Below are positions 1 to 64,000 of a stretch of DNA of 64,000 nt, piece by piece. This DNA is from Rosistilla ulvae (GTDB taxonomy: Bacteria; Planctomycetota; Planctomycetia; Pirellulales; Pirellulaceae), in assembly GCF_007741475.1 (NCBI RefSeq), contig NZ_CP036261.1, forward strand, positions 7,379,798 to 7,443,797. The letters run 5' to 3'. Each line of letters opens with the position of its first letter. Position 1 is the stretch's first letter. The position numbers were made by a program, and so were the translations under genes. The notes below the pieces were generated by a model. The model saw only the letters and a list, made by a program, of their open reading frames with translations, searched no databases and was not told where the DNA came from.

Positions 1-1164
1 CAGAACTTCCAGCTGCCCGTCGCGGCGTTTTCCGATCAGCACCTCCTGCTCGACAAGCGCACCATCGACAACCTTCCAGGCCTTCTCAGCTCCCGCGAAT
101 TCGTTGATCGCCGATTGCGGGACGACCAAGCCGGTGGCGTCGTCGTCGACCACGATCTCCGCTTCGGCAAACAGCCCGCCTCGAAGCTCTTGTCCCTCGT
201 TTTCGATCTCCGCCTCGAAGACCAACGAACGACTCTGCTGATCCAACATCGGGCTGATCCGCGTGATCGTTGCCGTCCGCGGTTCTGGGACCGATTCGAT
301 TTGCAGCCGCACCTGTTGGCCCAACGAAAGTGCCTGAGCGCGTCGCTCGGGAACCGAGCTGCGGAAACGCAGCGGCGAGGTGCGGACGACGACAGCGATA
401 CTCTGGCCTACCGAGATGTAGGACCCCGGTGCGGTCAGCCGCTGGTGAATGAAGCCCTCCAGCGGTGATCGGATGATCGCGTCGGTCAACTGATTGCGAG
501 CGAGCGATAGTTCGGCTTGGTAGCTGCCGATCGCGGCGATCTTTTCGTAGACGCCGTTCAGTGCTGAAGCGTATCGAGCTTCGGCGACCCGTTCCGCAGC
601 CGCTGCGAGTTCGTATTCCCCTTCGGAGACAGCCTTCTGAACTCTCAGGCTCTCGAGTCGCTTGAGGCTGCTTTGCGTCTCTTCCCACAGCGCCCGCTGC
701 TGGCGAACCGGCGGAGCGTTTTCGGGATTTAGTTCGGAGACCGGCACGCCAGCCCGCAACCCAACCGCCGCGCGGGCTTGTTCCAATTGAGCTTCGGTCT
801 GGTCGACCTTCAGTTGAAATTCGGCTTGGTCCAGCGTCACCAACGGATCGCCGACGTTGACATAATCGCCCAGGTCGACATGCACCTCCGCCACGCGGCC
901 GGCGACCTTCGCCCCCACGACCGATTCTTCGTCGGCATCCAAACTCCCCTGGCTGCGGACGATCGTCGGCCAGGGCTGCAGCGCCACCGTGATCAGCTCC
1001 GCCTCGATCGTCTCCATCGGCTCCGGCTTCGGTTCGGACTTCATCGCCGCTGCCGGGGAATCGCAGCCCGTCGCTGTTAATAACAGCCAAGGGACCAGGC
1101 AGGCGGCAGCACCGATGTAATGCGCGCGACGGGAAGCAGTAACTAACGACGTGGGACTTTGCAT
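1..1164 (-). CDS. RND efflux periplasmic adaptor (HlyD/MFP family), 3' end off the left edge
   Basis: The minus-strand frame opening at ATG 1164 stays open for 388 codons to the window edge, so the C-terminus is missing. It begins with a hydrophobic signal segment ending in a lipobox-like stretch and cysteine (LLLTATGCDS), suggesting a lipoprotein anchored on the periplasmic side. A biotinyl-lipoyl-like hairpin half follows (VVGAKVAGRVAEVHVDLGD), then a long Glu/Ala/Gln-rich coiled coil, the second lipoyl half (IIRSPLEGFIHQRL) and the beta-barrel segment (RTATITRISPMLD). This is the order of membrane fusion proteins that join an inner-membrane RND pump to an outer-membrane channel. The pump gene would be expected to the left, outside the window. 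Substrate unknown. Confidence 0.9.
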   Translation of the reverse strand, partial: MQSPTSLVTASRRAHYIGAAACLVPWLLLTATGCDSPAAAMKSEPKPEPMETIEAELITVALQPWPTIVRSQGSLDADEESVVGAKVAGRVAEVHVDLGDYVNVGDPLVTLDQAEFQLKVDQTEAQLEQARAAVGLRAGVPVSELNPENAPPVRQQRALWEETQSSLKRLESLRVQKAVSEGEYELAAAAERVAEARYASALNGVYEKIAAIGSYQAELSLARNQLTDAIIRSPLEGFIHQRLTAPGSYISVGQSIAVVVRTSPLRFRSSVPERRAQALSLGQQVRLQIESVPEPRTATITRISPMLDQQSRSLVFEAEIENEGQELRGGLFAEAEIVVDDDATGLVVPQSAINEFAGAEKAWKVVDGALVEQEVLIGKRRDGQLEVL

Positions 1165-1665
1165 GGTAGGCCGGTGGGAGCGAGGCGGGGGCTTTGTCAT
1201 TTTAACGGATTCGGTGGTCACCTTTGGCGTGACAACCGGCGGCGAATCCCTGCGGAAGGCAATTGAGTAAAACCCCGCAAGACGTAAATCGGATCGCGCA
1301 AAAACTCAAAAATGGCAGAAAGCGAACCCCTATTTAAATCGTTGGTGGGCGATGAAGCAAGCAAATCCTGCAGCGAACTTCTACAGTTCTCCCCGCCTTT
1401 TGCTAGCGAGCCCCCCCGGAGCGGAACATCGTCGATCCGCGAGCCCGTCAAAGCAGCAAAAATCACGATTTCTGCGAACCGCGTGCCCCGCAATGTCTCA
1501 TGGATTCACAGACGACCCGGGCGGTTCCGGCTAGGAGCAGCCGATCCGGAGAGCAATGGCGGGCATTACGGCAACGGGCGCTGCAAGAAAAGCAGAATTG
1601 AGTCCCAGAACTTCGAGTCCGGCTTGCCAGCGTAAATCAAAAAAGCTATGCTTCATCGCAGCAAC
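1165..1665. other. Gene-free stretch between adaptor gene and tRNA-Arg
   Basis: About 500 bases. Short open frames on both strands have no recognisable domain and overlap one another. It probably holds the promoter of the efflux adaptor gene and of the tRNA. I see no clear structure otherwise. Confidence 0.5.
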
Positions 1666-1739
<74 letters not shown>

Positions 1740-1767
1740 CTCGACTTACGTCGATTCTCCATCTGAA

Positions 1768-1798
1768 GTGTATCCAATTTTTTTGGGTACACTTTTTT
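1768..1798 (+). terminator. Rho-independent terminator after tRNA-Arg
   Basis: An eight-pair stem (GTGTATCC at 1768-1775 with GGGTACAC at 1785-1792, one G-U) encloses a T-rich loop and is followed at once by six T (1793-1798). The loop itself is AATTTTTTT. It lies just past the 3' end of the tRNA, which fits termination of that transcript. Confidence 0.75.
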
Positions 1799-2487
1799 CA
1801 TAGGGCGATTGCCTGCCCTGTTCTTCGCTCTGTTTCGCGCGAAGCTTCTGCTCTTTGGATTGTTCTCGCATTGAGCTCGATCCCCATGCCTGATGAGTCG
1901 GCTTGGGCGGATGTTCAATCGCGCGTCCGGCAGCTCCAGAACAAGAAGATCTCGCCGCAGAAGACGGGCCTATCGCGGGTGCGTTTGGTTCTGCGTTCGT
2001 GTCAGTACGCTCGGACAACCTTCGGGTTGACCCTCTCCGGAAACACTCCGTTTCGATTTCATCGGGCGTCGCTGCTGCGCCGACATCGGAAGCTCGGATT
2101 GAAAGACAGCCGGATGATCGGTGCCGCATTCTGCGGGGCATGGATGGAATCCAAGTCGGCAAAAAACGAAACCGCAAGCCCTAGCTGAAGCGGGGTGCCC
2201 CGCCTTTTCATGACGACTCGTTTCAGTCTTCGCCTGAGTGCCAGTGTTTGCTGTGGCACCTGTGAAGCCCAAGCGTTCACTCTGCTCGTTTTTTTGCTGA
2301 ATGCTCAGGTGCGGACGGTTAGGCGGGCTAGGGCAGGAGCAAACGAAATCCTGAATCCGCACGCATTTTCACACGAACCTATATCAGGTGTGGCAGGGCC
2401 GCTCACTTTCGCGTCTGCGGAAGAACCTACCGCGGCAGCTGTTACACATTAACGGATCGAGAATCCTCATTCAACGGAATGAACTAG
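1799..2487. other. Gene-free stretch before the outer-membrane protein gene
   Basis: About 690 bases. Several overlapping open frames of 70-140 codons occur on both strands, but none shows a domain, signal peptide or plausible ribosome site. I treat it as non-coding, probably containing the promoter of the gene at 2488. Confidence 0.45.
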
Positions 2488-3213
2488 ATGCTGGTAAAGC
2501 TTCATCAAAACTCACCTACAAAATGTCTTGCTGCTCTTGGCGGACTGTTGCTGAGCGTATCTGCCATGTCGAGTTTCGGGCACGCGCAGCAACCGCGATT
2601 TTTCGGTGCATCGAAATGTGATTCCTATTGCGATGCTGATGGGCGGGAATGCTGTGACTACGACTGGTCGGGTGCCTACGTGGGGCTACAAGGCGGCTGG
2701 TCGTTCCTTGACCCGAACCCCGTGGTGTCAACCCATGTTCAAGAGGATTCGGATGGATTTTCTGGCGGTGTTCACGGTGGGTTCAATCGTCAGAGAGGGA
2801 AACTCGTCTATGGAATCGAGCTGGACTACACACTGACTGATCTCGATGCCACAGCGCCTTGCTTTAATCCCGCATATGACTGCGGAGCCTCATCTGACTG
2901 GAATGCTTCGGTGCGCGGCCGATTTGGCTTCGCATTTGACAGGCTACTGCTGTTTGGCACCGCAGGATTTGCGTTCGCCGACTACGAAGGATTTACTCAA
3001 GTGGTCGCTACTGGCGTCACATACGGCGACGAAAAAACGCTGACAGGTGGGACGTATGGTGGCGGCCTCGAGTACGCTGTTTCCGAGCGTTTGCGTGTAA
3101 GAAGCGAATATCGATACAGCAACTTCGGCACAGAAGAAATGAGCTATGACCGCACTTATACCGTCACCCCCGACTTGCATTCGGTAATTTTCGGAGCCAG
3201 CTTCGCGTTTTGA
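2488..3213 (+). CDS. Small outer-membrane beta-barrel protein (Opacity/OmpA-barrel type)
   Basis: The protein has 241 residues. A signal peptide (hydrophobic LAALGGLLLSVSAMSSFGHA, residues about 14-33) is followed by a cysteine-rich insert (C43, C47, C54, C55). Alternating-residue barrel strands begin with WSGAYVGLQGGW and continue through VHGGFNRQRGKLVYGIELDY, ASVRGRFGFAF, LLFGTAGFAFADY and RVRSEYRYSNFG. It ends HSVIFGASFAF, with a C-terminal phenylalanine typical of barrel proteins that use the BAM assembly signal. This matches the 8-stranded porin-like family first described as Omp25/Omp31. It probably sits in the outer membrane, and a pore or adhesion role cannot be decided. It stands alone, with no co-directional partner. 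Confidence 0.8.
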   Translation: MLVKLHQNSPTKCLAALGGLLLSVSAMSSFGHAQQPRFFGASKCDSYCDADGRECCDYDWSGAYVGLQGGWSFLDPNPVVSTHVQEDSDGFSGGVHGGFNRQRGKLVYGIELDYTLTDLDATAPCFNPAYDCGASSDWNASVRGRFGFAFDRLLLFGTAGFAFADYEGFTQVVATGVTYGDEKTLTGGTYGGGLEYAVSERLRVRSEYRYSNFGTEEMSYDRTYTVTPDLHSVIFGASFAF

Positions 3214-3360
3214 TCATTGTTTCATGGGCATCAAAAGGGTCGAAAAGCGGATCAGGCCAGCTGTTATCCACCGGTCGGCTTGTCCGCTTAATGAGCGGTT
3301 CCCCCGGCGTCTAGTCCGCCGTCGCAAGCAACCGTTCTGCTCTGCGGCCATCGGAGCGAT

Positions 3361-3454
3361 GCAGAATGACGGGAGCAGAATGAATTTGATCAGAGGCCTT
3401 TGAAGCGTTCAGTAGTGCGTCTCTCCATTGAAACCGCTCCTGCTGCGACCCGAC
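3361..3454 (+). repeat. Dispersed intergenic repeat, left copy beside the group II intron
   Basis: This stretch starts GCAGAATGACGGGAGCAGAA and continues to TCTCCATTGAAACCGCTCCTG and GCTGCGACCCGA. It aligns by eye with 5475-5570 in the same orientation (ATGATGGGGGCAGAATGAAT, TCTTCATTGAAAGCACTTTC, GCTGCGATCCCGA). The intron lies between the two copies, and its 3' end abuts this one. Confidence 0.6.
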
Positions 3455-3498
3455 TTATATCGCGGTAGGGACCGCCGTTGCCGGCGGCCCCCCGCACA

Positions 3499-3531
3499 GA
3501 TCCGTACTTGAAGAATTACCTCATACGGCTC
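3499..3531 (-). ncRNA. Group II intron domain V hairpin
   Basis: The minus strand reads GAGCCGTA, an internal loop, then TACGGATC as the returning arm over 33 bases, and contains the AGC catalytic triad at the base of the stem. One position is a G-A mismatch where the usual helix has a G-U wobble, so catalytic activity is uncertain. It directly follows the maturase reading frame, as in ORF-in-domain-IV introns. Confidence 0.75.
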
Positions 3532-5199
3532 CTGCCTTGAGTCGGGCGCGGTGGCGTTCACTAGGGTAGGGATGAAGGATTCGCAGCTCGGGATAGTACT
3601 TTTGCGTCAGGTGACGCATCCGTGCCCACGTCCAGTTGTGACGCTGGCTCCGCCGACGCAGTTGGCGAAGCCACAGCTTCGAGACCGCATTGTGAAACTG
3701 CCTCAGGCGGTTCATGTTCCCCGGTATAGCAGGGTAATTTTGCCAACCGCGGAGCACACGCCTTAACCAACAACCCAATGCACCGGTCCTCCAGTGTCGA
3801 CGCTCGATCAACTTTTGCTTGATCGCCGAAAGTGTCGAACGCATTCGCGTGGCTACCGATTCGCGGTGGACAGTGAACCAGCCATGACGGCGGGTGTGTC
3901 CACAGCGATGCGTGAAGCCAAGAAAGTCGAACGTTTCCGGTCGACCTTCACCACGTTTGAGTCGACGTTCGGTGGCGAAGCGACCGAACTCGATCAGGCG
4001 AGTCTTTTCAGCGTGGAGTTTCAAGCCGAACTTGCGAAAGCGGGCATGGAGCGAATCCAGACACACCTCCGCATCGTCCTTGTGCTCAAAACCGATTACA
4101 AAGTCGTCGGCATAGCGCACGACAACAATATCACCACGCGTCTTTTGGCACCGCCACCACTGGATCCAAAGATCGAAAACGTAATGCAAGTAGACGTTTG
4201 CAAGGAGCGGCGAGATCACCGCGCCTTGTGGTGTCCCTGCGTTCGTCTCCGACCATTCACCCTCTTCGCTAATCCCAGCCCGAAGCCATTTTGGATCAGC
4301 CGAAGCAGACGCTTATCGCCGATTCGGTGCTCCAGGAACTTGAGCAACCATGTGTGGTCGATCGTGTCAAAGAAGCTATCGACGTCGGCGTCCAATACCC
4401 AATTCACCTTCTTACTGGTCAGTGCAACACTCAGTGCGTCGAGCGCCTTGTGTTGACTCCGCCCAGGTCGGAAGCCGTAACTGAAACCGAGAAAATCCTG
4501 TTCGTAGATACACTGCAACACCCAGGCGACCGCTGTCTGGACTATTTTGTCCTCCAACGATGCAATCCCGATCCGACGCCTGCGTCCATCGGGCTTGGGA
4601 ATGTAGATTCTCTTCGACGGTTTCGCTCGGTACGCTCCTCGGTGAATTCGCCCCAGGAGATCGGTGATCCGGTCGCCTAGGTCCTGCTCGTAATCGTGCC
4701 ACGTCACCTCATCGACACCGACTGCCGCAGTCTTCTTCAGATCGAAGAAGGCCGCTGTCAGCAGGTCTTCGTTGACATGATGCAGCAACGCTGTGAACTT
4801 CAGCTCGGGGTTGGACCGAGCTGTTTCGCGCACGCCTACCAACCCGAGTGACCTTCGACGATTCCGCTTCGGTGCGCGGGCGAGGTCGGATTGATCGACG
4901 TTCCTCTTGGCTGAGTCCCTTTCCTCGGCAGGCTCCGCCGCTGGTTCAGCACCAGCATTGTTCGCCTGTGTCGGCGGTACTACGGACTCATCTGACTTCC
5001 CATCGGCGTTCATGTCAGCCTTGCCCTCGGAGAGGTTCTCTGACCGTCCTTGCGTTGGAGGAACCGATGGGATCTCCCGGTTCTCGCGTTTGGAATTTCC
5101 GCACATGCACAGGGTCTCAGACTCCGCCGCGTCCGATTGCACCTTGCCCTTAGCGGTACAATCGATTTTGCCTTCCCTACGGCAGAACGAGGTCGGCAC
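3521..5199 (-). pseudogene. ltrA: Group II intron reverse transcriptase/maturase (ltrA-like), split by a -1 frameshift
   Basis: Two abutting minus-strand frames form one protein. Frame one (5199 to 4216) has the N-terminal RT0-RT4 part: VGVDEVTWHDYE, YIPKPDGRRRRIGIASLEDK, GFRPGRSQHKALD, and DADVDSFFDTIDH with one catalytic Asp. Frame two (4219 to 3521) starts inside the conserved TPQG-ISPLLANVYLHYVFD motif and has the YADD catalytic box, a maturase/thumb region and the C-terminal HPYPSERHRARLKAGAV. Reading the third frame from about 4280 restores a normal path (KWLRAGISEEGEWSETNAGTPQGAVISPL). The shift falls in a run of four A at 4285-4295, where five would keep the frame. A one-base deletion or a sequencing slip explains it. 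The long N-terminal charged leader is poorly conserved, so the true start is uncertain. Confidence 0.85.
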
Positions 5200-5474
5200 G
5201 CGAAAGGCTTGATTTCGGAGCTCAATGGCTGGCCTGCGCTTCCCTCGTCCCGGACGCTCAGCACGATGTCGTTACCTTCATCGCACCTCCGTTGGAGGCC
5301 GAAGCATTTGGCTACAATCTCTTCGTAGGACACTTTCATTCCCTATTCCAAACCGGTTTTATCCCGGCACTCTCTGCCCCCATCATTCTGCGAAACATCA
5401 ACTGCCGTTTCCGTCTTCGCAGGCAACTGAAATAAGGCGCGCAATTGTTCTGCTCAGCCGGCGTTGGAACGTTG

Positions 5475-5570
5475 GCAGGATGATGGGGGCAGAATGAATG
5501 TGGTTGGGGATTTTAAGAATAAACAACGGTGTATCTCTTCATTGAAAGCACTTTCGCTGCGATCCCGATC
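5475..5570 (+). repeat. Dispersed intergenic repeat, right copy beside the group II intron
   Basis: Direct-orientation partner of 3361-3454. A related inverted fragment (TCTGCCCCCATCATTCTGCG, about 5373-5392) lies between it and the intron 5' end, so the site is a nest of the same CAGAATGATGGGGGCAGAAT motif. Confidence 0.6.
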
Positions 5571-5642
5571 GTTCTGCTCCAGCCAATCAGGCAGGCATGC
5601 TAACTGCGACTTGGGCCGCCTCGCAGATGGCTCCCGGGCGAA

Positions 5643-5957
5643 TCAGCCCGGCCATTGATCCTGTTCTGCGGCGAGCAGAGTTAGTACTTCAACGGTATCG
5701 CTCTGGATGCGAAAAAGAGCGCGGTACCTAGGCGTCGATCCAAGCCCGACGAGCTTTTGATGGAGGCGAAATGGATAGGAGCCATCTTCAGCCGCCAGTC
5801 CATGCCGCTCGGGCATCGTCGATAGTTCCGCTAACTGCTGGTATACAGCATCCATCCACTCCGTTGCCTTTTCCGTTGAGTGATGCTCCTGCCACCACTT
5901 AGTGTTCCGCAGGATGTTGCGATGTGCCTCGTCTTTGATGACAACAGCGAAAGTCAT
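5643..5957 (-). CDS. Type II toxin, RelE/ParE family
   Basis: The protein has 104 residues, the usual length for this fold. It shows the N-terminal strand-helix FAVVIKDEAHRNILRN, the two-helix hairpin (WWQEHHSTEKATEWMDAVYQQLAEL), and the later strands around FRLHQKLVGLGSTPRYRALFRI and VEVLTLLAAEQDQW. The YRALFRI strand carrying the conserved Arg and the closing LLAAEQD are typical of ParE-like toxins, which act on gyrase or on ribosome-bound mRNA. Which target applies cannot be told. It starts inside the stop of the antitoxin gene (ATGA overlap, 5954-5957), so the pair is translationally coupled. Confidence 0.85.
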   Translation of the reverse strand: MTFAVVIKDEAHRNILRNTKWWQEHHSTEKATEWMDAVYQQLAELSTMPERHGLAAEDGSYPFRLHQKLVGLGSTPRYRALFRIQSDTVEVLTLLAAEQDQWPG

Positions 5958-6205
5958 TGCGGTTGCTGCAACGCTTGATGGTTGCGTCGCTGCGATTCCT
6001 CCAGCGTCATGCCTTCCCCCTGGAGCCCACGATCGATGGAAACCATTGCATTTTGCTGTTGTAGCGCCGCCATCGCCCGTCGATGCAACTGCTCATCGAT
6101 CAGGAAATAGACCTTCTGATTCGATGGATCGACGACGGGGAGTGGTTGGTCACCGGCTGCGTGTAAAGCGTCGGTGATGTCCGATGAAAGCGGTTTAGGT
6201 GTCAT
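5954..6205 (-). CDS. Antitoxin partner of the ParE-family toxin
   Basis: The protein has 83 residues. The N-terminal half (DALHAAGDQPLPVVDPSNQK followed by VYFLIDEQLHRRAM) resembles the short antitoxin/addiction-module proteins whose N-terminus binds DNA as a dimer. The Gln- and Glu-rich C-terminal helix (GMTLEESQRRNHQALQQ) would wrap the toxin. It precedes the toxin in the same operon with a four-base overlap, the standard antitoxin-first order. It would be expected to repress its own promoter, which must lie upstream of 6205. Family assignment rests mostly on context. Confidence 0.75.
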   Translation of the reverse strand: MTPKPLSSDITDALHAAGDQPLPVVDPSNQKVYFLIDEQLHRRAMAALQQQNAMVSIDRGLQGEGMTLEESQRRNHQALQQPQ

Positions 6206-6576
6206 GCAATGATTTTAGCGTCAAGCAGATCCGATGCAAAATGATTCCCCCTCCGCCGCTTTGGTCTCTATCGCTCGCGATGGCTCCGGGCTGTAAGTCG
6301 AGGGCGGGCCTTGCCATCCTGTCAGGGCGAATCTCGGTTTCAATGCAAAGCATCAGCCGGCACGCGATAGCGTCCGATTCTCGTGGGCAACGCAGTGTTC
6401 GCACACGCCGGCTAACCCGCCTAAGCACAAACACTCGGTAGCCCCCGACACCCTGTCGTCGACGACGGCAAACCTCCCGAGCATCTGCTATCATCGGCCA
6501 TTGTTTTGGTGGACAATCCCCGACAGGTTGGCGGGGGCGAGGTTTGTCGATGGGGAAATGCAAGGAAGAGGAATAG
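6206..6576. promoter_or_regulatory. Divergent intergenic region with a hairpin-repeat copy and a 12-base palindrome
   Basis: This region separates the minus-strand toxin-antitoxin pair from plus-strand ParA, so it should hold both promoters. At about 6323-6385 it has a diverged copy of the CAGGGCGAATC...CATCAGCCGGC hairpin repeat also found near 28.7 and 30.15 kb. At 6455-6466 there is a perfect palindrome, GTCGTCGACGAC, about 110 bases before the parA start, a possible operator. The ribosome site of parA is AAGGAAGAGG shortly before ATG 6577. Confidence 0.45.
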
Positions 6577-7512
6577 ATGGCGGTTATTCTGTTTACCAAT
6601 TTGAAGGGTGGCGTGGCGAAGACGACCAATGCGATCGCGGTCGCGGAGTGCTTGGCTTCTTCGGGCAAGCCGACGCTGTTGATCGATGCCGACCATCAAT
6701 GCACCGCCAGCGAGTTGTTGCTTGGCGAACAGGCACTGATCGAGCTGGATCGGAAGAAGCGGACGCTGCACGATCTGTTGTCGGAGATGTTGAAGCCGGA
6801 ATTTGAAGCGAAACAGTTTGATGCCTACGTGAGGCCGAGCGCTTCGAACATCGGCGGCGGGATCGAAGACCTGTCGGTCATCCCCTGCTCGGTCCGGATC
6901 GACGACTTTCAAACCAACTACGCCAAAGGGGGCCACGGGTTCCATACCTGGCAAGACTTCCGCAAGTTGTTCAATGCAAACCGTCTGCAATTCCGCTGCT
7001 GGCTGAAGCAGTTTGCGTATGTGATCGTCGACTGCCCGCCGAGCCTCTCGCTGCAGGTCAAACTGTTCCTGGGTATCGCCGACGCCTACGTCGTCCCGTG
7101 CCAGCCGAACCGGCTATCGATCCGCGGCCTGCTGTGGCTGGGTGAGCGAATCCAGACGGCCGGTTACAAAACAGCGTGTCTCGGCACGTTGTGGTCGATA
7201 TGCCGCGGAAACGACCGGCTGCACAAAGCGATCATCGAAGGGGCCGCCAGCAATCACTCCGAACTGCGAAACCTCCCCACCCCCTTCGAAACAACGGTCC
7301 CATTAGCCGCCAACATCGCGCACGCCGGCGAACTAACTGACAAGCAACCCAAGACGTTCCGAGCGAAATACGGGACCGAGTTTGGCAGGATCTACGAGCA
7401 GATCTGTGAAGAGCTGATGGACCGGGTCGAGGCGTTGGAATCGGAGCGAGCGGAGAAGCGGAGAGGTAGGCGGCAGCCGCAGAGGAAGGCAGCAGCCAGC
7501 GTGATGGAATGA
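6577..7512 (+). CDS. ParA/Soj-like P-loop ATPase
   Basis: The protein has 311 residues. The deviant Walker A KGGVAKTT (residues 10-17) has the signature lysine of the ParA/MinD class. DADHQCTAS (about 38-46) is the switch I region, and VIVDCPPS (about 149-156) is the Walker B/switch II strand. The C-terminus is Arg/Lys-rich and could bind DNA non-specifically. Such ATPases position plasmids, chromosomes or protein cargo on the nucleoid or membrane. There is no ParB nearby. Instead it heads an operon with a tiny ORF, a GNAT-PIN fusion and an ASCH protein: its stop overlaps the next start as ATGA at 7509-7512. It may therefore be a regulator of that module and not a partition protein. A good ribosome site supports this start. 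Confidence 0.85.
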   Translation: MAVILFTNLKGGVAKTTNAIAVAECLASSGKPTLLIDADHQCTASELLLGEQALIELDRKKRTLHDLLSEMLKPEFEAKQFDAYVRPSASNIGGGIEDLSVIPCSVRIDDFQTNYAKGGHGFHTWQDFRKLFNANRLQFRCWLKQFAYVIVDCPPSLSLQVKLFLGIADAYVVPCQPNRLSIRGLLWLGERIQTAGYKTACLGTLWSICRGNDRLHKAIIEGAASNHSELRNLPTPFETTVPLAANIAHAGELTDKQPKTFRAKYGTEFGRIYEQICEELMDRVEALESERAEKRRGRRQPQRKAAASVME

Positions 7513-7652
7513 TTGGAGTAAACAGGTCAAGCGACGCGAATGCCGAGGCTTCCGGCGCACGATTCACCACCATAGAACGTGCCAAGAACATACAACAAGT
7601 TGTAGAACCGTTGCGTGGTCAAGAATTTAAGCTAGTGGGGACAAGGTTTTGA
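7509..7652 (+). CDS. 47-residue ORF linking parA and the GNAT-PIN gene
   Basis: Frame ATG 7509 to TGA 7650-7652, 47 residues, starting MIGVNRSSDANAEASGARF and ending EFKLVGTRF. It fits exactly between its neighbours. Its ATG overlaps the parA stop (ATGA), and its stop overlaps the TTG start of the next gene (TTGA at 7649-7652). No domain is recognisable; the middle part (TIERAKNIQQVVEPLRGQEF) looks helical. It could be a small partner or antitoxin, or a translational coupler that lets ribosomes re-initiate at the weak TTG. It could also be the remnant of an N-terminus once fused to the next protein. The double interlock argues that it is translated. Confidence 0.55.
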   Translation: MIGVNRSSDANAEASGARFTTIERAKNIQQVVEPLRGQEFKLVGTRF

Positions 7653-9754
7653 CGAATCACGAAATTGCTGTTCGTCTAATTGAAACGGCTGACGAACTTG
7701 ATGTGGTGAAGGAAATTTACCGCACCCAAAAGGCACTTTTGGGTTTCTTTCCTGATGAAGCGTTTCAACAGCGTGCTGATGCCAAGCAAATTTTGATCGC
7801 ATGGTCCGGTAGCGACGCAGCTGGCTACGTGCTGTTCGCGACCAATCAGCGGTATGAGGTTCGCATCACTCACCTATGCGTGAAATCTGAGTATGGAAAT
7901 CGGAAAATTGCAAAACAGCTAATCGCGGCGCTAGTGCAGGCGCACCCGAACCATTCTCGTATCCGCCTCAATTGCAGAGTCGATTACGAAGCCGCCGGTA
8001 GATACCGTCGGATGGGATTTTCAGAACTGCGTCGTTTTCCTGGTAAGAAGCAAGGAGGCAGTGAACTCATTGCTTTTGCGCTGGCAATTAATGAAACACC
8101 GCTGTTCGACGCCCTAGACGAGCCAAGCGAAACGGTAACCGTTGTGTGTGACACGATGGTTTGCATCGACATTGAAGACCAAGACCGACCGCACCATAAA
8201 GCAAGCAGTGGGTTACGATCTGATTGGCTAGTTGATGAAATCAATTTGAAAGTTACGCCTGAAATTTTTGCTGATCTCGGTCGTCAGGCAGAGCCTTTAC
8301 GGAGCGATATGCGTTCGGCGGTGAAGAACGGTTGGGACCAGGTGGCAGTGGATCCGCTGGAGGTAGAGCGACAGTTGAAGGAGGTCCGTCAGGTCATGGG
8401 CGAGCCAAAGGATGATGCGAGCGCTTCAGATCAAAGACATATCGCTATTGCAGCAGCCATTGAGTCCGCAGCATTCGTCACCCGTGACGAGGAGGTCCTG
8501 AGCTTCCGCGAACAAATCCAAAGCTCGCTTGGATTACGTTTGCTTCCGCCGTCAGAATTCATAACCGAATACGACGCAGTGCTGAACTCGCATCGCTATC
8601 AGTACCGCGAACTGACTCGATCGGGAATCGAACGATGCCGAGTAGGTTCGATCGACGACTTTGATCTGAAGTGTTTTATTGACTCAGCAGGCGGCGAGAC
8701 TCTCAAAGTCTTCCGTGCTAAACTAATCGCGATGCTTGCCGCTCCACGTGAGTGGGAAATTTATCGTGTTTGTTCGCGAAGCGATAAATGTATTGCGTTG
8801 TTCGCAATTCGGATTTTGGACGGCGGCGGCCGTGAAATCCACCTACTTCGCTTGAGTCGGCGTCTGGTTGGCACTCGTTTTGGACGAATCCTTGCAGAGT
8901 ACATTGCCGATCAACCGCTCGGTGCATGGCGAAGCGGACAGCGTAGAATAGTTACGATTTCGGATCGTTATGCGACGCCGCTTGTTTTGGGGGCATGTTC
9001 GCGGCGGGGCTGGTCTCACGCCGATGGATCGCTATGGAGGCTTTCATTGCCAGGACAGTGGAGTCAATCCAGCCTGTGTGCCGAGCTTTCAGCAATGAGT
9101 GATTCGGGAATTGTCCCGATGGAGTTTGCAGAACAGATTTCAAAATCGATCGATATCGATCACAATTGCTTAGGCAACGAGGCTGAAACGCAGCAACTTG
9201 AGCGTTTGATTCATCCAGGCAAGGTCACTTTCGGTCAACTCCCAACTTGGGTAATACCGATACAACCCCGTTGGGCACAGGAACTTTTCGATTTCCGGCT
9301 CTGGAATATGCCTCTTTTTGATCCTGAAACATCATTGGTCATCAACCCGGACTCGGCTTATTACAAGAGCCCTCGGCAGGGGCCTAGCACCCCATTTGGA
9401 CGGATTTTGTGGTACGTCAGCGGCGACAAGCGAAAAGGTGGTGGCCGGGTTCGGGCATGCTCGGCATTGACCAAACGTGTCCAAGGTACAGTCAAGAATC
9501 TGTTTCGTGAGTTTCAACGGTTCGGTGTCTACGAATGGCGTCATCTGATGGAACACTTCAAGAACGCCGACGCCCAAGGCTTGGCGATTGAATTCACGAG
9601 CACGGAGTTGTTTGAGAACCCGATCACGTTCGAGGTCGTAAACGACGTTTTAGAGTCTCACGGAATGAAGCGACAGCAGTTCATTTCCGCGGTGCTGATC
9701 CCCGATTCTGCTTTTCAAGAAATCTATTCGCAATCCACACAACATGAGCCTTGA
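7649..9754 (+). CDS. GNAT acetyltransferase-PIN nuclease fusion with GNAT-like and PUA-like C-terminal parts
   Basis: The protein has 701 residues. Residues about 1-148 form a GNAT domain (strand AGYVLFATN, ITHLCVKSEYGNRKIAKQLI as the acetyl-CoA motif, YRRMGFSELRR). Residues about 163-305 look like a PIN RNase: VVCDTMVCIDI with Asp168, TPEIFADL with Glu205, SASDQRHIAIAAAI with Asp261 and FVTRDEEVL with Asp280, the expected acidic set. Residues about 340-465 resemble a second, degenerate GNAT fold (CIALFAIRIL, RRLVGTRFGRILAEYIA, ACSRRGW). Residues about 540-690 (ILWYVSGDK, FGVYEW, FTSTELFENPITF) have the look of a PUA/ASCH-type RNA-binding fold. The start is TTG inside the stop of the preceding 47-residue ORF; no in-frame ATG occurs before residue 122. 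It reads as more AT-rich than parA, hinting at transfer. The GNAT and PIN calls are firm, the C-terminal ones tentative. Confidence 0.75.
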   Translation: MTNHEIAVRLIETADELDVVKEIYRTQKALLGFFPDEAFQQRADAKQILIAWSGSDAAGYVLFATNQRYEVRITHLCVKSEYGNRKIAKQLIAALVQAHPNHSRIRLNCRVDYEAAGRYRRMGFSELRRFPGKKQGGSELIAFALAINETPLFDALDEPSETVTVVCDTMVCIDIEDQDRPHHKASSGLRSDWLVDEINLKVTPEIFADLGRQAEPLRSDMRSAVKNGWDQVAVDPLEVERQLKEVRQVMGEPKDDASASDQRHIAIAAAIESAAFVTRDEEVLSFREQIQSSLGLRLLPPSEFITEYDAVLNSHRYQYRELTRSGIERCRVGSIDDFDLKCFIDSAGGETLKVFRAKLIAMLAAPREWEIYRVCSRSDKCIALFAIRILDGGGREIHLLRLSRRLVGTRFGRILAEYIADQPLGAWRSGQRRIVTISDRYATPLVLGACSRRGWSHADGSLWRLSLPGQWSQSSLCAELSAMSDSGIVPMEFAEQISKSIDIDHNCLGNEAETQQLERLIHPGKVTFGQLPTWVIPIQPRWAQELFDFRLWNMPLFDPETSLVINPDSAYYKSPRQGPSTPFGRILWYVSGDKRKGGGRVRACSALTKRVQGTVKNLFREFQRFGVYEWRHLMEHFKNADAQGLAIEFTSTELFENPITFEVVNDVLESHGMKRQQFISAVLIPDSAFQEIYSQSTQHEP

Positions 9755-9757
9755 CCA

Positions 9758-10198
9758 ATGTTGTTTCTGTCTATCCATCCAGAGCACGTCAAAGCGATTG
9801 TTGAAGGCCGTAAGACGGTTGAGCTTCGCAAACGCAAACCAAGTATTGATCCTGGATCCGCGGTAGTCATCTACGCGACCATGCCGAAGTGTGAAGCGGT
9901 CGCGGTCGCCACTGTCGAGGCAATCGAGGTTGGGGAACCAACGATTATTTGGCGAAATTGTGGCAAGCTGTCCGCTGTTTCAGTGCAAGCGTTCAACGCC
10001 TACTTCGACGGTGCTGGCAAGGCTGTCGGCATTCACCTGTCGAGTATCGCTGTTTTTAAAGAACCCGTTTCTCTTGGGGAGCTTCGCCAGCGTTGGGACG
10101 GTTTTCAGCCGCCCCAACAGTATCGCTATCTCGACGCAAAGCAACAGAAGTTCATCACAGCCCGAGAAACGACTGTTGGCGGTTGTTCGCTATCCTAG
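9758..10198 (+). CDS. ASCH-domain protein (PUA-like fold)
   Basis: The protein has 146 residues. The ASCH signature is clear: the opening strand MLFLSIHPEHVKAIVEGRKTVELRKRKP carries the G-R-K-x-x-E-x-R pattern, followed by GSAVVIYATMPKCEAVAVATV. ASCH domains have a PUA-like beta-barrel and are predicted to bind RNA; some family members hydrolyse modified nucleosides. It starts three bases after the stop of the GNAT-PIN gene, so the two are almost certainly one transcript and their products probably act together on RNA. This is the last gene of the four-gene operon; the repeat-filled gap begins right after it. Confidence 0.85.
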   Translation: MLFLSIHPEHVKAIVEGRKTVELRKRKPSIDPGSAVVIYATMPKCEAVAVATVEAIEVGEPTIIWRNCGKLSAVSVQAFNAYFDGAGKAVGIHLSSIAVFKEPVSLGELRQRWDGFQPPQQYRYLDAKQQKFITARETTVGGCSLS

Positions 10199-11992
10199 CT
10201 GTCTAAGACCGCTTGTGAGTGCATGTTGGAATTCGCGGTGTTAGCGTGATTCGAGGGTCAGTTCGTCATTGGGAATCTGCGCCCCCGTTGGGGGCGGCGT
10301 TTCTATCGTTATTTGGGTTTCCGGTGGTGTTCGCTGCGCTCGACCACCGGCTACCGTCTGGGGTCCCTGCGGGATCCGATTGGTTCGACGTGTTGAGGTC
10401 TTGTTGCATGCCACATGCGTGTCGTGGATAGAATTCGCGGTGTTGGTGCGATTGTACGGAATCGATTACGGTCGCCCCTGCCGGGGCTTTGCGCGTGCTT
10501 GGGCTTTGCGGTTCCCACGGTTTGCACCGTGGGCTACCTGCTGTCGTCCCTGCCGGGACTACCGGATGTGTATTGCGTTGAAGTGACAGTTCGATTCTGT
10601 TTTCACCAATTCGCGGTGTTGGCGTGATTCGCGGGCTGGTTTGAGGCGTTGTGGATCTGCGACCCCGTTAGAGGGTGGCGGTTCGATTGTTGTTTGGGGT
10701 TTTCGTCGAGATTCTTTGGCGTCGCACGACTCATTTCGTTCGGCTGAAGCCTCGACTCCAGCGATTCCCTGCGCTCAGAACACCAGTTGCCTTCTCAAGT
10801 GCTGAGGGATCCGTTGGTTGCGACGTGTTGGGGTTGGGCAGGACGTGATGATCCCGGAGGATCGCAGACGGATGCTTTTGCCACAGAGGACTCTGAGGCC
10901 ACAGAGAGTTGTGGTTGCAATTAAATTGTTTGCTCTGTGGGATCGATGGTCTCTGGGGCTGAATGGTTTTTGATTGAATCGCGAATTGGAGCGGGCATCA
11001 GGTGGCTCATCTATTTCGGCTGAAGCCTCGACTCCAGCCGTTCGCTACGCTCAAACGACCGGATGCCTTCTGGGGATCCGGTGGCGATGTTTTTGCCACA
11101 GAGGGCTCAGAGGACACAGAGAGTTGCGTTTGGATATGTTTTTCTCTGTGGGCTCGGTGCTCTCTGTGGCTATTGTTTTTTGCGATGGTGTGCGACCCCG
11201 ATGGGGGCGGCGATCGGTTGTGTGATCCGTACCGGTGGTGTTCGCTGCGCTCAGACCACCGGCTACCGTATGGGATCCCCGCCGGGATCCGATGGGGCGA
11301 TTGATTCATCTTTTTCGTCTGAAGCCTCGACTCCAGCGGGTCGCTGCGATCTTGCCGTCGGCTACCGTTTGTGGGTTCGCTGCGGGGGGCCGGTAGGCAT
11401 CTCAACGTGCTGCGGTTGTGTCGGACGCGATGATCCCGAAGGGATGCAAGAAGGTAGCCGGAGGTCGTTGCGCAGCGGCGCACCTCCGGAATGGGAGGAC
11501 TCAATCTCGCGGTGCTCCCGGAGGGATCACAGTCGGATGTTTTTGCCACAGAGGACTCTGAGGCCACAGAGAGTTGGGGGTGCTGTTTAGCTATTGGCTC
11601 GGTGATCTCTGTGGCTGAATGATTTTGTTTGAATGCCCCACATGTGTGTCGCGGATGGCATTCGCGGTGTTGGTGTGATTCGCGGGCCGGTTTTGGCGTT
11701 TTGGTTGTGCGACTCCGTTGGGGGCGGCGGTGGATTGTTGTTTGGGATTTTTGTCGAGATTCTGTAACGTCGCACGACTCATTTCGTTCGGCTGAAGCCT
11801 CGACTCCAACTGTTCGCTGCGCTCTGACCAGCGAACACCGTCTGCGCCCCTATTGGGGGTGGCGGGAACGTTTTCGGCTGAAGCCTCGACTCCAGCGCGG
11901 TTGTTGTTTTGGGGTGTATTCGTTTTGGGGATTCGGGCGATGTACAATCTTTTCTTTCCCTGGTTCCTTACGAAACCAAATCTTTCATCTTT
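10199..11992. repeat. 1.8-kb gene-free block of dispersed intergenic repeat modules
   Basis: No coding sequence is seen. The block is a mosaic of short modules. (A) Pairs of TTTTGCCACAGAGGACTC and CTCTGTGGC-type arms occur at about 10873-10970, 11088-11185 and 11538-11630. (B) GTGTTCGCTGCGCTC between CCGGTGGT and ACCACCGG arms occurs at about 10319-10385 and 11229-11297. (C) GATGATCCCGGAGGGATCGC-type palindromes occur at about 10845-10870 and 11428-11535. (D) CGGCTGAAGCCTCGACTCCA occurs at about 10741, 11020, 11315, 11789 and 11875. (E) ATTCGCGGTGTTGG occurs at about 10230, 10433, 10610 and 11660. The same modules recur at 13.5-14.4 kb and 17.9-18.4 kb. Spacing is irregular, so it is not a CRISPR array. 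Confidence 0.8.
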
Positions 11993-13483
11993 ATGGCGGT
12001 AATGATGCAGCTTCTGAAATCTGTTGGTCGCGATTCGCTCGCGCTGTTGGTTCTTGTCTTGAGGGTCTTCTCTCTCGATGGGGACGTTCGAGCTGACGAC
12101 GATCCTCGACTTCCCAATGTCGTCGTCTTTCTTGTCGATGACTTGGGCTACATGGATATCGGTGCGAACAACCCGGACTGTTTTTATGAAACGCCAAACA
12201 TCGACGCGCTGTCGGGCTCCGCGATGCGTTTCACCGATGGATACGCAGCCAATCCGGTCTGCTCACCGACACGATACAGCTTGATGACGGGTAAATATCC
12301 GTCGCGCGTCGATGCCACCAATTTCTTCTCCGGCAAACGAAGCGGCACCTTTGCACCGGCTCCGTTAAACGACAACATGCCACTGGACGAAGTCACGGTC
12401 GCTGAGGCGCTGAAGTCCAAAGGGTATGCAACCTTCTTTGCGGGGAAGTGGCATCTGGGGGAGTCCGAGGAGTATTACCCTCAGAACCAGGGCTTCGACA
12501 TCAATGTTGGCGGTCACAGTAAAGGGGGCCCCTACACGGGAAAGAAATATTTCGCACCGTTTAAGAATCCGCAGATGGCGGTGGAGAGTCCCGACGGCGA
12601 CCATCTGCCCGATCGATTGGCTCGCGACACCGCACGTTTTATCGATGCTCACAAAGCGGGGCCCTTTTTCGCTTACCTGTCGTTCTATTCGGTTCACACG
12701 CCGCTGATAGGGCGTCCCGATCTGGTTGCCAAATACAAACAGAAGGCGGCGAAAATCAACGGGCTGGAATTTGATGACGAAGAGCAGGTCTTTGGCAACC
12801 AGCCGCGTAAGGTGCGGATTTTGCAAAAGCACGCGGTCTATGCCGCGATGGTCGAGGCGATGGACGAAGCGGTTGGCAAGGTGCTTGCACAGATCGAAGC
12901 GTCGGGCGTGGCTGACAATACGATCGTGATCTTCACGTCGGACAACGGCGGGCTGTCGACCAGTGAAGGTTCACCGACCAGCAATCTGCCGCTGCGTGGC
13001 GGGAAGGGGTGGGTCTACGAGGGAGGGATCCGCGAGCCGTGGATCGTTCGCTATCCCGGCGTGACGCGTCCGGGGTCGGTCAGCCATGAACCGGTCTGTT
13101 CGATCGATCTGTTCCCCACCGTCGCGGCGGCCGCAGGCGTGGAGTATCAACACTCGGTCGATGGAGTCGATCTGATGCCAGCCCTGCGAGGCGGTTCGTT
13201 GGATCGTCAATCACTCTATTGGCACTATCCTCACTACAGCAACCAAGGAGGCATTCCGGCGGGGGCGATTCGCGAAGGCAATTTCAAATTGATCGAACGC
13301 TACGAAGACGGCCGCGTTCAACTGTATGATCTCAAGTCGGACATTGGCGAGCGAAAGGATCTGGCCGCCGAAGATCCCGACCGCGTCGATCAAATGCGCC
13401 GTCGGTTGCACGCGTGGTACCAATCGGTCGACGCGAAATTCCTCCAGCAAAAAAAGAACGGCCCCAAACCATGGGCTCCGTGA
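11993..13483 (+). CDS. Secreted sulfatase (formylglycine-dependent)
   Basis: About 496 residues. After a hydrophobic leader (SLALLVLVLRVFSLDGDVRA) comes the N-terminal metal site VVFLVDDLGYMDIGANN, then the sulfatase signature NPVCSPTRYSLMTGK. Its Cys would be converted to formylglycine by a sulfatase-modifying enzyme encoded elsewhere. Further metal and substrate motifs follow: GKWHLGE, FTSDNGG and the C-terminal ERYEDGRVQLYDLKSDIGE. It would cleave sulfate esters, probably of marine algal polysaccharides, in the periplasm. An upstream ATG at 11909 is in frame, but the leader fits 11993 or 12002 better; there is no strong ribosome site for any of them. Repeat blocks lie on both sides, so it is a single-gene unit. 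Confidence 0.9.
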   Translation: MAVMMQLLKSVGRDSLALLVLVLRVFSLDGDVRADDDPRLPNVVVFLVDDLGYMDIGANNPDCFYETPNIDALSGSAMRFTDGYAANPVCSPTRYSLMTGKYPSRVDATNFFSGKRSGTFAPAPLNDNMPLDEVTVAEALKSKGYATFFAGKWHLGESEEYYPQNQGFDINVGGHSKGGPYTGKKYFAPFKNPQMAVESPDGDHLPDRLARDTARFIDAHKAGPFFAYLSFYSVHTPLIGRPDLVAKYKQKAAKINGLEFDDEEQVFGNQPRKVRILQKHAVYAAMVEAMDEAVGKVLAQIEASGVADNTIVIFTSDNGGLSTSEGSPTSNLPLRGGKGWVYEGGIREPWIVRYPGVTRPGSVSHEPVCSIDLFPTVAAAAGVEYQHSVDGVDLMPALRGGSLDRQSLYWHYPHYSNQGGIPAGAIREGNFKLIERYEDGRVQLYDLKSDIGERKDLAAEDPDRVDQMRRRLHAWYQSVDAKFLQQKKNGPKPWAP

Positions 13484-14435
13484 TCTAGTGGATCGCGGGT
13501 TCGGTGTCGGTGAATTCTATTGCGACACCGTTTTCGTTGGTGTTCATCGTGCGGCAGGTGTGCTGGACGCGATGCTCCCGAAGGGATGCAAGAAGGTAGC
13601 CGGGAGTCGTCGCGCAGCGGCGTACCTCCGGAACGCGAGGGCCCCGAGGCGCGATGGTCCCGGAGGGATCGCAGATCGATGTTTTTGCCACAGAGAGCTC
13701 AGAGGCCACCGAGTGTTGCAGTGGTCTCTGGTTTATCTCTGTGGGCTCGGTGACCTCTGTGGCAAACGCTTCTTTTGCGAAGGTTGTGCGTCCCCATTCG
13801 GGGGCGGCGAACAATTGCATGATCCGTACCGGTGGTGTTCGCTGCGCTCAAACCACCGGCTACCGTTTGGGATCCCCTGCGGGATCCGGTGCCCATTTCG
13901 ACTTGCTGCGGTTATGGCGAAACCGATGCTCCCGAAGGGATGCGAGATGGTAGCCGGAGGTCGTCGCGCAGCGGCGTACCTCCGGAACGTGAGGCCCCGA
14001 GGCGCGATGATCCCGGAGGGATCGCAGATCGATGTTTTTGCCACAGAGAGCTCAGAGGGCACAGAGTGTTGGGATGGTCTCTATTTCTCTCTGTGGACTC
14101 GGTGACCTCTGTGGCAAATGATTCTTTTGCGATGAGATGCGCCTCCGTCGGGCGCGGCGTTCGATTGCGCGATCCGTACCGGTGGTGTTCGCTGCGCTCA
14201 AACCACTGGCTACCGTATGGGATCCGCTGACTCATCGGTTTCGGCTAAAGCCTCGACTCCAACTGTTCGCTGCGCTCCAACCACCGGCTACCTTCTTTGA
14301 ATCCCTGCGGGATTTCCGTTTCGGCTGAAGCCTCGACTCCAGCAAACGGGGCGTCTCCAATCGGGATCGGTTTGAGTTATCATTGTTGGACCCTGACATC
14401 ACTCTCCTTTCTCCTACCCCACAGCAGACGACACT
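13484..14435. repeat. Second block of dispersed intergenic repeat modules
   Basis: No gene is supported in these 950 bases. Module A pairs lie at about 13679-13785 and 14031-14135. Module B lies at about 13827-13893 and 14177-14225. Module C (GATGCTCCCGAAGGGATGC with a long CCGGAGGT/ACCTCCGG palindrome) lies at about 13566-13680 and 13925-14030. Module D lies at about 14240 and 14320. The order C-A-B is repeated twice in direct orientation, which suggests tandem duplication of a roughly 350-base unit. Confidence 0.8.
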
Positions 14436-16388
14436 ATGTTTCGAGCACGCATATTTCTTTGGCTCTTCGCCCTCACCACGATCGGGATCGGCGAGTCGGT
14501 GGGTGCGGATCCGAAGACTGACGATTCGCCCAAGCACGTTCGCATCCTCACGATCGGCAACAGTTTTACTAATAACGCAACGCGTTATCTCGATGAGATC
14601 ACCGAGGCGGCCGGCCACAAGCTGACTCACAAATCGCTGACGATCGGCGGGTCGCCGCTGGAGCTGCATGCGGCGAAAGCACTTGCGTTTGAGAAGGATC
14701 GCAGCGATCGATCGGCTTTCTATTCGAAAGGCGAGAGTTTGCAGCAGGCGTTGCAGAGCGAGGACTGGGATTTCGTCACGATCCAACAACTGAGCGTGCG
14801 GAGTCATGACGTCGAGACGTATCGTCCGTACGCGGCCCAGTTGGCTGATATCATCCATCGCTACGCGCCGCAGGCGAAGCTGTTGGTGCATCAAACATGG
14901 GCTTACCGAAGTGATGATCCTCGCTTTCGTCGTTCGCGTAAATCCAATGGCGAACCGATGACGCAGCAGGCGATGTACGAAGGGTTGAGCGATGCGTACC
15001 GGACGATTGCTGCCGAGCTGTCGGCGAGCCGGATTCCTGTCGGCGATGCGTTTTGGATCGCCGATAACGATCCAAAATTTGGGTATCGCGCGGCGGAGGA
15101 CTTCGACGCCGGGAAACTGCAGTACCCCGAACTGCCCGCTCAAACGCATTCGCTGCACACCGGATACCGCTGGAACAATCGCGATGGCAAACGGACGCTC
15201 GGAATGGATGGCCATCACGCCAACTTGGCGGGTGAATATCTGGGAGCCTGCGTCTGGTTCGAGGGCTTGTTCGCCGAGAGTGCGGTCGGCAACGGCTATG
15301 TTCCCGAAAAGCTCGACCCAGAGTACGCCGCGTTTTTGCAAACCGTCGCTCACAAGGCGGCTCAGCAAGGTGGCGATGTCGTGCATGGCATCCCTGCAGA
15401 ACCAAAGATGGTGAAAGATCCTTCGCCGCAGCGGTATCAGTTTCGTGTCCGCGCCAGCGAGATCGATTCGCGAACCGGTGAATATCCGGCGATCGGTTTT
15501 GTTTCGGGCACCGATAAGAAGCCTGCCGATCTGGAGTTCGCGTCGGTCGACACGCGCGTCGCTCCCAAGGGTAAGTTGGCGATCTGGTTGATGGGGCACA
15601 ACGGCGGACTGTTCGAGCGTTGGAACGAATATGGAATCCATGCGATCGGAGTCAGTTACGCACGGGGATGGTTCGGCAAACTCGCTCAGCCCCAACCTTC
15701 GGATGCGTATGCCCGCGGACGGATTCGGTTGGAAGCAGCCACCGGATTGGATTTCAGCGATGAATTGGATCTGTTGCCTCCCGATGGAGCGGCGGAGCGA
15801 TCGCGTCAATTGTTGTTGTGGTTGTCCAAGGAGAATCCGCAGGGGAACTGGCAGCAGTTTCTGGCCGACGGTGGATCGCGATTGCGTTGGGACAAGATCA
15901 TCATGACCGGCGCGTCGCACGGCAGCACCACCGCCGCTCGGTTCGCCAAACATCAACGCGTCGATCGGGTTGTGATGTTGTGCGGGCCGCGAGACCAGGA
16001 TCAGGATTGGCAGAGCTTGCCCTCGGCCACTCCCGCAAACCGATTCTTCGGGTTCACTCACGTCCTGGATGGCGGTTGGACCGGCGACCATTATTGTCGC
16101 TCTTGGGAAATGTTAGGAATGAATGCGTTTGGCCCGATCGTCGACGTCGATTCCACCACGCCTCCCTACGAGAACTCGCGCAGCTTGATCACCGCAGCGG
16201 ATGTGGGAGGGGACGCTGGCCGCGCCCATGGCTCGGTCACCCCCGGTCGCTCTTCGCCCAAAAACGAAGACGGCAAATTGAAGTTCGATCCCGTCTGGCG
16301 TTATTTGTACACGCACCCCGTCGATGAAGTCGGCGTGGCGACCGAAGAAGATCCCGGTTGCCAACGCGTTCACGTGAAGTACGACTGA
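14436..16388 (+). CDS. SGNH-type (DUF4886) / BPSS1187-like alpha-beta hydrolase two-domain secreted protein
   Basis: The protein has 650 residues. A signal peptide (FLWLFALTTIGIGESVGA) leads into an SGNH-hydrolase-like domain of the DUF4886 type (RILTIGNSFTNNATRYLDEI with nucleophile Ser, LTIGGSPLELH, WDFVTIQQLS, and GMDGHHANLAGEYLGACVWF with the Asp-x-x-His pair). Residues about 360-650 form an alpha/beta hydrolase-like domain with the nucleophile elbow TGASHGSTTAARFA, GPRDQDQDW and GFTHVLDGGWTGDHYCRSW, as in BPSS1187-type proteins. Two hydrolase folds in one chain suggest stepwise removal of ester groups, perhaps from polysaccharide, next to a sulfatase. The substrate is unknown. Repeats precede it, so it has its own promoter. 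Confidence 0.8.
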   Translation: MFRARIFLWLFALTTIGIGESVGADPKTDDSPKHVRILTIGNSFTNNATRYLDEITEAAGHKLTHKSLTIGGSPLELHAAKALAFEKDRSDRSAFYSKGESLQQALQSEDWDFVTIQQLSVRSHDVETYRPYAAQLADIIHRYAPQAKLLVHQTWAYRSDDPRFRRSRKSNGEPMTQQAMYEGLSDAYRTIAAELSASRIPVGDAFWIADNDPKFGYRAAEDFDAGKLQYPELPAQTHSLHTGYRWNNRDGKRTLGMDGHHANLAGEYLGACVWFEGLFAESAVGNGYVPEKLDPEYAAFLQTVAHKAAQQGGDVVHGIPAEPKMVKDPSPQRYQFRVRASEIDSRTGEYPAIGFVSGTDKKPADLEFASVDTRVAPKGKLAIWLMGHNGGLFERWNEYGIHAIGVSYARGWFGKLAQPQPSDAYARGRIRLEAATGLDFSDELDLLPPDGAAERSRQLLLWLSKENPQGNWQQFLADGGSRLRWDKIIMTGASHGSTTAARFAKHQRVDRVVMLCGPRDQDQDWQSLPSATPANRFFGFTHVLDGGWTGDHYCRSWEMLGMNAFGPIVDVDSTTPPYENSRSLITAADVGGDAGRAHGSVTPGRSSPKNEDGKLKFDPVWRYLYTHPVDEVGVATEEDPGCQRVHVKYD

Positions 16389-16487
16389 CCGGCCGCTCGG
16401 CGCCGCCACTCGTCGGCGTCGCGCGTTAAACGCGGGCACTTCGGTTGGGAAGCGAGATCGCTTATCGATCGAAAGCTGCCCGCGACG

Positions 16488-17744
16488 CTACGGTTTTTCG
16501 GGTTGTTTGGCCAGGAACTGTTGCGTGGCGATGGCGAGGTTTTCGCCGACAGCTTTGTAGCCCGCCTGTGTGCTGGCGGGAGAATTCCAGGCCGTTTCCA
16601 GGCAGACGCTGACCGTGTGAGGATTGCCGTTCAGGCTGACCCAGTTCTTGCTGATCTGTCGCCACAGCGGATGATAATTCGATCCCGTCACCCTCGGCTT
16701 GTTGTTCATCGGAATCGAAGGCTCGATGCGACTGATCCGCTGGTAGGCAAGTTCCATGAATTGCTCGGCTGCTTCCACCGCCTGAGGCTTCAACAATTCC
16801 CGCGGCGGGACGAAGAAGAAGGTGGGATCTCCGGGGCCTGGGTTGTGGAGATCGATGAACAGATCCATCCGGTTTTGGTCGATCAGCTCGCCCACTTTTT
16901 GCTGAGCCGCGAGGATTTCGTTCCAATGAGGCTTGGCCGACCAGTCGCGATTGTGGTCGCGCGGGATCGCGTTTTTACCGCCGTTGCCGGTCGCTGTGTT
17001 GTCGATGTCCATGATCGGAACCAGATAGACGTCGGCGTGTTGTCGCAACCAAGCCGCTTGGGGATCGTCGCCGGCCAACCAATCAGCGAAACCCTCGGCG
17101 ACCCAGCTGGAACCACTCTCCCAAGCATGCTGCCGGGCTTGGATCCAGACGCCAAAACGCTGCTCCGCCGCACGCGTTCCCTCGCGGAAGTGGAGCATCG
17201 GAACCTCGCGATCTTCGCGCGATCGGCACAACTGCATCGCTTCGACGTGCGGAGATGCTTCGCTCAATCGAGTCGCAAGTTTTTCGGCGGTCTTGGGTGT
17301 GTAAGGCGGTCCCCAGGCGACGAGCACCGACGATGCATCGGGAGTGAGTTTGTAGGTCATGATATGACCGTCGCGCTGCCCCGGATCGGTTTGTCGCCAT
17401 GTTTTGCCGTCGGTCGAATAGGTCGCTCGCTTCGGCATTGCCCAGGACGCCCCCAGCGGTGGCTGTTTGCCGACGGTTGCTGTCGAGCCACGCAGTTGGA
17501 GCGTGATCGCTTGTCCGGGTTGGATACCATCGATGCGAAAGTACCACCAGCAAGGCCAGCCGCGAGCGGGATCTCCGCCGGGCATAAATCGAATGCTGCC
17601 AGCCGCCGGATCGATTTCGACCTCCGCAACCGATCCCCCTTCGAAATCAGCAGCGACCGACAGCGGGTCGTTGGCGAAGAGTTGCTCGCCGGCGATAGCG
17701 AGCGACAGGAAGGCAAGCGGGACAAGAAGTTGTCGCGGGTTCAT
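16488..17744 (-). CDS. Secreted M14-family zinc carboxypeptidase (cytosolic-carboxypeptidase-like)
   Basis: About 418 residues. The signal peptide is QLLVPLAFLSLAIAGEQLFA. An N-terminal beta-sandwich domain (about 30-150; GWPCWWYFRIDG, WQRD-like GQRDGHIMTYKL) precedes the catalytic domain, as in the CCP/Nna1 group. Zinc ligands are seen as H206 and E209 in QARQHAWESGSSW and H300 in IDLHNPG. The catalytic Glu is E383 in CLETAWNSP. RDHNRDWSAKPHWNE carries the substrate-carboxylate arginines. An ATG at 17759 is possible, but the one at 17744 has GGAG at proper spacing and a cleaner signal peptide. It probably trims peptides or crosslinked stems in the periplasm; the exact substrate is unknown. 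Confidence 0.85.
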   Translation of the reverse strand: MNPRQLLVPLAFLSLAIAGEQLFANDPLSVAADFEGGSVAEVEIDPAAGSIRFMPGGDPARGWPCWWYFRIDGIQPGQAITLQLRGSTATVGKQPPLGASWAMPKRATYSTDGKTWRQTDPGQRDGHIMTYKLTPDASSVLVAWGPPYTPKTAEKLATRLSEASPHVEAMQLCRSREDREVPMLHFREGTRAAEQRFGVWIQARQHAWESGSSWVAEGFADWLAGDDPQAAWLRQHADVYLVPIMDIDNTATGNGGKNAIPRDHNRDWSAKPHWNEILAAQQKVGELIDQNRMDLFIDLHNPGPGDPTFFFVPPRELLKPQAVEAAEQFMELAYQRISRIEPSIPMNNKPRVTGSNYHPLWRQISKNWVSLNGNPHTVSVCLETAWNSPASTQAGYKAVGENLAIATQQFLAKQPEKP

Positions 17745-17879
17745 CGGTGGGGACTCCATCGTTCTTTCGGCCCGTCAGGCCGATGCATTCATCGATTCGT
17801 GAAACGCGTAACGATACCATCGGTGAACCCAAGAGTCGAATTATCCCATCGAAGCGGCGGTGAGAGTGTGAGCCCACGG

Positions 17880-18380
17880 TAATCTCAGAGTGAGGTGCTC
17901 CCGAAGGGATGCGAGATGGTAGCCGGAGGTCGCCGCGCAGCGGCGCACCTCCGGAATCTGAGGGCCCCGAGACGCGATGATCCCGGAGGGATCGCAGATC
18001 GGTGGTTTTGCCACAGAGGACTCAGAGGCCACCGAGGGTTGGGATGGTCTCTATTTCTCTTTGTGGTCTCGGTGACCTCTGTGGCAAATGATTCTTTTGC
18101 GATGAGATGCGCCCCCGTCGGGGGCGGCGTTCGATTGCGTGATCCGGTAAATCGTGAATGTTTTGGCCACAGAGGACTCAGAGGTCACCGAGGGTTGCGG
18201 ATGGTCTCTATTTCTCTCTGTGGTCTCGGTGACCTCTGTGGCAAATGATTCATGCGCCCCCGTCGGGGGTGGTGTTCGCTGCGCTCAAACCACCGGCTAC
18301 CTTCTTAGAATCCCTGCGGGATTTCCGTTTCGTCTGAAGCCTCGACTCCAGCCGTTCGCTTCGACAACTGGCTTGCTCTT
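17880..18380. repeat. Third block of dispersed intergenic repeat modules
   Basis: This 500-base gap before the MFS gene holds module C at about 17890-17998, module A at 18002-18100 and again at 18161-18250 (the two A copies are nearly identical), module B at 18268-18325 and module D at about 18328. No gene. The modules follow the same order as at 13.5-14.4 kb. Confidence 0.8.
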
Positions 18381-18399
18381 TGGGAATGGCCGAGCGTGA

Positions 18400-19647
18400 T
18401 CATGCGGCGCAGGGATCGTGTTGGCTGGTGTCGTGCGTTGCGGGGGTGCGTGGGGCTAGGGTTGTCGCGAGCAGGACCGATGCCAGGGTCGTCACCGACA
18501 GGCATCCCAACGCGATCCGGAGGCTGAACAGTTCAGCGACGAATCCGATCAACGGAGGTCCCAACAGGAAGCCGAAGTAGCCGATCGTCGATACCGTCGC
18601 CAAGGCCACTCCCGCCGGGATGTTGTCCAACCGGCCGCAGGCGCTGAAGACAGCGGGGACGATCGTTGCAAAGCCGCCACCGATCAACGCAAACCCCAAC
18701 AATGCCAACGCGAGATGGGATGAGGTGACGACGATCAACAACCCTGCCAACGCGACGAGCCCGCTGATCCGAACCTGATTCATCGGCCCCAGCCTCATCG
18801 ACAAGCGATCGCCGACAAACCGTCCCGCCGCCATCGCGATCGCAAAGGTGGCGTAGCCCGTTGCGGCAAGCCCTTCGCTGACTCCCAGCACTTGGTTCAA
18901 TAGCACTGCGCTCCAATCGGCCATCGCTCCTTCACCCGCCATGATGCAAAACGCGATCGCTCCCAAGAGGATCAACGCCCAGTTTCTGCCGCGCGGCTGG
19001 GACGGCACTTGGGTTAACTCGTCCCGCGCGTCCGATGCGGCGGTTGGCGATTCGATCAACAGGCGAGTAACGATCGGTACGATCGCAAGCGAAAGGAGCG
19101 CCGAAACCAGAGCGAAGTGCAGGCCAGCCGCGAGGCCCCAGAGTCCGATCACGCTACCCGCGATCGCGCCGGACAATCCGCCGACACTCCAGAGCGCATG
19201 GATCGATGAATTGATCGGCCTCTGCCACCGCCGCTCCACCTCCACCGCTTGGACATTCATCGACACGTCCAGCATTCCGTGCCCGACGCCAAACAACAGC
19301 AACGCGATAAAGAGCGCGGTCAAGCTGGGCATCAGCGCCACCAACGGCAGCCCCGCGATGTAGAGCAGCAAGCTGATCGCGACAACGCGACGACTGCCCC
19401 AACGCGAACAGAGCCAACCGGCGGTGGGCATCGCAACGACAGCTCCCAACGCCACCATCATCAACGCAACGCCTAAAGCAGCGTGCGATAGTTGGAACTG
19501 AGACTGGATGGCGGGAATTCGCGTCGCCCAGGTCGCATACAAAAAACCGTTCAGGAAAAACAATCCACGCACTGCCCAGAGAGAGGCCGTTAGCAGATTT
19601 CCCGAGTCGTTACGCACAATCCATTGAGGTACGGCGATATTGTTCAT
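18400..19647 (-). CDS. MFS transporter (FucP/YbjJ-like)
   Basis: About 415 residues with twelve predictable membrane helices. Helix 1 is SLWAVRGLFFLNGFLYATWA, followed by the MFS signature loop GWLCSRWGSRRVV between helices 2 and 3. A cytoplasmic link (TRLLIESPTAASDARDELTQ) lies at the middle. The second half repeats the pattern with GRFVGDRLSMRLG. The gene could extend to 19770, but those codons lack character and ATG 19647 opens directly onto the first helix. It probably exports or imports a small organic solute. It is followed in transcription direction by a repeat block, so likely monocistronic. Confidence 0.85.
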   Translation of the reverse strand: MNNIAVPQWIVRNDSGNLLTASLWAVRGLFFLNGFLYATWATRIPAIQSQFQLSHAALGVALMMVALGAVVAMPTAGWLCSRWGSRRVVAISLLLYIAGLPLVALMPSLTALFIALLLFGVGHGMLDVSMNVQAVEVERRWQRPINSSIHALWSVGGLSGAIAGSVIGLWGLAAGLHFALVSALLSLAIVPIVTRLLIESPTAASDARDELTQVPSQPRGRNWALILLGAIAFCIMAGEGAMADWSAVLLNQVLGVSEGLAATGYATFAIAMAAGRFVGDRLSMRLGPMNQVRISGLVALAGLLIVVTSSHLALALLGFALIGGGFATIVPAVFSACGRLDNIPAGVALATVSTIGYFGFLLGPPLIGFVAELFSLRIALGCLSVTTLASVLLATTLAPRTPATHDTSQHDPCAA

Positions 19648-19726
19648 AGGAGAATCGAATCGTGGATCCAAATTGGTGTTGATAATTGACGACGCCAAAT
19701 GTTGGTCGTCGACGAAGCATCCATGC

Positions 19727-20638
19727 TCACGAAGCGGCAGCCGCGGACGACGCATCTCGGGTGTCGGCATCGGTCGGCAGAATCGTCAGCCGATCGACTT
19801 GCGACTTTTCCCAGCCGTGTACATCCAACCCGCTCGCTTCGAACAGCTCGCGAATCTTCGACCGATCGGTCCAGCCCATCACATCTTCGAGGATCGGGAT
19901 CAGGACGCTGAACGCGTTGTCGCTGAGCACCGTCCGGCGGGCGATCGGGGCGAGGTGTTGGTTTTCGGAGACCGCGATCGTATATCCGTCGCAGCGGTTG
20001 ACGTGCAGCATCACATGCACGTCGGAGCTGCCGTCGCCGACGTAGACGATCCGGTCCCAGCTGACGCCAAGCTGCGCTTGCAGTTCGTCGAGCGCCGTCA
20101 CTTTTCCGTAGCCGGCGGTCAGTTGAGCGACCGAGCTGATCTCGCCCGAATCGGGATCGAAGTTCAACCGGGTACCGAAGATCCGATCGGCCGGCACGAT
20201 TCCTTCGAGCGCCGACCGCACGACCTCTTCCGGCGATGCGGAGACTACATAAAACGTAAACCGATGGCCGTCGATGCCTCGATCGAGCAGATCCATCAAC
20301 GGCCCCAGGTTCTTTTTCAGCCGAATCCGCCGTCCCGCTTCGACCAGGTGTTCGCGGCGGACCTGGCGGTAATCGGGATCGTGCAGCAGCAGATAGGTCA
20401 GTTCGCCCCCCTGTTGAACCAGATGGGAACTGGCCAGTCCTTTGACTTTGCGTTCAAAGTCCGGCAGCCCCAGCATCTCGCTCAAAACTTCCCCCGAATC
20501 GTTGAAGCTAAGTGTCTGATCAAAATCGCTGGCCAACAGATAGTGCTTGGCTCGTCCTCCCTTTGCCGGTTCGGGCAGCTCGCTGCGCGTGTCGCTATCC
20601 AAATGGAAACGATCGGATTGGGTTACCGCGATACTCAT
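19727..20638 (-). CDS. HAD-superfamily phosphatase (SerB-like)
   Basis: About 303 residues. Motif I is [14 protein letters not shown] with the nucleophile and acid Asp pair (DxD), motif II is [10 protein letters not shown], and motif III/IV is [15 protein letters not shown]. The four-helix cap in between ([18 protein letters not shown]) and the order match the phosphoserine-phosphatase type of HAD hydrolase. Start ATG 20638 has an ideal ribosome site (GGAGG six bases upstream); longer in-frame ATGs up to 20839 lack one. It is divergent from the GntR regulator across 240 bases, suggesting that regulator controls it. Substrate not determined. Confidence 0.85.
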
Positions 20639-20878
20639 CTTTGCCTCCGTTGAGGTGGTGTCTTCGATTACGTGGTGTTGCGTCCCTACGTCGGCAATCC
20701 TACGCAGGTGACGGCGGGTTACCATGGACAGACTCCCCGAGAATGTCACAATACCTGTAAGCACGTGCGGGCAACCTGTTAGTGACAAGCCCTTGAGGTG
20801 AGTTTGCGCCGGATTAGCATCCAATAACATCTTTTGCAATCAATGCTTTGCAGGCATTCGGAAAACGTAAGGGGAATC

Positions 20879-22084
20879 GTGGCCGATACAAAGTACCGTC
20901 AAATCGCCGATGAACTGCTCGCCGACATTACAGCTGGTCGGTTCCAACCCACCGGTAGGTTGCCAAGTGAAACGCAGCTTGTCAGGCGTTTCGACGTCTC
21001 GCGTCCGACCGCCGCTCGGGCTCTTCGCGAGCTGCAGAACCAGGGGCTGATCGAACGGCGAGCCGGTTCGGGAACGTTTGTCCGTCAGCAGGCGGCGGTG
21101 GTCGAAGAGGGGCAGCGAGTGATCGGGCTGCTGGCGCCGGAGATCGGTTCGACCGAGATCTTGGAAGTCATCTGCGGCGACATCGCGCGACTCGCCCGGC
21201 TGCATGACTGTGCCTTGCTGTGGGGCAGGGAAGGAGTGCACCCCAACGTTAACGAAGCCTTTGCCGATCCGACCAACGCCCAATCGGTGACCGTTGGCGC
21301 CGATCCGATCGAAGCTTCGCGACAGCTGTGCGACGCGTTCATTCAGCGGGGTGTTCCGGGAGTCTTTTTTGTTCCGCTGGAGCACCATCCCGACAGCCAA
21401 AACCTAAATTTCCGAATCACCGATCGGTTGCGGCAGGCGGGGATCGCTGTCGTCTTGGTCGACCGCGACATCCATCCCTTCCCGCAGCGCAGCGAATTCG
21501 ATCTGGTCGGGATCGATAATTTTGCCGCTGGTTTTACCGCGGCATCACATCTATTGAAGCTCGGCTGCAACGGGCTGCTGTTTTTGGCGCCGCCGCAAAC
21601 GGCGCCGACCATCGCTCAACGAATCGCCGGAGCGCGGGAGGCGGTGATCTCCCAAGAGCCGTCCGCCCGCCCGCTGCAGGTTGCCCGGTTCGAACCGGAC
21701 GACGTCGATGAGATCGAAAAACTGATCGCCCGGTTCCGTTTGGTGGCCGATGCGTCGGCCGCTGACGCTCGCGATCCACTGGACGCCATCATCTGTTCCA
21801 ACGACCGCGTTGCTGCCACGTTGATGCAAACGCTGGCGAAGCTGGGGATCGAAGTGCCCCGGGACATCCGGCTGATTGGATTCGACGACGTGAAGTATGC
21901 GCAACTGCTGACCGTCCCGCTGACAACCATCCGGCAACCTTGCCGCGACATCGCGATGGTCGCCTTCCGATCGATGCTCGACTGCATCGAGAAGGTGGTG
22001 GTGCCGCCGCGTCAGTACCTGTTGGCAAGCCAATTGATCGTCCGCGAATCGTGCGGAGCTTACATGAAACCGCAGCCAATGTGA
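20879..22084 (+). CDS. GntR-type regulator with a LacI-type sugar-binding domain
   Basis: About 401 residues from GTG 20879 (VADTKYRQIADELL); an ATG at 20834 in frame is the alternative. Residues 1-70 form a GntR winged helix-turn-helix (RLPSETQLVRRFDVSRPTAARALREL, GLIERRAGSGTFVR). Residues about 80-395 form a periplasmic-binding-protein fold as in LacI (RVIGLLAPEIGS, GIDNFAAGFTAASHLL, LIGFDDVKYAQLLTVPLTTI). This AraR-like layout senses a sugar or related metabolite. GTG has a purine-rich AAGGGG just upstream. The likely operator lies in the 20639-20878 gap shared with the HAD phosphatase gene. Confidence 0.85.
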   Translation: MADTKYRQIADELLADITAGRFQPTGRLPSETQLVRRFDVSRPTAARALRELQNQGLIERRAGSGTFVRQQAAVVEEGQRVIGLLAPEIGSTEILEVICGDIARLARLHDCALLWGREGVHPNVNEAFADPTNAQSVTVGADPIEASRQLCDAFIQRGVPGVFFVPLEHHPDSQNLNFRITDRLRQAGIAVVLVDRDIHPFPQRSEFDLVGIDNFAAGFTAASHLLKLGCNGLLFLAPPQTAPTIAQRIAGAREAVISQEPSARPLQVARFEPDDVDEIEKLIARFRLVADASAADARDPLDAIICSNDRVAATLMQTLAKLGIEVPRDIRLIGFDDVKYAQLLTVPLTTIRQPCRDIAMVAFRSMLDCIEKVVVPPRQYLLASQLIVRESCGAYMKPQPM

Positions 22085-22191
22085 CTCGTGCCGGCGTTTC
22101 GAGGCGGGCGTTGGTGCGAGGAAACAATGCAAAACACGGGTTGGGATCGCGAACACGCCCCTTTGCGAACTACAATCTCTTGGGGAGAGAC

Positions 22192-24645
22192 ATGATGAGC
22201 GATTTGATGAAAACAACCGACAGCAGTGCGACCGACGAGGGTTCGGCGGCGATGCCAGAACTGGAGCAAACCTTGGCGCACGATGGAGCAAGTCCGTCGG
22301 CGGGGGGCGACGCGGACACTGCGAAGGGGACCAAACAGAGTCGCGATCTGGCGTTTGCTGTTGCGCTGCTGAAGATGGGGCACGCCAACGTGCGAACTCT
22401 TGCCGGAGCGGCGAAGAGCTGGACGACGCACGGCAATCTGTCGTTGGCCGATCATTTATTCGAGCAGAAGACGATCTCGGCCGACCAGCGAACGGCGGTC
22501 CAACGCCGCTCTCAACAGATGCTGACGTCGATCGCCAAGCTGGATCGCGATGCTCGCAGCGGCGGTGCCAACGGAAACAAAGACCCGATGACCAGTTCGG
22601 ATCGCGAGCGGCACTGGCTGGCTCAACTGGATCCCAACGGCAAGGTCGCCAAATTGCTGGGGATCGCCGATACGTCGGTCCTGTCGCAGGGCGAGGTCCA
22701 AGATCGGCAGGTCGGTTCGCGCTACACGTTGCTGCGTAAGTTGGGGCAGGGCGGTCTGGGAATCGTCTGGTTGGCTCGCGACCAAAACCTGCAACGTTAT
22801 GTAGCCGTGAAAGAGATCTCCCGCGAAGTGGCTCCGGGCGATGTCGCTTTGGACCACTTCCGCCGCGAAGCCGAGATCACCGGCCGGCTGGAACATCCCG
22901 GGATCGTTCCGGTCTATCAATACGGCGAGGATGAAGCGACGGGCAAGTCGTTTTACGTGATGCGGTTTCTTGGCAAGCGGACGATGCAGGATGCGATCGC
23001 CGAATACCACGAACGACGCGAAGCGGGAAACGACGACCCGATGATGCTGCACCGATTGCTGTCGGCGTTGATCAACGTCTGCAATTCGGTCGGGCACGCG
23101 CATTCGCGAAAGGTGATCCATCGCGATCTGAAACCGGAAAACGTCGCGCTCGATGAGTTCGGCCAAGTGACCCTGTTGGACTGGGGCTTGGCGATGATCA
23201 ACGACGCGTCGGGGATGTACGAAGTCAACGGCCGGACCGAACCGGGCGATTTGCACAGCGTCGGTTCGACGCAGGTCGGCCGCGTGCTGGGGACGCCGCT
23301 CTACATGGCTCCCGAACAGGCGTCGGGGCGGCTCGATGAAGTCGACGAATTGACCGACGTGTTCGCGCTCGGCGGGATGCTGTACGCGATCCTGACCGGC
23401 GTCGCACCGCATCAATCGGCGATCGAAGACGCGGAGACGGGGAGCAGTCGGTCGGACATCATGTCGCAGATCGTTGCTGGCGAAGTCGTCCCGCCGATCA
23501 AATTGGTGCCGTCGGTGCCGCCGGAATTGAACGCGATCTGCGTCAAAGCCCTCTCGAGCAAGCGGTATCTGCGGTACGAATCGGCCAAGGCGCTGGAGGT
23601 CGAGATCGAGCGATTTATCGCGGGGACACCGGTGCAGGCCTACAAGCCTCCCACCAAACAACGCCTCAAACGCTGGATGGCCGATCATCCGACGGCAACG
23701 CAGTCGCTGTTGTTGGCCACTTCGCTGCTGTTGATCGGTGGCGCGGCGATCGCTTACACCGCGCGTCAAGGCAGGTCGGCGCTGCAGCAGGCGCGTTATG
23801 CGTCGGCTCAAGAGTTCACACGCGAACTCGAAGTGAATTTGAACTTCGAGACCGAGGGGATGGTCCGCAACCTGCACTTCGTTTCCGAGCTGCCGCTGAT
23901 GGAAGCTGTCGTTGCATCGCATCAAGGTGGCACCGCAATCGCTCCGCAGTCGGACGGATCGATGGCCGAAGTCGGGCCAGTCGAATTGCTGAACCGCCAG
24001 GCGCATCTGTTCGGCGGTTTGCTAAAGGCGAACCCCGCCTACTTGGTCGCGTATTCATGCATCGAAGAGGAAGGAGGGGGGATCCGCGAACTGATTCGAT
24101 CCGAACGTAGCGGAGTCGGGCGACGCGTCTTTCGTGTGCCCGAGCGAGATCTTTTAGCACGCGAGGCGAGCGAGCGCGACGAGGAGGGAACCCAAGTGAT
24201 CCATTCGCTGCGTCCCGACGACGTGGTGCTGATCACCAACGACCAAATAAGCGAGAACGTGCCGGTCAACAACCGATCGCCGTTGGTCGTCAGTGGCGTC
24301 CAGGCGACCTTCGACAGCAACGGCCTCCTGTTTGGCTTGAACATTATCGAACTCGATCTCCGCAGTCGCTTGGAGGAACTGTTCACCGCCGTCGCTCCCG
24401 AACGGGTGACGATCTACGTGACCGATGTCGCTGGCAGTATCGTGTTGCAGTTCCACAATGGACGCGTCCAAGCTGTCGATAACGCTTCGATTACCGACGA
24501 GTTTACTCAGCTGAAAACCTTCTTCGCCGAAGGTGCAACGGCCAGCGAATTTGGCGACGGCACCAAGGTCTTCGCCCGCCGAGTTCAGCTGGGCGGATCG
24601 CCGAAAGCTCAGCTGGGAATCATCGCCTACATCCAACACGACTAG
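22192..24645 (+). CDS. Transmembrane Ser/Thr protein kinase with extracytoplasmic sensor
   Basis: The protein has 817 residues. The N-terminal 175 residues are helical and partly low in complexity. The kinase domain spans about 178-470: glycine loop GQGGLGIVWLA, Lys207 in VAVKEI, HRDLKPEN (310-317), DWG in place of DFG (330-332) and APEQ. A single membrane helix (about 502-522, LLLATSLLLIGGAAIAY) leads to a roughly 290-residue outer domain whose start (EFTRELEVNLNFETEGMVRN) and fold pattern resemble Cache-type ligand sensors. The start at 22192 has GGGGAGAG upstream. It lies 107 bases after the GntR gene and may share its transcript. Substrate unknown. Confidence 0.9.
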   Translation: MMSDLMKTTDSSATDEGSAAMPELEQTLAHDGASPSAGGDADTAKGTKQSRDLAFAVALLKMGHANVRTLAGAAKSWTTHGNLSLADHLFEQKTISADQRTAVQRRSQQMLTSIAKLDRDARSGGANGNKDPMTSSDRERHWLAQLDPNGKVAKLLGIADTSVLSQGEVQDRQVGSRYTLLRKLGQGGLGIVWLARDQNLQRYVAVKEISREVAPGDVALDHFRREAEITGRLEHPGIVPVYQYGEDEATGKSFYVMRFLGKRTMQDAIAEYHERREAGNDDPMMLHRLLSALINVCNSVGHAHSRKVIHRDLKPENVALDEFGQVTLLDWGLAMINDASGMYEVNGRTEPGDLHSVGSTQVGRVLGTPLYMAPEQASGRLDEVDELTDVFALGGMLYAILTGVAPHQSAIEDAETGSSRSDIMSQIVAGEVVPPIKLVPSVPPELNAICVKALSSKRYLRYESAKALEVEIERFIAGTPVQAYKPPTKQRLKRWMADHPTATQSLLLATSLLLIGGAAIAYTARQGRSALQQARYASAQEFTRELEVNLNFETEGMVRNLHFVSELPLMEAVVASHQGGTAIAPQSDGSMAEVGPVELLNRQAHLFGGLLKANPAYLVAYSCIEEEGGGIRELIRSERSGVGRRVFRVPERDLLAREASERDEEGTQVIHSLRPDDVVLITNDQISENVPVNNRSPLVVSGVQATFDSNGLLFGLNIIELDLRSRLEELFTAVAPERVTIYVTDVAGSIVLQFHNGRVQAVDNASITDEFTQLKTFFAEGATASEFGDGTKVFARRVQLGGSPKAQLGIIAYIQHD

Positions 24646-24725
24646 CGGCTCCGCTACGTGAGCGACGCGTTGCCTTTGCCGCTTGTAGAACGCCTCGATG
24701 CCAGGGTTCCACTTCGCACTGGTTG

Positions 24726-25766
24726 CTACGAATGCGCAGCCGATGCTTCGGGCTCTTGCTGCCGAGCGTCGATGTACAGCGTTTTCACAAACACCATCGC
24801 AACCACGACCATCGGTGCGGCGAGCATCACGCCGAGGATCCCGACGACAACACCCATCAACAACTGAGCTGCAATGGTCAGGACCGGCGGCAACGAGACC
24901 TCCCGCTGTTGCACGATCGGCGTGATGAGATAACTCTCCAGTGTCTGCAACACGAAATTGAACAGCAAGACATACAGCACCATCTGCGTGCCGACATTCA
25001 CAGCCAACAGCATTTGCGGAACGGCGGCCAACAGGGGACCGATATTGGGAATAAAGGTCAGCAGCGCTGCGAGCACGCCGAGTGTGATCGGCATCGGAAT
25101 TCCAAACGCCCACATTCCGATCGCCGTGGCGATTCCGACGATCGCCATCGAGACAAACCGGGCGACGATCCAGCGTTGCAACGAACCGTTCATCCGATCG
25201 AGAACCTTCTGCGTGCGATCCCGTTTCTCTGGTGGCATCAATTTCACGAGGCCGTCGCGATAGAGATCGGGATCGTAAGCGGCGTACAATCCGATAAAGA
25301 AGATCACCAACGCCGCGGTCATTCCCCACCCCAACGACTGCAACCGCTGAAGCACCGCCGGCAGGATGTCGCTGCTCGACTGAGTCAGTTGTTCTTCGAT
25401 ATCCGATACGTCGGGCAGATGCTTCTGCGCCCAAGCGTGTTGCTCCAATTGCTCGTTTGCCGTTTGCGCCGCCGACTGCAATTGGCTCCACAGTTCATCG
25501 GCTCGATCGGCCACCTGAGATCCCAATTGGAAGATGCCCAGCCCGATGGCGACCAGCATCAGGGCAACGACCACGAGATAGGTGGTGCGGTAGGAGAGCG
25601 ATAGCTTTTTCGCCGACCAGGCGCTGATCGCATGCACGAAGACTCCAAACAACAAACCTGCGAGTATTAGCAGGCTGACATTCAGTGTTGGGACCAACAG
25701 ACCTGCCGTCGCCAAGACGAGGGCGATCAGCAGCAGAGCAAATAGGGAGGTTTTGGCTTTGGACAT
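24726..25766 (-). CDS. AI-2E/PerM-family permease
   Basis: About 346 residues. It has paired N-terminal helices (SLFALLLIALVLATAGLLV and LLILAGLLFGVFVHAIS), a soluble coiled segment (SQVADRADELWSQLQSAAQT to SSSDILPAVLQRL), and C-terminal helices with the family hallmark ALLTFIPNIGPLLAAVPQML and NFVLQTLESYLITPIV. The YdiK/PerM/TqsA family moves small molecules or ions such as AI-2 or Na+/H+. An upstream GTG at 25853 is in frame, but ATG 25766 opens onto the first helix. It converges with the kinase gene. Confidence 0.88.
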   Translation of the reverse strand: MSKAKTSLFALLLIALVLATAGLLVPTLNVSLLILAGLLFGVFVHAISAWSAKKLSLSYRTTYLVVVALMLVAIGLGIFQLGSQVADRADELWSQLQSAAQTANEQLEQHAWAQKHLPDVSDIEEQLTQSSSDILPAVLQRLQSLGWGMTAALVIFFIGLYAAYDPDLYRDGLVKLMPPEKRDRTQKVLDRMNGSLQRWIVARFVSMAIVGIATAIGMWAFGIPMPITLGVLAALLTFIPNIGPLLAAVPQMLLAVNVGTQMVLYVLLFNFVLQTLESYLITPIVQQREVSLPPVLTIAAQLLMGVVVGILGVMLAAPMVVVAMVFVKTLYIDARQQEPEASAAHS

Positions 25767-26061
25767 TCGAGGCTGACGATTCCTGGGGTGAGCTTTTTGA
25801 AGATGACCCACTGCAACAATCGCGCCATCGATCGATGGGACCGGTTTTCGCACCTTCGACGCCGTCGATTGCTCGGCCTGCTTCCGACCTGCTCGCTACC
25901 AGTTCACCCTCACGTTTGGTCCAGATCTTGCGAGGGTTTTGCTGTAGAGAGCTCGCAGCACGCCGCACAGCGGTGGTGAGCACGATTGCACCGAAACCGT
26001 AAGAGTGATGCAATGAGAGATGCATTCCCCACCGAAGCGAGCCCACCATGGAGACGGCATC

Positions 26062-27591
26062 ATGCAGGATGAATCGCCAAAAACCAACACCGACCTGATC
26101 GACGCATTGCGGTCGGCCGATGTTTACAACGACGCCAGCGGGCCGCCGCAAGAGATCCAAACGCACATCTCGTATCTGTTTTTAACCGACGCGCATGTCT
26201 ACAAATTGAAGAAGCCGGTCGACTTCGGATTCTTGGATTATTCGACGGTTGCCAAGCGGCATGCAGCGTGTGAGGCCGAGGTCGAACTAAACCGCCGGAT
26301 GGCGGCGAACATCTATCGGGGCGTTCTTCCGGTCGGCCGAGATCACGACGGGAAGTGGAGGATCGGCGGCGAGGTCCCTCCCGTCGATTGGTTGGTTGCG
26401 ATGCGGCGGCTGCCCGAAGAACGTTGCCTGACGCAGATGATCCAACGAAAGGATTGGGGTGATCAAGACGTCGCACCGATCGTGGATATGTTAACCACGT
26501 TCTACCGCCAGTTGCCGTCGGTCGAGATGCCAACGTATCGCGATTGTTATCGTCAGCATGTGCTCGACAACGGGAAAGAGCTACGCGATGCAAAACATCA
26601 ATTGCCGCCAACCGTGGTCCAACGCGTGCAAGCGGCTCAGCTGCAGTTCATGTTCTTGCGCGGCGATGCGTTGCTGCAGCAGCGCGTTGCCGATGGCCAC
26701 ATCGTCGAAGGGCATGGCGATCTGCGAGCCGAACACATCTACCTGACCGATCCGCCGGTCGCGATCGATTGCATCGAATTCAGCCGCGAGTTGCGGTTGG
26801 TCGACACCGCCGATGAATTGAGCTTCTTTGCGATGACATGCGACGATGCGGGTGTCCACGAGTTGGGCGAAGCGGTGCTGCGGCGCTGTTGCCAAGCGTT
26901 GGGAGATGTCCCCGATCCGCTGCTGGTGGCTTTCTATCGTTGCTATCGCGCTTGCGTGCGAGCGAAGGTGGAAGCGTTGCGATCCGATCAAACCACGGAG
27001 GCGTCGGGAGCCGATTCCCAGCCAGGAGCCATGCGGTTGATCGAGCTGGCTGACCGCTACGCGCAGCAATTGGGAAGCCCAACCGCCGTGATCGTTCGTG
27101 GGCTCAGCGGGACCGGAAAGACAACCGTTGCCAAGGCGCTCGCCGAGAAAATGGGAGCGGTCCATCTGTCGACCGATGCGCTGCGGAAGGCAAACTCGCC
27201 GGACGATGATGTGAACTACGACGCGCAGTCGCGCCAACACGTCTACAGCGAGATGTTCGACCAGGCGATAGAGCATCTGCAAAACCGAGTTCCCGTCGTC
27301 GTCGACGGCACGTTTTTGCAAGCCGATCTATTACGAGAGGCCCAGCAGCGGTTGGCCGCTGCGGGTGACAAGGTCGTCGTCGCGACGTGTGTCTGTCCCG
27401 AAGAGGTTGCGATCGACCGGATCCGCCATCGGCAACGCCGCAGTGATTCGTTGTCCGATGCCGACGAAACGGTCTACCGGCAGCAGGTCGCCCAGGCGGA
27501 TCGGGTCTCTCTCAGCATGGCTGGGATCAAGGTCGATACGACCGCCGACATGCCGGCGATCCTCGAAGAAATTCGCCGCGGCCTCGTGTAA
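26062..27591 (+). CDS. APH-like domain fused to a P-loop kinase
   Basis: About 509 residues. The N-terminal 320 residues match the aminoglycoside-phosphotransferase-like family of COG2187 type (HISYLFLTDAHVYKLKKPV, EGHGDLRAEHIYLTD as the catalytic loop with Asp, AIDCIEFSRELRLVDTADE). Residues about 345-509 are a P-loop kinase like COG0645 (VIVRGLSGTGKTTVAKALAE Walker A, VVVDGTFLQADLL, RIRHRQRRSD lid). This fusion occurs in many bacteria, but its substrate is not established. Start chosen at 26062, where GGAG precedes ATG; 26020 is possible. A MITE-like insertion begins at its stop codon. Confidence 0.85.
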   Translation: MQDESPKTNTDLIDALRSADVYNDASGPPQEIQTHISYLFLTDAHVYKLKKPVDFGFLDYSTVAKRHAACEAEVELNRRMAANIYRGVLPVGRDHDGKWRIGGEVPPVDWLVAMRRLPEERCLTQMIQRKDWGDQDVAPIVDMLTTFYRQLPSVEMPTYRDCYRQHVLDNGKELRDAKHQLPPTVVQRVQAAQLQFMFLRGDALLQQRVADGHIVEGHGDLRAEHIYLTDPPVAIDCIEFSRELRLVDTADELSFFAMTCDDAGVHELGEAVLRRCCQALGDVPDPLLVAFYRCYRACVRAKVEALRSDQTTEASGADSQPGAMRLIELADRYAQQLGSPTAVIVRGLSGTGKTTVAKALAEKMGAVHLSTDALRKANSPDDDVNYDAQSRQHVYSEMFDQAIEHLQNRVPVVVDGTFLQADLLREAQQRLAAAGDKVVVATCVCPEEVAIDRIRHRQRRSDSLSDADETVYRQQVAQADRVSLSMAGIKVDTTADMPAILEEIRRGLV

Positions 27592-27597
27592 GCGCCG

Positions 27598-27740
27598 CAA
27601 TACCGTTCAACGAAAAGGAGCCTCGGACCGTCGAAAGAATTAGCCTCGGGACGTAGTGGACGAGGTTACGAGTCCCAGCGATTTGGTCTGATGCAAAAGG
27701 ACTCGTAACCTCGTCCACTACGCTTCGTTGAACGGTATTG
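27598..27740. mobile_element. MITE-like element with terminal inverted repeats, flanked by a 10-base direct repeat
   Basis: A 143-base element bounded by perfect 17-base inverted ends, CAATACCGTTCAACGAA (27598-27614) and its complement (27724-27740). Inside is a second perfect inverted repeat of 24 bases (27652-27675 and 27699-27722) that can form a long hairpin. The direct repeat CGTGTAAGCG sits at 27585-27594 and 27741-27750, with three extra bases at the left junction. It carries no ORF, so a transposase would have to act in trans. The left flanking repeat contains the stop codon of the upstream gene. Confidence 0.75.
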
Positions 27741-27953
27741 CGTGTAAGCGATCCGGCCGCGCCGGGGCATCTCGAATCGCCCGGCGGCCTCGATCTTCAT
27801 CCCTTGTCGGCACGTGGTTTGCGACGTTTGCAACGTATCGGATCCGATACGCGATCGTCCCGATTGGAAGCTCGTAGAGCGTTATCGGCGACCACTCGCG
27901 GTGTCGGATCTACCGAACTGGACGATACGAAACCAACTTGCAAATGGAGACCG

Positions 27954-28637
27954 ATGATGAAGATGCGAATCTATTCTTGCGCGGCACTGGTTGCACTCGC
28001 TGTCGTGGGCTGTGAGGAACCGGGCGACTACACAACGCCCAACGCGGCGAGCCCGACGTCGACCGACGCGTTGCCCGTCGATCCAATAACCGTCGATCCG
28101 GTCGCGGTCGATCCGGCGACTAATGTTCCGGCGAACAATAATCCGAAGACTGGCGATCCAGCAGCACGTGTCGAGGAGTCGACGTCAGCTGTTGCGATCT
28201 GCGAATTGGTACCGATTGGCGACAGCAAAGTCCGCGGCGCGGTGCGATTCACTCAGGAGGGTGATGTCGTCAAAGTCCGTGGCGAGGTGACCGGGTTAAC
28301 TCCTGGAAAGCATGGGTTCCACGTCCATGAAAAGGGAGACCTCTCGGACAAGGAGACCGGCAAATCGACTGGCGGTCACTTCAATCCGACCGATCAGCCA
28401 CACGGAAAGATGACCGATGAAAAACGCCACGTCGGCGATCTTGGCAACATCGAAGCGAATGAAGAGGGGATCGCGATGATCAAAATCGACGATTCGGTGA
28501 TCTCGTTGAAAGGCGAACATTCGATCGTCGGACGTGCGATCGTGATTCACGCCGAAGCCGACCAGTTCACGCAACCGACCGGCGACGCGGGGGCTCGCGT
28601 TGCGTTCGGCAAGATCGAAAACGCTTCAAATCAATGA
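27954..28637 (+). CDS. sodC: Cu/Zn superoxide dismutase lipoprotein
   Basis: The protein has 227 residues. The lipoprotein signal MRIYSCAALVALAVVGC is followed by a Pro/Asp/Val-rich linker (PVDPITVDPVAVDP) and the SodC domain from about residue 80. Metal ligands are seen in order: HGFHVHEKGD (two His), GGHFNPTDQPHG (bridging and zinc His), RHVGDLGN (His and zinc Asp) and AIVIHAEADQF (last copper His). It would dismutate superoxide in the periplasm. The Cys pair that forms the usual intrachain disulfide is absent (GDAGARVAFG in place of a Cys-containing strand). The start at 27954 follows GGAGA; a longer frame from 27738 overlaps the MITE-like end and is unlikely. Confidence 0.9.
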   Translation: MMKMRIYSCAALVALAVVGCEEPGDYTTPNAASPTSTDALPVDPITVDPVAVDPATNVPANNNPKTGDPAARVEESTSAVAICELVPIGDSKVRGAVRFTQEGDVVKVRGEVTGLTPGKHGFHVHEKGDLSDKETGKSTGGHFNPTDQPHGKMTDEKRHVGDLGNIEANEEGIAMIKIDDSVISLKGEHSIVGRAIVIHAEADQFTQPTGDAGARVAFGKIENASNQ

Positions 28638-29052
28638 GGTGTATTCGTCTATTCCACGCGTTCTTGCATTAACGACCTTCTCGTTGCTCCCGACGACCAA
28701 TCCGTCCAGGAAACCGTGGTTCGGTGCCAGGGCTAATCAGTGTTTCGATATGAGGTATCAGTCGGCGCGCTAGCGGCTCGTCGGTTTTATCAGCCGATTG
28801 GGCGTTAGCCCCGGTTCCGCTGCCACTAAACCGGGGCTAACGCCCAAACGGCTAATGCAAGGAAGCTCGTTGTGATTAAACCGACAAGCGCGCTAGCGCG
28901 TGCCGGCTGATTTGCCTAAAAGAGCCCTGGGTTCGCAGCATTCGAGAAGAGTCGTGGTGTTGTTTTTGCTTTACATTGAAGTGATCGGCAACGTATCGGA
29001 GGCCGGATTCCTCACATTACCGTTCTGCTGTCCCAATCCAAGAGAGTCGTTC
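28638..29052. repeat. Intergenic palindromic repeat cluster
   Basis: This is a 415-base gap. From about 28727 it holds a copy of the CAGGGCTAATCAGTGTTTCG repeat, then GGCGCGCTAGCGG. A perfect 19-base inverted repeat follows (TTGGGCGTTAGCCCCGGTT at 28798-28816 with its complement at 28829-28847), and then AAGCGCGCTAGCGCGTGCCGG at about 28886. The whole forms a nested, imperfect long hairpin. The ribosome site and start of the next gene lie at the right end. No gene is seen. Confidence 0.65.
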
Positions 29053-30057
29053 ATGACCACCATTCACGCTTACGCCGCGACCAAGCCCGGCGGACCCTTC
29101 GAGCTTTTTGATTATGACGCCGGGGAGGTTGGGCCGGACGACGTCGAAATCCAAGTGGAGTCGTGCGGCATCTGCCACAGCGATCTCTCGATGCTCGACA
29201 ACGATTGGCAGATCACTCAGTTCCCGTTCGTCGGTGGACACGAAGTCATCGGCCGAGTCGTGGCATTGGGTTCGCACACACTCGGCTTGGCCGAAGGGGA
29301 CTTGGTCGGGTTGGGGTGGACCAGTCGCAGTTGCATGCACTGCGACGAATGCTTGTCGGGCGCTCAAAATCTGTGCCGCGGTGCTCAAGGGACGATCACG
29401 CATCAACACGGCGGGTTCGCCGATCGCGTGCGTTGCCACTGGGGCTGGGCCAACAAGATTCCCGAAGGAGTCGACGCTGCATCGGCGGGGCCGTTGTTAT
29501 GTGGTGGCGTGACGGTGTTCAGTCCGCTTGTGCAACATGGCCTGTCGGCGACGGCGCGAGTCGGCGTTGTCGGTATCGGCGGGCTGGGGCATATGGCGCT
29601 ACAGTTCTGCAGTGCGTGGGGATGCGAGGTCACGGCGATCTCACGCGGACGCAGCAAGGAGCAAGAAGCTCGAAAAATGGGAGCGGATCACTTCGTGGCA
29701 ACCGAAGAGGATCCGAAGCTTCAAACGCAGGCGGGCAAGTTTGATTTGATCTTGAATACGACCAGCGCTGCGTTGCCGTGGGACGCCTATATCGCCGCGC
29801 TCGCTCCGGGTGGAGTGCTGCACACGGTTGGTGCTGCAGCGAAAGTCGAAGCGTCGGTCTCTCCTATGATTATGGGGCAGAAGTCGTTTTCGGCGTCGCC
29901 GACCGGCAGCATCGTGACGACGCGTTCGATGTTGGACTTCGCCGCCCGACACAAGATCGCACCGATGACGGAAGTCTATTCGATGAGCGACATCAACGAA
30001 GCGTTTGAAAAACTCCGCAACGGATCGCCTCGGTATCGGTTGGTGCTGACCGCCTAG
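29053..30057 (+). CDS. Zinc-dependent alcohol/aldehyde dehydrogenase (cinnamyl-alcohol-dehydrogenase/YahK type)
   Basis: The protein has 334 residues, typical of the medium-chain family. The catalytic zinc site is CGICHSD and GGHEVIG. The structural zinc has four Cys in CMHCDECLSGAQNLC. The Rossmann motif GIGGLGHMALQF lies at about 170-182, followed by SRGRSKEQEARK, where Ser-Arg suggests NADPH preference. It would reduce aldehydes or oxidise primary alcohols in the cytoplasm. The ORF extends upstream to 28900 but the family N-terminus begins at ATG 29053, preceded by AAGAGAG. It sits between hairpin repeats, so it is probably transcribed alone. Confidence 0.9.
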   Translation: MTTIHAYAATKPGGPFELFDYDAGEVGPDDVEIQVESCGICHSDLSMLDNDWQITQFPFVGGHEVIGRVVALGSHTLGLAEGDLVGLGWTSRSCMHCDECLSGAQNLCRGAQGTITHQHGGFADRVRCHWGWANKIPEGVDAASAGPLLCGGVTVFSPLVQHGLSATARVGVVGIGGLGHMALQFCSAWGCEVTAISRGRSKEQEARKMGADHFVATEEDPKLQTQAGKFDLILNTTSAALPWDAYIAALAPGGVLHTVGAAAKVEASVSPMIMGQKSFSASPTGSIVTTRSMLDFAARHKIAPMTEVYSMSDINEAFEKLRNGSPRYRLVLTA

Positions 30058-30147
30058 CTGAAATCGCCACGTTGTTGCTTGCCGAAACGACAACGCGGAA
30101 GCGTAAGTGCAACGATGGCAACGGAGTCATCGCATCGGACATTCCAG

Positions 30148-30218
30148 CCAGGGCGAATCAGTGTTTCGGTTCAATGTATCATCCGCCACACGTTAGCGTG
30201 GCGGATGATTTGCGTTAG
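30148..30218. repeat. Hairpin repeat of the CAGGGCGAATCAGTGTTTCG family
   Basis: The best-preserved copy of the family. After the CCAGGGCGAATCAGTGTTTCG lead, a perfect 12-base inverted repeat (ATCATCCGCCAC at 30178-30189, complement at 30198-30209) encloses an eight-base loop with GTTAGC. It lies between the alcohol dehydrogenase and quinone reductase genes. It could end transcription or protect mRNA ends, but lacks a T-run. Confidence 0.65.
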
Positions 30219-30310
30219 GATCAAAACGGATCGGCTCTGTTTTCTGGGCGACGAAAGCCTGGACGGCAAACGGCCGTTACGGTGAATCCAACGAGTACGA
30301 GGAGCTTCTC

Positions 30311-31168
30311 ATGAATCAAATTGCAGTGACGGCAGCCAGCGGTCAGCTGGGGGCGGAAATCGTTCGAGCGACGGTCGAGATCGTCCGCGCGGACAATGTT
30401 GTCGGGTTGGCGCGAACGCCCAGCAAAGCGGAATCGCTTGGCGTCGAGATCCGCCCCGGCGATTACGAATCGCGAAGCGACTTGGCAAGCTCTCTGCAAG
30501 GAGTCGACACGGTGCTGTTGGTTTCCGGGATGGACGCCCCCGACAAGCGAATCGGTCAGCACCGCAACGTGATCCAGGCGGCCAAACAAGCCGGCGTCCG
30601 AAAGATCGTTTACACGAGCATCCAAGGGGCGGAGGAGGGGACCGCCTTCTCACCGATTGTTCAAAGCAATCGCCAGACGGAAGCCGACGTTCGCGGCAGC
30701 GGACTGTTGTGGGCGATCGGCCGCAATGGAATCTACATCGAACCGGACGTCGATTACATCGAGACCTATAAGCAGCGAGGCGAGATCGCCAACTGCGCCG
30801 GCGACGCCTTGTGCGGCTACACCACGCGCGGCGAATTGGCGGTCGCCTACGCACGGATGCTCACCCAGTCCCAGCACGACGGGCAGACGTATAACCTGCA
30901 CGGTGAAGCGATCACGCAACAACAGCTAGCAGACTATTTGAATTCCGCTTTCGGAACCGATCTGAAATCCCGCGGGATGTCGGTTGCGGAATATCGCGAA
31001 GAACGGATTGCCGAACTCGGTGACTTTCTGGGCAACGTGATCGCTGGGATCTACGAGGGGATCCGCAACGGTGCCGCCAACAACAAAAGCGACTTCGAAA
31101 CAGCGGCCGGACGACCTCACCAAAGCTGGGGCGACTACTTCGGACGACTTGCCGAAGATGAAGGCTAG
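30311..31168 (+). CDS. NmrA-type NAD(P)H quinone oxidoreductase (QOR2/YtfG-like)
   Basis: The protein has 285 residues. The N-terminal dinucleotide motif is VTAASGQLGAEIV (GxxGxxG variant), followed by RTPSKAESLGVEIRPGDYES and TVLLVSGMD. VRKIVYTSIQGAE marks the atypical SDR/NmrA group, which lacks the Tyr-x-x-x-Lys pair. The central RNGIYIE and the C-terminal GRPHQSWGDYF match the YtfG/QOR2 quinone reductases. It would reduce quinones with NADPH in the cytoplasm. ATG 30311 follows AGGAGCTTCTC. It neighbours another NADPH enzyme, but is separated from it by a hairpin repeat. Confidence 0.85.
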   Translation: MNQIAVTAASGQLGAEIVRATVEIVRADNVVGLARTPSKAESLGVEIRPGDYESRSDLASSLQGVDTVLLVSGMDAPDKRIGQHRNVIQAAKQAGVRKIVYTSIQGAEEGTAFSPIVQSNRQTEADVRGSGLLWAIGRNGIYIEPDVDYIETYKQRGEIANCAGDALCGYTTRGELAVAYARMLTQSQHDGQTYNLHGEAITQQQLADYLNSAFGTDLKSRGMSVAEYREERIAELGDFLGNVIAGIYEGIRNGAANNKSDFETAAGRPHQSWGDYFGRLAEDEG

Positions 31169-31535
31169 CTGTCGCTGCTCTCCATTCTCGGGCTGCGTCC
31201 TAAACAAGAGCCTGGGAGTCTGTTCAACGACAAACTTGTCGGCGGAAGCATCAGTATGACCTTCAACAAAATCGGCTGACACCTTTTCCATGTTGCTCGC
31301 CCCGGCGTGAGGCAAGCGTTTGATAGGGTTCGCGAGCTGGCGAACCAGGGTCCCAATTCCTGGAAATCAGGGGGACCCTTCCCCAATCCCTTGCCGCTAT
31401 GCTGCGCGTCGCCTCGGCCTTTGCGATGCCACGACCGGCAGACGATGCCGTTGGGGACCGTGGTAATGCCACCACGCTGACGATCCCCAATTTAGACCAA
31501 GAAGATATCGAGGCATTTCAATTTCACACTTCTAT
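31169..31535. other. Gap between convergent genes
   Basis: About 365 bases between convergent stop codons. An inverted pair GGGTCCC / GGGGACCC (about 31349-31380) could form a hairpin. Short frames on the minus strand show no domain. Nothing else is recognised. Confidence 0.4.
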
Positions 31536-33593
31536 CTAACGATCTTTGTGTGGAATGGCCAGATAGTGAACGTATCCGACGTCGCGCGGCCATTGCGATC
31601 GCCACTTCGCGAGAACGCTACCTGCGGATCCGGCCGCGAGTGATTCGGCGCGACCGATCACGCGGCTCGGTCCACCCAGCATCGCCAAGCTTGTCTCTTG
31701 GTTTTCCGACAGGGAAGGATCGGTGGCGGGCGTTTGATAGGCTTGGCCGTCGACCAACGCAAATCGCGGCTCGGGCAGCGAGGGGAACGCTTCGATCGAG
31801 AAGTCATTTACCAAGCGTTCCGGTTGGTCCAGCGGTTCGCTGCGGGTGACCAGCACACAGATCTCCATCCCCGATGGGCCGGAGATAGGGAAGACTTGGC
31901 CTTCGGTGGAAGGGAGCGATACGCGGCTGACCGGATGATTGGGAGGCCCGTCGCTATCGATCCATTGCGCTGTCCCATCGCTGCCGATCCAATAGGCATA
32001 GACGTAGCGTGGTTCTTCGAGAGTGACATCGATCCGCACGCGATCACCCTCCTTGATCGTACTTTGGAACGGCGTTAGTTCGACACCGTTGGGCTCCTTT
32101 GCGACTTGCAGGTTCCAGGTCAGGTGCACATCGCGATCGGCGAGTATCGGCGGAACGTCAAGCGCTGGATTGGCTGCGGTGTTTGTCGGATCGATCGAAG
32201 CGGTGGAGTTCGGGCTCATTCGCGAAGGCAGAAATAAAGCAGCTCCCACGAGAACGATCGCGGCGACTGCGGCCGCCGGTGCAAGCCATCGCGAGCGAGT
32301 CGATCGGCGGGAGTCGCCCGGCGATGCCTCGGATGTTTTCAGCCAGTCCGCCAAACGCTGCTGGACCGCGGCAGCTGTCGCGGGCCGCTGGGAGGGTTCT
32401 TTTTGCAAACAGGACAAACAGATCGCATCGATCTCCGATGGGATCTCCGCACGCAGTTTCGACGGCGGCTGGATCGGCCGTTCTGACATCAGTTCGGCAA
32501 TGGTTTGCATGACGGAATCGCCTTGGCACGCCGGCCGACCGGTAAGCAGCGCATGCAGGACACCGCCGAGACCAAAGACGTCGGTCACGGCAGAAACCGC
32601 TCCACGCTTCGATTCCAGCTGTTCCGGCGCCATGAAGCTGGGTGTCCCCAGGACAGCGCCGTCGACTGTCATCTGGTGCTCGCTGTCGGCCAGTAGTTTC
32701 GCCAACCCAAAGTCGACAACCATCACACGGCCATCGCGATGCCGCATGATGTTGCTGGGTTTAAGATCGCGATGGATCAACTGGCGCGTGTGCGCGTAAT
32801 GGACGGCCGCCGATGCGTCGCGAACGATCTCGGCGGCAGACCGGACATCTAGAGGCCCCTCCGACAACTCATCCTGCAAGCTCTGGCCGTCGACTAAATC
32901 CATCACCAAGAAATAACCGCCATCGGGACAACGACCGACCCCATGCACCGATACGATGTTCGGATGTTGCAGCGATGCGGTAACGCGAGCCTCTTGCAAA
33001 AAGCGGTCGACCAATTTTTGGGGCGCGTTGTTCGTGCGAAGCATCTTGATCGCGACAGGCTTGTTCAAGCTCTTTTGAATCGCTTGGAAGACCGATCCCA
33101 TGCCTCCCTGACCCAGGCAACGCTGCAATTCAAAGTCATCCAGGCTAAGCGGTGCGGGGTTGAATTCCGATGTGTCGCGTGCCAAATCGTTTGAAACCGA
33201 TCCGACGATCGTTCCAAACAGGTCGGCCTCGGCATCGATCCCCGAATCGACGGACAACTGGCGATCCACATCGGCTTGCAAATCGGGAAAGCGGCTAACG
33301 AATTCCTCTCGCAACCCGGTCGCTCCACCACGTGCACGGAACTCGCCAAGTACCAGTTCGGACCGCAATTCGGGGTCGCTATCGATATCGGGGCAACGCT
33401 TGAGGTACTCCTCTGCATTGATCGAATCACCGCGTGCCCAGCGGTATTTTTGATCGACCAACAGCGCATCGGCGCGGTCGCGTTGCGAGCAGTCGGCGAT
33501 CTGCACCAACATTCGATCAAGCGACGGCGGATCGGTTGCGTTCTCCCAATCGTCGATGATTTGAGATAGCAGAGATGGCTCAAGCGAACTCAT
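31536..33593 (-). CDS. Membrane Ser/Thr protein kinase with DUF4384-like outer domain
   Basis: The protein has 685 residues. The first 145 are helical and resemble the N-terminal part common on planctomycete kinases. The kinase domain (about 154-425) is canonical: GQGGMGSVF, Lys183 in VAIKML, HRDLKPSN (274-281), DFGLAK (295-300), GTPSFMAPEQ. A membrane helix (about 440-458, LAPAAAVAAIVLVGAALFLP) leads to an outer domain. Its core (VYAYWIGSDGTAQWIDSD, VFPISGPSGMEICVLVT) matches the DUF4384 beta-sandwich pattern. A similar domain is in the caspase at 47844-50144. It ends the co-directional protease cluster and lies 200 bases downstream of the S1C protease gene, which makes them likely partners. 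Confidence 0.88.
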   Translation of the reverse strand: MSSLEPSLLSQIIDDWENATDPPSLDRMLVQIADCSQRDRADALLVDQKYRWARGDSINAEEYLKRCPDIDSDPELRSELVLGEFRARGGATGLREEFVSRFPDLQADVDRQLSVDSGIDAEADLFGTIVGSVSNDLARDTSEFNPAPLSLDDFELQRCLGQGGMGSVFQAIQKSLNKPVAIKMLRTNNAPQKLVDRFLQEARVTASLQHPNIVSVHGVGRCPDGGYFLVMDLVDGQSLQDELSEGPLDVRSAAEIVRDASAAVHYAHTRQLIHRDLKPSNIMRHRDGRVMVVDFGLAKLLADSEHQMTVDGAVLGTPSFMAPEQLESKRGAVSAVTDVFGLGGVLHALLTGRPACQGDSVMQTIAELMSERPIQPPSKLRAEIPSEIDAICLSCLQKEPSQRPATAAAVQQRLADWLKTSEASPGDSRRSTRSRWLAPAAAVAAIVLVGAALFLPSRMSPNSTASIDPTNTAANPALDVPPILADRDVHLTWNLQVAKEPNGVELTPFQSTIKEGDRVRIDVTLEEPRYVYAYWIGSDGTAQWIDSDGPPNHPVSRVSLPSTEGQVFPISGPSGMEICVLVTRSEPLDQPERLVNDFSIEAFPSLPEPRFALVDGQAYQTPATDPSLSENQETSLAMLGGPSRVIGRAESLAAGSAGSVLAKWRSQWPRDVGYVHYLAIPHKDR

Positions 33594-33726
33594 AGCTGGA
33601 AGGACGATCCTCGTTAGTAGTGGAGGGGGAGATCTCGAATTGCTTCACTCAGCCCGTTCGGAATCTCAATCAAAGCACTATACCATCGATAACGCCATGC
33701 GACGCAACGGCTCTTCGGATCTCATC

Positions 33727-33757
33727 CGCCGCCTGACGTGCGTATCATCAGGCGGCG
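33727..33757. repeat. Ten-base-pair hairpin after the S1C protease gene
   Basis: Perfect inverted repeat CGCCGCCTGA (33727-33736) and TCAGGCGGCG (33748-33757) with an 11-base loop, 38 bases beyond the protease stop codon. It may terminate or stabilise that mRNA; there is no T-tract. Confidence 0.55.
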
Positions 33758-33794
33758 TCTGTCACCAACAGTGACGTTCTGGAACTCCTTCAGA

Positions 33795-35297
33795 TCACTT
33801 CTTGGAATCACCAGCCTCCGCAGGATCGGGTTCGGCTGGCGGTGTCTCCGTTTCCGGCTTCTTTTCTTCCGGCGACTCTGCGTCGGGTGTCGTTCCTTCG
33901 GGCTTTTTTGCTTGGGTCATCATCAAGACCTTAAACCGTTCCTGCAGTTTGGCGTCTCGGAACACGGTCGGATCGAACATGGGTTGTTCGTTCAATTCCA
34001 GCCTCTCCCATCCGTTGATAGTTTTAGCAATGGTTAGATCGCTGGTTCCGTTTTCATCGACGTCGGTCAAAATCAGGTCGAATTCGCCGTCGTTATCGCG
34101 ATCGTAAAAGACGCGATTGTTGGGGATGACAGCAAGGGCGAACTCGCACTCGAATTGCTTCCGATCCTGTTTACCAGCCTTGTAGTCCTCGATGAAATTT
34201 GCGGGAGTGTCGCTGTCCAAGTCGACGACAACTCCGGTGAATGGAGTTTCATCGTCGATTGAAAAACGCCAGGTTTCGTAGACGTCGTCATCGTCCACGT
34301 CCAAGAAGTCGCTAGTCGCGGCGGGGGGCCAATAGTTTGGTTGGAAGACTTCCGACTTTTCAGGTCGGTTTGCTGTGAATTCCTTGACTTCGTCCAGATG
34401 CACGTGGTAGCTGAATTTGTCCAGGTTGACCTGTGAGTCCTTCTCGCTTTTCGGGATCGCAAAGTTCACCGCGACCAATTCGCCGTCGTTGTTCAGCAAC
34501 GGGCCGCCGGAGTCGCCTGGATTAATTCCACAAGTCGAAAGCAACGCCTTCCGCGGTCGGCTTTGGCTGAGCGCATTGGCAAACGATTGCTTGGCATCGG
34601 ACGCCATCACCATCTGCGTCATGACCGTGTCGATCATATCGTGAGGGTACTTGGCGATACCGACAACTTCACCGCTTCGCACAGCCCAAAACACGCCTCG
34701 CTTCGGATGGCCGATGGTGATGCAATCGGTTCCAGGAGTTGCGTTTTTCGTCGCGAACACGATCGGTTTCAGTTCGCGTCCCTCGGGGACAGCCAGCAGT
34801 TTCAGAATCGCCAGGTCCTTCTCGGGACTCGCTGCATAAACCAGTGCCGGAGTGGCCTGCTGGTTTAACGTCATCATCCCATCTTCCAAGTCACCAAAAT
34901 GGATGTACGCCATTCGGCTAGCCGTGTTGATATCGATTCCAGCCGATTCAATGACGTGATTGTTGGTCAGGATCCAACCGTCGGCATCGACGATGAATCC
35001 CGTCCCGTAACCGCCTCCCGCACGTACCACAACAACGGAGGGAGCGATCTTGGGAAACACGCTTGCAGCGGGACCACGACTCGCTTGACCGAGCAGTGCT
35101 CCCAATCCCTTGGGAATCGGCTTCGCATTCAGATCAATCGGTCCCGATCCCGGTTGCAGCGCGGCCAACGCTTGATCGGCATGCACCGGCAACGATACGG
35201 GCTTCCCCGCCTCCTCGTTTGCACTCGTTGTCGATGTCGACATCAACGCCGCAAGCGACATTAAAACGAGGTTCTTCTTCCAACTTGTTTTCTTCAC
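33795..35297 (-). CDS. Secreted trypsin-like (S1C, HtrA-type) protease with Asp-rich calcium-loop region
   Basis: 500 residues from GTG 35297, which has GGAG upstream. The signal peptide is WKKNLVLMSLAALMSTSTTSA. The protease domain (about 78-290) has the triad His114 (ILTNNHV), Asp161 (EKDLAIL) and Ser263 (NPGDSGGPL). No PDZ domain follows. Instead, residues about 320-420 carry acidic loops (DVDDDDVYE, DRDNDGEFD, DVDENGTSD) like calcium-binding repeats. The tail (about 450-500) is Pro/Glu/Lys-rich and probably disordered. It likely cleaves envelope proteins. The neighbouring kinase gene is co-directional 200 bases downstream. Confidence 0.88.
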   Translation of the reverse strand: MKKTSWKKNLVLMSLAALMSTSTTSANEEAGKPVSLPVHADQALAALQPGSGPIDLNAKPIPKGLGALLGQASRGPAASVFPKIAPSVVVVRAGGGYGTGFIVDADGWILTNNHVIESAGIDINTASRMAYIHFGDLEDGMMTLNQQATPALVYAASPEKDLAILKLLAVPEGRELKPIVFATKNATPGTDCITIGHPKRGVFWAVRSGEVVGIAKYPHDMIDTVMTQMVMASDAKQSFANALSQSRPRKALLSTCGINPGDSGGPLLNNDGELVAVNFAIPKSEKDSQVNLDKFSYHVHLDEVKEFTANRPEKSEVFQPNYWPPAATSDFLDVDDDDVYETWRFSIDDETPFTGVVVDLDSDTPANFIEDYKAGKQDRKQFECEFALAVIPNNRVFYDRDNDGEFDLILTDVDENGTSDLTIAKTINGWERLELNEQPMFDPTVFRDAKLQERFKVLMMTQAKKPEGTTPDAESPEEKKPETETPPAEPDPAEAGDSKK

Positions 35298-35656
35298 GGT
35301 GTCGGTCTCCAAAGGTAGTGATGGAAAATGCTTCGTCGGAACGCGAATTGACCCGCCGGATCGCAAGGCAGTTCAAATCCTTCTCCTGGGACGGTATCAG
35401 GATGGATCAGCATCGATTGCCGTACGGCGGGCTTCAGCCGCATCGAATGGTTCCGTATTCAAGCCGAAGTCGATGGACGGCGGTCTGAATGCTTGGTTGG
35501 GTTTCGAATCAATGCAGATCGCCTCTGCCGCCTTTCCCACGAGCCTCCCGTTCACAAGTGGCGAAAGCAAAAGGGCTCGTGGGATTCAAACATGTGATCG
35601 CGAATGTCGCAATCATTCGTGCCTACTTCGATCTACTGTCAGGCATCGAATCGTCT
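35298..35656. repeat. Intergenic gap with an 11-base-pair palindrome
   Basis: About 360 bases between the TPR gene stop and the protease start. TCCCACGAGCC (35535-35545) and its exact complement (35574-35584) bracket a 28-base spacer. The promoter of the protease gene should be here. No gene is seen. Confidence 0.5.
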
Positions 35657-37729
35657 CTAGTTTTGAGTAACCTGGTCGCCAATCGATACATCCAGAGCAA
35701 CAGCCCCGGGCGTAGCCGGACTTGCAACCGCCGTCGTGGTCGCAAGCAGTTTCTCTAACTGTCGGAGTTCCTTATTGCGACGTTTTTGCAACTTTCGGTT
35801 CGGTAAGATAGCCAGCACCGAAAGGGCGACGATGATGCTGGTAGTGAGTGTTAGGAACACCCACAGGAACAACGAGTATCCTCTTTTCTCGGCGTAGTTG
35901 GCTGCGACGATGCAGAAGATCACGAGCCAAAACCAATCGCGACCGCTTGCTGATGCATTCCCAGACGCGCTCTCATCCAGCATCGCATCGCTTGTGGCAG
36001 ATGGCAACGCTGGGGGAGTGGGCTCAGCGGGTGGCATCGCTGCGACGTCGGGCGTGGCGCCGCTGGATTCTTCCGTGGGTGCCGGGTTTGCGATCGCTTC
36101 ATTCATCATCGCGATGTTTGCGTTGACGGTGGTCAGTAGAGCGTGTTCGGGGGCCACTTCGAGCAAGATTTCGCGGGCGCGATTAAGAAACGTTAATGCT
36201 TTGGCTGGGCCAGAGACATTGGCGTGATACACCCCGAAGCGATTCCCAATATCTGCATCGCGAACATCATACGGAAGTTCCAACTCACGCCGCAATGAAT
36301 AACACTTGTCCAACGCCTGCATCGACTCAAGTGATTGCCCCCGTTCGGTCTCCGCAATCCCCAGCGAATACAACAGCTCTTGCTTGAGAATCTGGTCAGG
36401 GAATCCTGATTTTTCGTTCGAATCTAAGCCAGCACGATAGCTTTCCACCGCGGCTGCGGGTTGTTCTGACGCTTGTTGGTACCGAGCAAGCAGCATCCAC
36501 GATTTTGCAAGATCAGGATGGTTTTCACTTAGCATCTGCTGTTCGATAGCGATCCCCTCACGGATGGCTTCGGCGGCTTCTTGCGGTCGATCGCTAATCC
36601 CCAGCAAGGCAGCTTCGTGAAACTTGATCGAAGCCATCGGTGATGAAACTTCACCGAACGCAGCTGCATCCTTCTGCAATTCATCTAGTCGTTGCATCGC
36701 TTCGTCCAGTTTGTCCGCACGAGCTGCTTCGCCGTTTTCGGCGAGCTTTTCATTCCATTTGGAAATCGATGCGATGCGATCGATCCGCTGCTGCATCGCC
36801 TGGATAGCATCCGGCTTCTCAAGATGCTCCAACAGGACCAACTGATGCGTTAGGAGATTTTGGTAACCATTGGAATCCGGCCCCATCAGCTTCTCTGCTG
36901 CTTCGATCGCAAGCGTGTTCTCGATCAACGCCTCTTCGTATTTCTCTTCCGACTCCAACGTGATAGCCAACCGATATCGGCTGTTGATCACCTCTAGATG
37001 GATCGGCCCCAGTGCACTTTCAATCAAGCGTAGCGATTCCTGGCGATACGGAAGCGCAGCAGCCGGTCCACGATGAGTTTCCAGCTGAGTTGCCAACTTG
37101 TCAGTGCCCGCTGCGACCTCGGCAGACTCAGGTCCTGCAACGACCTTCTGAATCGCAAGGATCTGTTCAAGGTTTGCGATGACGTCATCGAATTGTTTCA
37201 ATTCGCTATTCACTGTGACAAGCGAATTGAGCGTCGGAATCAGCCGAGCGTCATTCGCCCCGATGTCCTCTATTCGCAATGCGAGTTGCGTTTTCAAAGC
37301 TTCCAATGCGACTTCGAGCTTGTTCGATCGATAGGCCGCGATTCCCAGGTTTGTCAGCATCGTGTCTCGATTCGGCAGATACACGCTGGGATCGAGAGCC
37401 TCTTTGGCTGCTTCGAGCGCATCGAGGGCGGATTGGAAATGTGCCATCGCTTCGGCAGGTTGATCTTGATCGATATCGATCAGCCCCAGCATGTTATTGG
37501 CATCTGCAATGAGCTTGCCCGATTCGGCCAATTGCTCGGCAGCGTTGAGTGCTTGCAGGGCGTTAGTTTCCGCTTCCTCGAAGCGTTTTTCGATTCGTGC
37601 TCGATCAGCCAAGATAAGGATCTCGTTGGCTGCCTCACGCTCATCGGCATGGCAGGTTTGGCAAAGAGTTCCCGTGACGACCTGGCTTAACACCGTCAAA
37701 AGGATCGCGAAAATTGGTTGTCGGATCAT
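35657..37729 (-). CDS. Secreted/membrane TPR protein, last gene of the CHAT-caspase operon
   Basis: The protein has 690 residues. The signal peptide is FAILLTVLSQVVTGTLC. A long helical array of tetratricopeptide-like units follows (AEAMAHFQSALDALEAAKEA, VALEALKTQLALRIEDIGAN, EAAEAIREGIAIEQQMLSEN, PAAAVESYRAGLDSNEKSG, and others) to about residue 560. Two closely spaced membrane helices (WFWLVIFCIVAANYA and LFLWVFLTLTTSIIVALSVL) and a basic stretch then lead to a short C-terminal tail. The tail (ALDVSIGDQVTQN) resembles the tail of the zinc-ribbon-FHA protein at 40022-41638. The TPRs would face the periplasm and dock partners. It starts inside the stop of the preceding gene (ATGA, 37726-37729). 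Confidence 0.8.
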   Translation of the reverse strand: MIRQPIFAILLTVLSQVVTGTLCQTCHADEREAANEILILADRARIEKRFEEAETNALQALNAAEQLAESGKLIADANNMLGLIDIDQDQPAEAMAHFQSALDALEAAKEALDPSVYLPNRDTMLTNLGIAAYRSNKLEVALEALKTQLALRIEDIGANDARLIPTLNSLVTVNSELKQFDDVIANLEQILAIQKVVAGPESAEVAAGTDKLATQLETHRGPAAALPYRQESLRLIESALGPIHLEVINSRYRLAITLESEEKYEEALIENTLAIEAAEKLMGPDSNGYQNLLTHQLVLLEHLEKPDAIQAMQQRIDRIASISKWNEKLAENGEAARADKLDEAMQRLDELQKDAAAFGEVSSPMASIKFHEAALLGISDRPQEAAEAIREGIAIEQQMLSENHPDLAKSWMLLARYQQASEQPAAAVESYRAGLDSNEKSGFPDQILKQELLYSLGIAETERGQSLESMQALDKCYSLRRELELPYDVRDADIGNRFGVYHANVSGPAKALTFLNRAREILLEVAPEHALLTTVNANIAMMNEAIANPAPTEESSGATPDVAAMPPAEPTPPALPSATSDAMLDESASGNASASGRDWFWLVIFCIVAANYAEKRGYSLFLWVFLTLTTSIIVALSVLAILPNRKLQKRRNKELRQLEKLLATTTAVASPATPGAVALDVSIGDQVTQN

Positions 37730-38307
37730 GATGTGGTCGCTCCAGTTGAATCGGTTTGTGCAAAAGCAGTCGCTGCCGTTTGATATTCTGTCAAACGGTT
37801 AGAAAACATTTCCATGTTTTCGCTAGACGTAGGGGCGACGCGGCAGGCGAATTGAGATTGTTTTCCCGAGGGAAGCGAATACGTCACATAGTGTGTGGCG
37901 CGTCCAAACATCAGGATGATCAACGGGACGATAACAAAGCCGAGGATCCCTAACACGATTTGAAGGACTGGATTTGATTGCTCCATGCCAGCGAAAAGCA
38001 ATCCGGCAACTCCTAGGAACCAAAGCAACAAGAACAGGATTTTCAGAAGTCCAAGCGACACCCAACGTCCCGTTGTTCGGTACTTTGTGATCCGCGCATA
38101 GGGCACCGTTCGCGTTGTTCGTTCGGTCAAAAGCGCCGTGTAGAATTGAGAGATGAATGGAATCCTAAACTTGGGCAGGTCGCCACACACCACGATCGCG
38201 GTTTCTTGGAAGTTGACATCACCCTTTCCGGTAAAGTCCAGGCGCTTACCAAATATCGAATTCCATAACGACATGCGTGGTATTTGAAATTTAACGTTGA
38301 ATTTCAT
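37726..38307 (-). CDS. Two-TM membrane protein of unknown function
   Basis: The protein has 193 residues. A charged N-terminal part of about 90 residues with beta character (FTGKGDVNFQETAIVVCGDL, RTVPYARITKYR) could be a PH-like domain, although this is only a pattern impression. Two membrane helices follow (GLLKILFLLLWFLGVAGLLFA and LGILGFVIVPLIILMFG), then a short soluble tail ending in a Ser/Thr-rich stretch (TAATAFAQTDSTGATTS) that could be phosphorylated. Both ends overlap the neighbours by four bases, so its product is made together with the kinase upstream and the TPR protein downstream. I do not recognise the family. Confidence 0.75.
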   Translation of the reverse strand: MKFNVKFQIPRMSLWNSIFGKRLDFTGKGDVNFQETAIVVCGDLPKFRIPFISQFYTALLTERTTRTVPYARITKYRTTGRWVSLGLLKILFLLLWFLGVAGLLFAGMEQSNPVLQIVLGILGFVIVPLIILMFGRATHYVTYSLPSGKQSQFACRVAPTSSENMEMFSNRLTEYQTAATAFAQTDSTGATTS

Positions 38308-39986
38308 GATTGCACTCCCAGTTGGTTAGCCGACTGATCGCGCAGTTCGCGAAACTCGAAACAGTAACCCGCGACGGCGAGGAACGAATCACAGACTCCG
38401 ATGGCTTCCTGGTACAGCCGTAGTTCGAAATAGCTGTGTGCCAACAACATGCCAGCTTCCATGTTGTAAGGGTCATCATCGAGCATCAACTTGGCCTCAA
38501 CCGCCGCTTGTTTTACTTTGTCATTCGCCAGAAGTGTCTCTGCGTACTTTTGCCGAACACCGAGGTCTTCGCTTCGTTCTTGCGCCATCGTTTCCAGAAT
38601 TTTGAGCTGCATGCTCGAATCGCCTGCGTTTTCAGTAATCGACCGCCGCAGGTCACGCCCGCGTTGCAAATATCGGATTCGTGAAAAGAGGTAGCAGGTC
38701 AGTGGGACAAAAATGAGCGAGAAAATAGCCGATCCCAGCACTCCGATGCGAAGTGTGCCGGCGTCGACTTGAATCCCTCCTCCTTGCAGTCCAGCAAGCA
38801 TTGCTGGCAAAACAGCTTCACTTGCGAGATACCCCAGAACGAGCGTCAATAGGCCAAGCACCGTATAGATCAGCGACCGTCCCCACTGTTGTTTGAAAAA
38901 CGCCGCTCGCTGTCCTGTATAGAACAACCACAGCCCCAGCAGAACGATCACCGTCGATGGTATCATCAGCGGGCCCGCCCAAAAGATCGCACTGATCACG
39001 CAACCAATGGTGGCCAAACGAATCGCGCGGTTTGTCTGATCGTCGATGGTCAGTTTGTGGTCAATCCCCTGATTCAGTTCGCCGGTCGAAGATGTCGATT
39101 CATCTCCCAGCAGCTTCAAAAGCTCGGCCGGAGATCCAGTTCGAGTGGACAATTGCTTTTCCAACAGCCCGTAGATAATTGTGGCTAGCTGATCATCGTT
39201 CGAATTTCCCAGTATCTCTTCGAGCGGGACCGGAGTCTTGTAAAAGACTTCCGACGCCAATTCTTTGACGGTTTCGCCGACAAACGGCAAATCGCCAGTA
39301 AGCATTTGATAGGCCACCACCCCCAATGCCCAGAGGTCCGATTGGGTCGTCGCGCGTCCACGCAACTGCTCCGGAGCCATGAACTGATAGGTGCCGCCGG
39401 TGTTTCGTGAAACTTGAATTCCGTCGGCGACGCGGCTGATCCCAAAGTCGGTCAACACAAAACGTGGGACATCGCGTGGTTGCCCGTCATCGGAGGTGAT
39501 AACCAGGATGTTCGCAGGCTTGATGTCGCGGTGCAGGATTCCTGCCGCATGGGCATGTTGAAGTGCCGACGCCATTTGGCGTAGAAACTCGCGAACCTCA
39601 GCGGCACTGAACGTCCCGTGCTGCTCGGCGTATTCTTTTAAATCTCGCCCATCCAAGTACTCCAGTGCGACAATCAATCGATCGTTGTCGATGAAAAAAT
39701 CTAACAGTCCGACGATTCCCGGATGCCGAAGCTTGGACAGAATCTCCGGCTCCATCAGCAAACGATCCAAGTTGCCGCGGTTTTCAACCACTTTTAATGC
39801 AACCTTGGTTTCGGGAGCGTCGACGTGATGGGCGAGGTAGACCGTTCCGTGAGCCCCTTTGCCAATTTCTTGCCGAAGCATATATGGCCCAATCTTCCGT
39901 TCGGGCGGGGGCGCACCGCGGTTATCCAAATCAGGTTTGTCGGGCATCGTTGCAGTAGTCATGTTCACCTTGTCAAAGTTGTTCAA
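38304..39986 (-). CDS. Ser/Thr protein kinase with four-helix membrane part and TPR tail
   Basis: The protein has 560 residues. The kinase domain comes first (about 35-295): GKGAHGTVYLAHH, Lys65 in VALKVV, HRDIKPAN (152-159), DFGISR and GTYQFMAPEQ; the Thr-containing activation loop favours autophosphorylation. Several membrane helices follow (IGCVISAIFWAGPLMIPSTV, IVLLGLWLFYTG, LIYTVLGLLTLVLGYLA, GSAIFSLIFVPLTCYLF). The C-terminus carries about two TPR-like repeats (QKYAETLLANDKVKQAAVEA, NMEAGMLLAHSYFELRLYQE). It lies 35 bases downstream of one FHA protein and two genes from another, so its obvious readers are encoded beside it. The start could also be ATG 39962. Confidence 0.88.
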   Translation of the reverse strand: MNNFDKVNMTTATMPDKPDLDNRGAPPPERKIGPYMLRQEIGKGAHGTVYLAHHVDAPETKVALKVVENRGNLDRLLMEPEILSKLRHPGIVGLLDFFIDNDRLIVALEYLDGRDLKEYAEQHGTFSAAEVREFLRQMASALQHAHAAGILHRDIKPANILVITSDDGQPRDVPRFVLTDFGISRVADGIQVSRNTGGTYQFMAPEQLRGRATTQSDLWALGVVAYQMLTGDLPFVGETVKELASEVFYKTPVPLEEILGNSNDDQLATIIYGLLEKQLSTRTGSPAELLKLLGDESTSSTGELNQGIDHKLTIDDQTNRAIRLATIGCVISAIFWAGPLMIPSTVIVLLGLWLFYTGQRAAFFKQQWGRSLIYTVLGLLTLVLGYLASEAVLPAMLAGLQGGGIQVDAGTLRIGVLGSAIFSLIFVPLTCYLFSRIRYLQRGRDLRRSITENAGDSSMQLKILETMAQERSEDLGVRQKYAETLLANDKVKQAAVEAKLMLDDDPYNMEAGMLLAHSYFELRLYQEAIGVCDSFLAVAGYCFEFRELRDQSANQLGVQS

Positions 39987-40021
39987 GTCATTGATTTCAA
40001 GTTTGGTTTGTCGAGGGCTCG

Positions 40022-41638
40022 TTATTCAATGGTGACCAGATCACCAACCGAAGCGTCCACGACAATTCCTGGATTGTTGTAAGGCGTCATCTCAACTTCG
40101 GTTTGCACGGCAGAGGCTCCGATAAATTCTTCGCGGCGAATCAGTACTTCCAGGGTTAAGACGCCGCCGATCATCAGTCGGTCGCCGGTTGCCAATAGTG
40201 AGGCCTGATCGTTGGAGAGTCGGCGACCGTTGAGATGGGTGCCCGCTGCACTTCGGTCGATTGCGAAGTAGTCATTTCCAATTCGGTGGATTTCGAGATG
40301 TTGCCGACTAAGCTTGCGAGTTTTCGCTTCGGAACCGGGGACCCGGATCACAAAGTCGTTTCCTTCTTCGGGCCCTTGGCCCGGCTTGCGACGCTGACGA
40401 CCGACCCGAACGATTTTTGCACTCCGCGGGGCATGGTATGCGTATGGGGATCCGGCAACCTGCAGATACAGTTGACTGAAGAGTCGATTGGCCGAAGTTT
40501 GCGATTCGCTGGAGGATGCATCGGACGGGCTTTGCTGTTCCGCCAACAGCGCGACCGCGTCGGGAAAGCCAGGAGCGACGCGAAGGACTTCGTTCGCCAG
40601 ATGCTTCCCGGTCTCGATGTCCCCACCGGCAGTTGCCTGTTCGGCACGCGCCATGTGCGTCTGAACCTGAAACAACCATTGCGCCCGTTTTGCTTGATAG
40701 CCTGAAAACGCAATTCGGCGTTGGTTGCGATACTGATGAATGTTCCAAACATCGACGCCGTAAGCGAAGGCCGAACAGAGCGAGAACAATAGCAAGATCG
40801 GACCATATAGATCCATGATGCCTAGCGATGCCACATACTCAAACGCGGGCAAACGACGCTGTGTTCGCATCTGGTACAGCACGGCCAAACGCAGTTGCGC
40901 CGAGTCGTTTGTTATCACGACACTCAAATGGTTGCCGCCACTCTCTTGAATTTGCGGATATGTCGCTTCTCGCCATTGCTGGATTCCAATCGCTTCTTCG
41001 GAAACGATTTCCAACGGCAAACGATTTGCCAAATCACTCGCCACCTGGATGTCGCCGGGGGAATCCGCAACCAGATAAACTTTGACGCGTTCGACGAGAC
41101 CCGACGGTAGCGTGGTCCAGTGCGTTGAACTCGCTTCGCCGGAATTCGAGAACGCCTGCTCGCAATCGTCCGACCACGATTGCAACCGAGCCGTGCGGTC
41201 AATGCGAAACGCAAATCCCAGCAATCCGGTCACGGCGATCGTTGCAAGCATCAACGCCAGTCGGTGTTTGCGGATTGCGGGTGGCAGTTCATCTTGCTTC
41301 GGCGGCAATACGGTAGGGATGTCAAACGCTGGCAGCGGGCTAGCGCCGGGCCCGATCGCTGCAGCGCTTTGTGTCTGATCGCCTTCTTGGGTCGGCCCAT
41401 AATTCGATTGCAAAACTCGGCGGCAACCCGAGCATCGCACCGCGTCTGCAGGGTTTGTCTCGCCGCAATGAGAACAGGTTTGCGGTTGGTCGGTGCCGTC
41501 TTGTTCCGGTTCAGCCGTAGGACCAATCTCAATTTTCAGCACTCTCCGGCATTGAACGCAGCGGACAGCGTCAGCTTTGTTTTCCGATTGGCAATGAGGG
41601 CAAATCGCTTCGCCGGCAGGTAGGGACGCAGACATCAA
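40022..41638 (-). CDS. Double zinc-ribbon, membrane, FHA-domain protein
   Basis: The protein has 538 residues. Two zinc ribbons sit at the N-terminus (CPHCQSENKADAVRCVQC, Cys13/16/27/30, and CSHCGETNPADAVRCSGC, Cys55/58/69/72). The first membrane helix (about 131-150, LALMLATIAVTGLLGFAF) is followed by a periplasmic segment of about 115 residues and a second helix (LYGPILLLFSLCSAFAYGV). A helical cytoplasmic part leads to an FHA domain (about 410-505; RKLSRQHLEIHRIGNDYFAI, GTHLNGRRL, LLATGDRLMIGG). The FHA should bind phosphothreonine, probably made by the neighbouring kinase. The tail IVVDASVGDLVTIE resembles that of the TPR protein at 35657. It starts four bases before the stop of the caspase-FHA gene overlap ends (41635-41638). 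Confidence 0.85.
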   Translation of the reverse strand: MMSASLPAGEAICPHCQSENKADAVRCVQCRRVLKIEIGPTAEPEQDGTDQPQTCSHCGETNPADAVRCSGCRRVLQSNYGPTQEGDQTQSAAAIGPGASPLPAFDIPTVLPPKQDELPPAIRKHRLALMLATIAVTGLLGFAFRIDRTARLQSWSDDCEQAFSNSGEASSTHWTTLPSGLVERVKVYLVADSPGDIQVASDLANRLPLEIVSEEAIGIQQWREATYPQIQESGGNHLSVVITNDSAQLRLAVLYQMRTQRRLPAFEYVASLGIMDLYGPILLLFSLCSAFAYGVDVWNIHQYRNQRRIAFSGYQAKRAQWLFQVQTHMARAEQATAGGDIETGKHLANEVLRVAPGFPDAVALLAEQQSPSDASSSESQTSANRLFSQLYLQVAGSPYAYHAPRSAKIVRVGRQRRKPGQGPEEGNDFVIRVPGSEAKTRKLSRQHLEIHRIGNDYFAIDRSAAGTHLNGRRLSNDQASLLATGDRLMIGGVLTLEVLIRREEFIGASAVQTEVEMTPYNNPGIVVDASVGDLVTIE

Positions 41639-43707
41639 CTGTGTACCTCAATCGATAATTCACCGAGGAGAAAATTCTGTTGTTCGCCTATCGATTGCCC
41701 CTCATCATTCGATTCGTCCAGATTCATCCGCCAGCGAATCTCCTGTTTCGAATCGACGATAAACCCAGAGTTCTCTGCTTCTTCCGGCAATGCGGATCGA
41801 TCGCAATCGCGAAGAATTAAAGCCAGCGGCATCCGATCTTCGCTTGCGATACACCAACGGGATGTTTCCTCTGCTCCTTCGCCCGTGGCAAACCAAGCAA
41901 ATTGCTGCTTCTCGGCGTTTGCGGTTTGAAACAACAATCGCACTTCGTTAGCCAGTTCCACATGCTCGCCCGAATTCAATTGCCGCTTCCCGGAAATGGG
42001 CTGGTCGTCGACGGTCGTACCGTGGCGAGAGTTCAAGTCTTCGAGTGCGATCGATTGGTTCTGTCGATCGATGGTCACGCGAGAGTGCTGGTTGCTGACG
42101 TTTCTTGAAGCTCCTGGAAGCGTAAAGGAACAATTCGGGTCTCGGCCAAAAACTGCTTCCGGTCCAAACGCACAATGGGCTTCCCAGTTAGCTCCCGCCA
42201 CAAAGACAAGGCACTTCTTCGTTTCCTCTGCTGAAACAGGAACTGCCGGCGTCGTCGGATGAGTTGTCACATCAGCCGACGACGGGGTGAAGGGGAAGGG
42301 TTGGGCGGTGTTGATCGGCGGCTGTGTCGACGCGAAGGTGGTTGTTGGTTGCGATGTCATTCGACGCAGCAGCAAAGCCGTCGCCGCGAACACAAACATC
42401 GCGATACCGACCAAAAACCACCGATAGGAACGGCCGCTTGTCGATTGGCCCGCAGGGACGGTAGCAACTACTGGCTCAGGCATGGCGGATGTTGCAAGCT
42501 GCATCTCCGCAGCTCCGACTTCCAACCCAGTGGGGAAGAAATAGAAGTCCCCCTCGCCGTCAAGCCAGCCGCCTCGGGGATCTTGCCGAACGTTTTCCAA
42601 TTGTCGAATGCGGCGAGGAATAAATGCAAAGAGCTCGCTGGCGGTGAACAGTCTTCGATCTTCTTCCGCACCGGGGCCATGTTTCAACGCATCCAATAGC
42701 ACGCTGGTGAAGGGCGAATGATCGCTGGCACCTACAGAGTCCGCTGCGACTTGTGTCGCTTGCGCGGCTGCGATCGCTTGCAAAGCCGGGGCATGGAACA
42801 ACGTTTCACGCAGTCCGCGGTTCACTCCCGCCGATCGAGAGCTGTGGAAATTGAACACCTCGCCCGAATGACAGCTGTCCAGAATCACCAGTTTATGTCT
42901 CGCCAAGCAGTAGTCCTGCAGCATTCGCATCATGTCATCGATACGCAAGCAGCTGACGGGATCGACACCTTTCCCTTCGATAACGTGCAGGTCCGATGGA
43001 TACAGCATCCCGACGTATGCCTCTTCTTTCTGGCTGTACCGTTGCTGTCGCACGCCATGTCCGGCGTAAAAAACGAGCACGCTGTCGTCTTCATGCACGA
43101 TCGAAGGATCACCCAAGAATTCGGAACCGAATTGGCTGCGGATCTTTTGCAGCGTGGCATCCTGGCCGAGCAGCAAATGCACGTTGTCGTCAGCGAATCC
43201 GTAGTGATCGACCAACATGTCGCGAACAGCCTGGGCATCCTGTTCCGCCGTCTCCAGACGCGGCACTTCGATCTGCGAGTCGGGATCGAGCGAGTCGTAG
43301 TTGATGCCAACGATAACCGCATGCTGTTGCCGATAACGGAGCGGTTTGACACCACCGCGCCGTGAGTCGGCGTTACAAGGCAGTCCGCCCAGCAACGCCA
43401 ACAGGATGACGTTGCAGATACACGACCTGATGAGAGCGACGCTGCGGTGTTCTATCTGCCTCATCTCGATACCTTGCTTTCTGTTGGGCAAGTAACACTT
43501 GACGGAGTCCGAGTATGCACCAAGCAGAATTTTCTGTCGCAAGATCCAGTCCTTTCTCTTCAGCCCCGATCGATACATGTTGGCGTCACCAGATTTCAGA
43601 CCTTGGCTTCGATCGCTTGCCCAGCCGCCAACGGCCGAGAAATCATTGCGTTTTAGGGTGCGCAACCAACTTGAAAAATGTCTCGCTAGTCGCTTGAGCC
43701 GATTCAT
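41635..43707 (-). CDS. Caspase-like (C14) protease with membrane helix and FHA domain
   Basis: 690 residues from ATG 43707, which overlaps the CHAT stop as ATGA and has GGAG seven bases upstream. ATG 43464 is the alternative and would make the first hydrophobic stretch (ICNVILLALLGGLPC) a cleavable signal peptide. The p20-like domain has HAVIVGINY, catalytic His217 in VFYAGHGVR and Cys279 in VILDSCHSG, as in metacaspases. A membrane helix follows at about 427-447 (WFLVGIAMFVFAATALLL). The FHA domain lies beyond (about 510-600; VFGRDPNCSF, SNQHSRVTID, NSRHGTTVDDQPI), then a beta-rich tail. The layout suggests a periplasmic caspase controlled by cytoplasmic phosphothreonine binding. Confidence 0.88.
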   Translation of the reverse strand: MNRLKRLARHFSSWLRTLKRNDFSAVGGWASDRSQGLKSGDANMYRSGLKRKDWILRQKILLGAYSDSVKCYLPNRKQGIEMRQIEHRSVALIRSCICNVILLALLGGLPCNADSRRGGVKPLRYRQQHAVIVGINYDSLDPDSQIEVPRLETAEQDAQAVRDMLVDHYGFADDNVHLLLGQDATLQKIRSQFGSEFLGDPSIVHEDDSVLVFYAGHGVRQQRYSQKEEAYVGMLYPSDLHVIEGKGVDPVSCLRIDDMMRMLQDYCLARHKLVILDSCHSGEVFNFHSSRSAGVNRGLRETLFHAPALQAIAAAQATQVAADSVGASDHSPFTSVLLDALKHGPGAEEDRRLFTASELFAFIPRRIRQLENVRQDPRGGWLDGEGDFYFFPTGLEVGAAEMQLATSAMPEPVVATVPAGQSTSGRSYRWFLVGIAMFVFAATALLLRRMTSQPTTTFASTQPPINTAQPFPFTPSSADVTTHPTTPAVPVSAEETKKCLVFVAGANWEAHCAFGPEAVFGRDPNCSFTLPGASRNVSNQHSRVTIDRQNQSIALEDLNSRHGTTVDDQPISGKRQLNSGEHVELANEVRLLFQTANAEKQQFAWFATGEGAEETSRWCIASEDRMPLALILRDCDRSALPEEAENSGFIVDSKQEIRWRMNLDESNDEGQSIGEQQNFLLGELSIEVHS

Positions 43708-46700
43708 CGCCAATCTCCACTGAGTGAAAACGCTGCCCAGAATTGGGGCGATAGGCGGTTGGGTTGCGTTTTGTTTTTTGTTGGGCGGACGCGGCGGTCA
43801 CCGCGAAATGCCTCGTTGCCCAGCACTTCTTCGGGATGATTGAGTAGATGCAACTGAGCCTCACGCAGCGCGTCGAGTTTGCTCATCTTCTTTTCCCACA
43901 GATTGCGATAGAAGCGTTCCATCAGCAACTTGGTCGCCACGTCGCCAACCTGCCACAAACTGGCAACCGTCGATCGCGCACCGGCAACTTGAAACGATCG
44001 CTGCACGCCCAACAAACCCTCGCCGCCCGCAACTTCGCCCAGTCCGGTTTCGCATGCGGAAAGGACGACGAGGTCGACGTGATCCAAACGCAGCGCAGCG
44101 ATCTCATCCGCGGTGAGGATGCCGTCGTCTTGGTCCAGTTCCGGTTTTCGATTCGCACCACTGAAGGCCAATCCCGACAACAATCCAGGGTTGAAGCCAC
44201 GAAGTATCTGATCTCGCTCCGACGCAACTGATTGCGCGCCCGTGCGTTTTGCGTCGCTCGCCAACGCAGATTGTTTATCCGCAGCGGCGAAGAATCCGTG
44301 AGTCGCCAGATGCAACGTGCGATACTGTGATGCCGCCTCGCGAAACGCTTGCTCGGTCGCTTCGTCTTGACCAAGCGACATCACATCTGCGGAACTCGCA
44401 TCTGCCTGTTGGCTGAACACCGATTGGATCGTCGCGATTTCGCCGACCGTTCCCGGCAGGTTGGAGAAATATGTATCGGATCCGCGAACCATTGCTGTGC
44501 TCAAGGAATTCGATGCGATTTTTTCTGCCTGGTTCGAATCGGCGTCGTAGTTCACGTCGCCCATCACAAACAGGCTGTTTGCCGCTGGCTCAGGAGGTTG
44601 GCCAGCGACCAACGAGGGCAACAGTTGGGGGACGGGAATGAACGCAAGGCGATGATCTTCGACCAGATACGTGTTCGGTTTCTTCCCCGGCAGTGCCTGC
44701 AATGGAAGTCGCCCTAAAACACCATCGACCGAAACCAATACAAGTTCGGTCTCCTCGAGGTGCTTTTCCAGCGGTTGCCAGATCGCTTTGCGTAGGCTCT
44801 GTCCCGCCGCAATTCCGTCGCGGGAAGTTCCAAACGATTGTCGCCAAGTGTCGATCGCTTTGACGACGGGAGCGGTGGGGCCGAGGTCGAATAATGCGAT
44901 CGGTTGATCCTTCCGGATGACAAATGCCACTAAACTGCGAACCCAACGATGGTCTTTGTTCGTGACTTCATCGGGGTTGGGGCGGGAGTATTCAACGAAG
45001 TCGACAAGCGTTGCGTCGGGCGGAAATGCGGTGAGCAAATCCTCCAGCGTCACGGGATCTTGGGCATTGCGGAACGTTGCGTTTTGCCGGCTCAATTCCG
45101 CCTCGAGCCGCTCTTTCTCCGCCGTCAGCTCTGTGATTTGCCGCTTCCACGAATCTTGATTTTCTGGTTCGGGGAAGATCCGCGACAACGAAGCCAAACG
45201 TGTGGCGGTTTGCTGAAGTTTTTTGAATAAGGGCGCCAGCTCCTTATCGTCGGCAACGGTTCGCATTTGCTGTTGCCGCACCGATGTTGCACCTTTCCAA
45301 CGGAGGACCTCGCGAAATGCTCGCGTCTGATACTGTTCGGCATCAACGACCATCGCAAGATACGTGTCCAGTTGAACGCGGATATTAGCGGCCATCGCTA
45401 ATTGCTGACGCTCCGACTGGATCATCGCGGCGGTATCCAATCCGGCACGGGCAGCGTGCAGGCTGTCTCGAAACAATCGCTCAGCCCGCGCGAAGTCTTT
45501 GCGGGCATAGAACAGTGTCGCAAGATCGCTTTGCAATCCGAAGGTTTGCGGATGTTGTTCCCCTGAGATGGTTGTGGAAGTCTCAATGGCTTGACGAAGC
45601 AACCGCTGACCGGTCTCAAAATCGCCGGTCCAGAAGGCAAGCTTGGCCAACTCGCGTATCACGTTAAGATATTCATGATTTTCGTCCCCAAATACTTCTA
45701 GGACCAAGTCGTGCGCATGTTGCAAATGAGTTTTCGCCTGCTCGTATTTACCGGCATCGAGACAGAGTCGCCCGAGGCTGACAAGTGCTTGAATATACTT
45801 TGGGTGCGATTCGCCAAAGTTCACTTTGAATACAGACAACGCATGTTGCAATGTGGCATCTGCCTTCTCCGTTTCGCCCATGGAAGCCAATGACAAGGCA
45901 AGGTTGGAAGCGCTGATTGCACTGTCGGGATGTTCATCGCCATGGATTTTTCGGACGATTGTATTGGATTGACGATACAAACCCACTGCTTTGGCCTCAT
46001 CCCCCATAGATGAATAGAAGCTGGCAAGATTGTTGAGACTCCTGGCGTATTCGAGCGAACCTTCGCCCGAGCTCTGCTTGTGAACTTCGAGTGCCTTTTG
46101 GAAAAGCCGTCCAGCATCAACAAAATCGGCCTGAGCTAATCGCAGATCAGCCAGTCTGCCGAGACACGTTGCGTAGGTCGGATGCTGCACCCCAATACGA
46201 CTTTCAAACAATTCGAGAGCTTGTCGCAGCAATGCTTCAGCTTGCTCAAAGTCGCCTTCAAGCGAGCACAGACTCGCCAAGTCGCTAAGGGTTAAAGCAT
46301 ACGCTGGGTGCGACTTTCCACCAGCTTGCTCTTGCAGATACAGCAATTCCTCGTACAGCTTGCGAGCTTTTTGGTGGGCGCCCATTGTTTGGTAGTGCGA
46401 GGCAAGATTGTTTGAACAATAGGTATAGCTGGAGGATTGTTTGCCCTGGCTTTGTACTATCAGGGCGAGCGATTCCTTGTAAACGAGCTCCGCCTTTTGG
46501 TAGTGTCCTTGGTCGCTGTAGACGGTGGCAAGATTATTCAACATGAGTTGGTATGCGGGGGCCATTTTTCCAACTGCCCGTTCCGCAATGTTCAGAGCTC
46601 TGTCGTAATGCGCTACAGCTTCATCGAACCTGCCCATCGATGCGTTGTTCTTTGCTAAATCATCTAAGGTTTGCAGTACTTTCAGATCTGCTTCGCCGAA

Positions 46701-47525
46701 AGACTGTTGGTAAACTTCCAACGCCTTCTCTAGACTTTTAATCGCATCCTGATAGTCGCCACGGCTTGTAGCGAGAGTGGCCCAAGCAACAAGACTGTCG
46801 GCATACTCGGGATGTTCATCACCAAACAACAGTTCGCGAATTCGAAGCGCTTCGCGGGCGAAGGGTTTGGCGGCTTGGAAATCGTGAATTGTGGAGTACG
46901 ACAGCGATAACGATCCCATCGTTTCGGCAGTCTGCGGGTGCTCAAGCCCGAGTATCGAACGCTCGATCTCAAGTGCCTTTTTGCCGAAATCGATCGCTTT
47001 AAGATAGTCTCCTGCCTCTTCAAATTTCCGTTGTTTTTGACGCAATTCCTCGGCTTGCTTGAGGCTCTCGCGTTGTTTGGGTGTAAGTTCCCGATAGATT
47101 TGCACGTCCTTGAGATGCAATCGAGTTTCTGCGGTTCGCCAGTCATTTTTCCCGAGGGCTGGTTCGATGATTTGCAACGCTTCGGTGGCCGATGTCTCGG
47201 CACCAGCAAAATCCTCATTTTGTCGCTGAAGATCCGATAGCATTACCAACAGTTGAGCGGTGTCGACACTCGCCCCGCCAGCAACCCGTCGTTGCATGGT
47301 GAGCAACCGCTGCATCGTTTCAATCGCAGTGCCCAGTTCACCATTCTCATAGTGCTGCTGGGCCTGCTGCATCAATCCCTCCATCTTCTCTTGCGATGGA
47401 GCGCTTTCTACTTCACGCAGCTGCGCATATGCTGTTGCGTTCAGGCAAATCGACACGGCGACAGCAAAGACACAGGCGAAATGCCACAGCAAAAAATTCA
47501 AGCGGAACGGCAAGTTCATCGACAT
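43704..47525 (-). CDS. Secreted TPR-CHAT protease
   Basis: The protein has 1273 residues. The signal peptide is FACVFAVAVSICLNATAYA. About twelve tetratricopeptide repeats fill residues 50-700 (for example YQDAIKSLEKALEVYQQSFG, FDEAVAHYDRALNIAERAVG, YQKAELVYKESLALIVQSQG). A coiled segment and then the CHAT domain (about 880-1273) follow: catalytic His in LHLATHGFFAA, catalytic Cys in VVLSACETGLGEVAGGEG, and GARSTVASLWQVGD. CHAT is a caspase-fold protease; the best-known TPR-CHAT cuts gasdermin or other targets when its TPRs sense a partner. This one is exported, which is unlike Craspase. It is the first large gene of the operon and follows a 63-residue secreted peptide by 15 bases. Confidence 0.9.
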   Translation of the reverse strand: MSMNLPFRLNFLLWHFACVFAVAVSICLNATAYAQLREVESAPSQEKMEGLMQQAQQHYENGELGTAIETMQRLLTMQRRVAGGASVDTAQLLVMLSDLQRQNEDFAGAETSATEALQIIEPALGKNDWRTAETRLHLKDVQIYRELTPKQRESLKQAEELRQKQRKFEEAGDYLKAIDFGKKALEIERSILGLEHPQTAETMGSLSLSYSTIHDFQAAKPFAREALRIRELLFGDEHPEYADSLVAWATLATSRGDYQDAIKSLEKALEVYQQSFGEADLKVLQTLDDLAKNNASMGRFDEAVAHYDRALNIAERAVGKMAPAYQLMLNNLATVYSDQGHYQKAELVYKESLALIVQSQGKQSSSYTYCSNNLASHYQTMGAHQKARKLYEELLYLQEQAGGKSHPAYALTLSDLASLCSLEGDFEQAEALLRQALELFESRIGVQHPTYATCLGRLADLRLAQADFVDAGRLFQKALEVHKQSSGEGSLEYARSLNNLASFYSSMGDEAKAVGLYRQSNTIVRKIHGDEHPDSAISASNLALSLASMGETEKADATLQHALSVFKVNFGESHPKYIQALVSLGRLCLDAGKYEQAKTHLQHAHDLVLEVFGDENHEYLNVIRELAKLAFWTGDFETGQRLLRQAIETSTTISGEQHPQTFGLQSDLATLFYARKDFARAERLFRDSLHAARAGLDTAAMIQSERQQLAMAANIRVQLDTYLAMVVDAEQYQTRAFREVLRWKGATSVRQQQMRTVADDKELAPLFKKLQQTATRLASLSRIFPEPENQDSWKRQITELTAEKERLEAELSRQNATFRNAQDPVTLEDLLTAFPPDATLVDFVEYSRPNPDEVTNKDHRWVRSLVAFVIRKDQPIALFDLGPTAPVVKAIDTWRQSFGTSRDGIAAGQSLRKAIWQPLEKHLEETELVLVSVDGVLGRLPLQALPGKKPNTYLVEDHRLAFIPVPQLLPSLVAGQPPEPAANSLFVMGDVNYDADSNQAEKIASNSLSTAMVRGSDTYFSNLPGTVGEIATIQSVFSQQADASSADVMSLGQDEATEQAFREAASQYRTLHLATHGFFAAADKQSALASDAKRTGAQSVASERDQILRGFNPGLLSGLAFSGANRKPELDQDDGILTADEIAALRLDHVDLVVLSACETGLGEVAGGEGLLGVQRSFQVAGARSTVASLWQVGDVATKLLMERFYRNLWEKKMSKLDALREAQLHLLNHPEEVLGNEAFRGDRRVRPTKNKTQPNRLSPQFWAAFSLSGDWR

Positions 47526-47540
47526 GGACGATCTCCAATT

Positions 47541-47732
47541 TCACACGAAGTGAACGGGGGCGATAAATGGTTGAGCTGCCTGGATCAATTGCTGCATCGC
47601 TGCTGCCGATTTTTCGTCGATCCCGATCACCGGTTGGGCGTATGCAGGAGTAAGCAGGAACGCGGTGAAGGCGAGTGTCAAACTTCCGATCAACCGCTGC
47701 GTAGATGGCATCATGTTGTGTCCGGTTTTCAT
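47541..47732 (-). CDS. 63-residue secreted peptide upstream of the CHAT protease
   Basis: A clear signal peptide (RLIGSLTLAFTAFLLTPAYA) would leave a mature peptide of about 30 residues, QPVIGIDEKSAAAMQQLIQA to the end AQPFIAPVHFV. It lies 15 bases before the CHAT start, in the same direction, so it is likely the operon leader gene. No strong ribosome site is seen before ATG 47732; the Met-Met at 47714 is an alternative start. It could be a substrate, inhibitor or activating ligand of the CHAT protease. I know of no family for it. Confidence 0.55.
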   Translation of the reverse strand: MKTGHNMMPSTQRLIGSLTLAFTAFLLTPAYAQPVIGIDEKSAAAMQQLIQAAQPFIAPVHFV

Positions 47733-47843
47733 TATTTTCGATTTCTATTTTCTGTTACCGCTTTGCGACGTCGTATTCCAATTTGCACGCGACAAGCGGT
47801 TTGTATGTTCTGAAGTTTGCAGCGGTCCGTTGCCGGGGTGATC

Positions 47844-50144
47844 CTATTCGGCCGGACCGATAGTGAACTGCTGAGGTTGCGGGACCACTTGCCATGGAAC
47901 CGCGGTGGCTCCCCAAGAATCGTCGTATTGATTTCTGGGACGCCGTCGGCGACCGAAGCCGCCGCGCGTCTTGAATTCGGTTTGTTCCAGCAACAGCGTC
48001 TCCAGCGGTGAGGCGGAGTTTCGCGTTACGGGCAAGCCGCCTTGGGCCAATAGATGAAACCGATTGGGTGTGCGGGTAGCTAAGACGATCGCCCATCGCG
48101 AGCCGTAGATCGGTTTCTCATCCTCTTCGCCGTTGCAGACAAAGTAACCAGGAACTACCAGCGATTCGCCCGGTTTCAGTTTCTGTTCGCCTTCGGCCGC
48201 AGCTCCCGCTTCGGGTTGCCAGGGATGGATTTGGTCGATGCCCATGTTGCTGTCGACGTGCAACACCGTCACGTAGATCGGTTTCCCCGCTGTTTCCTTG
48301 TTGATGATGCGAAAACCGTACTCGTCGCCGTCGTGCATCACCAATTTTGCCGAGTGAGCGATGTCGGATGTTTCGGGTTCCCAGACGCTCGATCGGGTGA
48401 TGTTGTAGTCGGCGTCAGCTTCTTCGACAGTCAATAGTTCCAACGCGACGTCAACCGGTGACTGTCCGCCTTGCGGAAGGCCCGATGTCGAAGTTTCCTG
48501 GCGACTGGCCAACGCGATCAAGTTTCTTGCTCGAGTGATCCGCCGCAAAGAGTCTTGCAGTTGCGCGACGGTTTCGCTGCCGCGTCGCAGGTCAAACGGC
48601 CCCCATCCGCCGATCAAGCTCTTCGGCACTTCGTCGTCGCGGTCCTTTGCCACAACGTCTGGAATGTGCGACACACCGGTTGCCGGGAAGATGGCTGCAT
48701 AATCGCCATCGATCCTCAGCAGGTAATCGCAAGCTGATTCGCCGCCGACCCATTTCAGCCAAGGAGATTCCTGTCCTCGCACGGCGGACAGCAGCGACGT
48801 CCGCACAACCTCCGGAAGGTCAGCATCGTCGCTCGTCAGCGGGCGACTGTCCTGTGCCGCGTCGAGCGATCTGACGACGCGGATCTTCAGGATCGCGTCG
48901 CCATGTTCATGGTGCCGCTCGATCGCAAACGCTTTGCGAAAATCAGCGGGCAGACGCAGCGGCGTTTTCTGCTGGTCTTGCCACTGAAAGGCTCGACACG
49001 TCGCCGAACCACCTTCAGCCGTTTCGACCTCGAGCCAGCCGATCGAATCTCCGTTGCTGGAGGCGTTGGGCGTCGCATCCCACTGAGCCGAATCGGGGGA
49101 TTCATACAATTCGAACAGCGATCCGGCCGTCACCCCGTGCAGCATCCCCGCCGTCATCAAGACTTGCTCGCGGTCGCCCGGTATCGCTTGGACGGGCCAG
49201 ATGGAGGGACGGTCGAGCCCGACGCCATCGATGATCGTCTCCTTGAGCGAATTTGGGTCGCCGTATTCCAGCGTAGGCGTTGGGGCTTGAGCCACCGAAC
49301 CGCTGCTGCGATAGCGAGCCACGATTGCTTCGCGCAGCAGGTCGTACGACAAATTGGAAACCGCCGATTCCTGATTCAGGACTTCGACCAGGAACCGGGT
49401 CAGCAGCCCATACGGTTTGTCGCCGTCGTGGTATTCCGGTTCGACCTCCATCGATCGGCAGGCCGAAAGGAAGACAGCCCCGGCGGGGAGCCGTTTCGCT
49501 TGAACTCGACGTTTCTTGGTTGTCGGTTCGGGACGCAAATCGCGTTGCAGTTTGCGGACCTTCGTCACCCCGCGGGCCCCCGTGCCGCTGTGGCAACAGT
49601 CCAACACCATCCACATTTTCGCTCGCCCATCGCGGCAGATGTTGTCGACAAATCGATAGATCTCGTCGTCGCGAATGTCTTGTTCGCCACCCTGTTGGAC
49701 CGCATCGTAGGGAACCAACGTCTCGTCGAGTCCATCCTCTTCATCGCAATCTGGGTCGCCCGACGGTTGGTCGAGGACCTGGGAACCGTGGCCGCTGAAG
49801 TGAAAAACGACGACGGGCGTCTGGCCGCTGTCGACTTTGGAGACGCGTTCTTGCAGCCGCGCCATTTCTTTGCGAATCGCGGCGCCACTGGCTTCCGCGT
49901 CCAGCAGCGTGACGATGTCCGAATCGGCAAACCCGAATCGACTTTGCAACATCTGCTGCATCGCCCGCACGTCGTTTTCACAACCATCCAGCGTTTCGCG
50001 CAGATGTTCGTATTGGCCAACGCCAATAAGCAGGGCGAAGCGTGGGCGATCGCTGGGCTCGGCGATTGCCAGGGAGGCAAACGGCGATAGCAACAGAAAG
50101 ATCAAGGGCAAAGCGAACTGCAGGTGACACCTATCGCAACGCAT
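47844..50144 (-). CDS. Secreted caspase-like (C14) protease with DUF4384-like domain
   Basis: 766 residues from ATG 50144, which has GGGAG upstream; the frame is open to 50315 without a better start. The signal peptide is FALPLIFLLLSPFASLAIA. The caspase domain (about 35-330) has FALLIGVGQYEH, catalytic His119 in FHFSGHGSQ and Cys184 in VLDCCHSGTGARG, plus an acidic S1-like loop (DPDCDEEDGLDE) seen in Arg/Lys-specific metacaspases. The second half is beta-rich and contains a DUF4384-like domain (YGFRIINKETAGKPIYVTVL, LKPGESLVVPG). The C-terminus is Arg- then Gln/Pro-rich. It lies upstream of the operon (111 bases before the small peptide gene) in the same direction. Confidence 0.88.
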   Translation of the reverse strand: MRCDRCHLQFALPLIFLLLSPFASLAIAEPSDRPRFALLIGVGQYEHLRETLDGCENDVRAMQQMLQSRFGFADSDIVTLLDAEASGAAIRKEMARLQERVSKVDSGQTPVVVFHFSGHGSQVLDQPSGDPDCDEEDGLDETLVPYDAVQQGGEQDIRDDEIYRFVDNICRDGRAKMWMVLDCCHSGTGARGVTKVRKLQRDLRPEPTTKKRRVQAKRLPAGAVFLSACRSMEVEPEYHDGDKPYGLLTRFLVEVLNQESAVSNLSYDLLREAIVARYRSSGSVAQAPTPTLEYGDPNSLKETIIDGVGLDRPSIWPVQAIPGDREQVLMTAGMLHGVTAGSLFELYESPDSAQWDATPNASSNGDSIGWLEVETAEGGSATCRAFQWQDQQKTPLRLPADFRKAFAIERHHEHGDAILKIRVVRSLDAAQDSRPLTSDDADLPEVVRTSLLSAVRGQESPWLKWVGGESACDYLLRIDGDYAAIFPATGVSHIPDVVAKDRDDEVPKSLIGGWGPFDLRRGSETVAQLQDSLRRITRARNLIALASRQETSTSGLPQGGQSPVDVALELLTVEEADADYNITRSSVWEPETSDIAHSAKLVMHDGDEYGFRIINKETAGKPIYVTVLHVDSNMGIDQIHPWQPEAGAAAEGEQKLKPGESLVVPGYFVCNGEEDEKPIYGSRWAIVLATRTPNRFHLLAQGGLPVTRNSASPLETLLLEQTEFKTRGGFGRRRRPRNQYDDSWGATAVPWQVVPQPQQFTIGPAE

Positions 50145-50927
50145 CGACACTCCCGCCGTTACCCCGCTGCGTCGGTCTCCAAACAAGAATGCGAGCCAGG
50201 CGAACGGCACCGCGGCGATCGATAGCTTTCTCGACACGTTTACAGGCTGATTGGCAGCCCGGCACGTTTGGTTGACTGAAGGAAATGACACGTTTTCAAA
50301 TTTATACAAAACCACAAACCTTCTTCTTGCCCGTCGCGAAGGGAGGCCGCGCAGCGGCTAGCCCTCGGCTTGTATATGCTGAACTGTCGCTTAAACCGGA
50401 CGAAATTTTTGAAGATGCTTTTGGCTCAAGCGCCGAAGATGGTTGCTTCGCGGGAGAGCGGCAAGCCAAAAGATGGACGTAATTGGGATGCATCCTGATG
50501 CGGAACAAACGTCGAAGCTGCTTCGGCGTCCAGTAGAGCAGCAAGGTGGGAGAAACCAGTCGGCGGCAAGAGCGTTGGCCGCCAAAGTTGTCCCCTGCCC
50601 AAAGGCGAAGGGAGCTCTGCCGTTTCGAGGTTCGGACGGAATCAGCGTCGTTTTGCGCGACGAGCGACGAAATCGCGGACCCCACGATCATGCCTGTCCC
50701 TGCTTTTCGTCTTAGAGCCTGGTTGCTTCCTGCTGTACGCCGGTTCTTGGAAATGCAAGAGCCCGCGTCACCGCCCGCCGGCGGCAACCACAACCACCAA
50801 CTCGCCCGAGTGAATCGATACTACACTCCAAACAGGGAGACTGGAAGCGCCGGGATGATTGTTTTTTTGAGATGAGTCGAGCGACTGACTGCGGTCCAAG
50901 CTTCCCGTTATTCAACGCGCTCAACGG
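50145..50927. other. 780-base gap between the second CHAT gene and the second caspase gene
   Basis: No domain-bearing frame is found; several frames of 65-160 codons exist on both strands, all arginine-rich and mutually overlapping. The promoter of the caspase gene should lie near 50150-50300. I see no repeat module of the 10-18 kb type here. Confidence 0.45.
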
Positions 50928-53900
50928 CTAGCGTTCTGGTTTGGCATCGAAGCGGACTAGGTCGCTTCCCGCGGCGGTATAGACAGACCAGAAGTAGGGG
51001 TGGATCCAAACCTCTTTTCGGCCGCCGATGCGACGATCGCGAAGAAACGATCGCTGAGCTCCAGCCAGTGCCGACGCGACCGGTATCCCTTGATTCAGTT
51101 CGGCGAAGAACGCGTTCATCAGCAGCGGGCCGGTTGCGTCGTAGACGTCCCATTGGCCGGAGACAACGGAATTGGCACCCGAGGACAAGAAGGCGCGTTG
51201 CAAACCAAACAAGTCATCGCCGGGCAACGGCGACCGATCCGCCAAGCCCGAAAAACAGGCGCTCATCACCACCACGTCCGCTCCCACTTCGTTGGCGAAC
51301 ACTTCGGATGCCGTCAGGTGCCCGTCGGCGACCTCATCGGCATGGCACAACAAGAAGCTCGACATCGGCGCATCGGCATGATTCATTCCGTGCGTCGCCG
51401 CAAAGAGCATCCCCGGTTGATGCAGCAGCTTCACAACTTCGGATTCCAAAGCCTGATCACCTGTTACGAAAGTTTGCATTTGGTCGCCGAAGTGTTCCTT
51501 CAGATTTTTCAGATCCTGTTCCACTCCGGGCAGCGATGCCGCACCCTCGAATTCCGCGATCCCGATAGCGTGAACCTTCTGAACCCGTCGATCGCGATCG
51601 CGGAACAGTGCCCACGATTCCAACGACGGGGCGTAGGTGATCGCGAGGTCTTGTTCGATCAAAAACTTTGGCATCACCGTCTCGAATCCATCCGCCTTGT
51701 GAACATCCACCTCGGTGACCAACGCGGCAAATGGAAAGTAGTGCAGCACGTGATGCGGGACGATCACAACGGTCTCGGCGGCAGTCAGCTGATTTTGAAT
51801 CGACGGCGGTATCAAGATCGAATAGTAGTCTGCCAATGCGTCTTGCCAGCTGCTGTCGAAGCGGCCCTCGGATTGGTATCGAGCCAACATTTGCTGGGCC
51901 GTGAAATTCATCCCCTGCAGGAACTCAGTGACCTCGGCGATCAGTTGCCTGGGAGCGATCGGATTGCCGTCGCCGTCGACCAGCGGCAAGGCTTGAACTT
52001 CTCCCGCGGCGATCACGAAGACCCAGCTGTTTTCGCTCCCTAGAAAATACTCCAGCCCCACCACGTCATCGGGCCAATGTTCTAGTAGCTCGTCGAGTTC
52101 CGGGCCGTTGTCGTCGATCGCCGCGGACGCGTCGAGGTTTTTCGACATCAGTACATCCTGCAGCGAACGCGCTTTGCCCAGTTCAGCAAACCGCAGGGCT
52201 TCCATCGCATCGCCCTGTTGGATCAGCAGTTCGACGATCTGTTCGTTCACATAGGCTCGTCGTGCAAAGAACCCCGATCGCATCGCACCACTTCGACCAC
52301 TGTCGAACCGTTCTCGCAAGATTTCGGTGAGCAATTGAGAGATCATCAACGAGTTCAGAGGCGTATCGGCAGGGTTCTGCTCTGCCGCCGACGAACCCAA
52401 ACGCAGGTTCATCATGCCGAGCGTTCGGTATCCGCTTTCGATTCCGGGTAGATATCCAATCGCTGTGTAAGCTTTCAGAGCGTCTTGCAGATGGCGACGG
52501 CATGTATCGGCGTCTTCATCGCGAAAGGCTAAGTGAGCGAGGATCTCCGCCGCGGCACCTCGAGTCATCGCGTCGGGATCGTTCTCGCTAGCTGCGGCGG
52601 CAGATTGCCGAGCCGATTCGACGATCCGATCGTGGCCGACGCTGCTGAGTTCGGCTTCATCGCGACACAGCGTTTGGACGATGTCGGCTAACAGCACGTA
52701 GGCTCGGGCGAGATTGACTTGCGTCGCCGCGATCTGTCCCGGCGGCAGCGACTCCGCAAGTTGGAGAGCTTGCTCATATTGTTCGCGTGCCTGTTGCCAC
52801 TGGCCGACCGACAGCAACAGCGGGCTGCTGACACCCGAGGCAGCTTGGATGGCGTAGTTGTACAGGCGGTCTTGAGAACGCAGCAGTAGGAAGTTGGCAT
52901 AGTTGTTGTGCGCGCGAAACCGGTCGGACGCGGGGGCTTCTTGCAGGCATTCGATTGCTTTCGCGAAATGTTCATCCGCCGATGCCGCAGCGGTTGTGTC
53001 GGCAGCGGACTCCGAAAGGATCGTCGCGGTATAGAGATTCGCCAGACCTTGCGCACGTCGGTCCTCGCTCTCCTGGAGCAAGGGTTGCAGCGTCGCTGTC
53101 GCTTCTTGCCAACGATTCTGCAAGATCAAGGACCGGGCTTCGTCGATCGTGGCGATCCCCGTCGGTTGTTCGAGCGTCGACGCGGGCTCTTCTCCTTTTA
53201 ACTGGCGGAGAATCCTGTCGTTCCATTCTCGAAGGTACTGCGCCCAATCCTCTTTGGAGACTTGTTCGGTCAGATCCAACGCATCGCACAGATAAGGCTT
53301 GGGCTTTCCATCCTCGTCGATCGCCGACAGCATTTCGCCGATCGTGAGAACGCGAACCAGCGGATGCGATGATTCGCCCAGCAGGTCGGCCAGCGTCTCG
53401 GATCGCGCCAACATCCACTGGGCGGTCTCTTCATCTTCGACAGTGAACGACGTATTGTTCTTGCCATCGGCGTATCGCAGCGAATAGGTGCCCGGCGGCA
53501 GGCCGTCGGCGAACTGCTGCGGTAGATCGGGAATTTCAGCCCACGACAACTTCGCGACGCCTTCGGCAAGCGGGACTTCCAGTAATGGGTTGTTCCCCTG
53601 GTAGATTGTGATGGAGTCTTGGGGGAAAGCGATCTCGCCTTGTTGCGGCCGCCGACGCAGAGTCAGCTTTCCATCCAAATGCCGGCCTCCGTGGGCGGGC
53701 GTCAAAAATCCCTCCCCGCGAATCACCACCTGCCCCACGATCTGGTCCAAGGAAGATCTGGGGTTGGCATCTGCGGAAGCTGCCACAGGATTCGAATCCC
53801 GCGTCATCTGGATGTCGAACGATCGCGTTGCCGCAGCCAATGGAGCGGTTGCATCGGGCGAACCGATCACCCATCGATCGATCCCGTTCTGGCTCCAGAT

Positions 53901-54068
53901 CGTCAGCGCCCCGCTGTTTTGATCGAGCGCTTCCGCGCGCGGCAACGTCTCCAACTGGACATCCTTGTCGCCCAAGCGAAAGACGATCGCGAGATCCTCT
54001 TGCCCGGCCGCCGTTTGGATCGTCAGCAGGGATAAAAATCCCAAACTCCAAATTTTGCAGTGATTCAT
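50928..54068 (-). CDS. Secreted CHAT-domain protease with N-terminal beta domain and helical repeats
   Basis: 1046 residues from ATG 54068 (GAGGGG upstream). The signal peptide is IWSLGFLSLLTIQTAAG. The first 250 residues are beta-rich (VFRLGDKDVQLETLPRAEAL, YQGNNPLLEVPLAEGVAKLS), then helical TPR-like repeats run from about 310 to 640. The CHAT domain (about 700-1046) has the catalytic His in FAATHGMNHAD and catalytic Cys in VVMSACFSGLADRSPLPGDD, with GANSVVSGQWDVYD. It differs from the operon CHAT in the Cys loop (SACFSG in place of SACETG), so the two are distant paralogues. It is the most upstream member of the co-directional cluster, with its own promoter region. Confidence 0.88.
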   Translation of the reverse strand: MNHCKIWSLGFLSLLTIQTAAGQEDLAIVFRLGDKDVQLETLPRAEALDQNSGALTIWSQNGIDRWVIGSPDATAPLAAATRSFDIQMTRDSNPVAASADANPRSSLDQIVGQVVIRGEGFLTPAHGGRHLDGKLTLRRRPQQGEIAFPQDSITIYQGNNPLLEVPLAEGVAKLSWAEIPDLPQQFADGLPPGTYSLRYADGKNNTSFTVEDEETAQWMLARSETLADLLGESSHPLVRVLTIGEMLSAIDEDGKPKPYLCDALDLTEQVSKEDWAQYLREWNDRILRQLKGEEPASTLEQPTGIATIDEARSLILQNRWQEATATLQPLLQESEDRRAQGLANLYTATILSESAADTTAAASADEHFAKAIECLQEAPASDRFRAHNNYANFLLLRSQDRLYNYAIQAASGVSSPLLLSVGQWQQAREQYEQALQLAESLPPGQIAATQVNLARAYVLLADIVQTLCRDEAELSSVGHDRIVESARQSAAAASENDPDAMTRGAAAEILAHLAFRDEDADTCRRHLQDALKAYTAIGYLPGIESGYRTLGMMNLRLGSSAAEQNPADTPLNSLMISQLLTEILRERFDSGRSGAMRSGFFARRAYVNEQIVELLIQQGDAMEALRFAELGKARSLQDVLMSKNLDASAAIDDNGPELDELLEHWPDDVVGLEYFLGSENSWVFVIAAGEVQALPLVDGDGNPIAPRQLIAEVTEFLQGMNFTAQQMLARYQSEGRFDSSWQDALADYYSILIPPSIQNQLTAAETVVIVPHHVLHYFPFAALVTEVDVHKADGFETVMPKFLIEQDLAITYAPSLESWALFRDRDRRVQKVHAIGIAEFEGAASLPGVEQDLKNLKEHFGDQMQTFVTGDQALESEVVKLLHQPGMLFAATHGMNHADAPMSSFLLCHADEVADGHLTASEVFANEVGADVVVMSACFSGLADRSPLPGDDLFGLQRAFLSSGANSVVSGQWDVYDATGPLLMNAFFAELNQGIPVASALAGAQRSFLRDRRIGGRKEVWIHPYFWSVYTAAGSDLVRFDAKPER

Positions 54069-54514
54069 TGCAGCCCCTCTCTGATCCCTTGTTCTCCGCG
54101 CACACCGCGACTCGCAACGATCCTCGTCCAATGGAGATACGATATCGCGATCGATCCGGACAGCATTCTTTCCAGAAACTCCCGATTCCAACAGATGCCT
54201 TGTCGGCGCAGGCGGTCATGCCGCATCGTACCAACGATTCGATGTTGGCGTTTGATCTGCAGATGCCCCAGGGAATGGCTAATCCGCGTGACGGCGGATC
54301 GTTGCCACCACACGCTACTGTTTGCTCCCCTTTCGACGCTGGCGTAAGATCTGTATTCGTCGTCAAAAACTGCCAGGTTACAGAGCCCGCGCGGGAACCC
54401 CATAGGTTTCGCTCCCCTCTCTTTTTGTAGAATCCGCAGCCTAGGTGGTGCTCCGATTCGGCGCAGCAGCGATTGTGACCGTTGTCTGTCTTCCCATCCA
54501 CAGGCCCAATCTAA
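54069..54514. promoter_or_regulatory. Divergent intergenic region
   Basis: About 445 bases between the minus-strand CHAT gene and the plus-strand metallophosphoesterase gene; it must hold both promoters. No gene or strong repeat is recognised. Confidence 0.4.
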
Positions 54515-55492
54515 ATGCGAATCCACCAGAAACTCTTGATCCTTTTACCGCTCGTTATCACGACACCGATGGCGAATCTTTGCTCGGCACAGGAACTTGC
54601 CGGTGCGTCCACCGGCCGATTTCAACAGGCGGCCGATCGAACGTTTAAAGCCTTCGATCGCGAGGAGGAACAAACGTGGCAGCGGCCGTTCTTCTTTATG
54701 CAAATGGCCGATACGCAGTATGGCTTCTTCAGCGGCAACAAGGGGTTCGAGCAAGAGGTCGATCTGGTGCACCGGGCTGTCGAGCATATCAACCGCCTGC
54801 GGCCGCGGTTTGTGATCGTCTGTGGCGATTTGACAAATGCGACGCCAGAGCATCCGCGTTATCGCGAACAGGTAGCCCAGTACCATCGCGACTTTTCCCA
54901 AGTCGATGCGGAGATCCCGTTGGTCTGCGTGTGTGGGAATCACGACGTCGGCAACCGACCTACTGCCCAGTCAATCGCCCGTTACAAGGAGAACTTTGGC
55001 GACGACTATTTTTCGTTTTGGGTCGGCGGTGTCTGCAACATCGTCCTCAACTCCAGCGTCCTCAAAGATCTCGAAGGGGCTCCCGAGGTCTTGGCCGCTC
55101 AGCAAACGTGGCTCCAGCAACAACTGCAAGAAGCAAACGCGGCAAAGGCGAAACACATCCTGATGTTTCAACATCACCCGCTCTTTCTGGCGGAAGAGGA
55201 TGAGCCCGATCAATACTTCAACATTCCGCTGCAGCGGCGTACCCCTTTGCTGGCCCAACTGAAGCAGGCCGATGTCCGCGCGGTCTTCGCCGGACATTAC
55301 CACCGCAACGCTTACGGCACCGCCGGATCGATGGAAATGATCACCACCGGTCCCGTCGGCCGTCCGCTGGGGAAGGACCCGTCGGGCTTTCGCATCGTGA
55401 CGGTGCTTGAGACCGGAATCGAACATCGATACTGGGGAATGGACGACGTCCCAGAAAAGATCGAACTCGAGACGACGTCCGACGCGCGATAG
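54515..55492 (+). CDS. Secreted metallophosphoesterase (CPPED1-like)
   Basis: The protein has 325 residues. The signal peptide is LLILLPLVITTPMANLCSA. The calcineurin-like metal motifs appear in order: QMADTQYG, VIVCGDLTNA, CGNHDVGN, FQHHPLF and FAGHYHRNAYG. The QMADTQ variant of the first motif and the SFWVGGV stretch resemble CPPED1-type phosphatases. It would hydrolyse phosphomonoesters, perhaps phosphoproteins, outside the cytoplasm. It is divergent from the CHAT protease gene and 215 bases upstream of the Bat operon. Confidence 0.85.
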   Translation: MRIHQKLLILLPLVITTPMANLCSAQELAGASTGRFQQAADRTFKAFDREEEQTWQRPFFFMQMADTQYGFFSGNKGFEQEVDLVHRAVEHINRLRPRFVIVCGDLTNATPEHPRYREQVAQYHRDFSQVDAEIPLVCVCGNHDVGNRPTAQSIARYKENFGDDYFSFWVGGVCNIVLNSSVLKDLEGAPEVLAAQQTWLQQQLQEANAAKAKHILMFQHHPLFLAEEDEPDQYFNIPLQRRTPLLAQLKQADVRAVFAGHYHRNAYGTAGSMEMITTGPVGRPLGKDPSGFRIVTVLETGIEHRYWGMDDVPEKIELETTSDAR

Positions 55493-55707
55493 GTCTGCCG
55501 CACGTCGTTGTTGCTGCAAAATTGAATGCGACTCGGCACCGGTTGCGAATCCATATCGATAAATTGTTCTGTCGTTGTAGCCACCGCGCGGTGGGGCGTT
55601 AAACTGACAACCTCGAAGCCCCAAAGTCGAGGCGCAAACACGCCGCTCCATTGAAGTACGTCTCTTCGGGGCGCGGGTGGTGAATTCTCTGGAAATGCAT
55701 GGAGTGA

Positions 55708-56670
55708 ATGATGGAGCCGCGCGAGGCAATTCTGAAAATTTCCGCTGCCATGAATGCGGCGGTGATCGGCCAGCAGGAAGTGGTGGAACGGATCCTGATC
55801 GCGCTGTTGGCCGACGGGCACGTGCTGATGGAAGGTTTTCCCGGCACGGCGAAAACTCGGTCGGTCAAGACGTTGTCGAAGCTTGTCGAAAGCGATTTCG
55901 GCCGCGTCCAATTCACTCCCGATCTGCTCCCTTCGGATGTCACCGGATCGGAGATCTACCGCGAGCAGGACGGATCGTTTGAGTTCCAACCCGGACCGAT
56001 CTTCGGCAATCTGATCCTCGCAGATGAGATCAACCGGGCTCCGGCAAAGGTCCAATCGGCGCTGCTCGAAGCGATGGAAGAACGCCAGGTGACCGTCGCT
56101 GCCAAGACGCACGCGCTGCCCGAGTTGTTCCTTGTCCTGGCGACGCAAAACCCGATCGAGCAAGAGGGGACGTATCCGCTGCCCGAAGCCCAGATGGACC
56201 GTTTCCTGTTGTACGTTCGCGTCGATTACCCGGTCGGCGACAACGAAACCGCGATCCTGCGACTGGTCCGCGGCGAAAAGTCGGGGGCAGCGGCTGAGCC
56301 GATCGCACCGCTGTCGCAAGATGTGATCTTCGCGGCCAGAAAAGAGGTCTATGCGGTGCACGTCGCCGAGCCGGCGGAGAAGTATATCGTCGACCTGATC
56401 CTCGCCACGCGGAATCCGAAGCAGTACGGCGATCAACTGGCGCGATGGATTCGCTTGGGAGCGAGTCCGCGGGGAACGTTGGCACTGGACGCCGCCGCGC
56501 GGGCCCACGCTTGGTTGCAGGGGCAGGATTTCGTCTCGCCCGACAATATCCGCGCCGTCGCCGCTGCCTGCTTGGCGCATCGCATCCACTTGACCTACGA
56601 AGCCGAAGCGGCGGGGGTTACGCGGGTCGAAGTGATCGAAGAACTGTTGAAGAACGTCGTCCCTGTATGA
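55708..56670 (+). CDS. MoxR-type AAA+ ATPase
   Basis: The protein has 320 residues. Walker A is EGFPGTAKTRSVK, Walker B is LILADEINRAPAKVQSALLE, and the sensor region is LATQNPIEQEGTYPLPEAQM with DRF as arginine-finger area. The C-terminal lid is AARAHAWLQGQDFVSPDNI. MoxR ATPases act as chaperones that insert metal or assemble VWA-protein complexes, and typically lead a Bat operon as here. Its stop overlaps the start of the DUF58 gene (ATGA). Either ATG 55708 or 55711 may serve as start. Confidence 0.92.
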   Translation: MMEPREAILKISAAMNAAVIGQQEVVERILIALLADGHVLMEGFPGTAKTRSVKTLSKLVESDFGRVQFTPDLLPSDVTGSEIYREQDGSFEFQPGPIFGNLILADEINRAPAKVQSALLEAMEERQVTVAAKTHALPELFLVLATQNPIEQEGTYPLPEAQMDRFLLYVRVDYPVGDNETAILRLVRGEKSGAAAEPIAPLSQDVIFAARKEVYAVHVAEPAEKYIVDLILATRNPKQYGDQLARWIRLGASPRGTLALDAAARAHAWLQGQDFVSPDNIRAVAAACLAHRIHLTYEAEAAGVTRVEVIEELLKNVVPV

Positions 56671-57614
56671 GCCAGCCGATGAAAGCCCGGGTGACGATTA
56701 CGCTCGAAGACTTAATGATGCTCAAAGCCGATGCGCGAGGCTTTTCGTTGACGCCTCGCCAGCCGGTCGGTTCGCTGCTGGCCGGTCGGCACGCTTCGCG
56801 GCTGCGCGGACGGGGGCTGATGTTCGAAGAACTGCGTCATTATCACCAAGGGGACGACATCCGGTTGATGGACTGGAAAGCGACAGCACGGCTGCGATCG
56901 CCCCACGTCCGAGTCTATTCCGAAGAACGCGAGCGGCCCGTTTTGATGGTCGTCGATCAACGGTCGCCGATGTTTTTTGGCAGCCGCCGGGCGATGAAGT
57001 CGGTCGCGGCGGCAGAGGTTGCGGCGTTGGGAGCTTGGCGTGCCTTGGACAGTGGCGACCGCGTCGGTGGACTGGTATTCAACGACCACGAAATCGCCGA
57101 GGTGCGTCCGCATCGCAGCCAAAATCGCGTGCTGCAATTGTTCCACCAAGTCGTCCGATTGAACGGTCAGCTAGCAGATCCAAGCGCCAAGCAAAACGAA
57201 ACCGATGCCGGCAATCAACCGATCCAACTGAACGCCGTTCTGGAACATGCGCTGCAGGTCGTGAAGCACGATCATTTGGTCGTCGTGATCAGCGATCTCG
57301 ACGGTGCCGACGACCAAACGCAACAACTGACCAGCCGGTTGGCGGCGCACAACGATGTCTTAATCGTGGCGGTCTACGATCCGCTGGGGATCTCGATCAA
57401 CGGGGCTCCAGGAATGCTGGCCCATGATCGCGGCCGGGTTTGGGAAATCTCGAACAGCCCCGGTTTTCGGGACGAATTCCAAGCCACGTTTCAACGGCTG
57501 CTGGATCATTGGAAAGAGATCTTTCACGGCTTGCGAGTCCCGGTGTTGCCGATCTCCACCGCCTCGCCCGTCGCTCCGCAGATCCGATCCCTCTTTGGCA
57601 ATCAATCACGGTAA
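56667..57614 (+). CDS. DUF58-family protein of the Bat operon
   Basis: 315 residues from ATG 56667, four-base overlap with moxR. The DUF58 signature is present: GRGLMFEELRHYHQGDDIRLMDWKATAR, with a degenerate VWA-like fold after it (VLMVVDQRSPM, VVVISDLDGAD). DUF58 proteins accompany MoxR and are thought to be its partner or substrate. No membrane helix is seen, unlike longer homologues. The frame is open upstream to 56445, but those codons lie inside moxR. Confidence 0.9.
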   Translation: MSQPMKARVTITLEDLMMLKADARGFSLTPRQPVGSLLAGRHASRLRGRGLMFEELRHYHQGDDIRLMDWKATARLRSPHVRVYSEERERPVLMVVDQRSPMFFGSRRAMKSVAAAEVAALGAWRALDSGDRVGGLVFNDHEIAEVRPHRSQNRVLQLFHQVVRLNGQLADPSAKQNETDAGNQPIQLNAVLEHALQVVKHDHLVVVISDLDGADDQTQQLTSRLAAHNDVLIVAVYDPLGISINGAPGMLAHDRGRVWEISNSPGFRDEFQATFQRLLDHWKEIFHGLRVPVLPISTASPVAPQIRSLFGNQSR

Positions 57615-57616
57615 CG

Positions 57617-58102
57617 ATGGACGACGCAACTAGCCTAGACCGTTTGCACGATATCGTCGTTCCGCCAGAGGTCCCTTGGTGGCCGCCGGCTCCGGGCTGG
57701 TACGCCGTGATGATCCTGGTCGCCGCAGGCGTGTTGGCGATTGCCTATCGCGCGTGGCGTCATTGGCAAGCGAATCGCTATCGGCGGGCGGCATTGCAAG
57801 AATTGCAGTCGGCCGATTCCGCGGCGGCCATTTCGGAGATCTTGCGTCGAACCTCGCTGGCGATCCAACCGCGAAGCGAGATCGCGGATTTGGTCGGTGA
57901 TCGTTGGGCGGCTTGGTTAGCCGAAGCCGCTCCACTGCCGATGCCGCCCCAGGTCCGCGAGCAATTGGCATCGGCGATCTATCGCAAATCGGAAACGACC
58001 GGCGAACTGAATTCGCTACGGGAATACGCCAGCGGCTGGATTCAAACGCACGAGACTCCGGCCGCCACGAACTCATTGCCGGAGGACCGCCACGGATGCT
58101 GA
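57617..58102 (+). CDS. DUF4381-family membrane protein of the Bat operon
   Basis: 161 residues from ATG 57617, two bases after the DUF58 stop. It has an N-terminal PPEVPWWPPAPGWYAVMIL motif typical of DUF4381, one membrane helix (VMILVAAGVLAIAYRAW) and a helical cytoplasmic part (LQSADSAAAISEILRRTSLA). Its end overlaps the next start by seven bases. Function unknown; always found with MoxR/VWA genes. Confidence 0.85.
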   Translation: MDDATSLDRLHDIVVPPEVPWWPPAPGWYAVMILVAAGVLAIAYRAWRHWQANRYRRAALQELQSADSAAAISEILRRTSLAIQPRSEIADLVGDRWAAWLAEAAPLPMPPQVREQLASAIYRKSETTGELNSLREYASGWIQTHETPAATNSLPEDRHGC

Positions 58103-59133
58103 CCTTCGACTACCTCTGGGTTTTTCTGCTGTTTCCGCTGCCGTGGTTGTTGCGCGCGTTGCTGCCGCCACGCCAGTCACAACAAGTATCGGTACGCGTT
58201 CCGTTTGGCAATCGCCTTGCCGAAGCGATGTCCCGCAGTCCCGTTGCCGTGATCGCTGCGGCAGCGCCGACGCGTTGGATTCTGCCAGCAATTCTTTGGA
58301 CGCTGGTCCTCGCCGCCGCCGCGCGGCCACAGTGGATCGAGCCGCCGATCACCAAGGAACTGCCAACGCGCGATCTTCTGCTGTTGGTCGATCTGTCGGG
58401 ATCGATGGACCAAAAAGACTTTACGAATAAGAGCGGTCAGAAAGTCGATCGGCTGGCGGCGGTCAAAGAGGTGCTGGGAGAGTTTCTCGACCGGCGTCAG
58501 GGAGATCGCGTCGGGTTAGTCGTCTTCGGCGACGCGGCTTATTTGCAAGCTCCGTTTTCGACCGACCTCGAGTTATCGCGTCGCTTGTTGGACGAATGCC
58601 AAGTCGGCATGGCGGGGCCGCGGACCGCGTTGGGAGACGCCATCGGTTTGGGAGTTGGTTTGTTTGACGAGAGCGATGCGCAGGCGAAGACGATCATCGC
58701 GCTGACCGATGGAAACGACACCAAGAGCAAGATTCCGCCGATCGAAGCGGCACGCGTCGCGGCGCAACGCGACATCCACATTCATACCGTCGCGATCGGC
58801 GATCCGACGACGGTCGGCGAGGATGTGTTGGACGAACAAGCGCTCCGCGACGTCGCCTCGGCCACCGGCGGGTCCTACTTTTTTGCTGCCGATCGAAAGA
58901 GCTTGGTGGGGATCTACGACGAATTGGACAAAATCGAAACTCGGAAAGTCAAAACGGTCAGCCATCGCCCACGCACCGATATTTACTACGTGCCGCTAGC
59001 GGTGGCGCTGCTGCTTTCGATGGCCAGCAAGTTTGCCGCCGCCCTCTCCCGCCGGACTCCGCCGGAACTGGCCGCCCAAACGACAAGGGTCCACGTCAAT
59101 CCGATCACTGGCAGTTTGGAGGTCGACGGATGA
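58096..59133 (+). CDS. batA: VWA-domain membrane protein, BatA-like
   Basis: 345 residues from ATG 58096, with GGAGG upstream inside the previous gene. N-terminal helices (YLWVFLLFPLPWLLRALL, ILPAILWTLVLAAAA) bracket a short loop. The VWA domain has an intact metal site: LLLVDLSGSMDQKDF (DxSxS), then GPRTALGDAIGLG (Thr) and ALTDGNDTKSK (Asp). A C-terminal helix (YVPLAVALLLSMASKFAAAL) closes it. BatA/BatB proteins form complexes linked to oxidative and envelope stress tolerance. Confidence 0.9.
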   Translation: MLTFDYLWVFLLFPLPWLLRALLPPRQSQQVSVRVPFGNRLAEAMSRSPVAVIAAAAPTRWILPAILWTLVLAAAARPQWIEPPITKELPTRDLLLLVDLSGSMDQKDFTNKSGQKVDRLAAVKEVLGEFLDRRQGDRVGLVVFGDAAYLQAPFSTDLELSRRLLDECQVGMAGPRTALGDAIGLGVGLFDESDAQAKTIIALTDGNDTKSKIPPIEAARVAAQRDIHIHTVAIGDPTTVGEDVLDEQALRDVASATGGSYFFAADRKSLVGIYDELDKIETRKVKTVSHRPRTDIYYVPLAVALLLSMASKFAAALSRRTPPELAAQTTRVHVNPITGSLEVDG

Positions 59134-60062
59134 TGGGACTCTTGCACAACTTGCATTTCGTCCGCCCACTTGCCCTGGGGATGATTCCAATCGCGATTGC
59201 GGTCTGGTGGTATTGGCAGCGACAGCTCGATCCGCTGCGCGGTTGGCGGCAACAGATCGACCCCGATCTGTTGGAAGCATTGGTTGACGATCGCGATGCG
59301 AAACGCGATCCGCTGCGTTATGCGATGTTGGCCGCTTGGATCGTCGCTGCGATCGCGATCGCAGGACCAACCTGGAAACTGGAACCCAATCCATTCGCCG
59401 AAGACGCACCGCCCTTGGTGATCGTCTTAAAAGCGGGCGAGAGCATGTTGAAGACCAACCCTTCGCCATCTCGGATGGAGCGTGCTCAACTGAAAATCGT
59501 CGATCTAGCGAAGGCGCGCAAGGGAGATCCGTTGGGACTGCTCGCTTATTCCGGTTCGGCCCACCTGGTCCTTCCGCCGACGCAAGACACCGCCGTGATC
59601 GGTGAGATGGCGGCGGAGATCAGCCCCGATGTGATGCCCGTTCCTGGGGATCGATTGGATTTGGCGATCGCGGCAGCGGGCGGCTTGTTGCGAGAACAGG
59701 GATCGGGTGGCTCGCTGTTGGTCGTCGCCGATGCCGCAGAGATCGATCCGTCGGAAGTGGCCAAAGCCCATCGTTCGATCGGATCGCCGCCAATAGAGTT
59801 CCTTGCTTTGACCGATCCCGATTCTGCGGAGACGAAAACGCTTCGCGACGTCGCTGCGGCGATCGGTGGTTCGGTCGAATCGCTTTCGATCGAAGACGAC
59901 GACATCCAAAAGATCCTCAGCTTCGCTCAACGTCGCGCCGCCGCAGGCGTCTCGGGCGAGAGCAACCGCTGGCAGGAGGCCGGTTATTGGTTGACGCCGC
60001 TGTTGGCTTTGTTTGTCGCCGTATCGTTTCGACGTCAAAAATCTTCGCAGCCCAAGGAGTAG
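59130..60062 (+). CDS. batB: VWA-like membrane protein, BatB-like, with a lost metal site
   Basis: 310 residues, four-base overlap with batA. Its layout is the same as BatA: two N-terminal helices (FVRPLALGMIPIAIAVWWYW, YAMLAAWIVAAIAIAGP), VWA-like domain and C-terminal helix (WLTPLLALFVAVSFRR). The metal motif that should read DxSxS is VIVLKAGESMLKTN, so the first Asp is gone. The rest of the fold is kept (GLLAYSGSAHLVLPPTQDT). It likely binds partners without a metal ion. Confidence 0.85.
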   Translation: MMGLLHNLHFVRPLALGMIPIAIAVWWYWQRQLDPLRGWRQQIDPDLLEALVDDRDAKRDPLRYAMLAAWIVAAIAIAGPTWKLEPNPFAEDAPPLVIVLKAGESMLKTNPSPSRMERAQLKIVDLAKARKGDPLGLLAYSGSAHLVLPPTQDTAVIGEMAAEISPDVMPVPGDRLDLAIAAAGGLLREQGSGGSLLVVADAAEIDPSEVAKAHRSIGSPPIEFLALTDPDSAETKTLRDVAAAIGGSVESLSIEDDDIQKILSFAQRRAAAGVSGESNRWQEAGYWLTPLLALFVAVSFRRQKSSQPKE

Positions 60063-60065
60063 CCC

Positions 60066-60659
60066 GTGATGATTTGGAAAACCGGAGCTGCGGTGGTCGC
60101 CATCTCTTGGATCGGTCTTTGGATGACCGGCGATCAGCATGGCGATCGCTTGATGCAAGCGGAAAAATTTGCCGACGCAGCGGCCGTTTACAACGATCCA
60201 ATGCGGCAGGGAGTCGCTTGGTATCGCGCGGGGGAATTCGAAAAAGCGACTCAATCGTTTGCTCGCGTCGCAACGCCCGAAGCGCAATTCAACCAAGGAA
60301 ACTGTTGGGTGATGTTGGGTAAATACGACAAAGCGGTCGCCAGTTATGATCAAGCGATCGACCAACGCCCCGATTGGACGCAGGCGCTAGAGAATCGCGA
60401 CCTCGCCGCCGCGCGAGCCAAGATGCTCGAATTGAAAGGGGGCGATCTGGGCGATCAGCAGGTTGGAGCCGACAAGATCGTCTTCGATAAAAAGAAGGAC
60501 GATCAGGGACAGGAGACTGAAATCGCGGGGGACCAAGCGGCGTCGGACGCTACGGTTCAAGCGGTCTGGTTGCGCCAAGTGCAAACCAAACCGGCCGATT
60601 TCCTGAGGTCGAAGTTCGCGTTCCAACAAGCGGAACAAGACGCAGGAGAGACGCAATGA
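60066..60659 (+). CDS. batC: TPR protein, BatC-like
   Basis: The protein has 197 residues: an N-terminal signal/anchor helix (GAAVVAISWIGLWM), then TPR-like repeats (AEKFADAAAVYNDPMRQGVA, AGEFEKATQSFARVATPEAQ, LGKYDKAVASYDQAIDQRPD) and a charged tail with a Lys/Asp/Gln-rich stretch. The QFNQGNCWVMLGKYDKA segment is the BatC signature. It overlaps the batD start by four bases. It probably presents the VWA proteins to each other. Confidence 0.85.
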   Translation: MMIWKTGAAVVAISWIGLWMTGDQHGDRLMQAEKFADAAAVYNDPMRQGVAWYRAGEFEKATQSFARVATPEAQFNQGNCWVMLGKYDKAVASYDQAIDQRPDWTQALENRDLAAARAKMLELKGGDLGDQQVGADKIVFDKKKDDQGQETEIAGDQAASDATVQAVWLRQVQTKPADFLRSKFAFQQAEQDAGETQ

Positions 60660-61936
60660 AGGTGCCGCGTGGGATGACGTTTGGGCTGGCCGTGATCGCA
60701 CTCTGGGCGATGCCCTTTGCCGCCGGGGCGCCGGCGGCGGATGGCGATCCCGTTTCGATCGACGTGCCGGACAAAGAGGCTTGGATGGGACAGCGGCTGC
60801 CGATTTTTGTGAAGCTGCGCGGCAACGGTCCGTTTGTTGGAGCCGCTAGTTTTTCGATCCCCGAGATTCCCCGAGCCCTGTTGGTCAAGGTCGGCAGCCC
60901 GGTCGTCTCGTCGGAGGAAAAGGGGGACACGTCGTGGTTCATGCAAACGCACGAGTTCGCGTTGTTCTCGCAGGCAGCCGGAAAAGTCACGGTTCCCGCG
61001 TTTGAAGTCCGCTTCACCCACCGCGACGGATTCACCGGTCCTCAACAAGAACATGTGGAACAGGTGCCGGCGACCGATCTGCAGATCAAGCGGCCACCGG
61101 GATTGCCGGAGTCGGTCTTTCTGGTGACGACTGGGAAGCTAGCGATCAGCGAAACGTGGACTCCCGAACCGGGATCGGCGAAGCAGGGAGATGTCTTCCG
61201 GCGCACGATCGCTCAGACCGCCCAACAGACATCAGGCATGGCGCTCGCTCCGCCACCCACCACGGCTCCCGAAGGAATCAGCGTTTACGTCGGCAAACCG
61301 ACCGTCGACGACAAGACTCAGCGAGGGGAGTTCAGCGGGACGCGCAGTGACACGATCACCTACATGCTCAAAGTAGCGGGGACGCTCACCATCCCAGGAA
61401 TCAAATACATCTGGTGGAATCCGAAATCAGAAGAGTTTGGGACCAAGACGCTTCCCCCGGTGACATTCGAAGTGGCTGCCGCACCCAAGCCAGCTCCCCC
61501 GCCTCCTCCGCCACCAAGTCGGATGCGAATCGTGTTGATTGCGTTTCTGTGCATCGCGCTGTTGGGACTCGTGGTCTGGCAGTTCGACCGGATTCAATCT
61601 TGGACGATGACCGTGTGGCAGCGGTTGAATCCCGCCGATCGTGTCGCCGCGCGACATCTGATCCGAGCCTGTCATCGCAACGATGCCACGGCTGCCGAAG
61701 CGGCATGGGCCGACTGGCAAAATACTCAGCCTGCAAGTTACCAACCCTCCGCTGAACTGTTCGCCGCCGCGGCGGAACTGCATCGCATGCGCTACGGTCA
61801 GCGCGGCGAAGGGTCGGCTGCGTGGCAGGGGCAAGCGCTGGCTCAAGCGTTCCGCAAAGCGATCGATTCCCAGTCGGCTCGACGCTGCGATCGTCAACGC
61901 TCCCTTCCGGCGTTAAATCCTCGCGCCGTCGAATGA
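60656..61936 (+). CDS. batD: BatD-like protein
   Basis: The protein has 426 residues. The signal peptide is GLAVIALWAMPFAAGAPA. Repeated beta-sandwich domains start with the BatD pattern DKEAWMGQRLPIFVKLRGNG and TGKLAISETWTPEPGSAKQG. A Pro-rich hinge (PKPAPPPPPPPS) precedes a membrane helix (IVLIAFLCIALLGLVVWQF), and a helical cytoplasmic tail of about 110 residues ends the protein. It closes the Bat operon, converging with the NRPS gene 41 bases later. Confidence 0.85.
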   Translation: MKVPRGMTFGLAVIALWAMPFAAGAPAADGDPVSIDVPDKEAWMGQRLPIFVKLRGNGPFVGAASFSIPEIPRALLVKVGSPVVSSEEKGDTSWFMQTHEFALFSQAAGKVTVPAFEVRFTHRDGFTGPQQEHVEQVPATDLQIKRPPGLPESVFLVTTGKLAISETWTPEPGSAKQGDVFRRTIAQTAQQTSGMALAPPPTTAPEGISVYVGKPTVDDKTQRGEFSGTRSDTITYMLKVAGTLTIPGIKYIWWNPKSEEFGTKTLPPVTFEVAAAPKPAPPPPPPPSRMRIVLIAFLCIALLGLVVWQFDRIQSWTMTVWQRLNPADRVAARHLIRACHRNDATAAEAAWADWQNTQPASYQPSAELFAAAAELHRMRYGQRGEGSAAWQGQALAQAFRKAIDSQSARRCDRQRSLPALNPRAVE

Positions 61937-61977
61937 AGGCGCGGCAACTTCGCACGCTGCTGGGAAACGCGTCGGTA

Positions 61978-64000
61978 TCAAACGTCGTCGCGCGACATGG
62001 TGCGGCGGAGATGTTCGACTAGGCCGGCCAGTTTGGCTTCGGAAAGCATGTTGGCGTGCGCTCCTTCGACTTCGATTACGTCCAAGTCATCGGTGTCGAA
62101 GACGTTGCCCCATCCCATGTTGGGATCGGTGGCGTCCTGGCCAGGCCAATCGGCGCGGAACTTGGCACGGTAGAGTGTCGCAGGCCCTTGGGCGGCCGTA
62201 GGGCGATACTCATCCAACGCCGTCATATTCATGGCGGCAACTTTTGCGTAGTTTCCTTTGGCGTTGATGATCCGTTCCAACCGCTGTTCCATCGTGATCC
62301 AACCGAAACGATGCTGGATCGCGGCGACTAAACCGGTCACGCGTTCGGCAAGGTATTTCCAACGCTGACACCCGTCGCACTGCCGCGCAAAACGCAGATG
62401 GAATGCGAATCGTTGATACAACGGCGCCAGTTTGGGCAGTCCGGTATAGGCATCGAGGATCGCAAGGGTCACCTGTTCGCCGGCACGACGCAATTGTTGA
62501 GAGATCTCATACGCGACGACTCCGCCAAACGAAAATCCGGCCAGATGATACGGTCCGTTTGGCATCACGCGACGGATCTCTTGAACGTGTCGGCTGGCGA
62601 TCTCTTCGATACTTGTGCAGGGGGAACTATTGCCATCGAGGCCGTAGGGTTGCAGCCCATAAACGGGACGATCGTGTCCGATGGCGGCCGCCAGATCGCG
62701 GAAGTTGAGTAGATGGCCGTCGATTCCGGGCAGACAGAAGAGCGGAGCCGCCGTCGACGCGGATTGCTGCGGATCGATCCGCATGACTTCGTTCCAGCAG
62801 CCCTCGACCCGATCATCGTCCTGACGATACAGTTCCGCCAGCTTTGTGACGGTGGGACATTCCACGAGTTTCGTGATCGACAACGCCTGACCAAATTCGC
62901 TTTCCATCCGTGCGAACAGAAGAGCCGCCGCGAGAGAGTCTCCACCGCAATCGAAGAAGTTGCTGTGGGCATCGATTTGATCGGTGTCCAATACCGATCG
63001 CCAGATCTCCAACAGGCGTGCGATCAGTGGATCGTTGGGGCTCGAAGCTTCCGTCGCTTGCCTTTCCGAAGCATCAACCGATGGCGAGACCTTGGGCAAA
63101 CGTTTGCGGTCGATCTTTCCACTGGCGGTTTTGGGAAAATCATCGACGATGCAGAACGCATTGGGCAGCATGTACGCTGGCAACCGCGACTGTAAAAATT
63201 GCTTGAGGTCATCGACGCGGATCTCTTCCGAATCGGACAACACATACGCGATCAAATGACCGCCCAGGCTGCTGGGGTCGAAACAAACAACGGCTTGTTT
63301 CACGTCGGCGTGCTGGTTGAGCACCGTCTCGATCTCGCTCAGTTCAACGCGGTGGCCGCGCAGTTTGATCTGATCATCATTGCGGCGGACGAATTCAAGT
63401 TCGCCATCCCAGTTGAGTCGACAGATGTCTCCGGTTCGATACATCCGATCGCACGCGGGTGTCGCCAACGGACCGCTCACAAAACGTTTCTGTGTCAGCG
63501 AGGGATTTTGGTAGTAGCCGCGTGCGACACAGGCGCCGCCGAGATACAGTTCGCCTTCGATTCCCTGAGGTAGCGGTTGCATGTGTTCGTCGAGAACCAC
63601 GGCAACGCAACGATCGATCGGTTTGCCGATCGGCGGAATCGCAGGCCACGTGCTCGGATCCGCCGCCAAACGATAACCGGTCGCAACGTGGGTTTCGGTC
63701 GGCCCGTAGTGATTCCAAAGTCGACAGCCGGGTTGTTGTTGAAAGAACTTGCGAACCGCCGGCGTGATTTGCAACTGTTCGCCCGCCGTGATCACCTCGC
63801 GAAGCGACGCCTCTCGCGCCGAATCCCCCGCGATCTCACAAAGCGTTCGCAGCCCAACAAATGGAACAAAGATTCGACCAATCTTCGCGTCGACGATGAA
63901 CTTCCACAATCGGTGCAGGTCTTGTTGCCGATCTTCGCTTACCAGCTCCAACTGACCGCCGCTGCACAGCGTGGCAAAGATCTCCTGGAAGGAGACATCA
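61978..64000 (-). CDS. Nonribosomal peptide synthetase, C-terminal A-PCP-TE part (5' end off the right edge)
   Basis: The minus-strand frame is open to the window edge. Adenylation motifs are read in order: SFQEIFATLCSGG (A4 region), NHYGPTETH (A5), GELYLGGACVARGYY (A6), RMYRTGDICRL (A7), RRNDDQIKLRGHRVELSEIE (A8), LPAYMLPNAF (A9) and KTASGKIDRKRL (A10). The carrier domain has FFDCGGDSLAAALL with the phosphopantetheine Ser. A type I thioesterase follows (LPGIDGHLLNFRDLA, GFSFGGVVAYEIS with nucleophile Ser, GAHANML with the His). It is the last module of an assembly line and releases the product by hydrolysis or cyclisation. Confidence 0.92.
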   Translation of the reverse strand, partial: DVSFQEIFATLCSGGQLELVSEDRQQDLHRLWKFIVDAKIGRIFVPFVGLRTLCEIAGDSAREASLREVITAGEQLQITPAVRKFFQQQPGCRLWNHYGPTETHVATGYRLAADPSTWPAIPPIGKPIDRCVAVVLDEHMQPLPQGIEGELYLGGACVARGYYQNPSLTQKRFVSGPLATPACDRMYRTGDICRLNWDGELEFVRRNDDQIKLRGHRVELSEIETVLNQHADVKQAVVCFDPSSLGGHLIAYVLSDSEEIRVDDLKQFLQSRLPAYMLPNAFCIVDDFPKTASGKIDRKRLPKVSPSVDASERQATEASSPNDPLIARLLEIWRSVLDTDQIDAHSNFFDCGGDSLAAALLFARMESEFGQALSITKLVECPTVTKLAELYRQDDDRVEGCWNEVMRIDPQQSASTAAPLFCLPGIDGHLLNFRDLAAAIGHDRPVYGLQPYGLDGNSSPCTSIEEIASRHVQEIRRVMPNGPYHLAGFSFGGVVAYEISQQLRRAGEQVTLAILDAYTGLPKLAPLYQRFAFHLRFARQCDGCQRWKYLAERVTGLVAAIQHRFGWITMEQRLERIINAKGNYAKVAAMNMTALDEYRPTAAQGPATLYRAKFRADWPGQDATDPNMGWGNVFDTDDLDVIEVEGAHANMLSEAKLAGLVEHLRRTMSRDDV

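Follow-up and report, generated by a model that had tools for sequence, protein, structure and literature searches.

The genome of Rosistilla ulvae contains, at 31.5-54.2 kb of the 64-kb stretch analyzed (the window), a block of ten co-directional minus-strand genes in which Ser/Thr kinases, caspases, CHAT proteases and FHA proteins lie together. In bacteria, caspases are commonly viewed as enzymes of cell death or defence. The question is whether this locus belongs with such systems, or whether its proteases take part in signaling.

Genes, junctions and predicted topology

The ten genes are summarized in Table 1. They are real genes with intact catalytic motifs, as the sequence-only reading had held, and its small secreted peptide of 63 aa is also real, with identical frame, start and stop in the sister genome G006. 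Both caspases pass the Pfam cut-off for C14 and contain GHG and DxCHSG motifs, and are therefore prokaryotic C14 caspases (orthocaspases). The CHAT domains have the His and Cys of CHAT proteases. A tail motif is common to the TPR protein and the zinc-ribbon-like/FHA protein. The tails of Casp2 and K2 were considered as one shared sensor domain, but this was rejected on a profile comparison probability of 0.2 (on a scale to 100). For the two-TM protein the AlphaFold model reached a pLDDT of just 44, and a bPH-like fold is therefore no more than a lead.

Table 1. Genes of the block, with window coordinates, strand and principal features
Gene	Position	Strand	Features
K2 Ser/Thr kinase	31536..33593	-	Pkinase 2.2e-50; HRDLKPSN and DFG intact; one TM (437-455); C-terminal domain weakly DUF4384-like (0.0011, below cut-off), predicted outside; 48% relative in G019
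S1C trypsin-like protease	33795..35366	-	Trypsin_2 2.6e-22; GDSGGP and TNNHV intact
TPR protein	35657..37729	-	TPR_12; N-terminal signal-like segment; C-terminal hydrophobic segment
Two-TM protein, 193 aa	37726..38307	-	No Pfam match above cut-off
K1 Ser/Thr kinase	38304..39986	-	Pkinase 1.6e-49; HRDIKPAN and DFG intact; several TM segments (322-434); C-terminus weakly TPR-like
Zinc-ribbon-like/FHA protein	40022..41638	-	C-terminal FHA 2.8e-10; TM segments; zinc-ribbon-like N-terminus below Pfam cut-off
Caspase-FHA	41635..43713	-	Peptidase_C14 1.1e-15, FHA 1.3e-11; order: signal-like segment, caspase (H219, C281), TM 431-449, Thr-rich linker, FHA
TPR-CHAT	43704..47525	-	CHAT 6.7e-64; CHAT His/Cys intact; signal-like N-terminus; 37% relative in G019
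Small protein, 63 aa	47541..47732 (start 47732)	-	Signal-like sequence; frame kept in G006
Casp2 (caspase 2)	47844..50315	-	Peptidase_C14 2.3e-26; H176, C241; likely start Met58; signal-like N-terminus; long C-terminal region without family match; 63% relative in G019
CHAT 2	ORF 50928..54191	-	CHAT 8.9e-48; likely start Met42, ATG at 54068; beta-rich N-terminal part, TPR, CHAT

Four ATGA overlaps had been read in the core of the block. Two of these, at 38307/38304 and 37729/37726, are genuine. The junction at 41638/41635 is TGATG and not ATGA, and the overlap is one base with an ATG start or four with a TTG start. The fourth, at 43707/43704, does read ATGA, yet it counts as a junction only if caspase-FHA begins at this point, and that start is doubtful. 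Over the first 83 codons of caspase-FHA the changes between two genomes have no third-position bias (5/14 versus 38/56, Fisher P 0.035), with dN/dS of 0.38 versus 0.11, and a signal-peptide-like segment follows Met84. The likely start is Met84 at 43464, and from the pattern of changes and the position of the signal-like segment the true gap upstream is probably ∼240 bases. The core keeps two sound four-base couplings, and the overlaps might control stoichiometry. Several genes of the block are separated by gaps of at least 200 bases.

Signal peptides were judged by hydrophobicity and not by a trained predictor. On this basis signal-like N-termini are present in 14/15 caspases, 12/14 CHAT 2 proteins and 4/4 TPR-CHAT proteins examined; three tested proteins lie under the threshold, among them the CHAT 2 of the window (1.54), and the signal-like N-terminus of S1C was seen by eye only. 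Caspase and CHAT proteases thus appear to work outside the membrane. A survey from 2012 described 46 bacterial caspases of a single domain, each preceded by one N-terminal helix, possibly a signal peptide (PMC3501461). The caspases of the block resemble these in their N-terminal hydrophobic segment; the term FHA is absent from the main text of that survey.

In both K1 and K2 the kinase domain precedes the membrane segments. For the TPR protein the TM topology can be read in more than one way. In caspase-FHA a single TM separates the caspase and FHA domains, and the linker has 12 Thr in 48 residues. The caspase domain is under purifying selection, with dN/dS of 0.051. FHA domains usually have an Asn before Gly-Thr; reading the sequences by eye, both FHA domains of the block lack it.

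Conservation and movement of the block

One of two other genomes of the genus has the block colinear at another site, and the second lacks the block and is uninterrupted at that site. Two species thus keep its gene order at different sites, and the ten-gene block is a unit, beyond chance. The longest match between the block ends in the window is one shared 10-mer, and the two stretches compared at the G006 junctions share no direct repeat of 8-14 bases. On this comparison, terminal repeats and a target-site duplication were rejected as features of the block ends.

CHAT 2 is found in 12/149 genomes of the family, at 15 loci. A caspase lies within 10 kb in 12 of these against 0.21 expected, and three have no caspase nearby; the pairing of caspase with CHAT 2 is beyond chance. 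Eight further CHAT 2 loci were found outside the family set, four of them without a caspase in the stretch examined. In G019, which belongs to another genus, the order CHAT2-Casp2-TPRCHAT-...-K2 is the same, with ∼48, 63, 37 and 48% identity respectively. A 39% relative of S1C adjoins a caspase in G077. Judged by sequence, other planctomycetes share, whole or in part, a shell made up of CHAT 2, a caspase, TPR-CHAT and a membrane kinase.

The core is different. Conservation from 35.6 to 47.7 kb had been suggested, and this is not borne out. The two-TM protein is present in 2/149 family and 1/392 phylum genomes, counts that leave out weak matches in G137, G296 and G509. These were the only matches elsewhere in the two scans, so the protein was dropped as a wider marker; from its HExxH motif the G137 match is presumably an M48-type protease, and was rejected as a relative. 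The FHA core is complete in this genus only in the family and phylum scans, and no other caspase match in the family sample continues into an FHA domain. Among plasmids eight records match the caspase part, but none reaches 80% coverage of caspase-FHA. The zinc-ribbon-like/FHA protein has a 39% relative near TPR-CHAT genes in a distant planctomycete (G255), and in G044 a broken FHA piece lies one gene from CHAT 2. Scattered homologues without a conserved neighbourhood would have spoken against a functional unit; the outcome is mixed, with the shell conserved and the core not. Since the FHA-kinase core is found in one genus only, gating by FHA domains cannot be general.

Comparison with known systems

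An ECF sigma gene lies within 10 kb of CHAT 2 in 6/15 loci, in a scan that used a home-made profile and left out seven CHAT 2 flank stretches, and in five of the six it overlaps a kinase gene. ECF-kinase pairs are present at the CHAT 2 loci of G097, G019, G008, G087 and G077. Two loci with a caspase pair and no CHAT 2 (G072 and G126) also have an ECF sigma gene, that of G126 being without a Pfam match. The examples listed for ECF groups 59, 61, 62 and 217 are planctomycete, with regulation by phosphorylation proposed, and ECF54 has CHAT neighbours (PMC8999054). The loci of several relatives resemble planctomycete ECF-Ser/Thr kinase pairs, such as those of these four groups, in that the ECF gene touches the gene of a membrane kinase. 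They differ in the addition of caspases and CHAT. No sigma gene was found in the 64-kb window with the home-made profile, and hence no ECF-kinase pair.

The closest fold to the CHAT 2 model is Csx29 of the type III-E CRISPR Craspase (Z 27.3, 550 residues, rmsd 5.7), aligned over TPR and CHAT with His and Cys present; residues 1-300 of CHAT 2 are barely covered in the list of fold matches. Csx29, itself a CHAT protease, controls a sigma factor and cleaves a sigma-factor inhibitor (PMC10028731). CHAT 2 differs from Csx29 in an additional N-terminal part and in the signal-like N-termini noted above for most of its relatives. No Cas match, and so no Cas7-11 partner, was found in the 20 window ORFs scanned with Pfam. 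The transmembrane anti-sigma factor DdvA also matches (Z 20.9, 546 residues), but CHAT 2 is a separate protein. Neither CHAT 2 nor the zinc-ribbon-like/FHA protein matched a solved structure by sequence at the limits used.

These likenesses raise the possibility that information flows from the outside in. The exported caspase and CHAT proteins would sense or process an envelope signal and, via a membrane kinase, set the activity of a transcription factor (ECF in the relatives, another regulator here), with the FHA proteins as relay adaptors. The ECF-kinase pairs of the seven genomes, the phospho-regulation proposed for the planctomycete ECF groups, the CHAT neighbours of ECF54 and the resemblance of CHAT 2 to Csx29 and DdvA are all in its favor. 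Yet the home-made profile gave no sigma gene within the window, and a phospho-reader on the protease itself, as in caspase-FHA, better suits control from the inside out. We therefore regard this direction of flow as possible but rather unlikely.

A role in defence or regulated death had been suggested from the sequence, in which the proteases would be executioners released upon infection. In its favor, conflict systems described in the literature include caspases, trypsins, kinases and FHA domains (PMC7159879, PMC8195603), the distribution of the block is patchy, it has moved as a unit, and the TPR part of TPR-CHAT has diverged strongly between sister species (54-69% identity over residues 201-500). 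However, apart from generic domain models (kinase, protease, TPR, caspase) neither PADLOC nor NCBIfam gave a system. The kinase domains of K1 and K2 match many models of PADLOC kinase systems (PD-T4-6, MAD6), with MAD6 below the NCBIfam cut-off. There is no EAD among the Pfam matches at E 0.01, where weak EADs could escape, and no nuclease domain among those of the ten genes. The block shares caspase, trypsin, kinase and FHA parts with the MoxR-vWA-VMAP ternary systems (PMC7159879), but its Pfam matches include no VMAP, and no alpha/beta hydrolase that would accompany the caspase. A MoxR/vWA operon at 55.7-61.9 kb merely neighbors the block here; in G006 the cluster is near 0.2 Mb and the operon at 3.45 Mb, and the operon was therefore rejected as a part. 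With proteases that look exported and relatives tied to ECF sigma factors the locus points to signaling, and a defence or death function is improbable. A loose cluster of independent signaling genes, co-located by chance or shared transfer, might account for the gaps of at least 200 bases and the wide spread of dS among neighboring genes (0.018-0.57), but is very unlikely given the co-location of caspase and CHAT 2, the same shell order in another genus and the intact transfer of the block.

Residues 433-587 of caspase-FHA (TM, linker and FHA) match mycobacterial FhaB/FipA with E 2.4e-10, but at 40.7 bits, against a cut-off of 125, it is not an equivalog. FhaB is not known to have a caspase. 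In the open-licence PMC literature searched, PMC8406250, PMC11032199 and PMC10907252 among it, we found no account of an exported caspase/CHAT/kinase/FHA locus or of an ECF/kinase/caspase/CHAT locus.

A putative envelope signaling locus

The outer genes recur together, often with a transcription factor gene, and the locus therefore looks more like membrane signaling than like an established system of defence or death. We tentatively propose, at somewhat less than even confidence, that it couples Ser/Thr phosphorylation in the cytoplasm to protein cleavage on the outer face of the cytoplasmic membrane. The anatomy fits the earlier suggestion that phosphorylation gates proteolysis across the membrane, with kinase domains in front of membrane segments, proteases whose N-termini are signal-like, and a TM between caspase and FHA. 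Two relatives have a kinase-like and a caspase domain on one polypeptide at a CHAT 2 locus, though the kinase-like part lacks the usual HRDxK and DFG. Against the proposal count the sub-threshold N-terminus of the window's CHAT 2, the uncertain topology of the TPR protein, the restriction of the FHA-kinase core to one genus, the CHAT 2 loci with no caspase close by and the missing Asn of both FHA domains.

In the proposed mechanism a signal would be read by the membrane kinases, K2 via its outer domain and K1 via its membrane part, and cytoplasmic segments rich in Thr, for instance the caspase-FHA linker, would become phosphorylated. The two FHA domains, one in caspase-FHA and one in the zinc-ribbon-like protein, would bind the phosphothreonines and cluster the membrane proteins, bringing the outer caspase domains together and so activating them. 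Once active, these domains would in turn cut or switch on the exported, soluble proteases (Casp2, TPR-CHAT, CHAT 2 and S1C), whose targets would be envelope proteins. At this locus several relatives have an ECF sigma gene beside the kinase gene, and this genus has an FHA cassette. What is new in the locus is the transmembrane caspase that ends in an FHA domain. That it is a phosphorylation-gated caspase is a speculative possibility: a cytoplasmic kinase would activate it outside the membrane by way of FHA clustering, it would set off an exported cascade of caspase and CHAT, and it would have been grafted into an older planctomycete ECF sigma/kinase/caspase/CHAT locus.

The recurrence in planctomycetes of exported caspases and CHAT beside membrane kinases and an ECF sigma factor suggests envelope signal transduction by caspase-fold proteolysis. 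If the mechanism is correct, phosphothreonine reading and caspase activation would be combined on one membrane-spanning bacterial protein. The locus provides concrete partners, K1 and caspase-FHA on the one hand and the caspase and CHAT 2 on the other, and its sigma-coupled and FHA-coupled versions form a natural contrast.

The ten-gene block as a unit

The Rosistilla ulvae genome is a single contig of 7.48 Mb. The coordinates of the block and its surroundings are collected in the table. The products of the ten minus-strand genes are those that the sequence-only reading had listed. On inspection the catalytic motifs are whole in both caspases, both CHAT proteins, the trypsin-like protease (S1C) and both kinases (K1 and K2). 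The reading frame of a 63-residue protein is preserved in the sister genome G006.

Features of the window and of related loci
Feature	Coordinates	Strand	Content or basis
Ten-gene block	31,536-54,191	minus	ten co-directional genes
TPR protein	35657-37729	minus	C-terminal tail motif
Zinc-ribbon-like/FHA protein	40022-41638	minus	C-terminal tail motif
TPR-CHAT	43704-47525	minus	most diverged block gene
Small protein	start 47,732		63 residues
ORF	26020-27591		C-terminal AAA_33/Zeta-toxin-type domain; 86% identical in G006
Intergenic repeats	27596-27751; 28728-28919		short; cores partly self-complementary
Operon adjoining block	55708-61936		MoxR, DUF58, vWA, BatD-like
Second locus type in relatives	L040:6901-16140; L039:7461-16451		two caspases, sigma-like gene, kinase, no CHAT 2
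Distant planctomycete locus	L139:518-14953		FHA gene, two TPR-CHAT genes with a rhomboid protease gene between them

Four ATGA overlaps had also been claimed. Those at 38307/38304 and 37729/37726 are true four-base overlaps, while 41638/41635 reads TGATG, and 43707/43704 hinges on the upstream start of the caspase-FHA gene. That start is probably not the one used, because third-position substitutions are 5/14 in the 83-codon extension compared with 38/56 in the remainder (Fisher P 0.035; two sister genomes), dN/dS is 0.38 compared with 0.11, and a signal-like segment follows Met84.

Three genomes of the genus were compared: that of the window, G006 and G072. All ten genes are present in G006 as one colinear stretch (equivalent to window 31,549-54,252) at a different genomic place, where the block and two adjacent genes (window 29,018-31,150) sit between points matching window 24,658 and 24,754. 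G072 is continuous at this site, with no insertion. The two-TM protein and the zinc-ribbon-like/FHA protein have no match in G072, nor, at E 1e-40, does the large outer CHAT protein CHAT 2, and the caspase matches there are remote (25-33%). The ten genes thus form a unit. A search of the block ends turned up neither terminal repeats nor a duplication.

Judged by composition and divergence the block is a mosaic, since third-position G+C is 0.54-0.60 in the TPR protein, two-TM protein, K1, zinc-ribbon-like/FHA and TPR-CHAT genes and 0.64-0.68 in K2, S1C, the second caspase (Casp2) and CHAT 2, and dS between the two species ranges from 0.018 to 0.57. TPR-CHAT is 79% identical between them, compared with 91-99% for the other nine. 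Its residues 201-500 (TPR) are 54-69% identical with dS above 1, far more diverged than the neighboring genes, while the CHAT end (1101-1273) retains 95-99%; the TPR region looks as if swapped in by recombination.

The adjoining MoxR operon lies far away from the cluster in G006. The intergenic repeats have many dispersed copies in G072 (most of 81 matches).

A genus-restricted core and a recurrent shell

Conserved synteny of the 35.6-47.7 kb core across relatives did not emerge: the two-TM protein, the full-length zinc-ribbon-like/FHA protein and a caspase match that includes FHA were found in this genus only. The two-TM protein is found in 2/149 family and 1/392 phylum genomes, leaving out weak matches in G137, G296 and G509, of which that in G137 alone was inspected and was rejected. 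Five other genomes of the phylum sample match the zinc-ribbon-like/FHA protein in its FHA part only, and the K1 membrane tail has just weak matches, in six other genomes. Caspase-FHA has matches at E 1e-10 in 12 family genomes, covering the FHA part only in the window genome and G006.

The outer genes recur. CHAT 2 is present in 12 of the 149 family genomes at 15 places, not all independent as the window genome and G006 are close relatives, and a PF00656 caspase lies within 10 kb in 12 of these, where 0.21 is expected from the caspase number per genome. The association of caspase with CHAT 2 is therefore clear. The exceptions are second copies in G019 and G097 and a partial copy in G119. A scan of named genomes outside the family gave 21 loci. 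Thirteen were examined (L105-L108, L110-L114 and L116-L119, leaving out L109, L115 and the weak L120-L125), five being duplicates of family loci. The fetched stretch contains a caspase in four of the remaining eight (L110, L112, L113, L117) and none in L105, L106, L111 and L119.

Of 14 CHAT 2 loci (all but that of G006), 5 have TPR-CHAT no more than 10 kb away, one of them as a 174-aa fragment; none of 13 comparison stretches has it. At the G019 locus CHAT 2 is followed by two Pfam-less proteins, Casp2 (63%), TPR-CHAT (37%), a protein of 201 aa that has hydrophobic segments, then an ECF sigma gene, a kinase and K2 (48%). G028, where CHAT 2 has no match at E 1e-40, has TPR-CHAT (37%) and two caspase genes in one 10-kb stretch, and in G077 a caspase gene adjoins an S1C relative (39%).

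A kinase accompanies CHAT 2, at 10 kb or less, in 6 of the same 14 loci. Thirteen other stretches, two of them originally retrieved for their caspases, give an expectation of 0.18 per 23 kb; some of the contigs with CHAT 2 are short. ECF sigma genes were sought with a home-made profile in 45 stretches, leaving out seven CHAT 2 flank stretches. Six of the 15 CHAT 2 loci (G008, G018, G019, G077, G087, G097) have one within 10 kb, and in all of these except G018 it overlaps a kinase ORF (5 of 6). At the caspase-pair loci of G072 and G126, which lack CHAT 2, a sigma-type gene ends six bases from a kinase ORF. Pfam places five of seven sigma-type genes above the cut-off and that of G072 slightly below, with no match for that of G126; the G019 gene was confirmed separately. 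The profile finds no ECF sigma gene in the 64-kb window, and two weak matches (27-28 bits) in flank stretches of G072 and the window genome. The G018 and G108 CHAT 2 loci each encode a single polypeptide that combines kinase-like, TPR and caspase regions; neither HRDxK nor DFG is present in its kinase-like region. The two-caspase loci of L040 and L039 are a separate type.

Predicted topology and relation to known themes

Among chosen proteins, signal-peptide-like hydrophobic N-termini are present in 14/15 caspases, 12/14 CHAT 2 and 4/4 TPR-CHAT by a hydropathy rule rather than a trained predictor. The window's CHAT 2 is under the threshold, with a short signal-like start by eye; S1C, outside the set, has such a start by eye only. 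K1 and K2 have membrane segments C-terminal to the kinase domain, and caspase-FHA has the order signal-like segment, caspase, TM, a linker rich in Thr (12 of 48 residues) and FHA. This segment order and the protease N-termini predict that the kinases act, and phosphothreonine is read, inside the membrane, with proteolysis outside.

The zinc-ribbon-like/FHA and TPR proteins, otherwise unrelated, have a common motif D-x-S-V/I-G-D-x-V-T in their C-terminal tails. Its score is matched by 1/2000 shuffles, but the pair is the best among 45 protein pairs compared. Among 8263 ORFs searched the pattern recurs only in the FHA protein of G006; the TPR protein of G006 carries I in place of V. The motif may be a common docking tail.

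Two loci give slender evidence that an FHA-CHAT link may extend beyond this genus. The distant planctomycete G255 encodes an FHA protein that shares 39% identity with the zinc-ribbon-like protein in its FHA part; a single gene separates it from a TPR-CHAT gene, and a second TPR-CHAT gene lies downstream (both by home-made profile). In G044 one gene stands between CHAT 2 and an FHA piece of this kind that is broken in frame and 56% identical over 34 residues. At L139, a distant planctomycete locus with an FHA gene, a rhomboid protease gene lies between two TPR-CHAT genes.

The predicted CHAT 2 model (pLDDT 75.8, pTM 0.77) has three fold matches, which lie within residues ~300-1044. It aligns with Csx29 over 550 residues (Z 27.3, rmsd 5.7), with the protease portion of separase over 315 (Z 25.2, rmsd 3.5) and with DdvA, a transmembrane anti-sigma factor, over 546 (Z 20.9, rmsd 9.3). 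The linkage of CHAT protease, kinase and sigma factor is already a known theme, since excerpts of the literature describe cleavage of a sigma-factor inhibitor by Csx29 (PMC10028731), and ECF groups with planctomycete examples for which regulation by phosphorylation is proposed, as well as an ECF group with CHAT neighbors (PMC8999054). Exported caspases joined with both kinases and sigma factors, or a caspase-FHA protein, did not turn up in searches of the open-licence PMC literature.

The direction of the signal, gating by FHA and the proteolytic cascade are inferred. The defence role put forward by the sequence-only reading is possible, and gained no specific support. The locus reads as a version of the kinase/sigma/CHAT signalling themes already known, to which an unusual caspase arm, predicted to be exported, is added.
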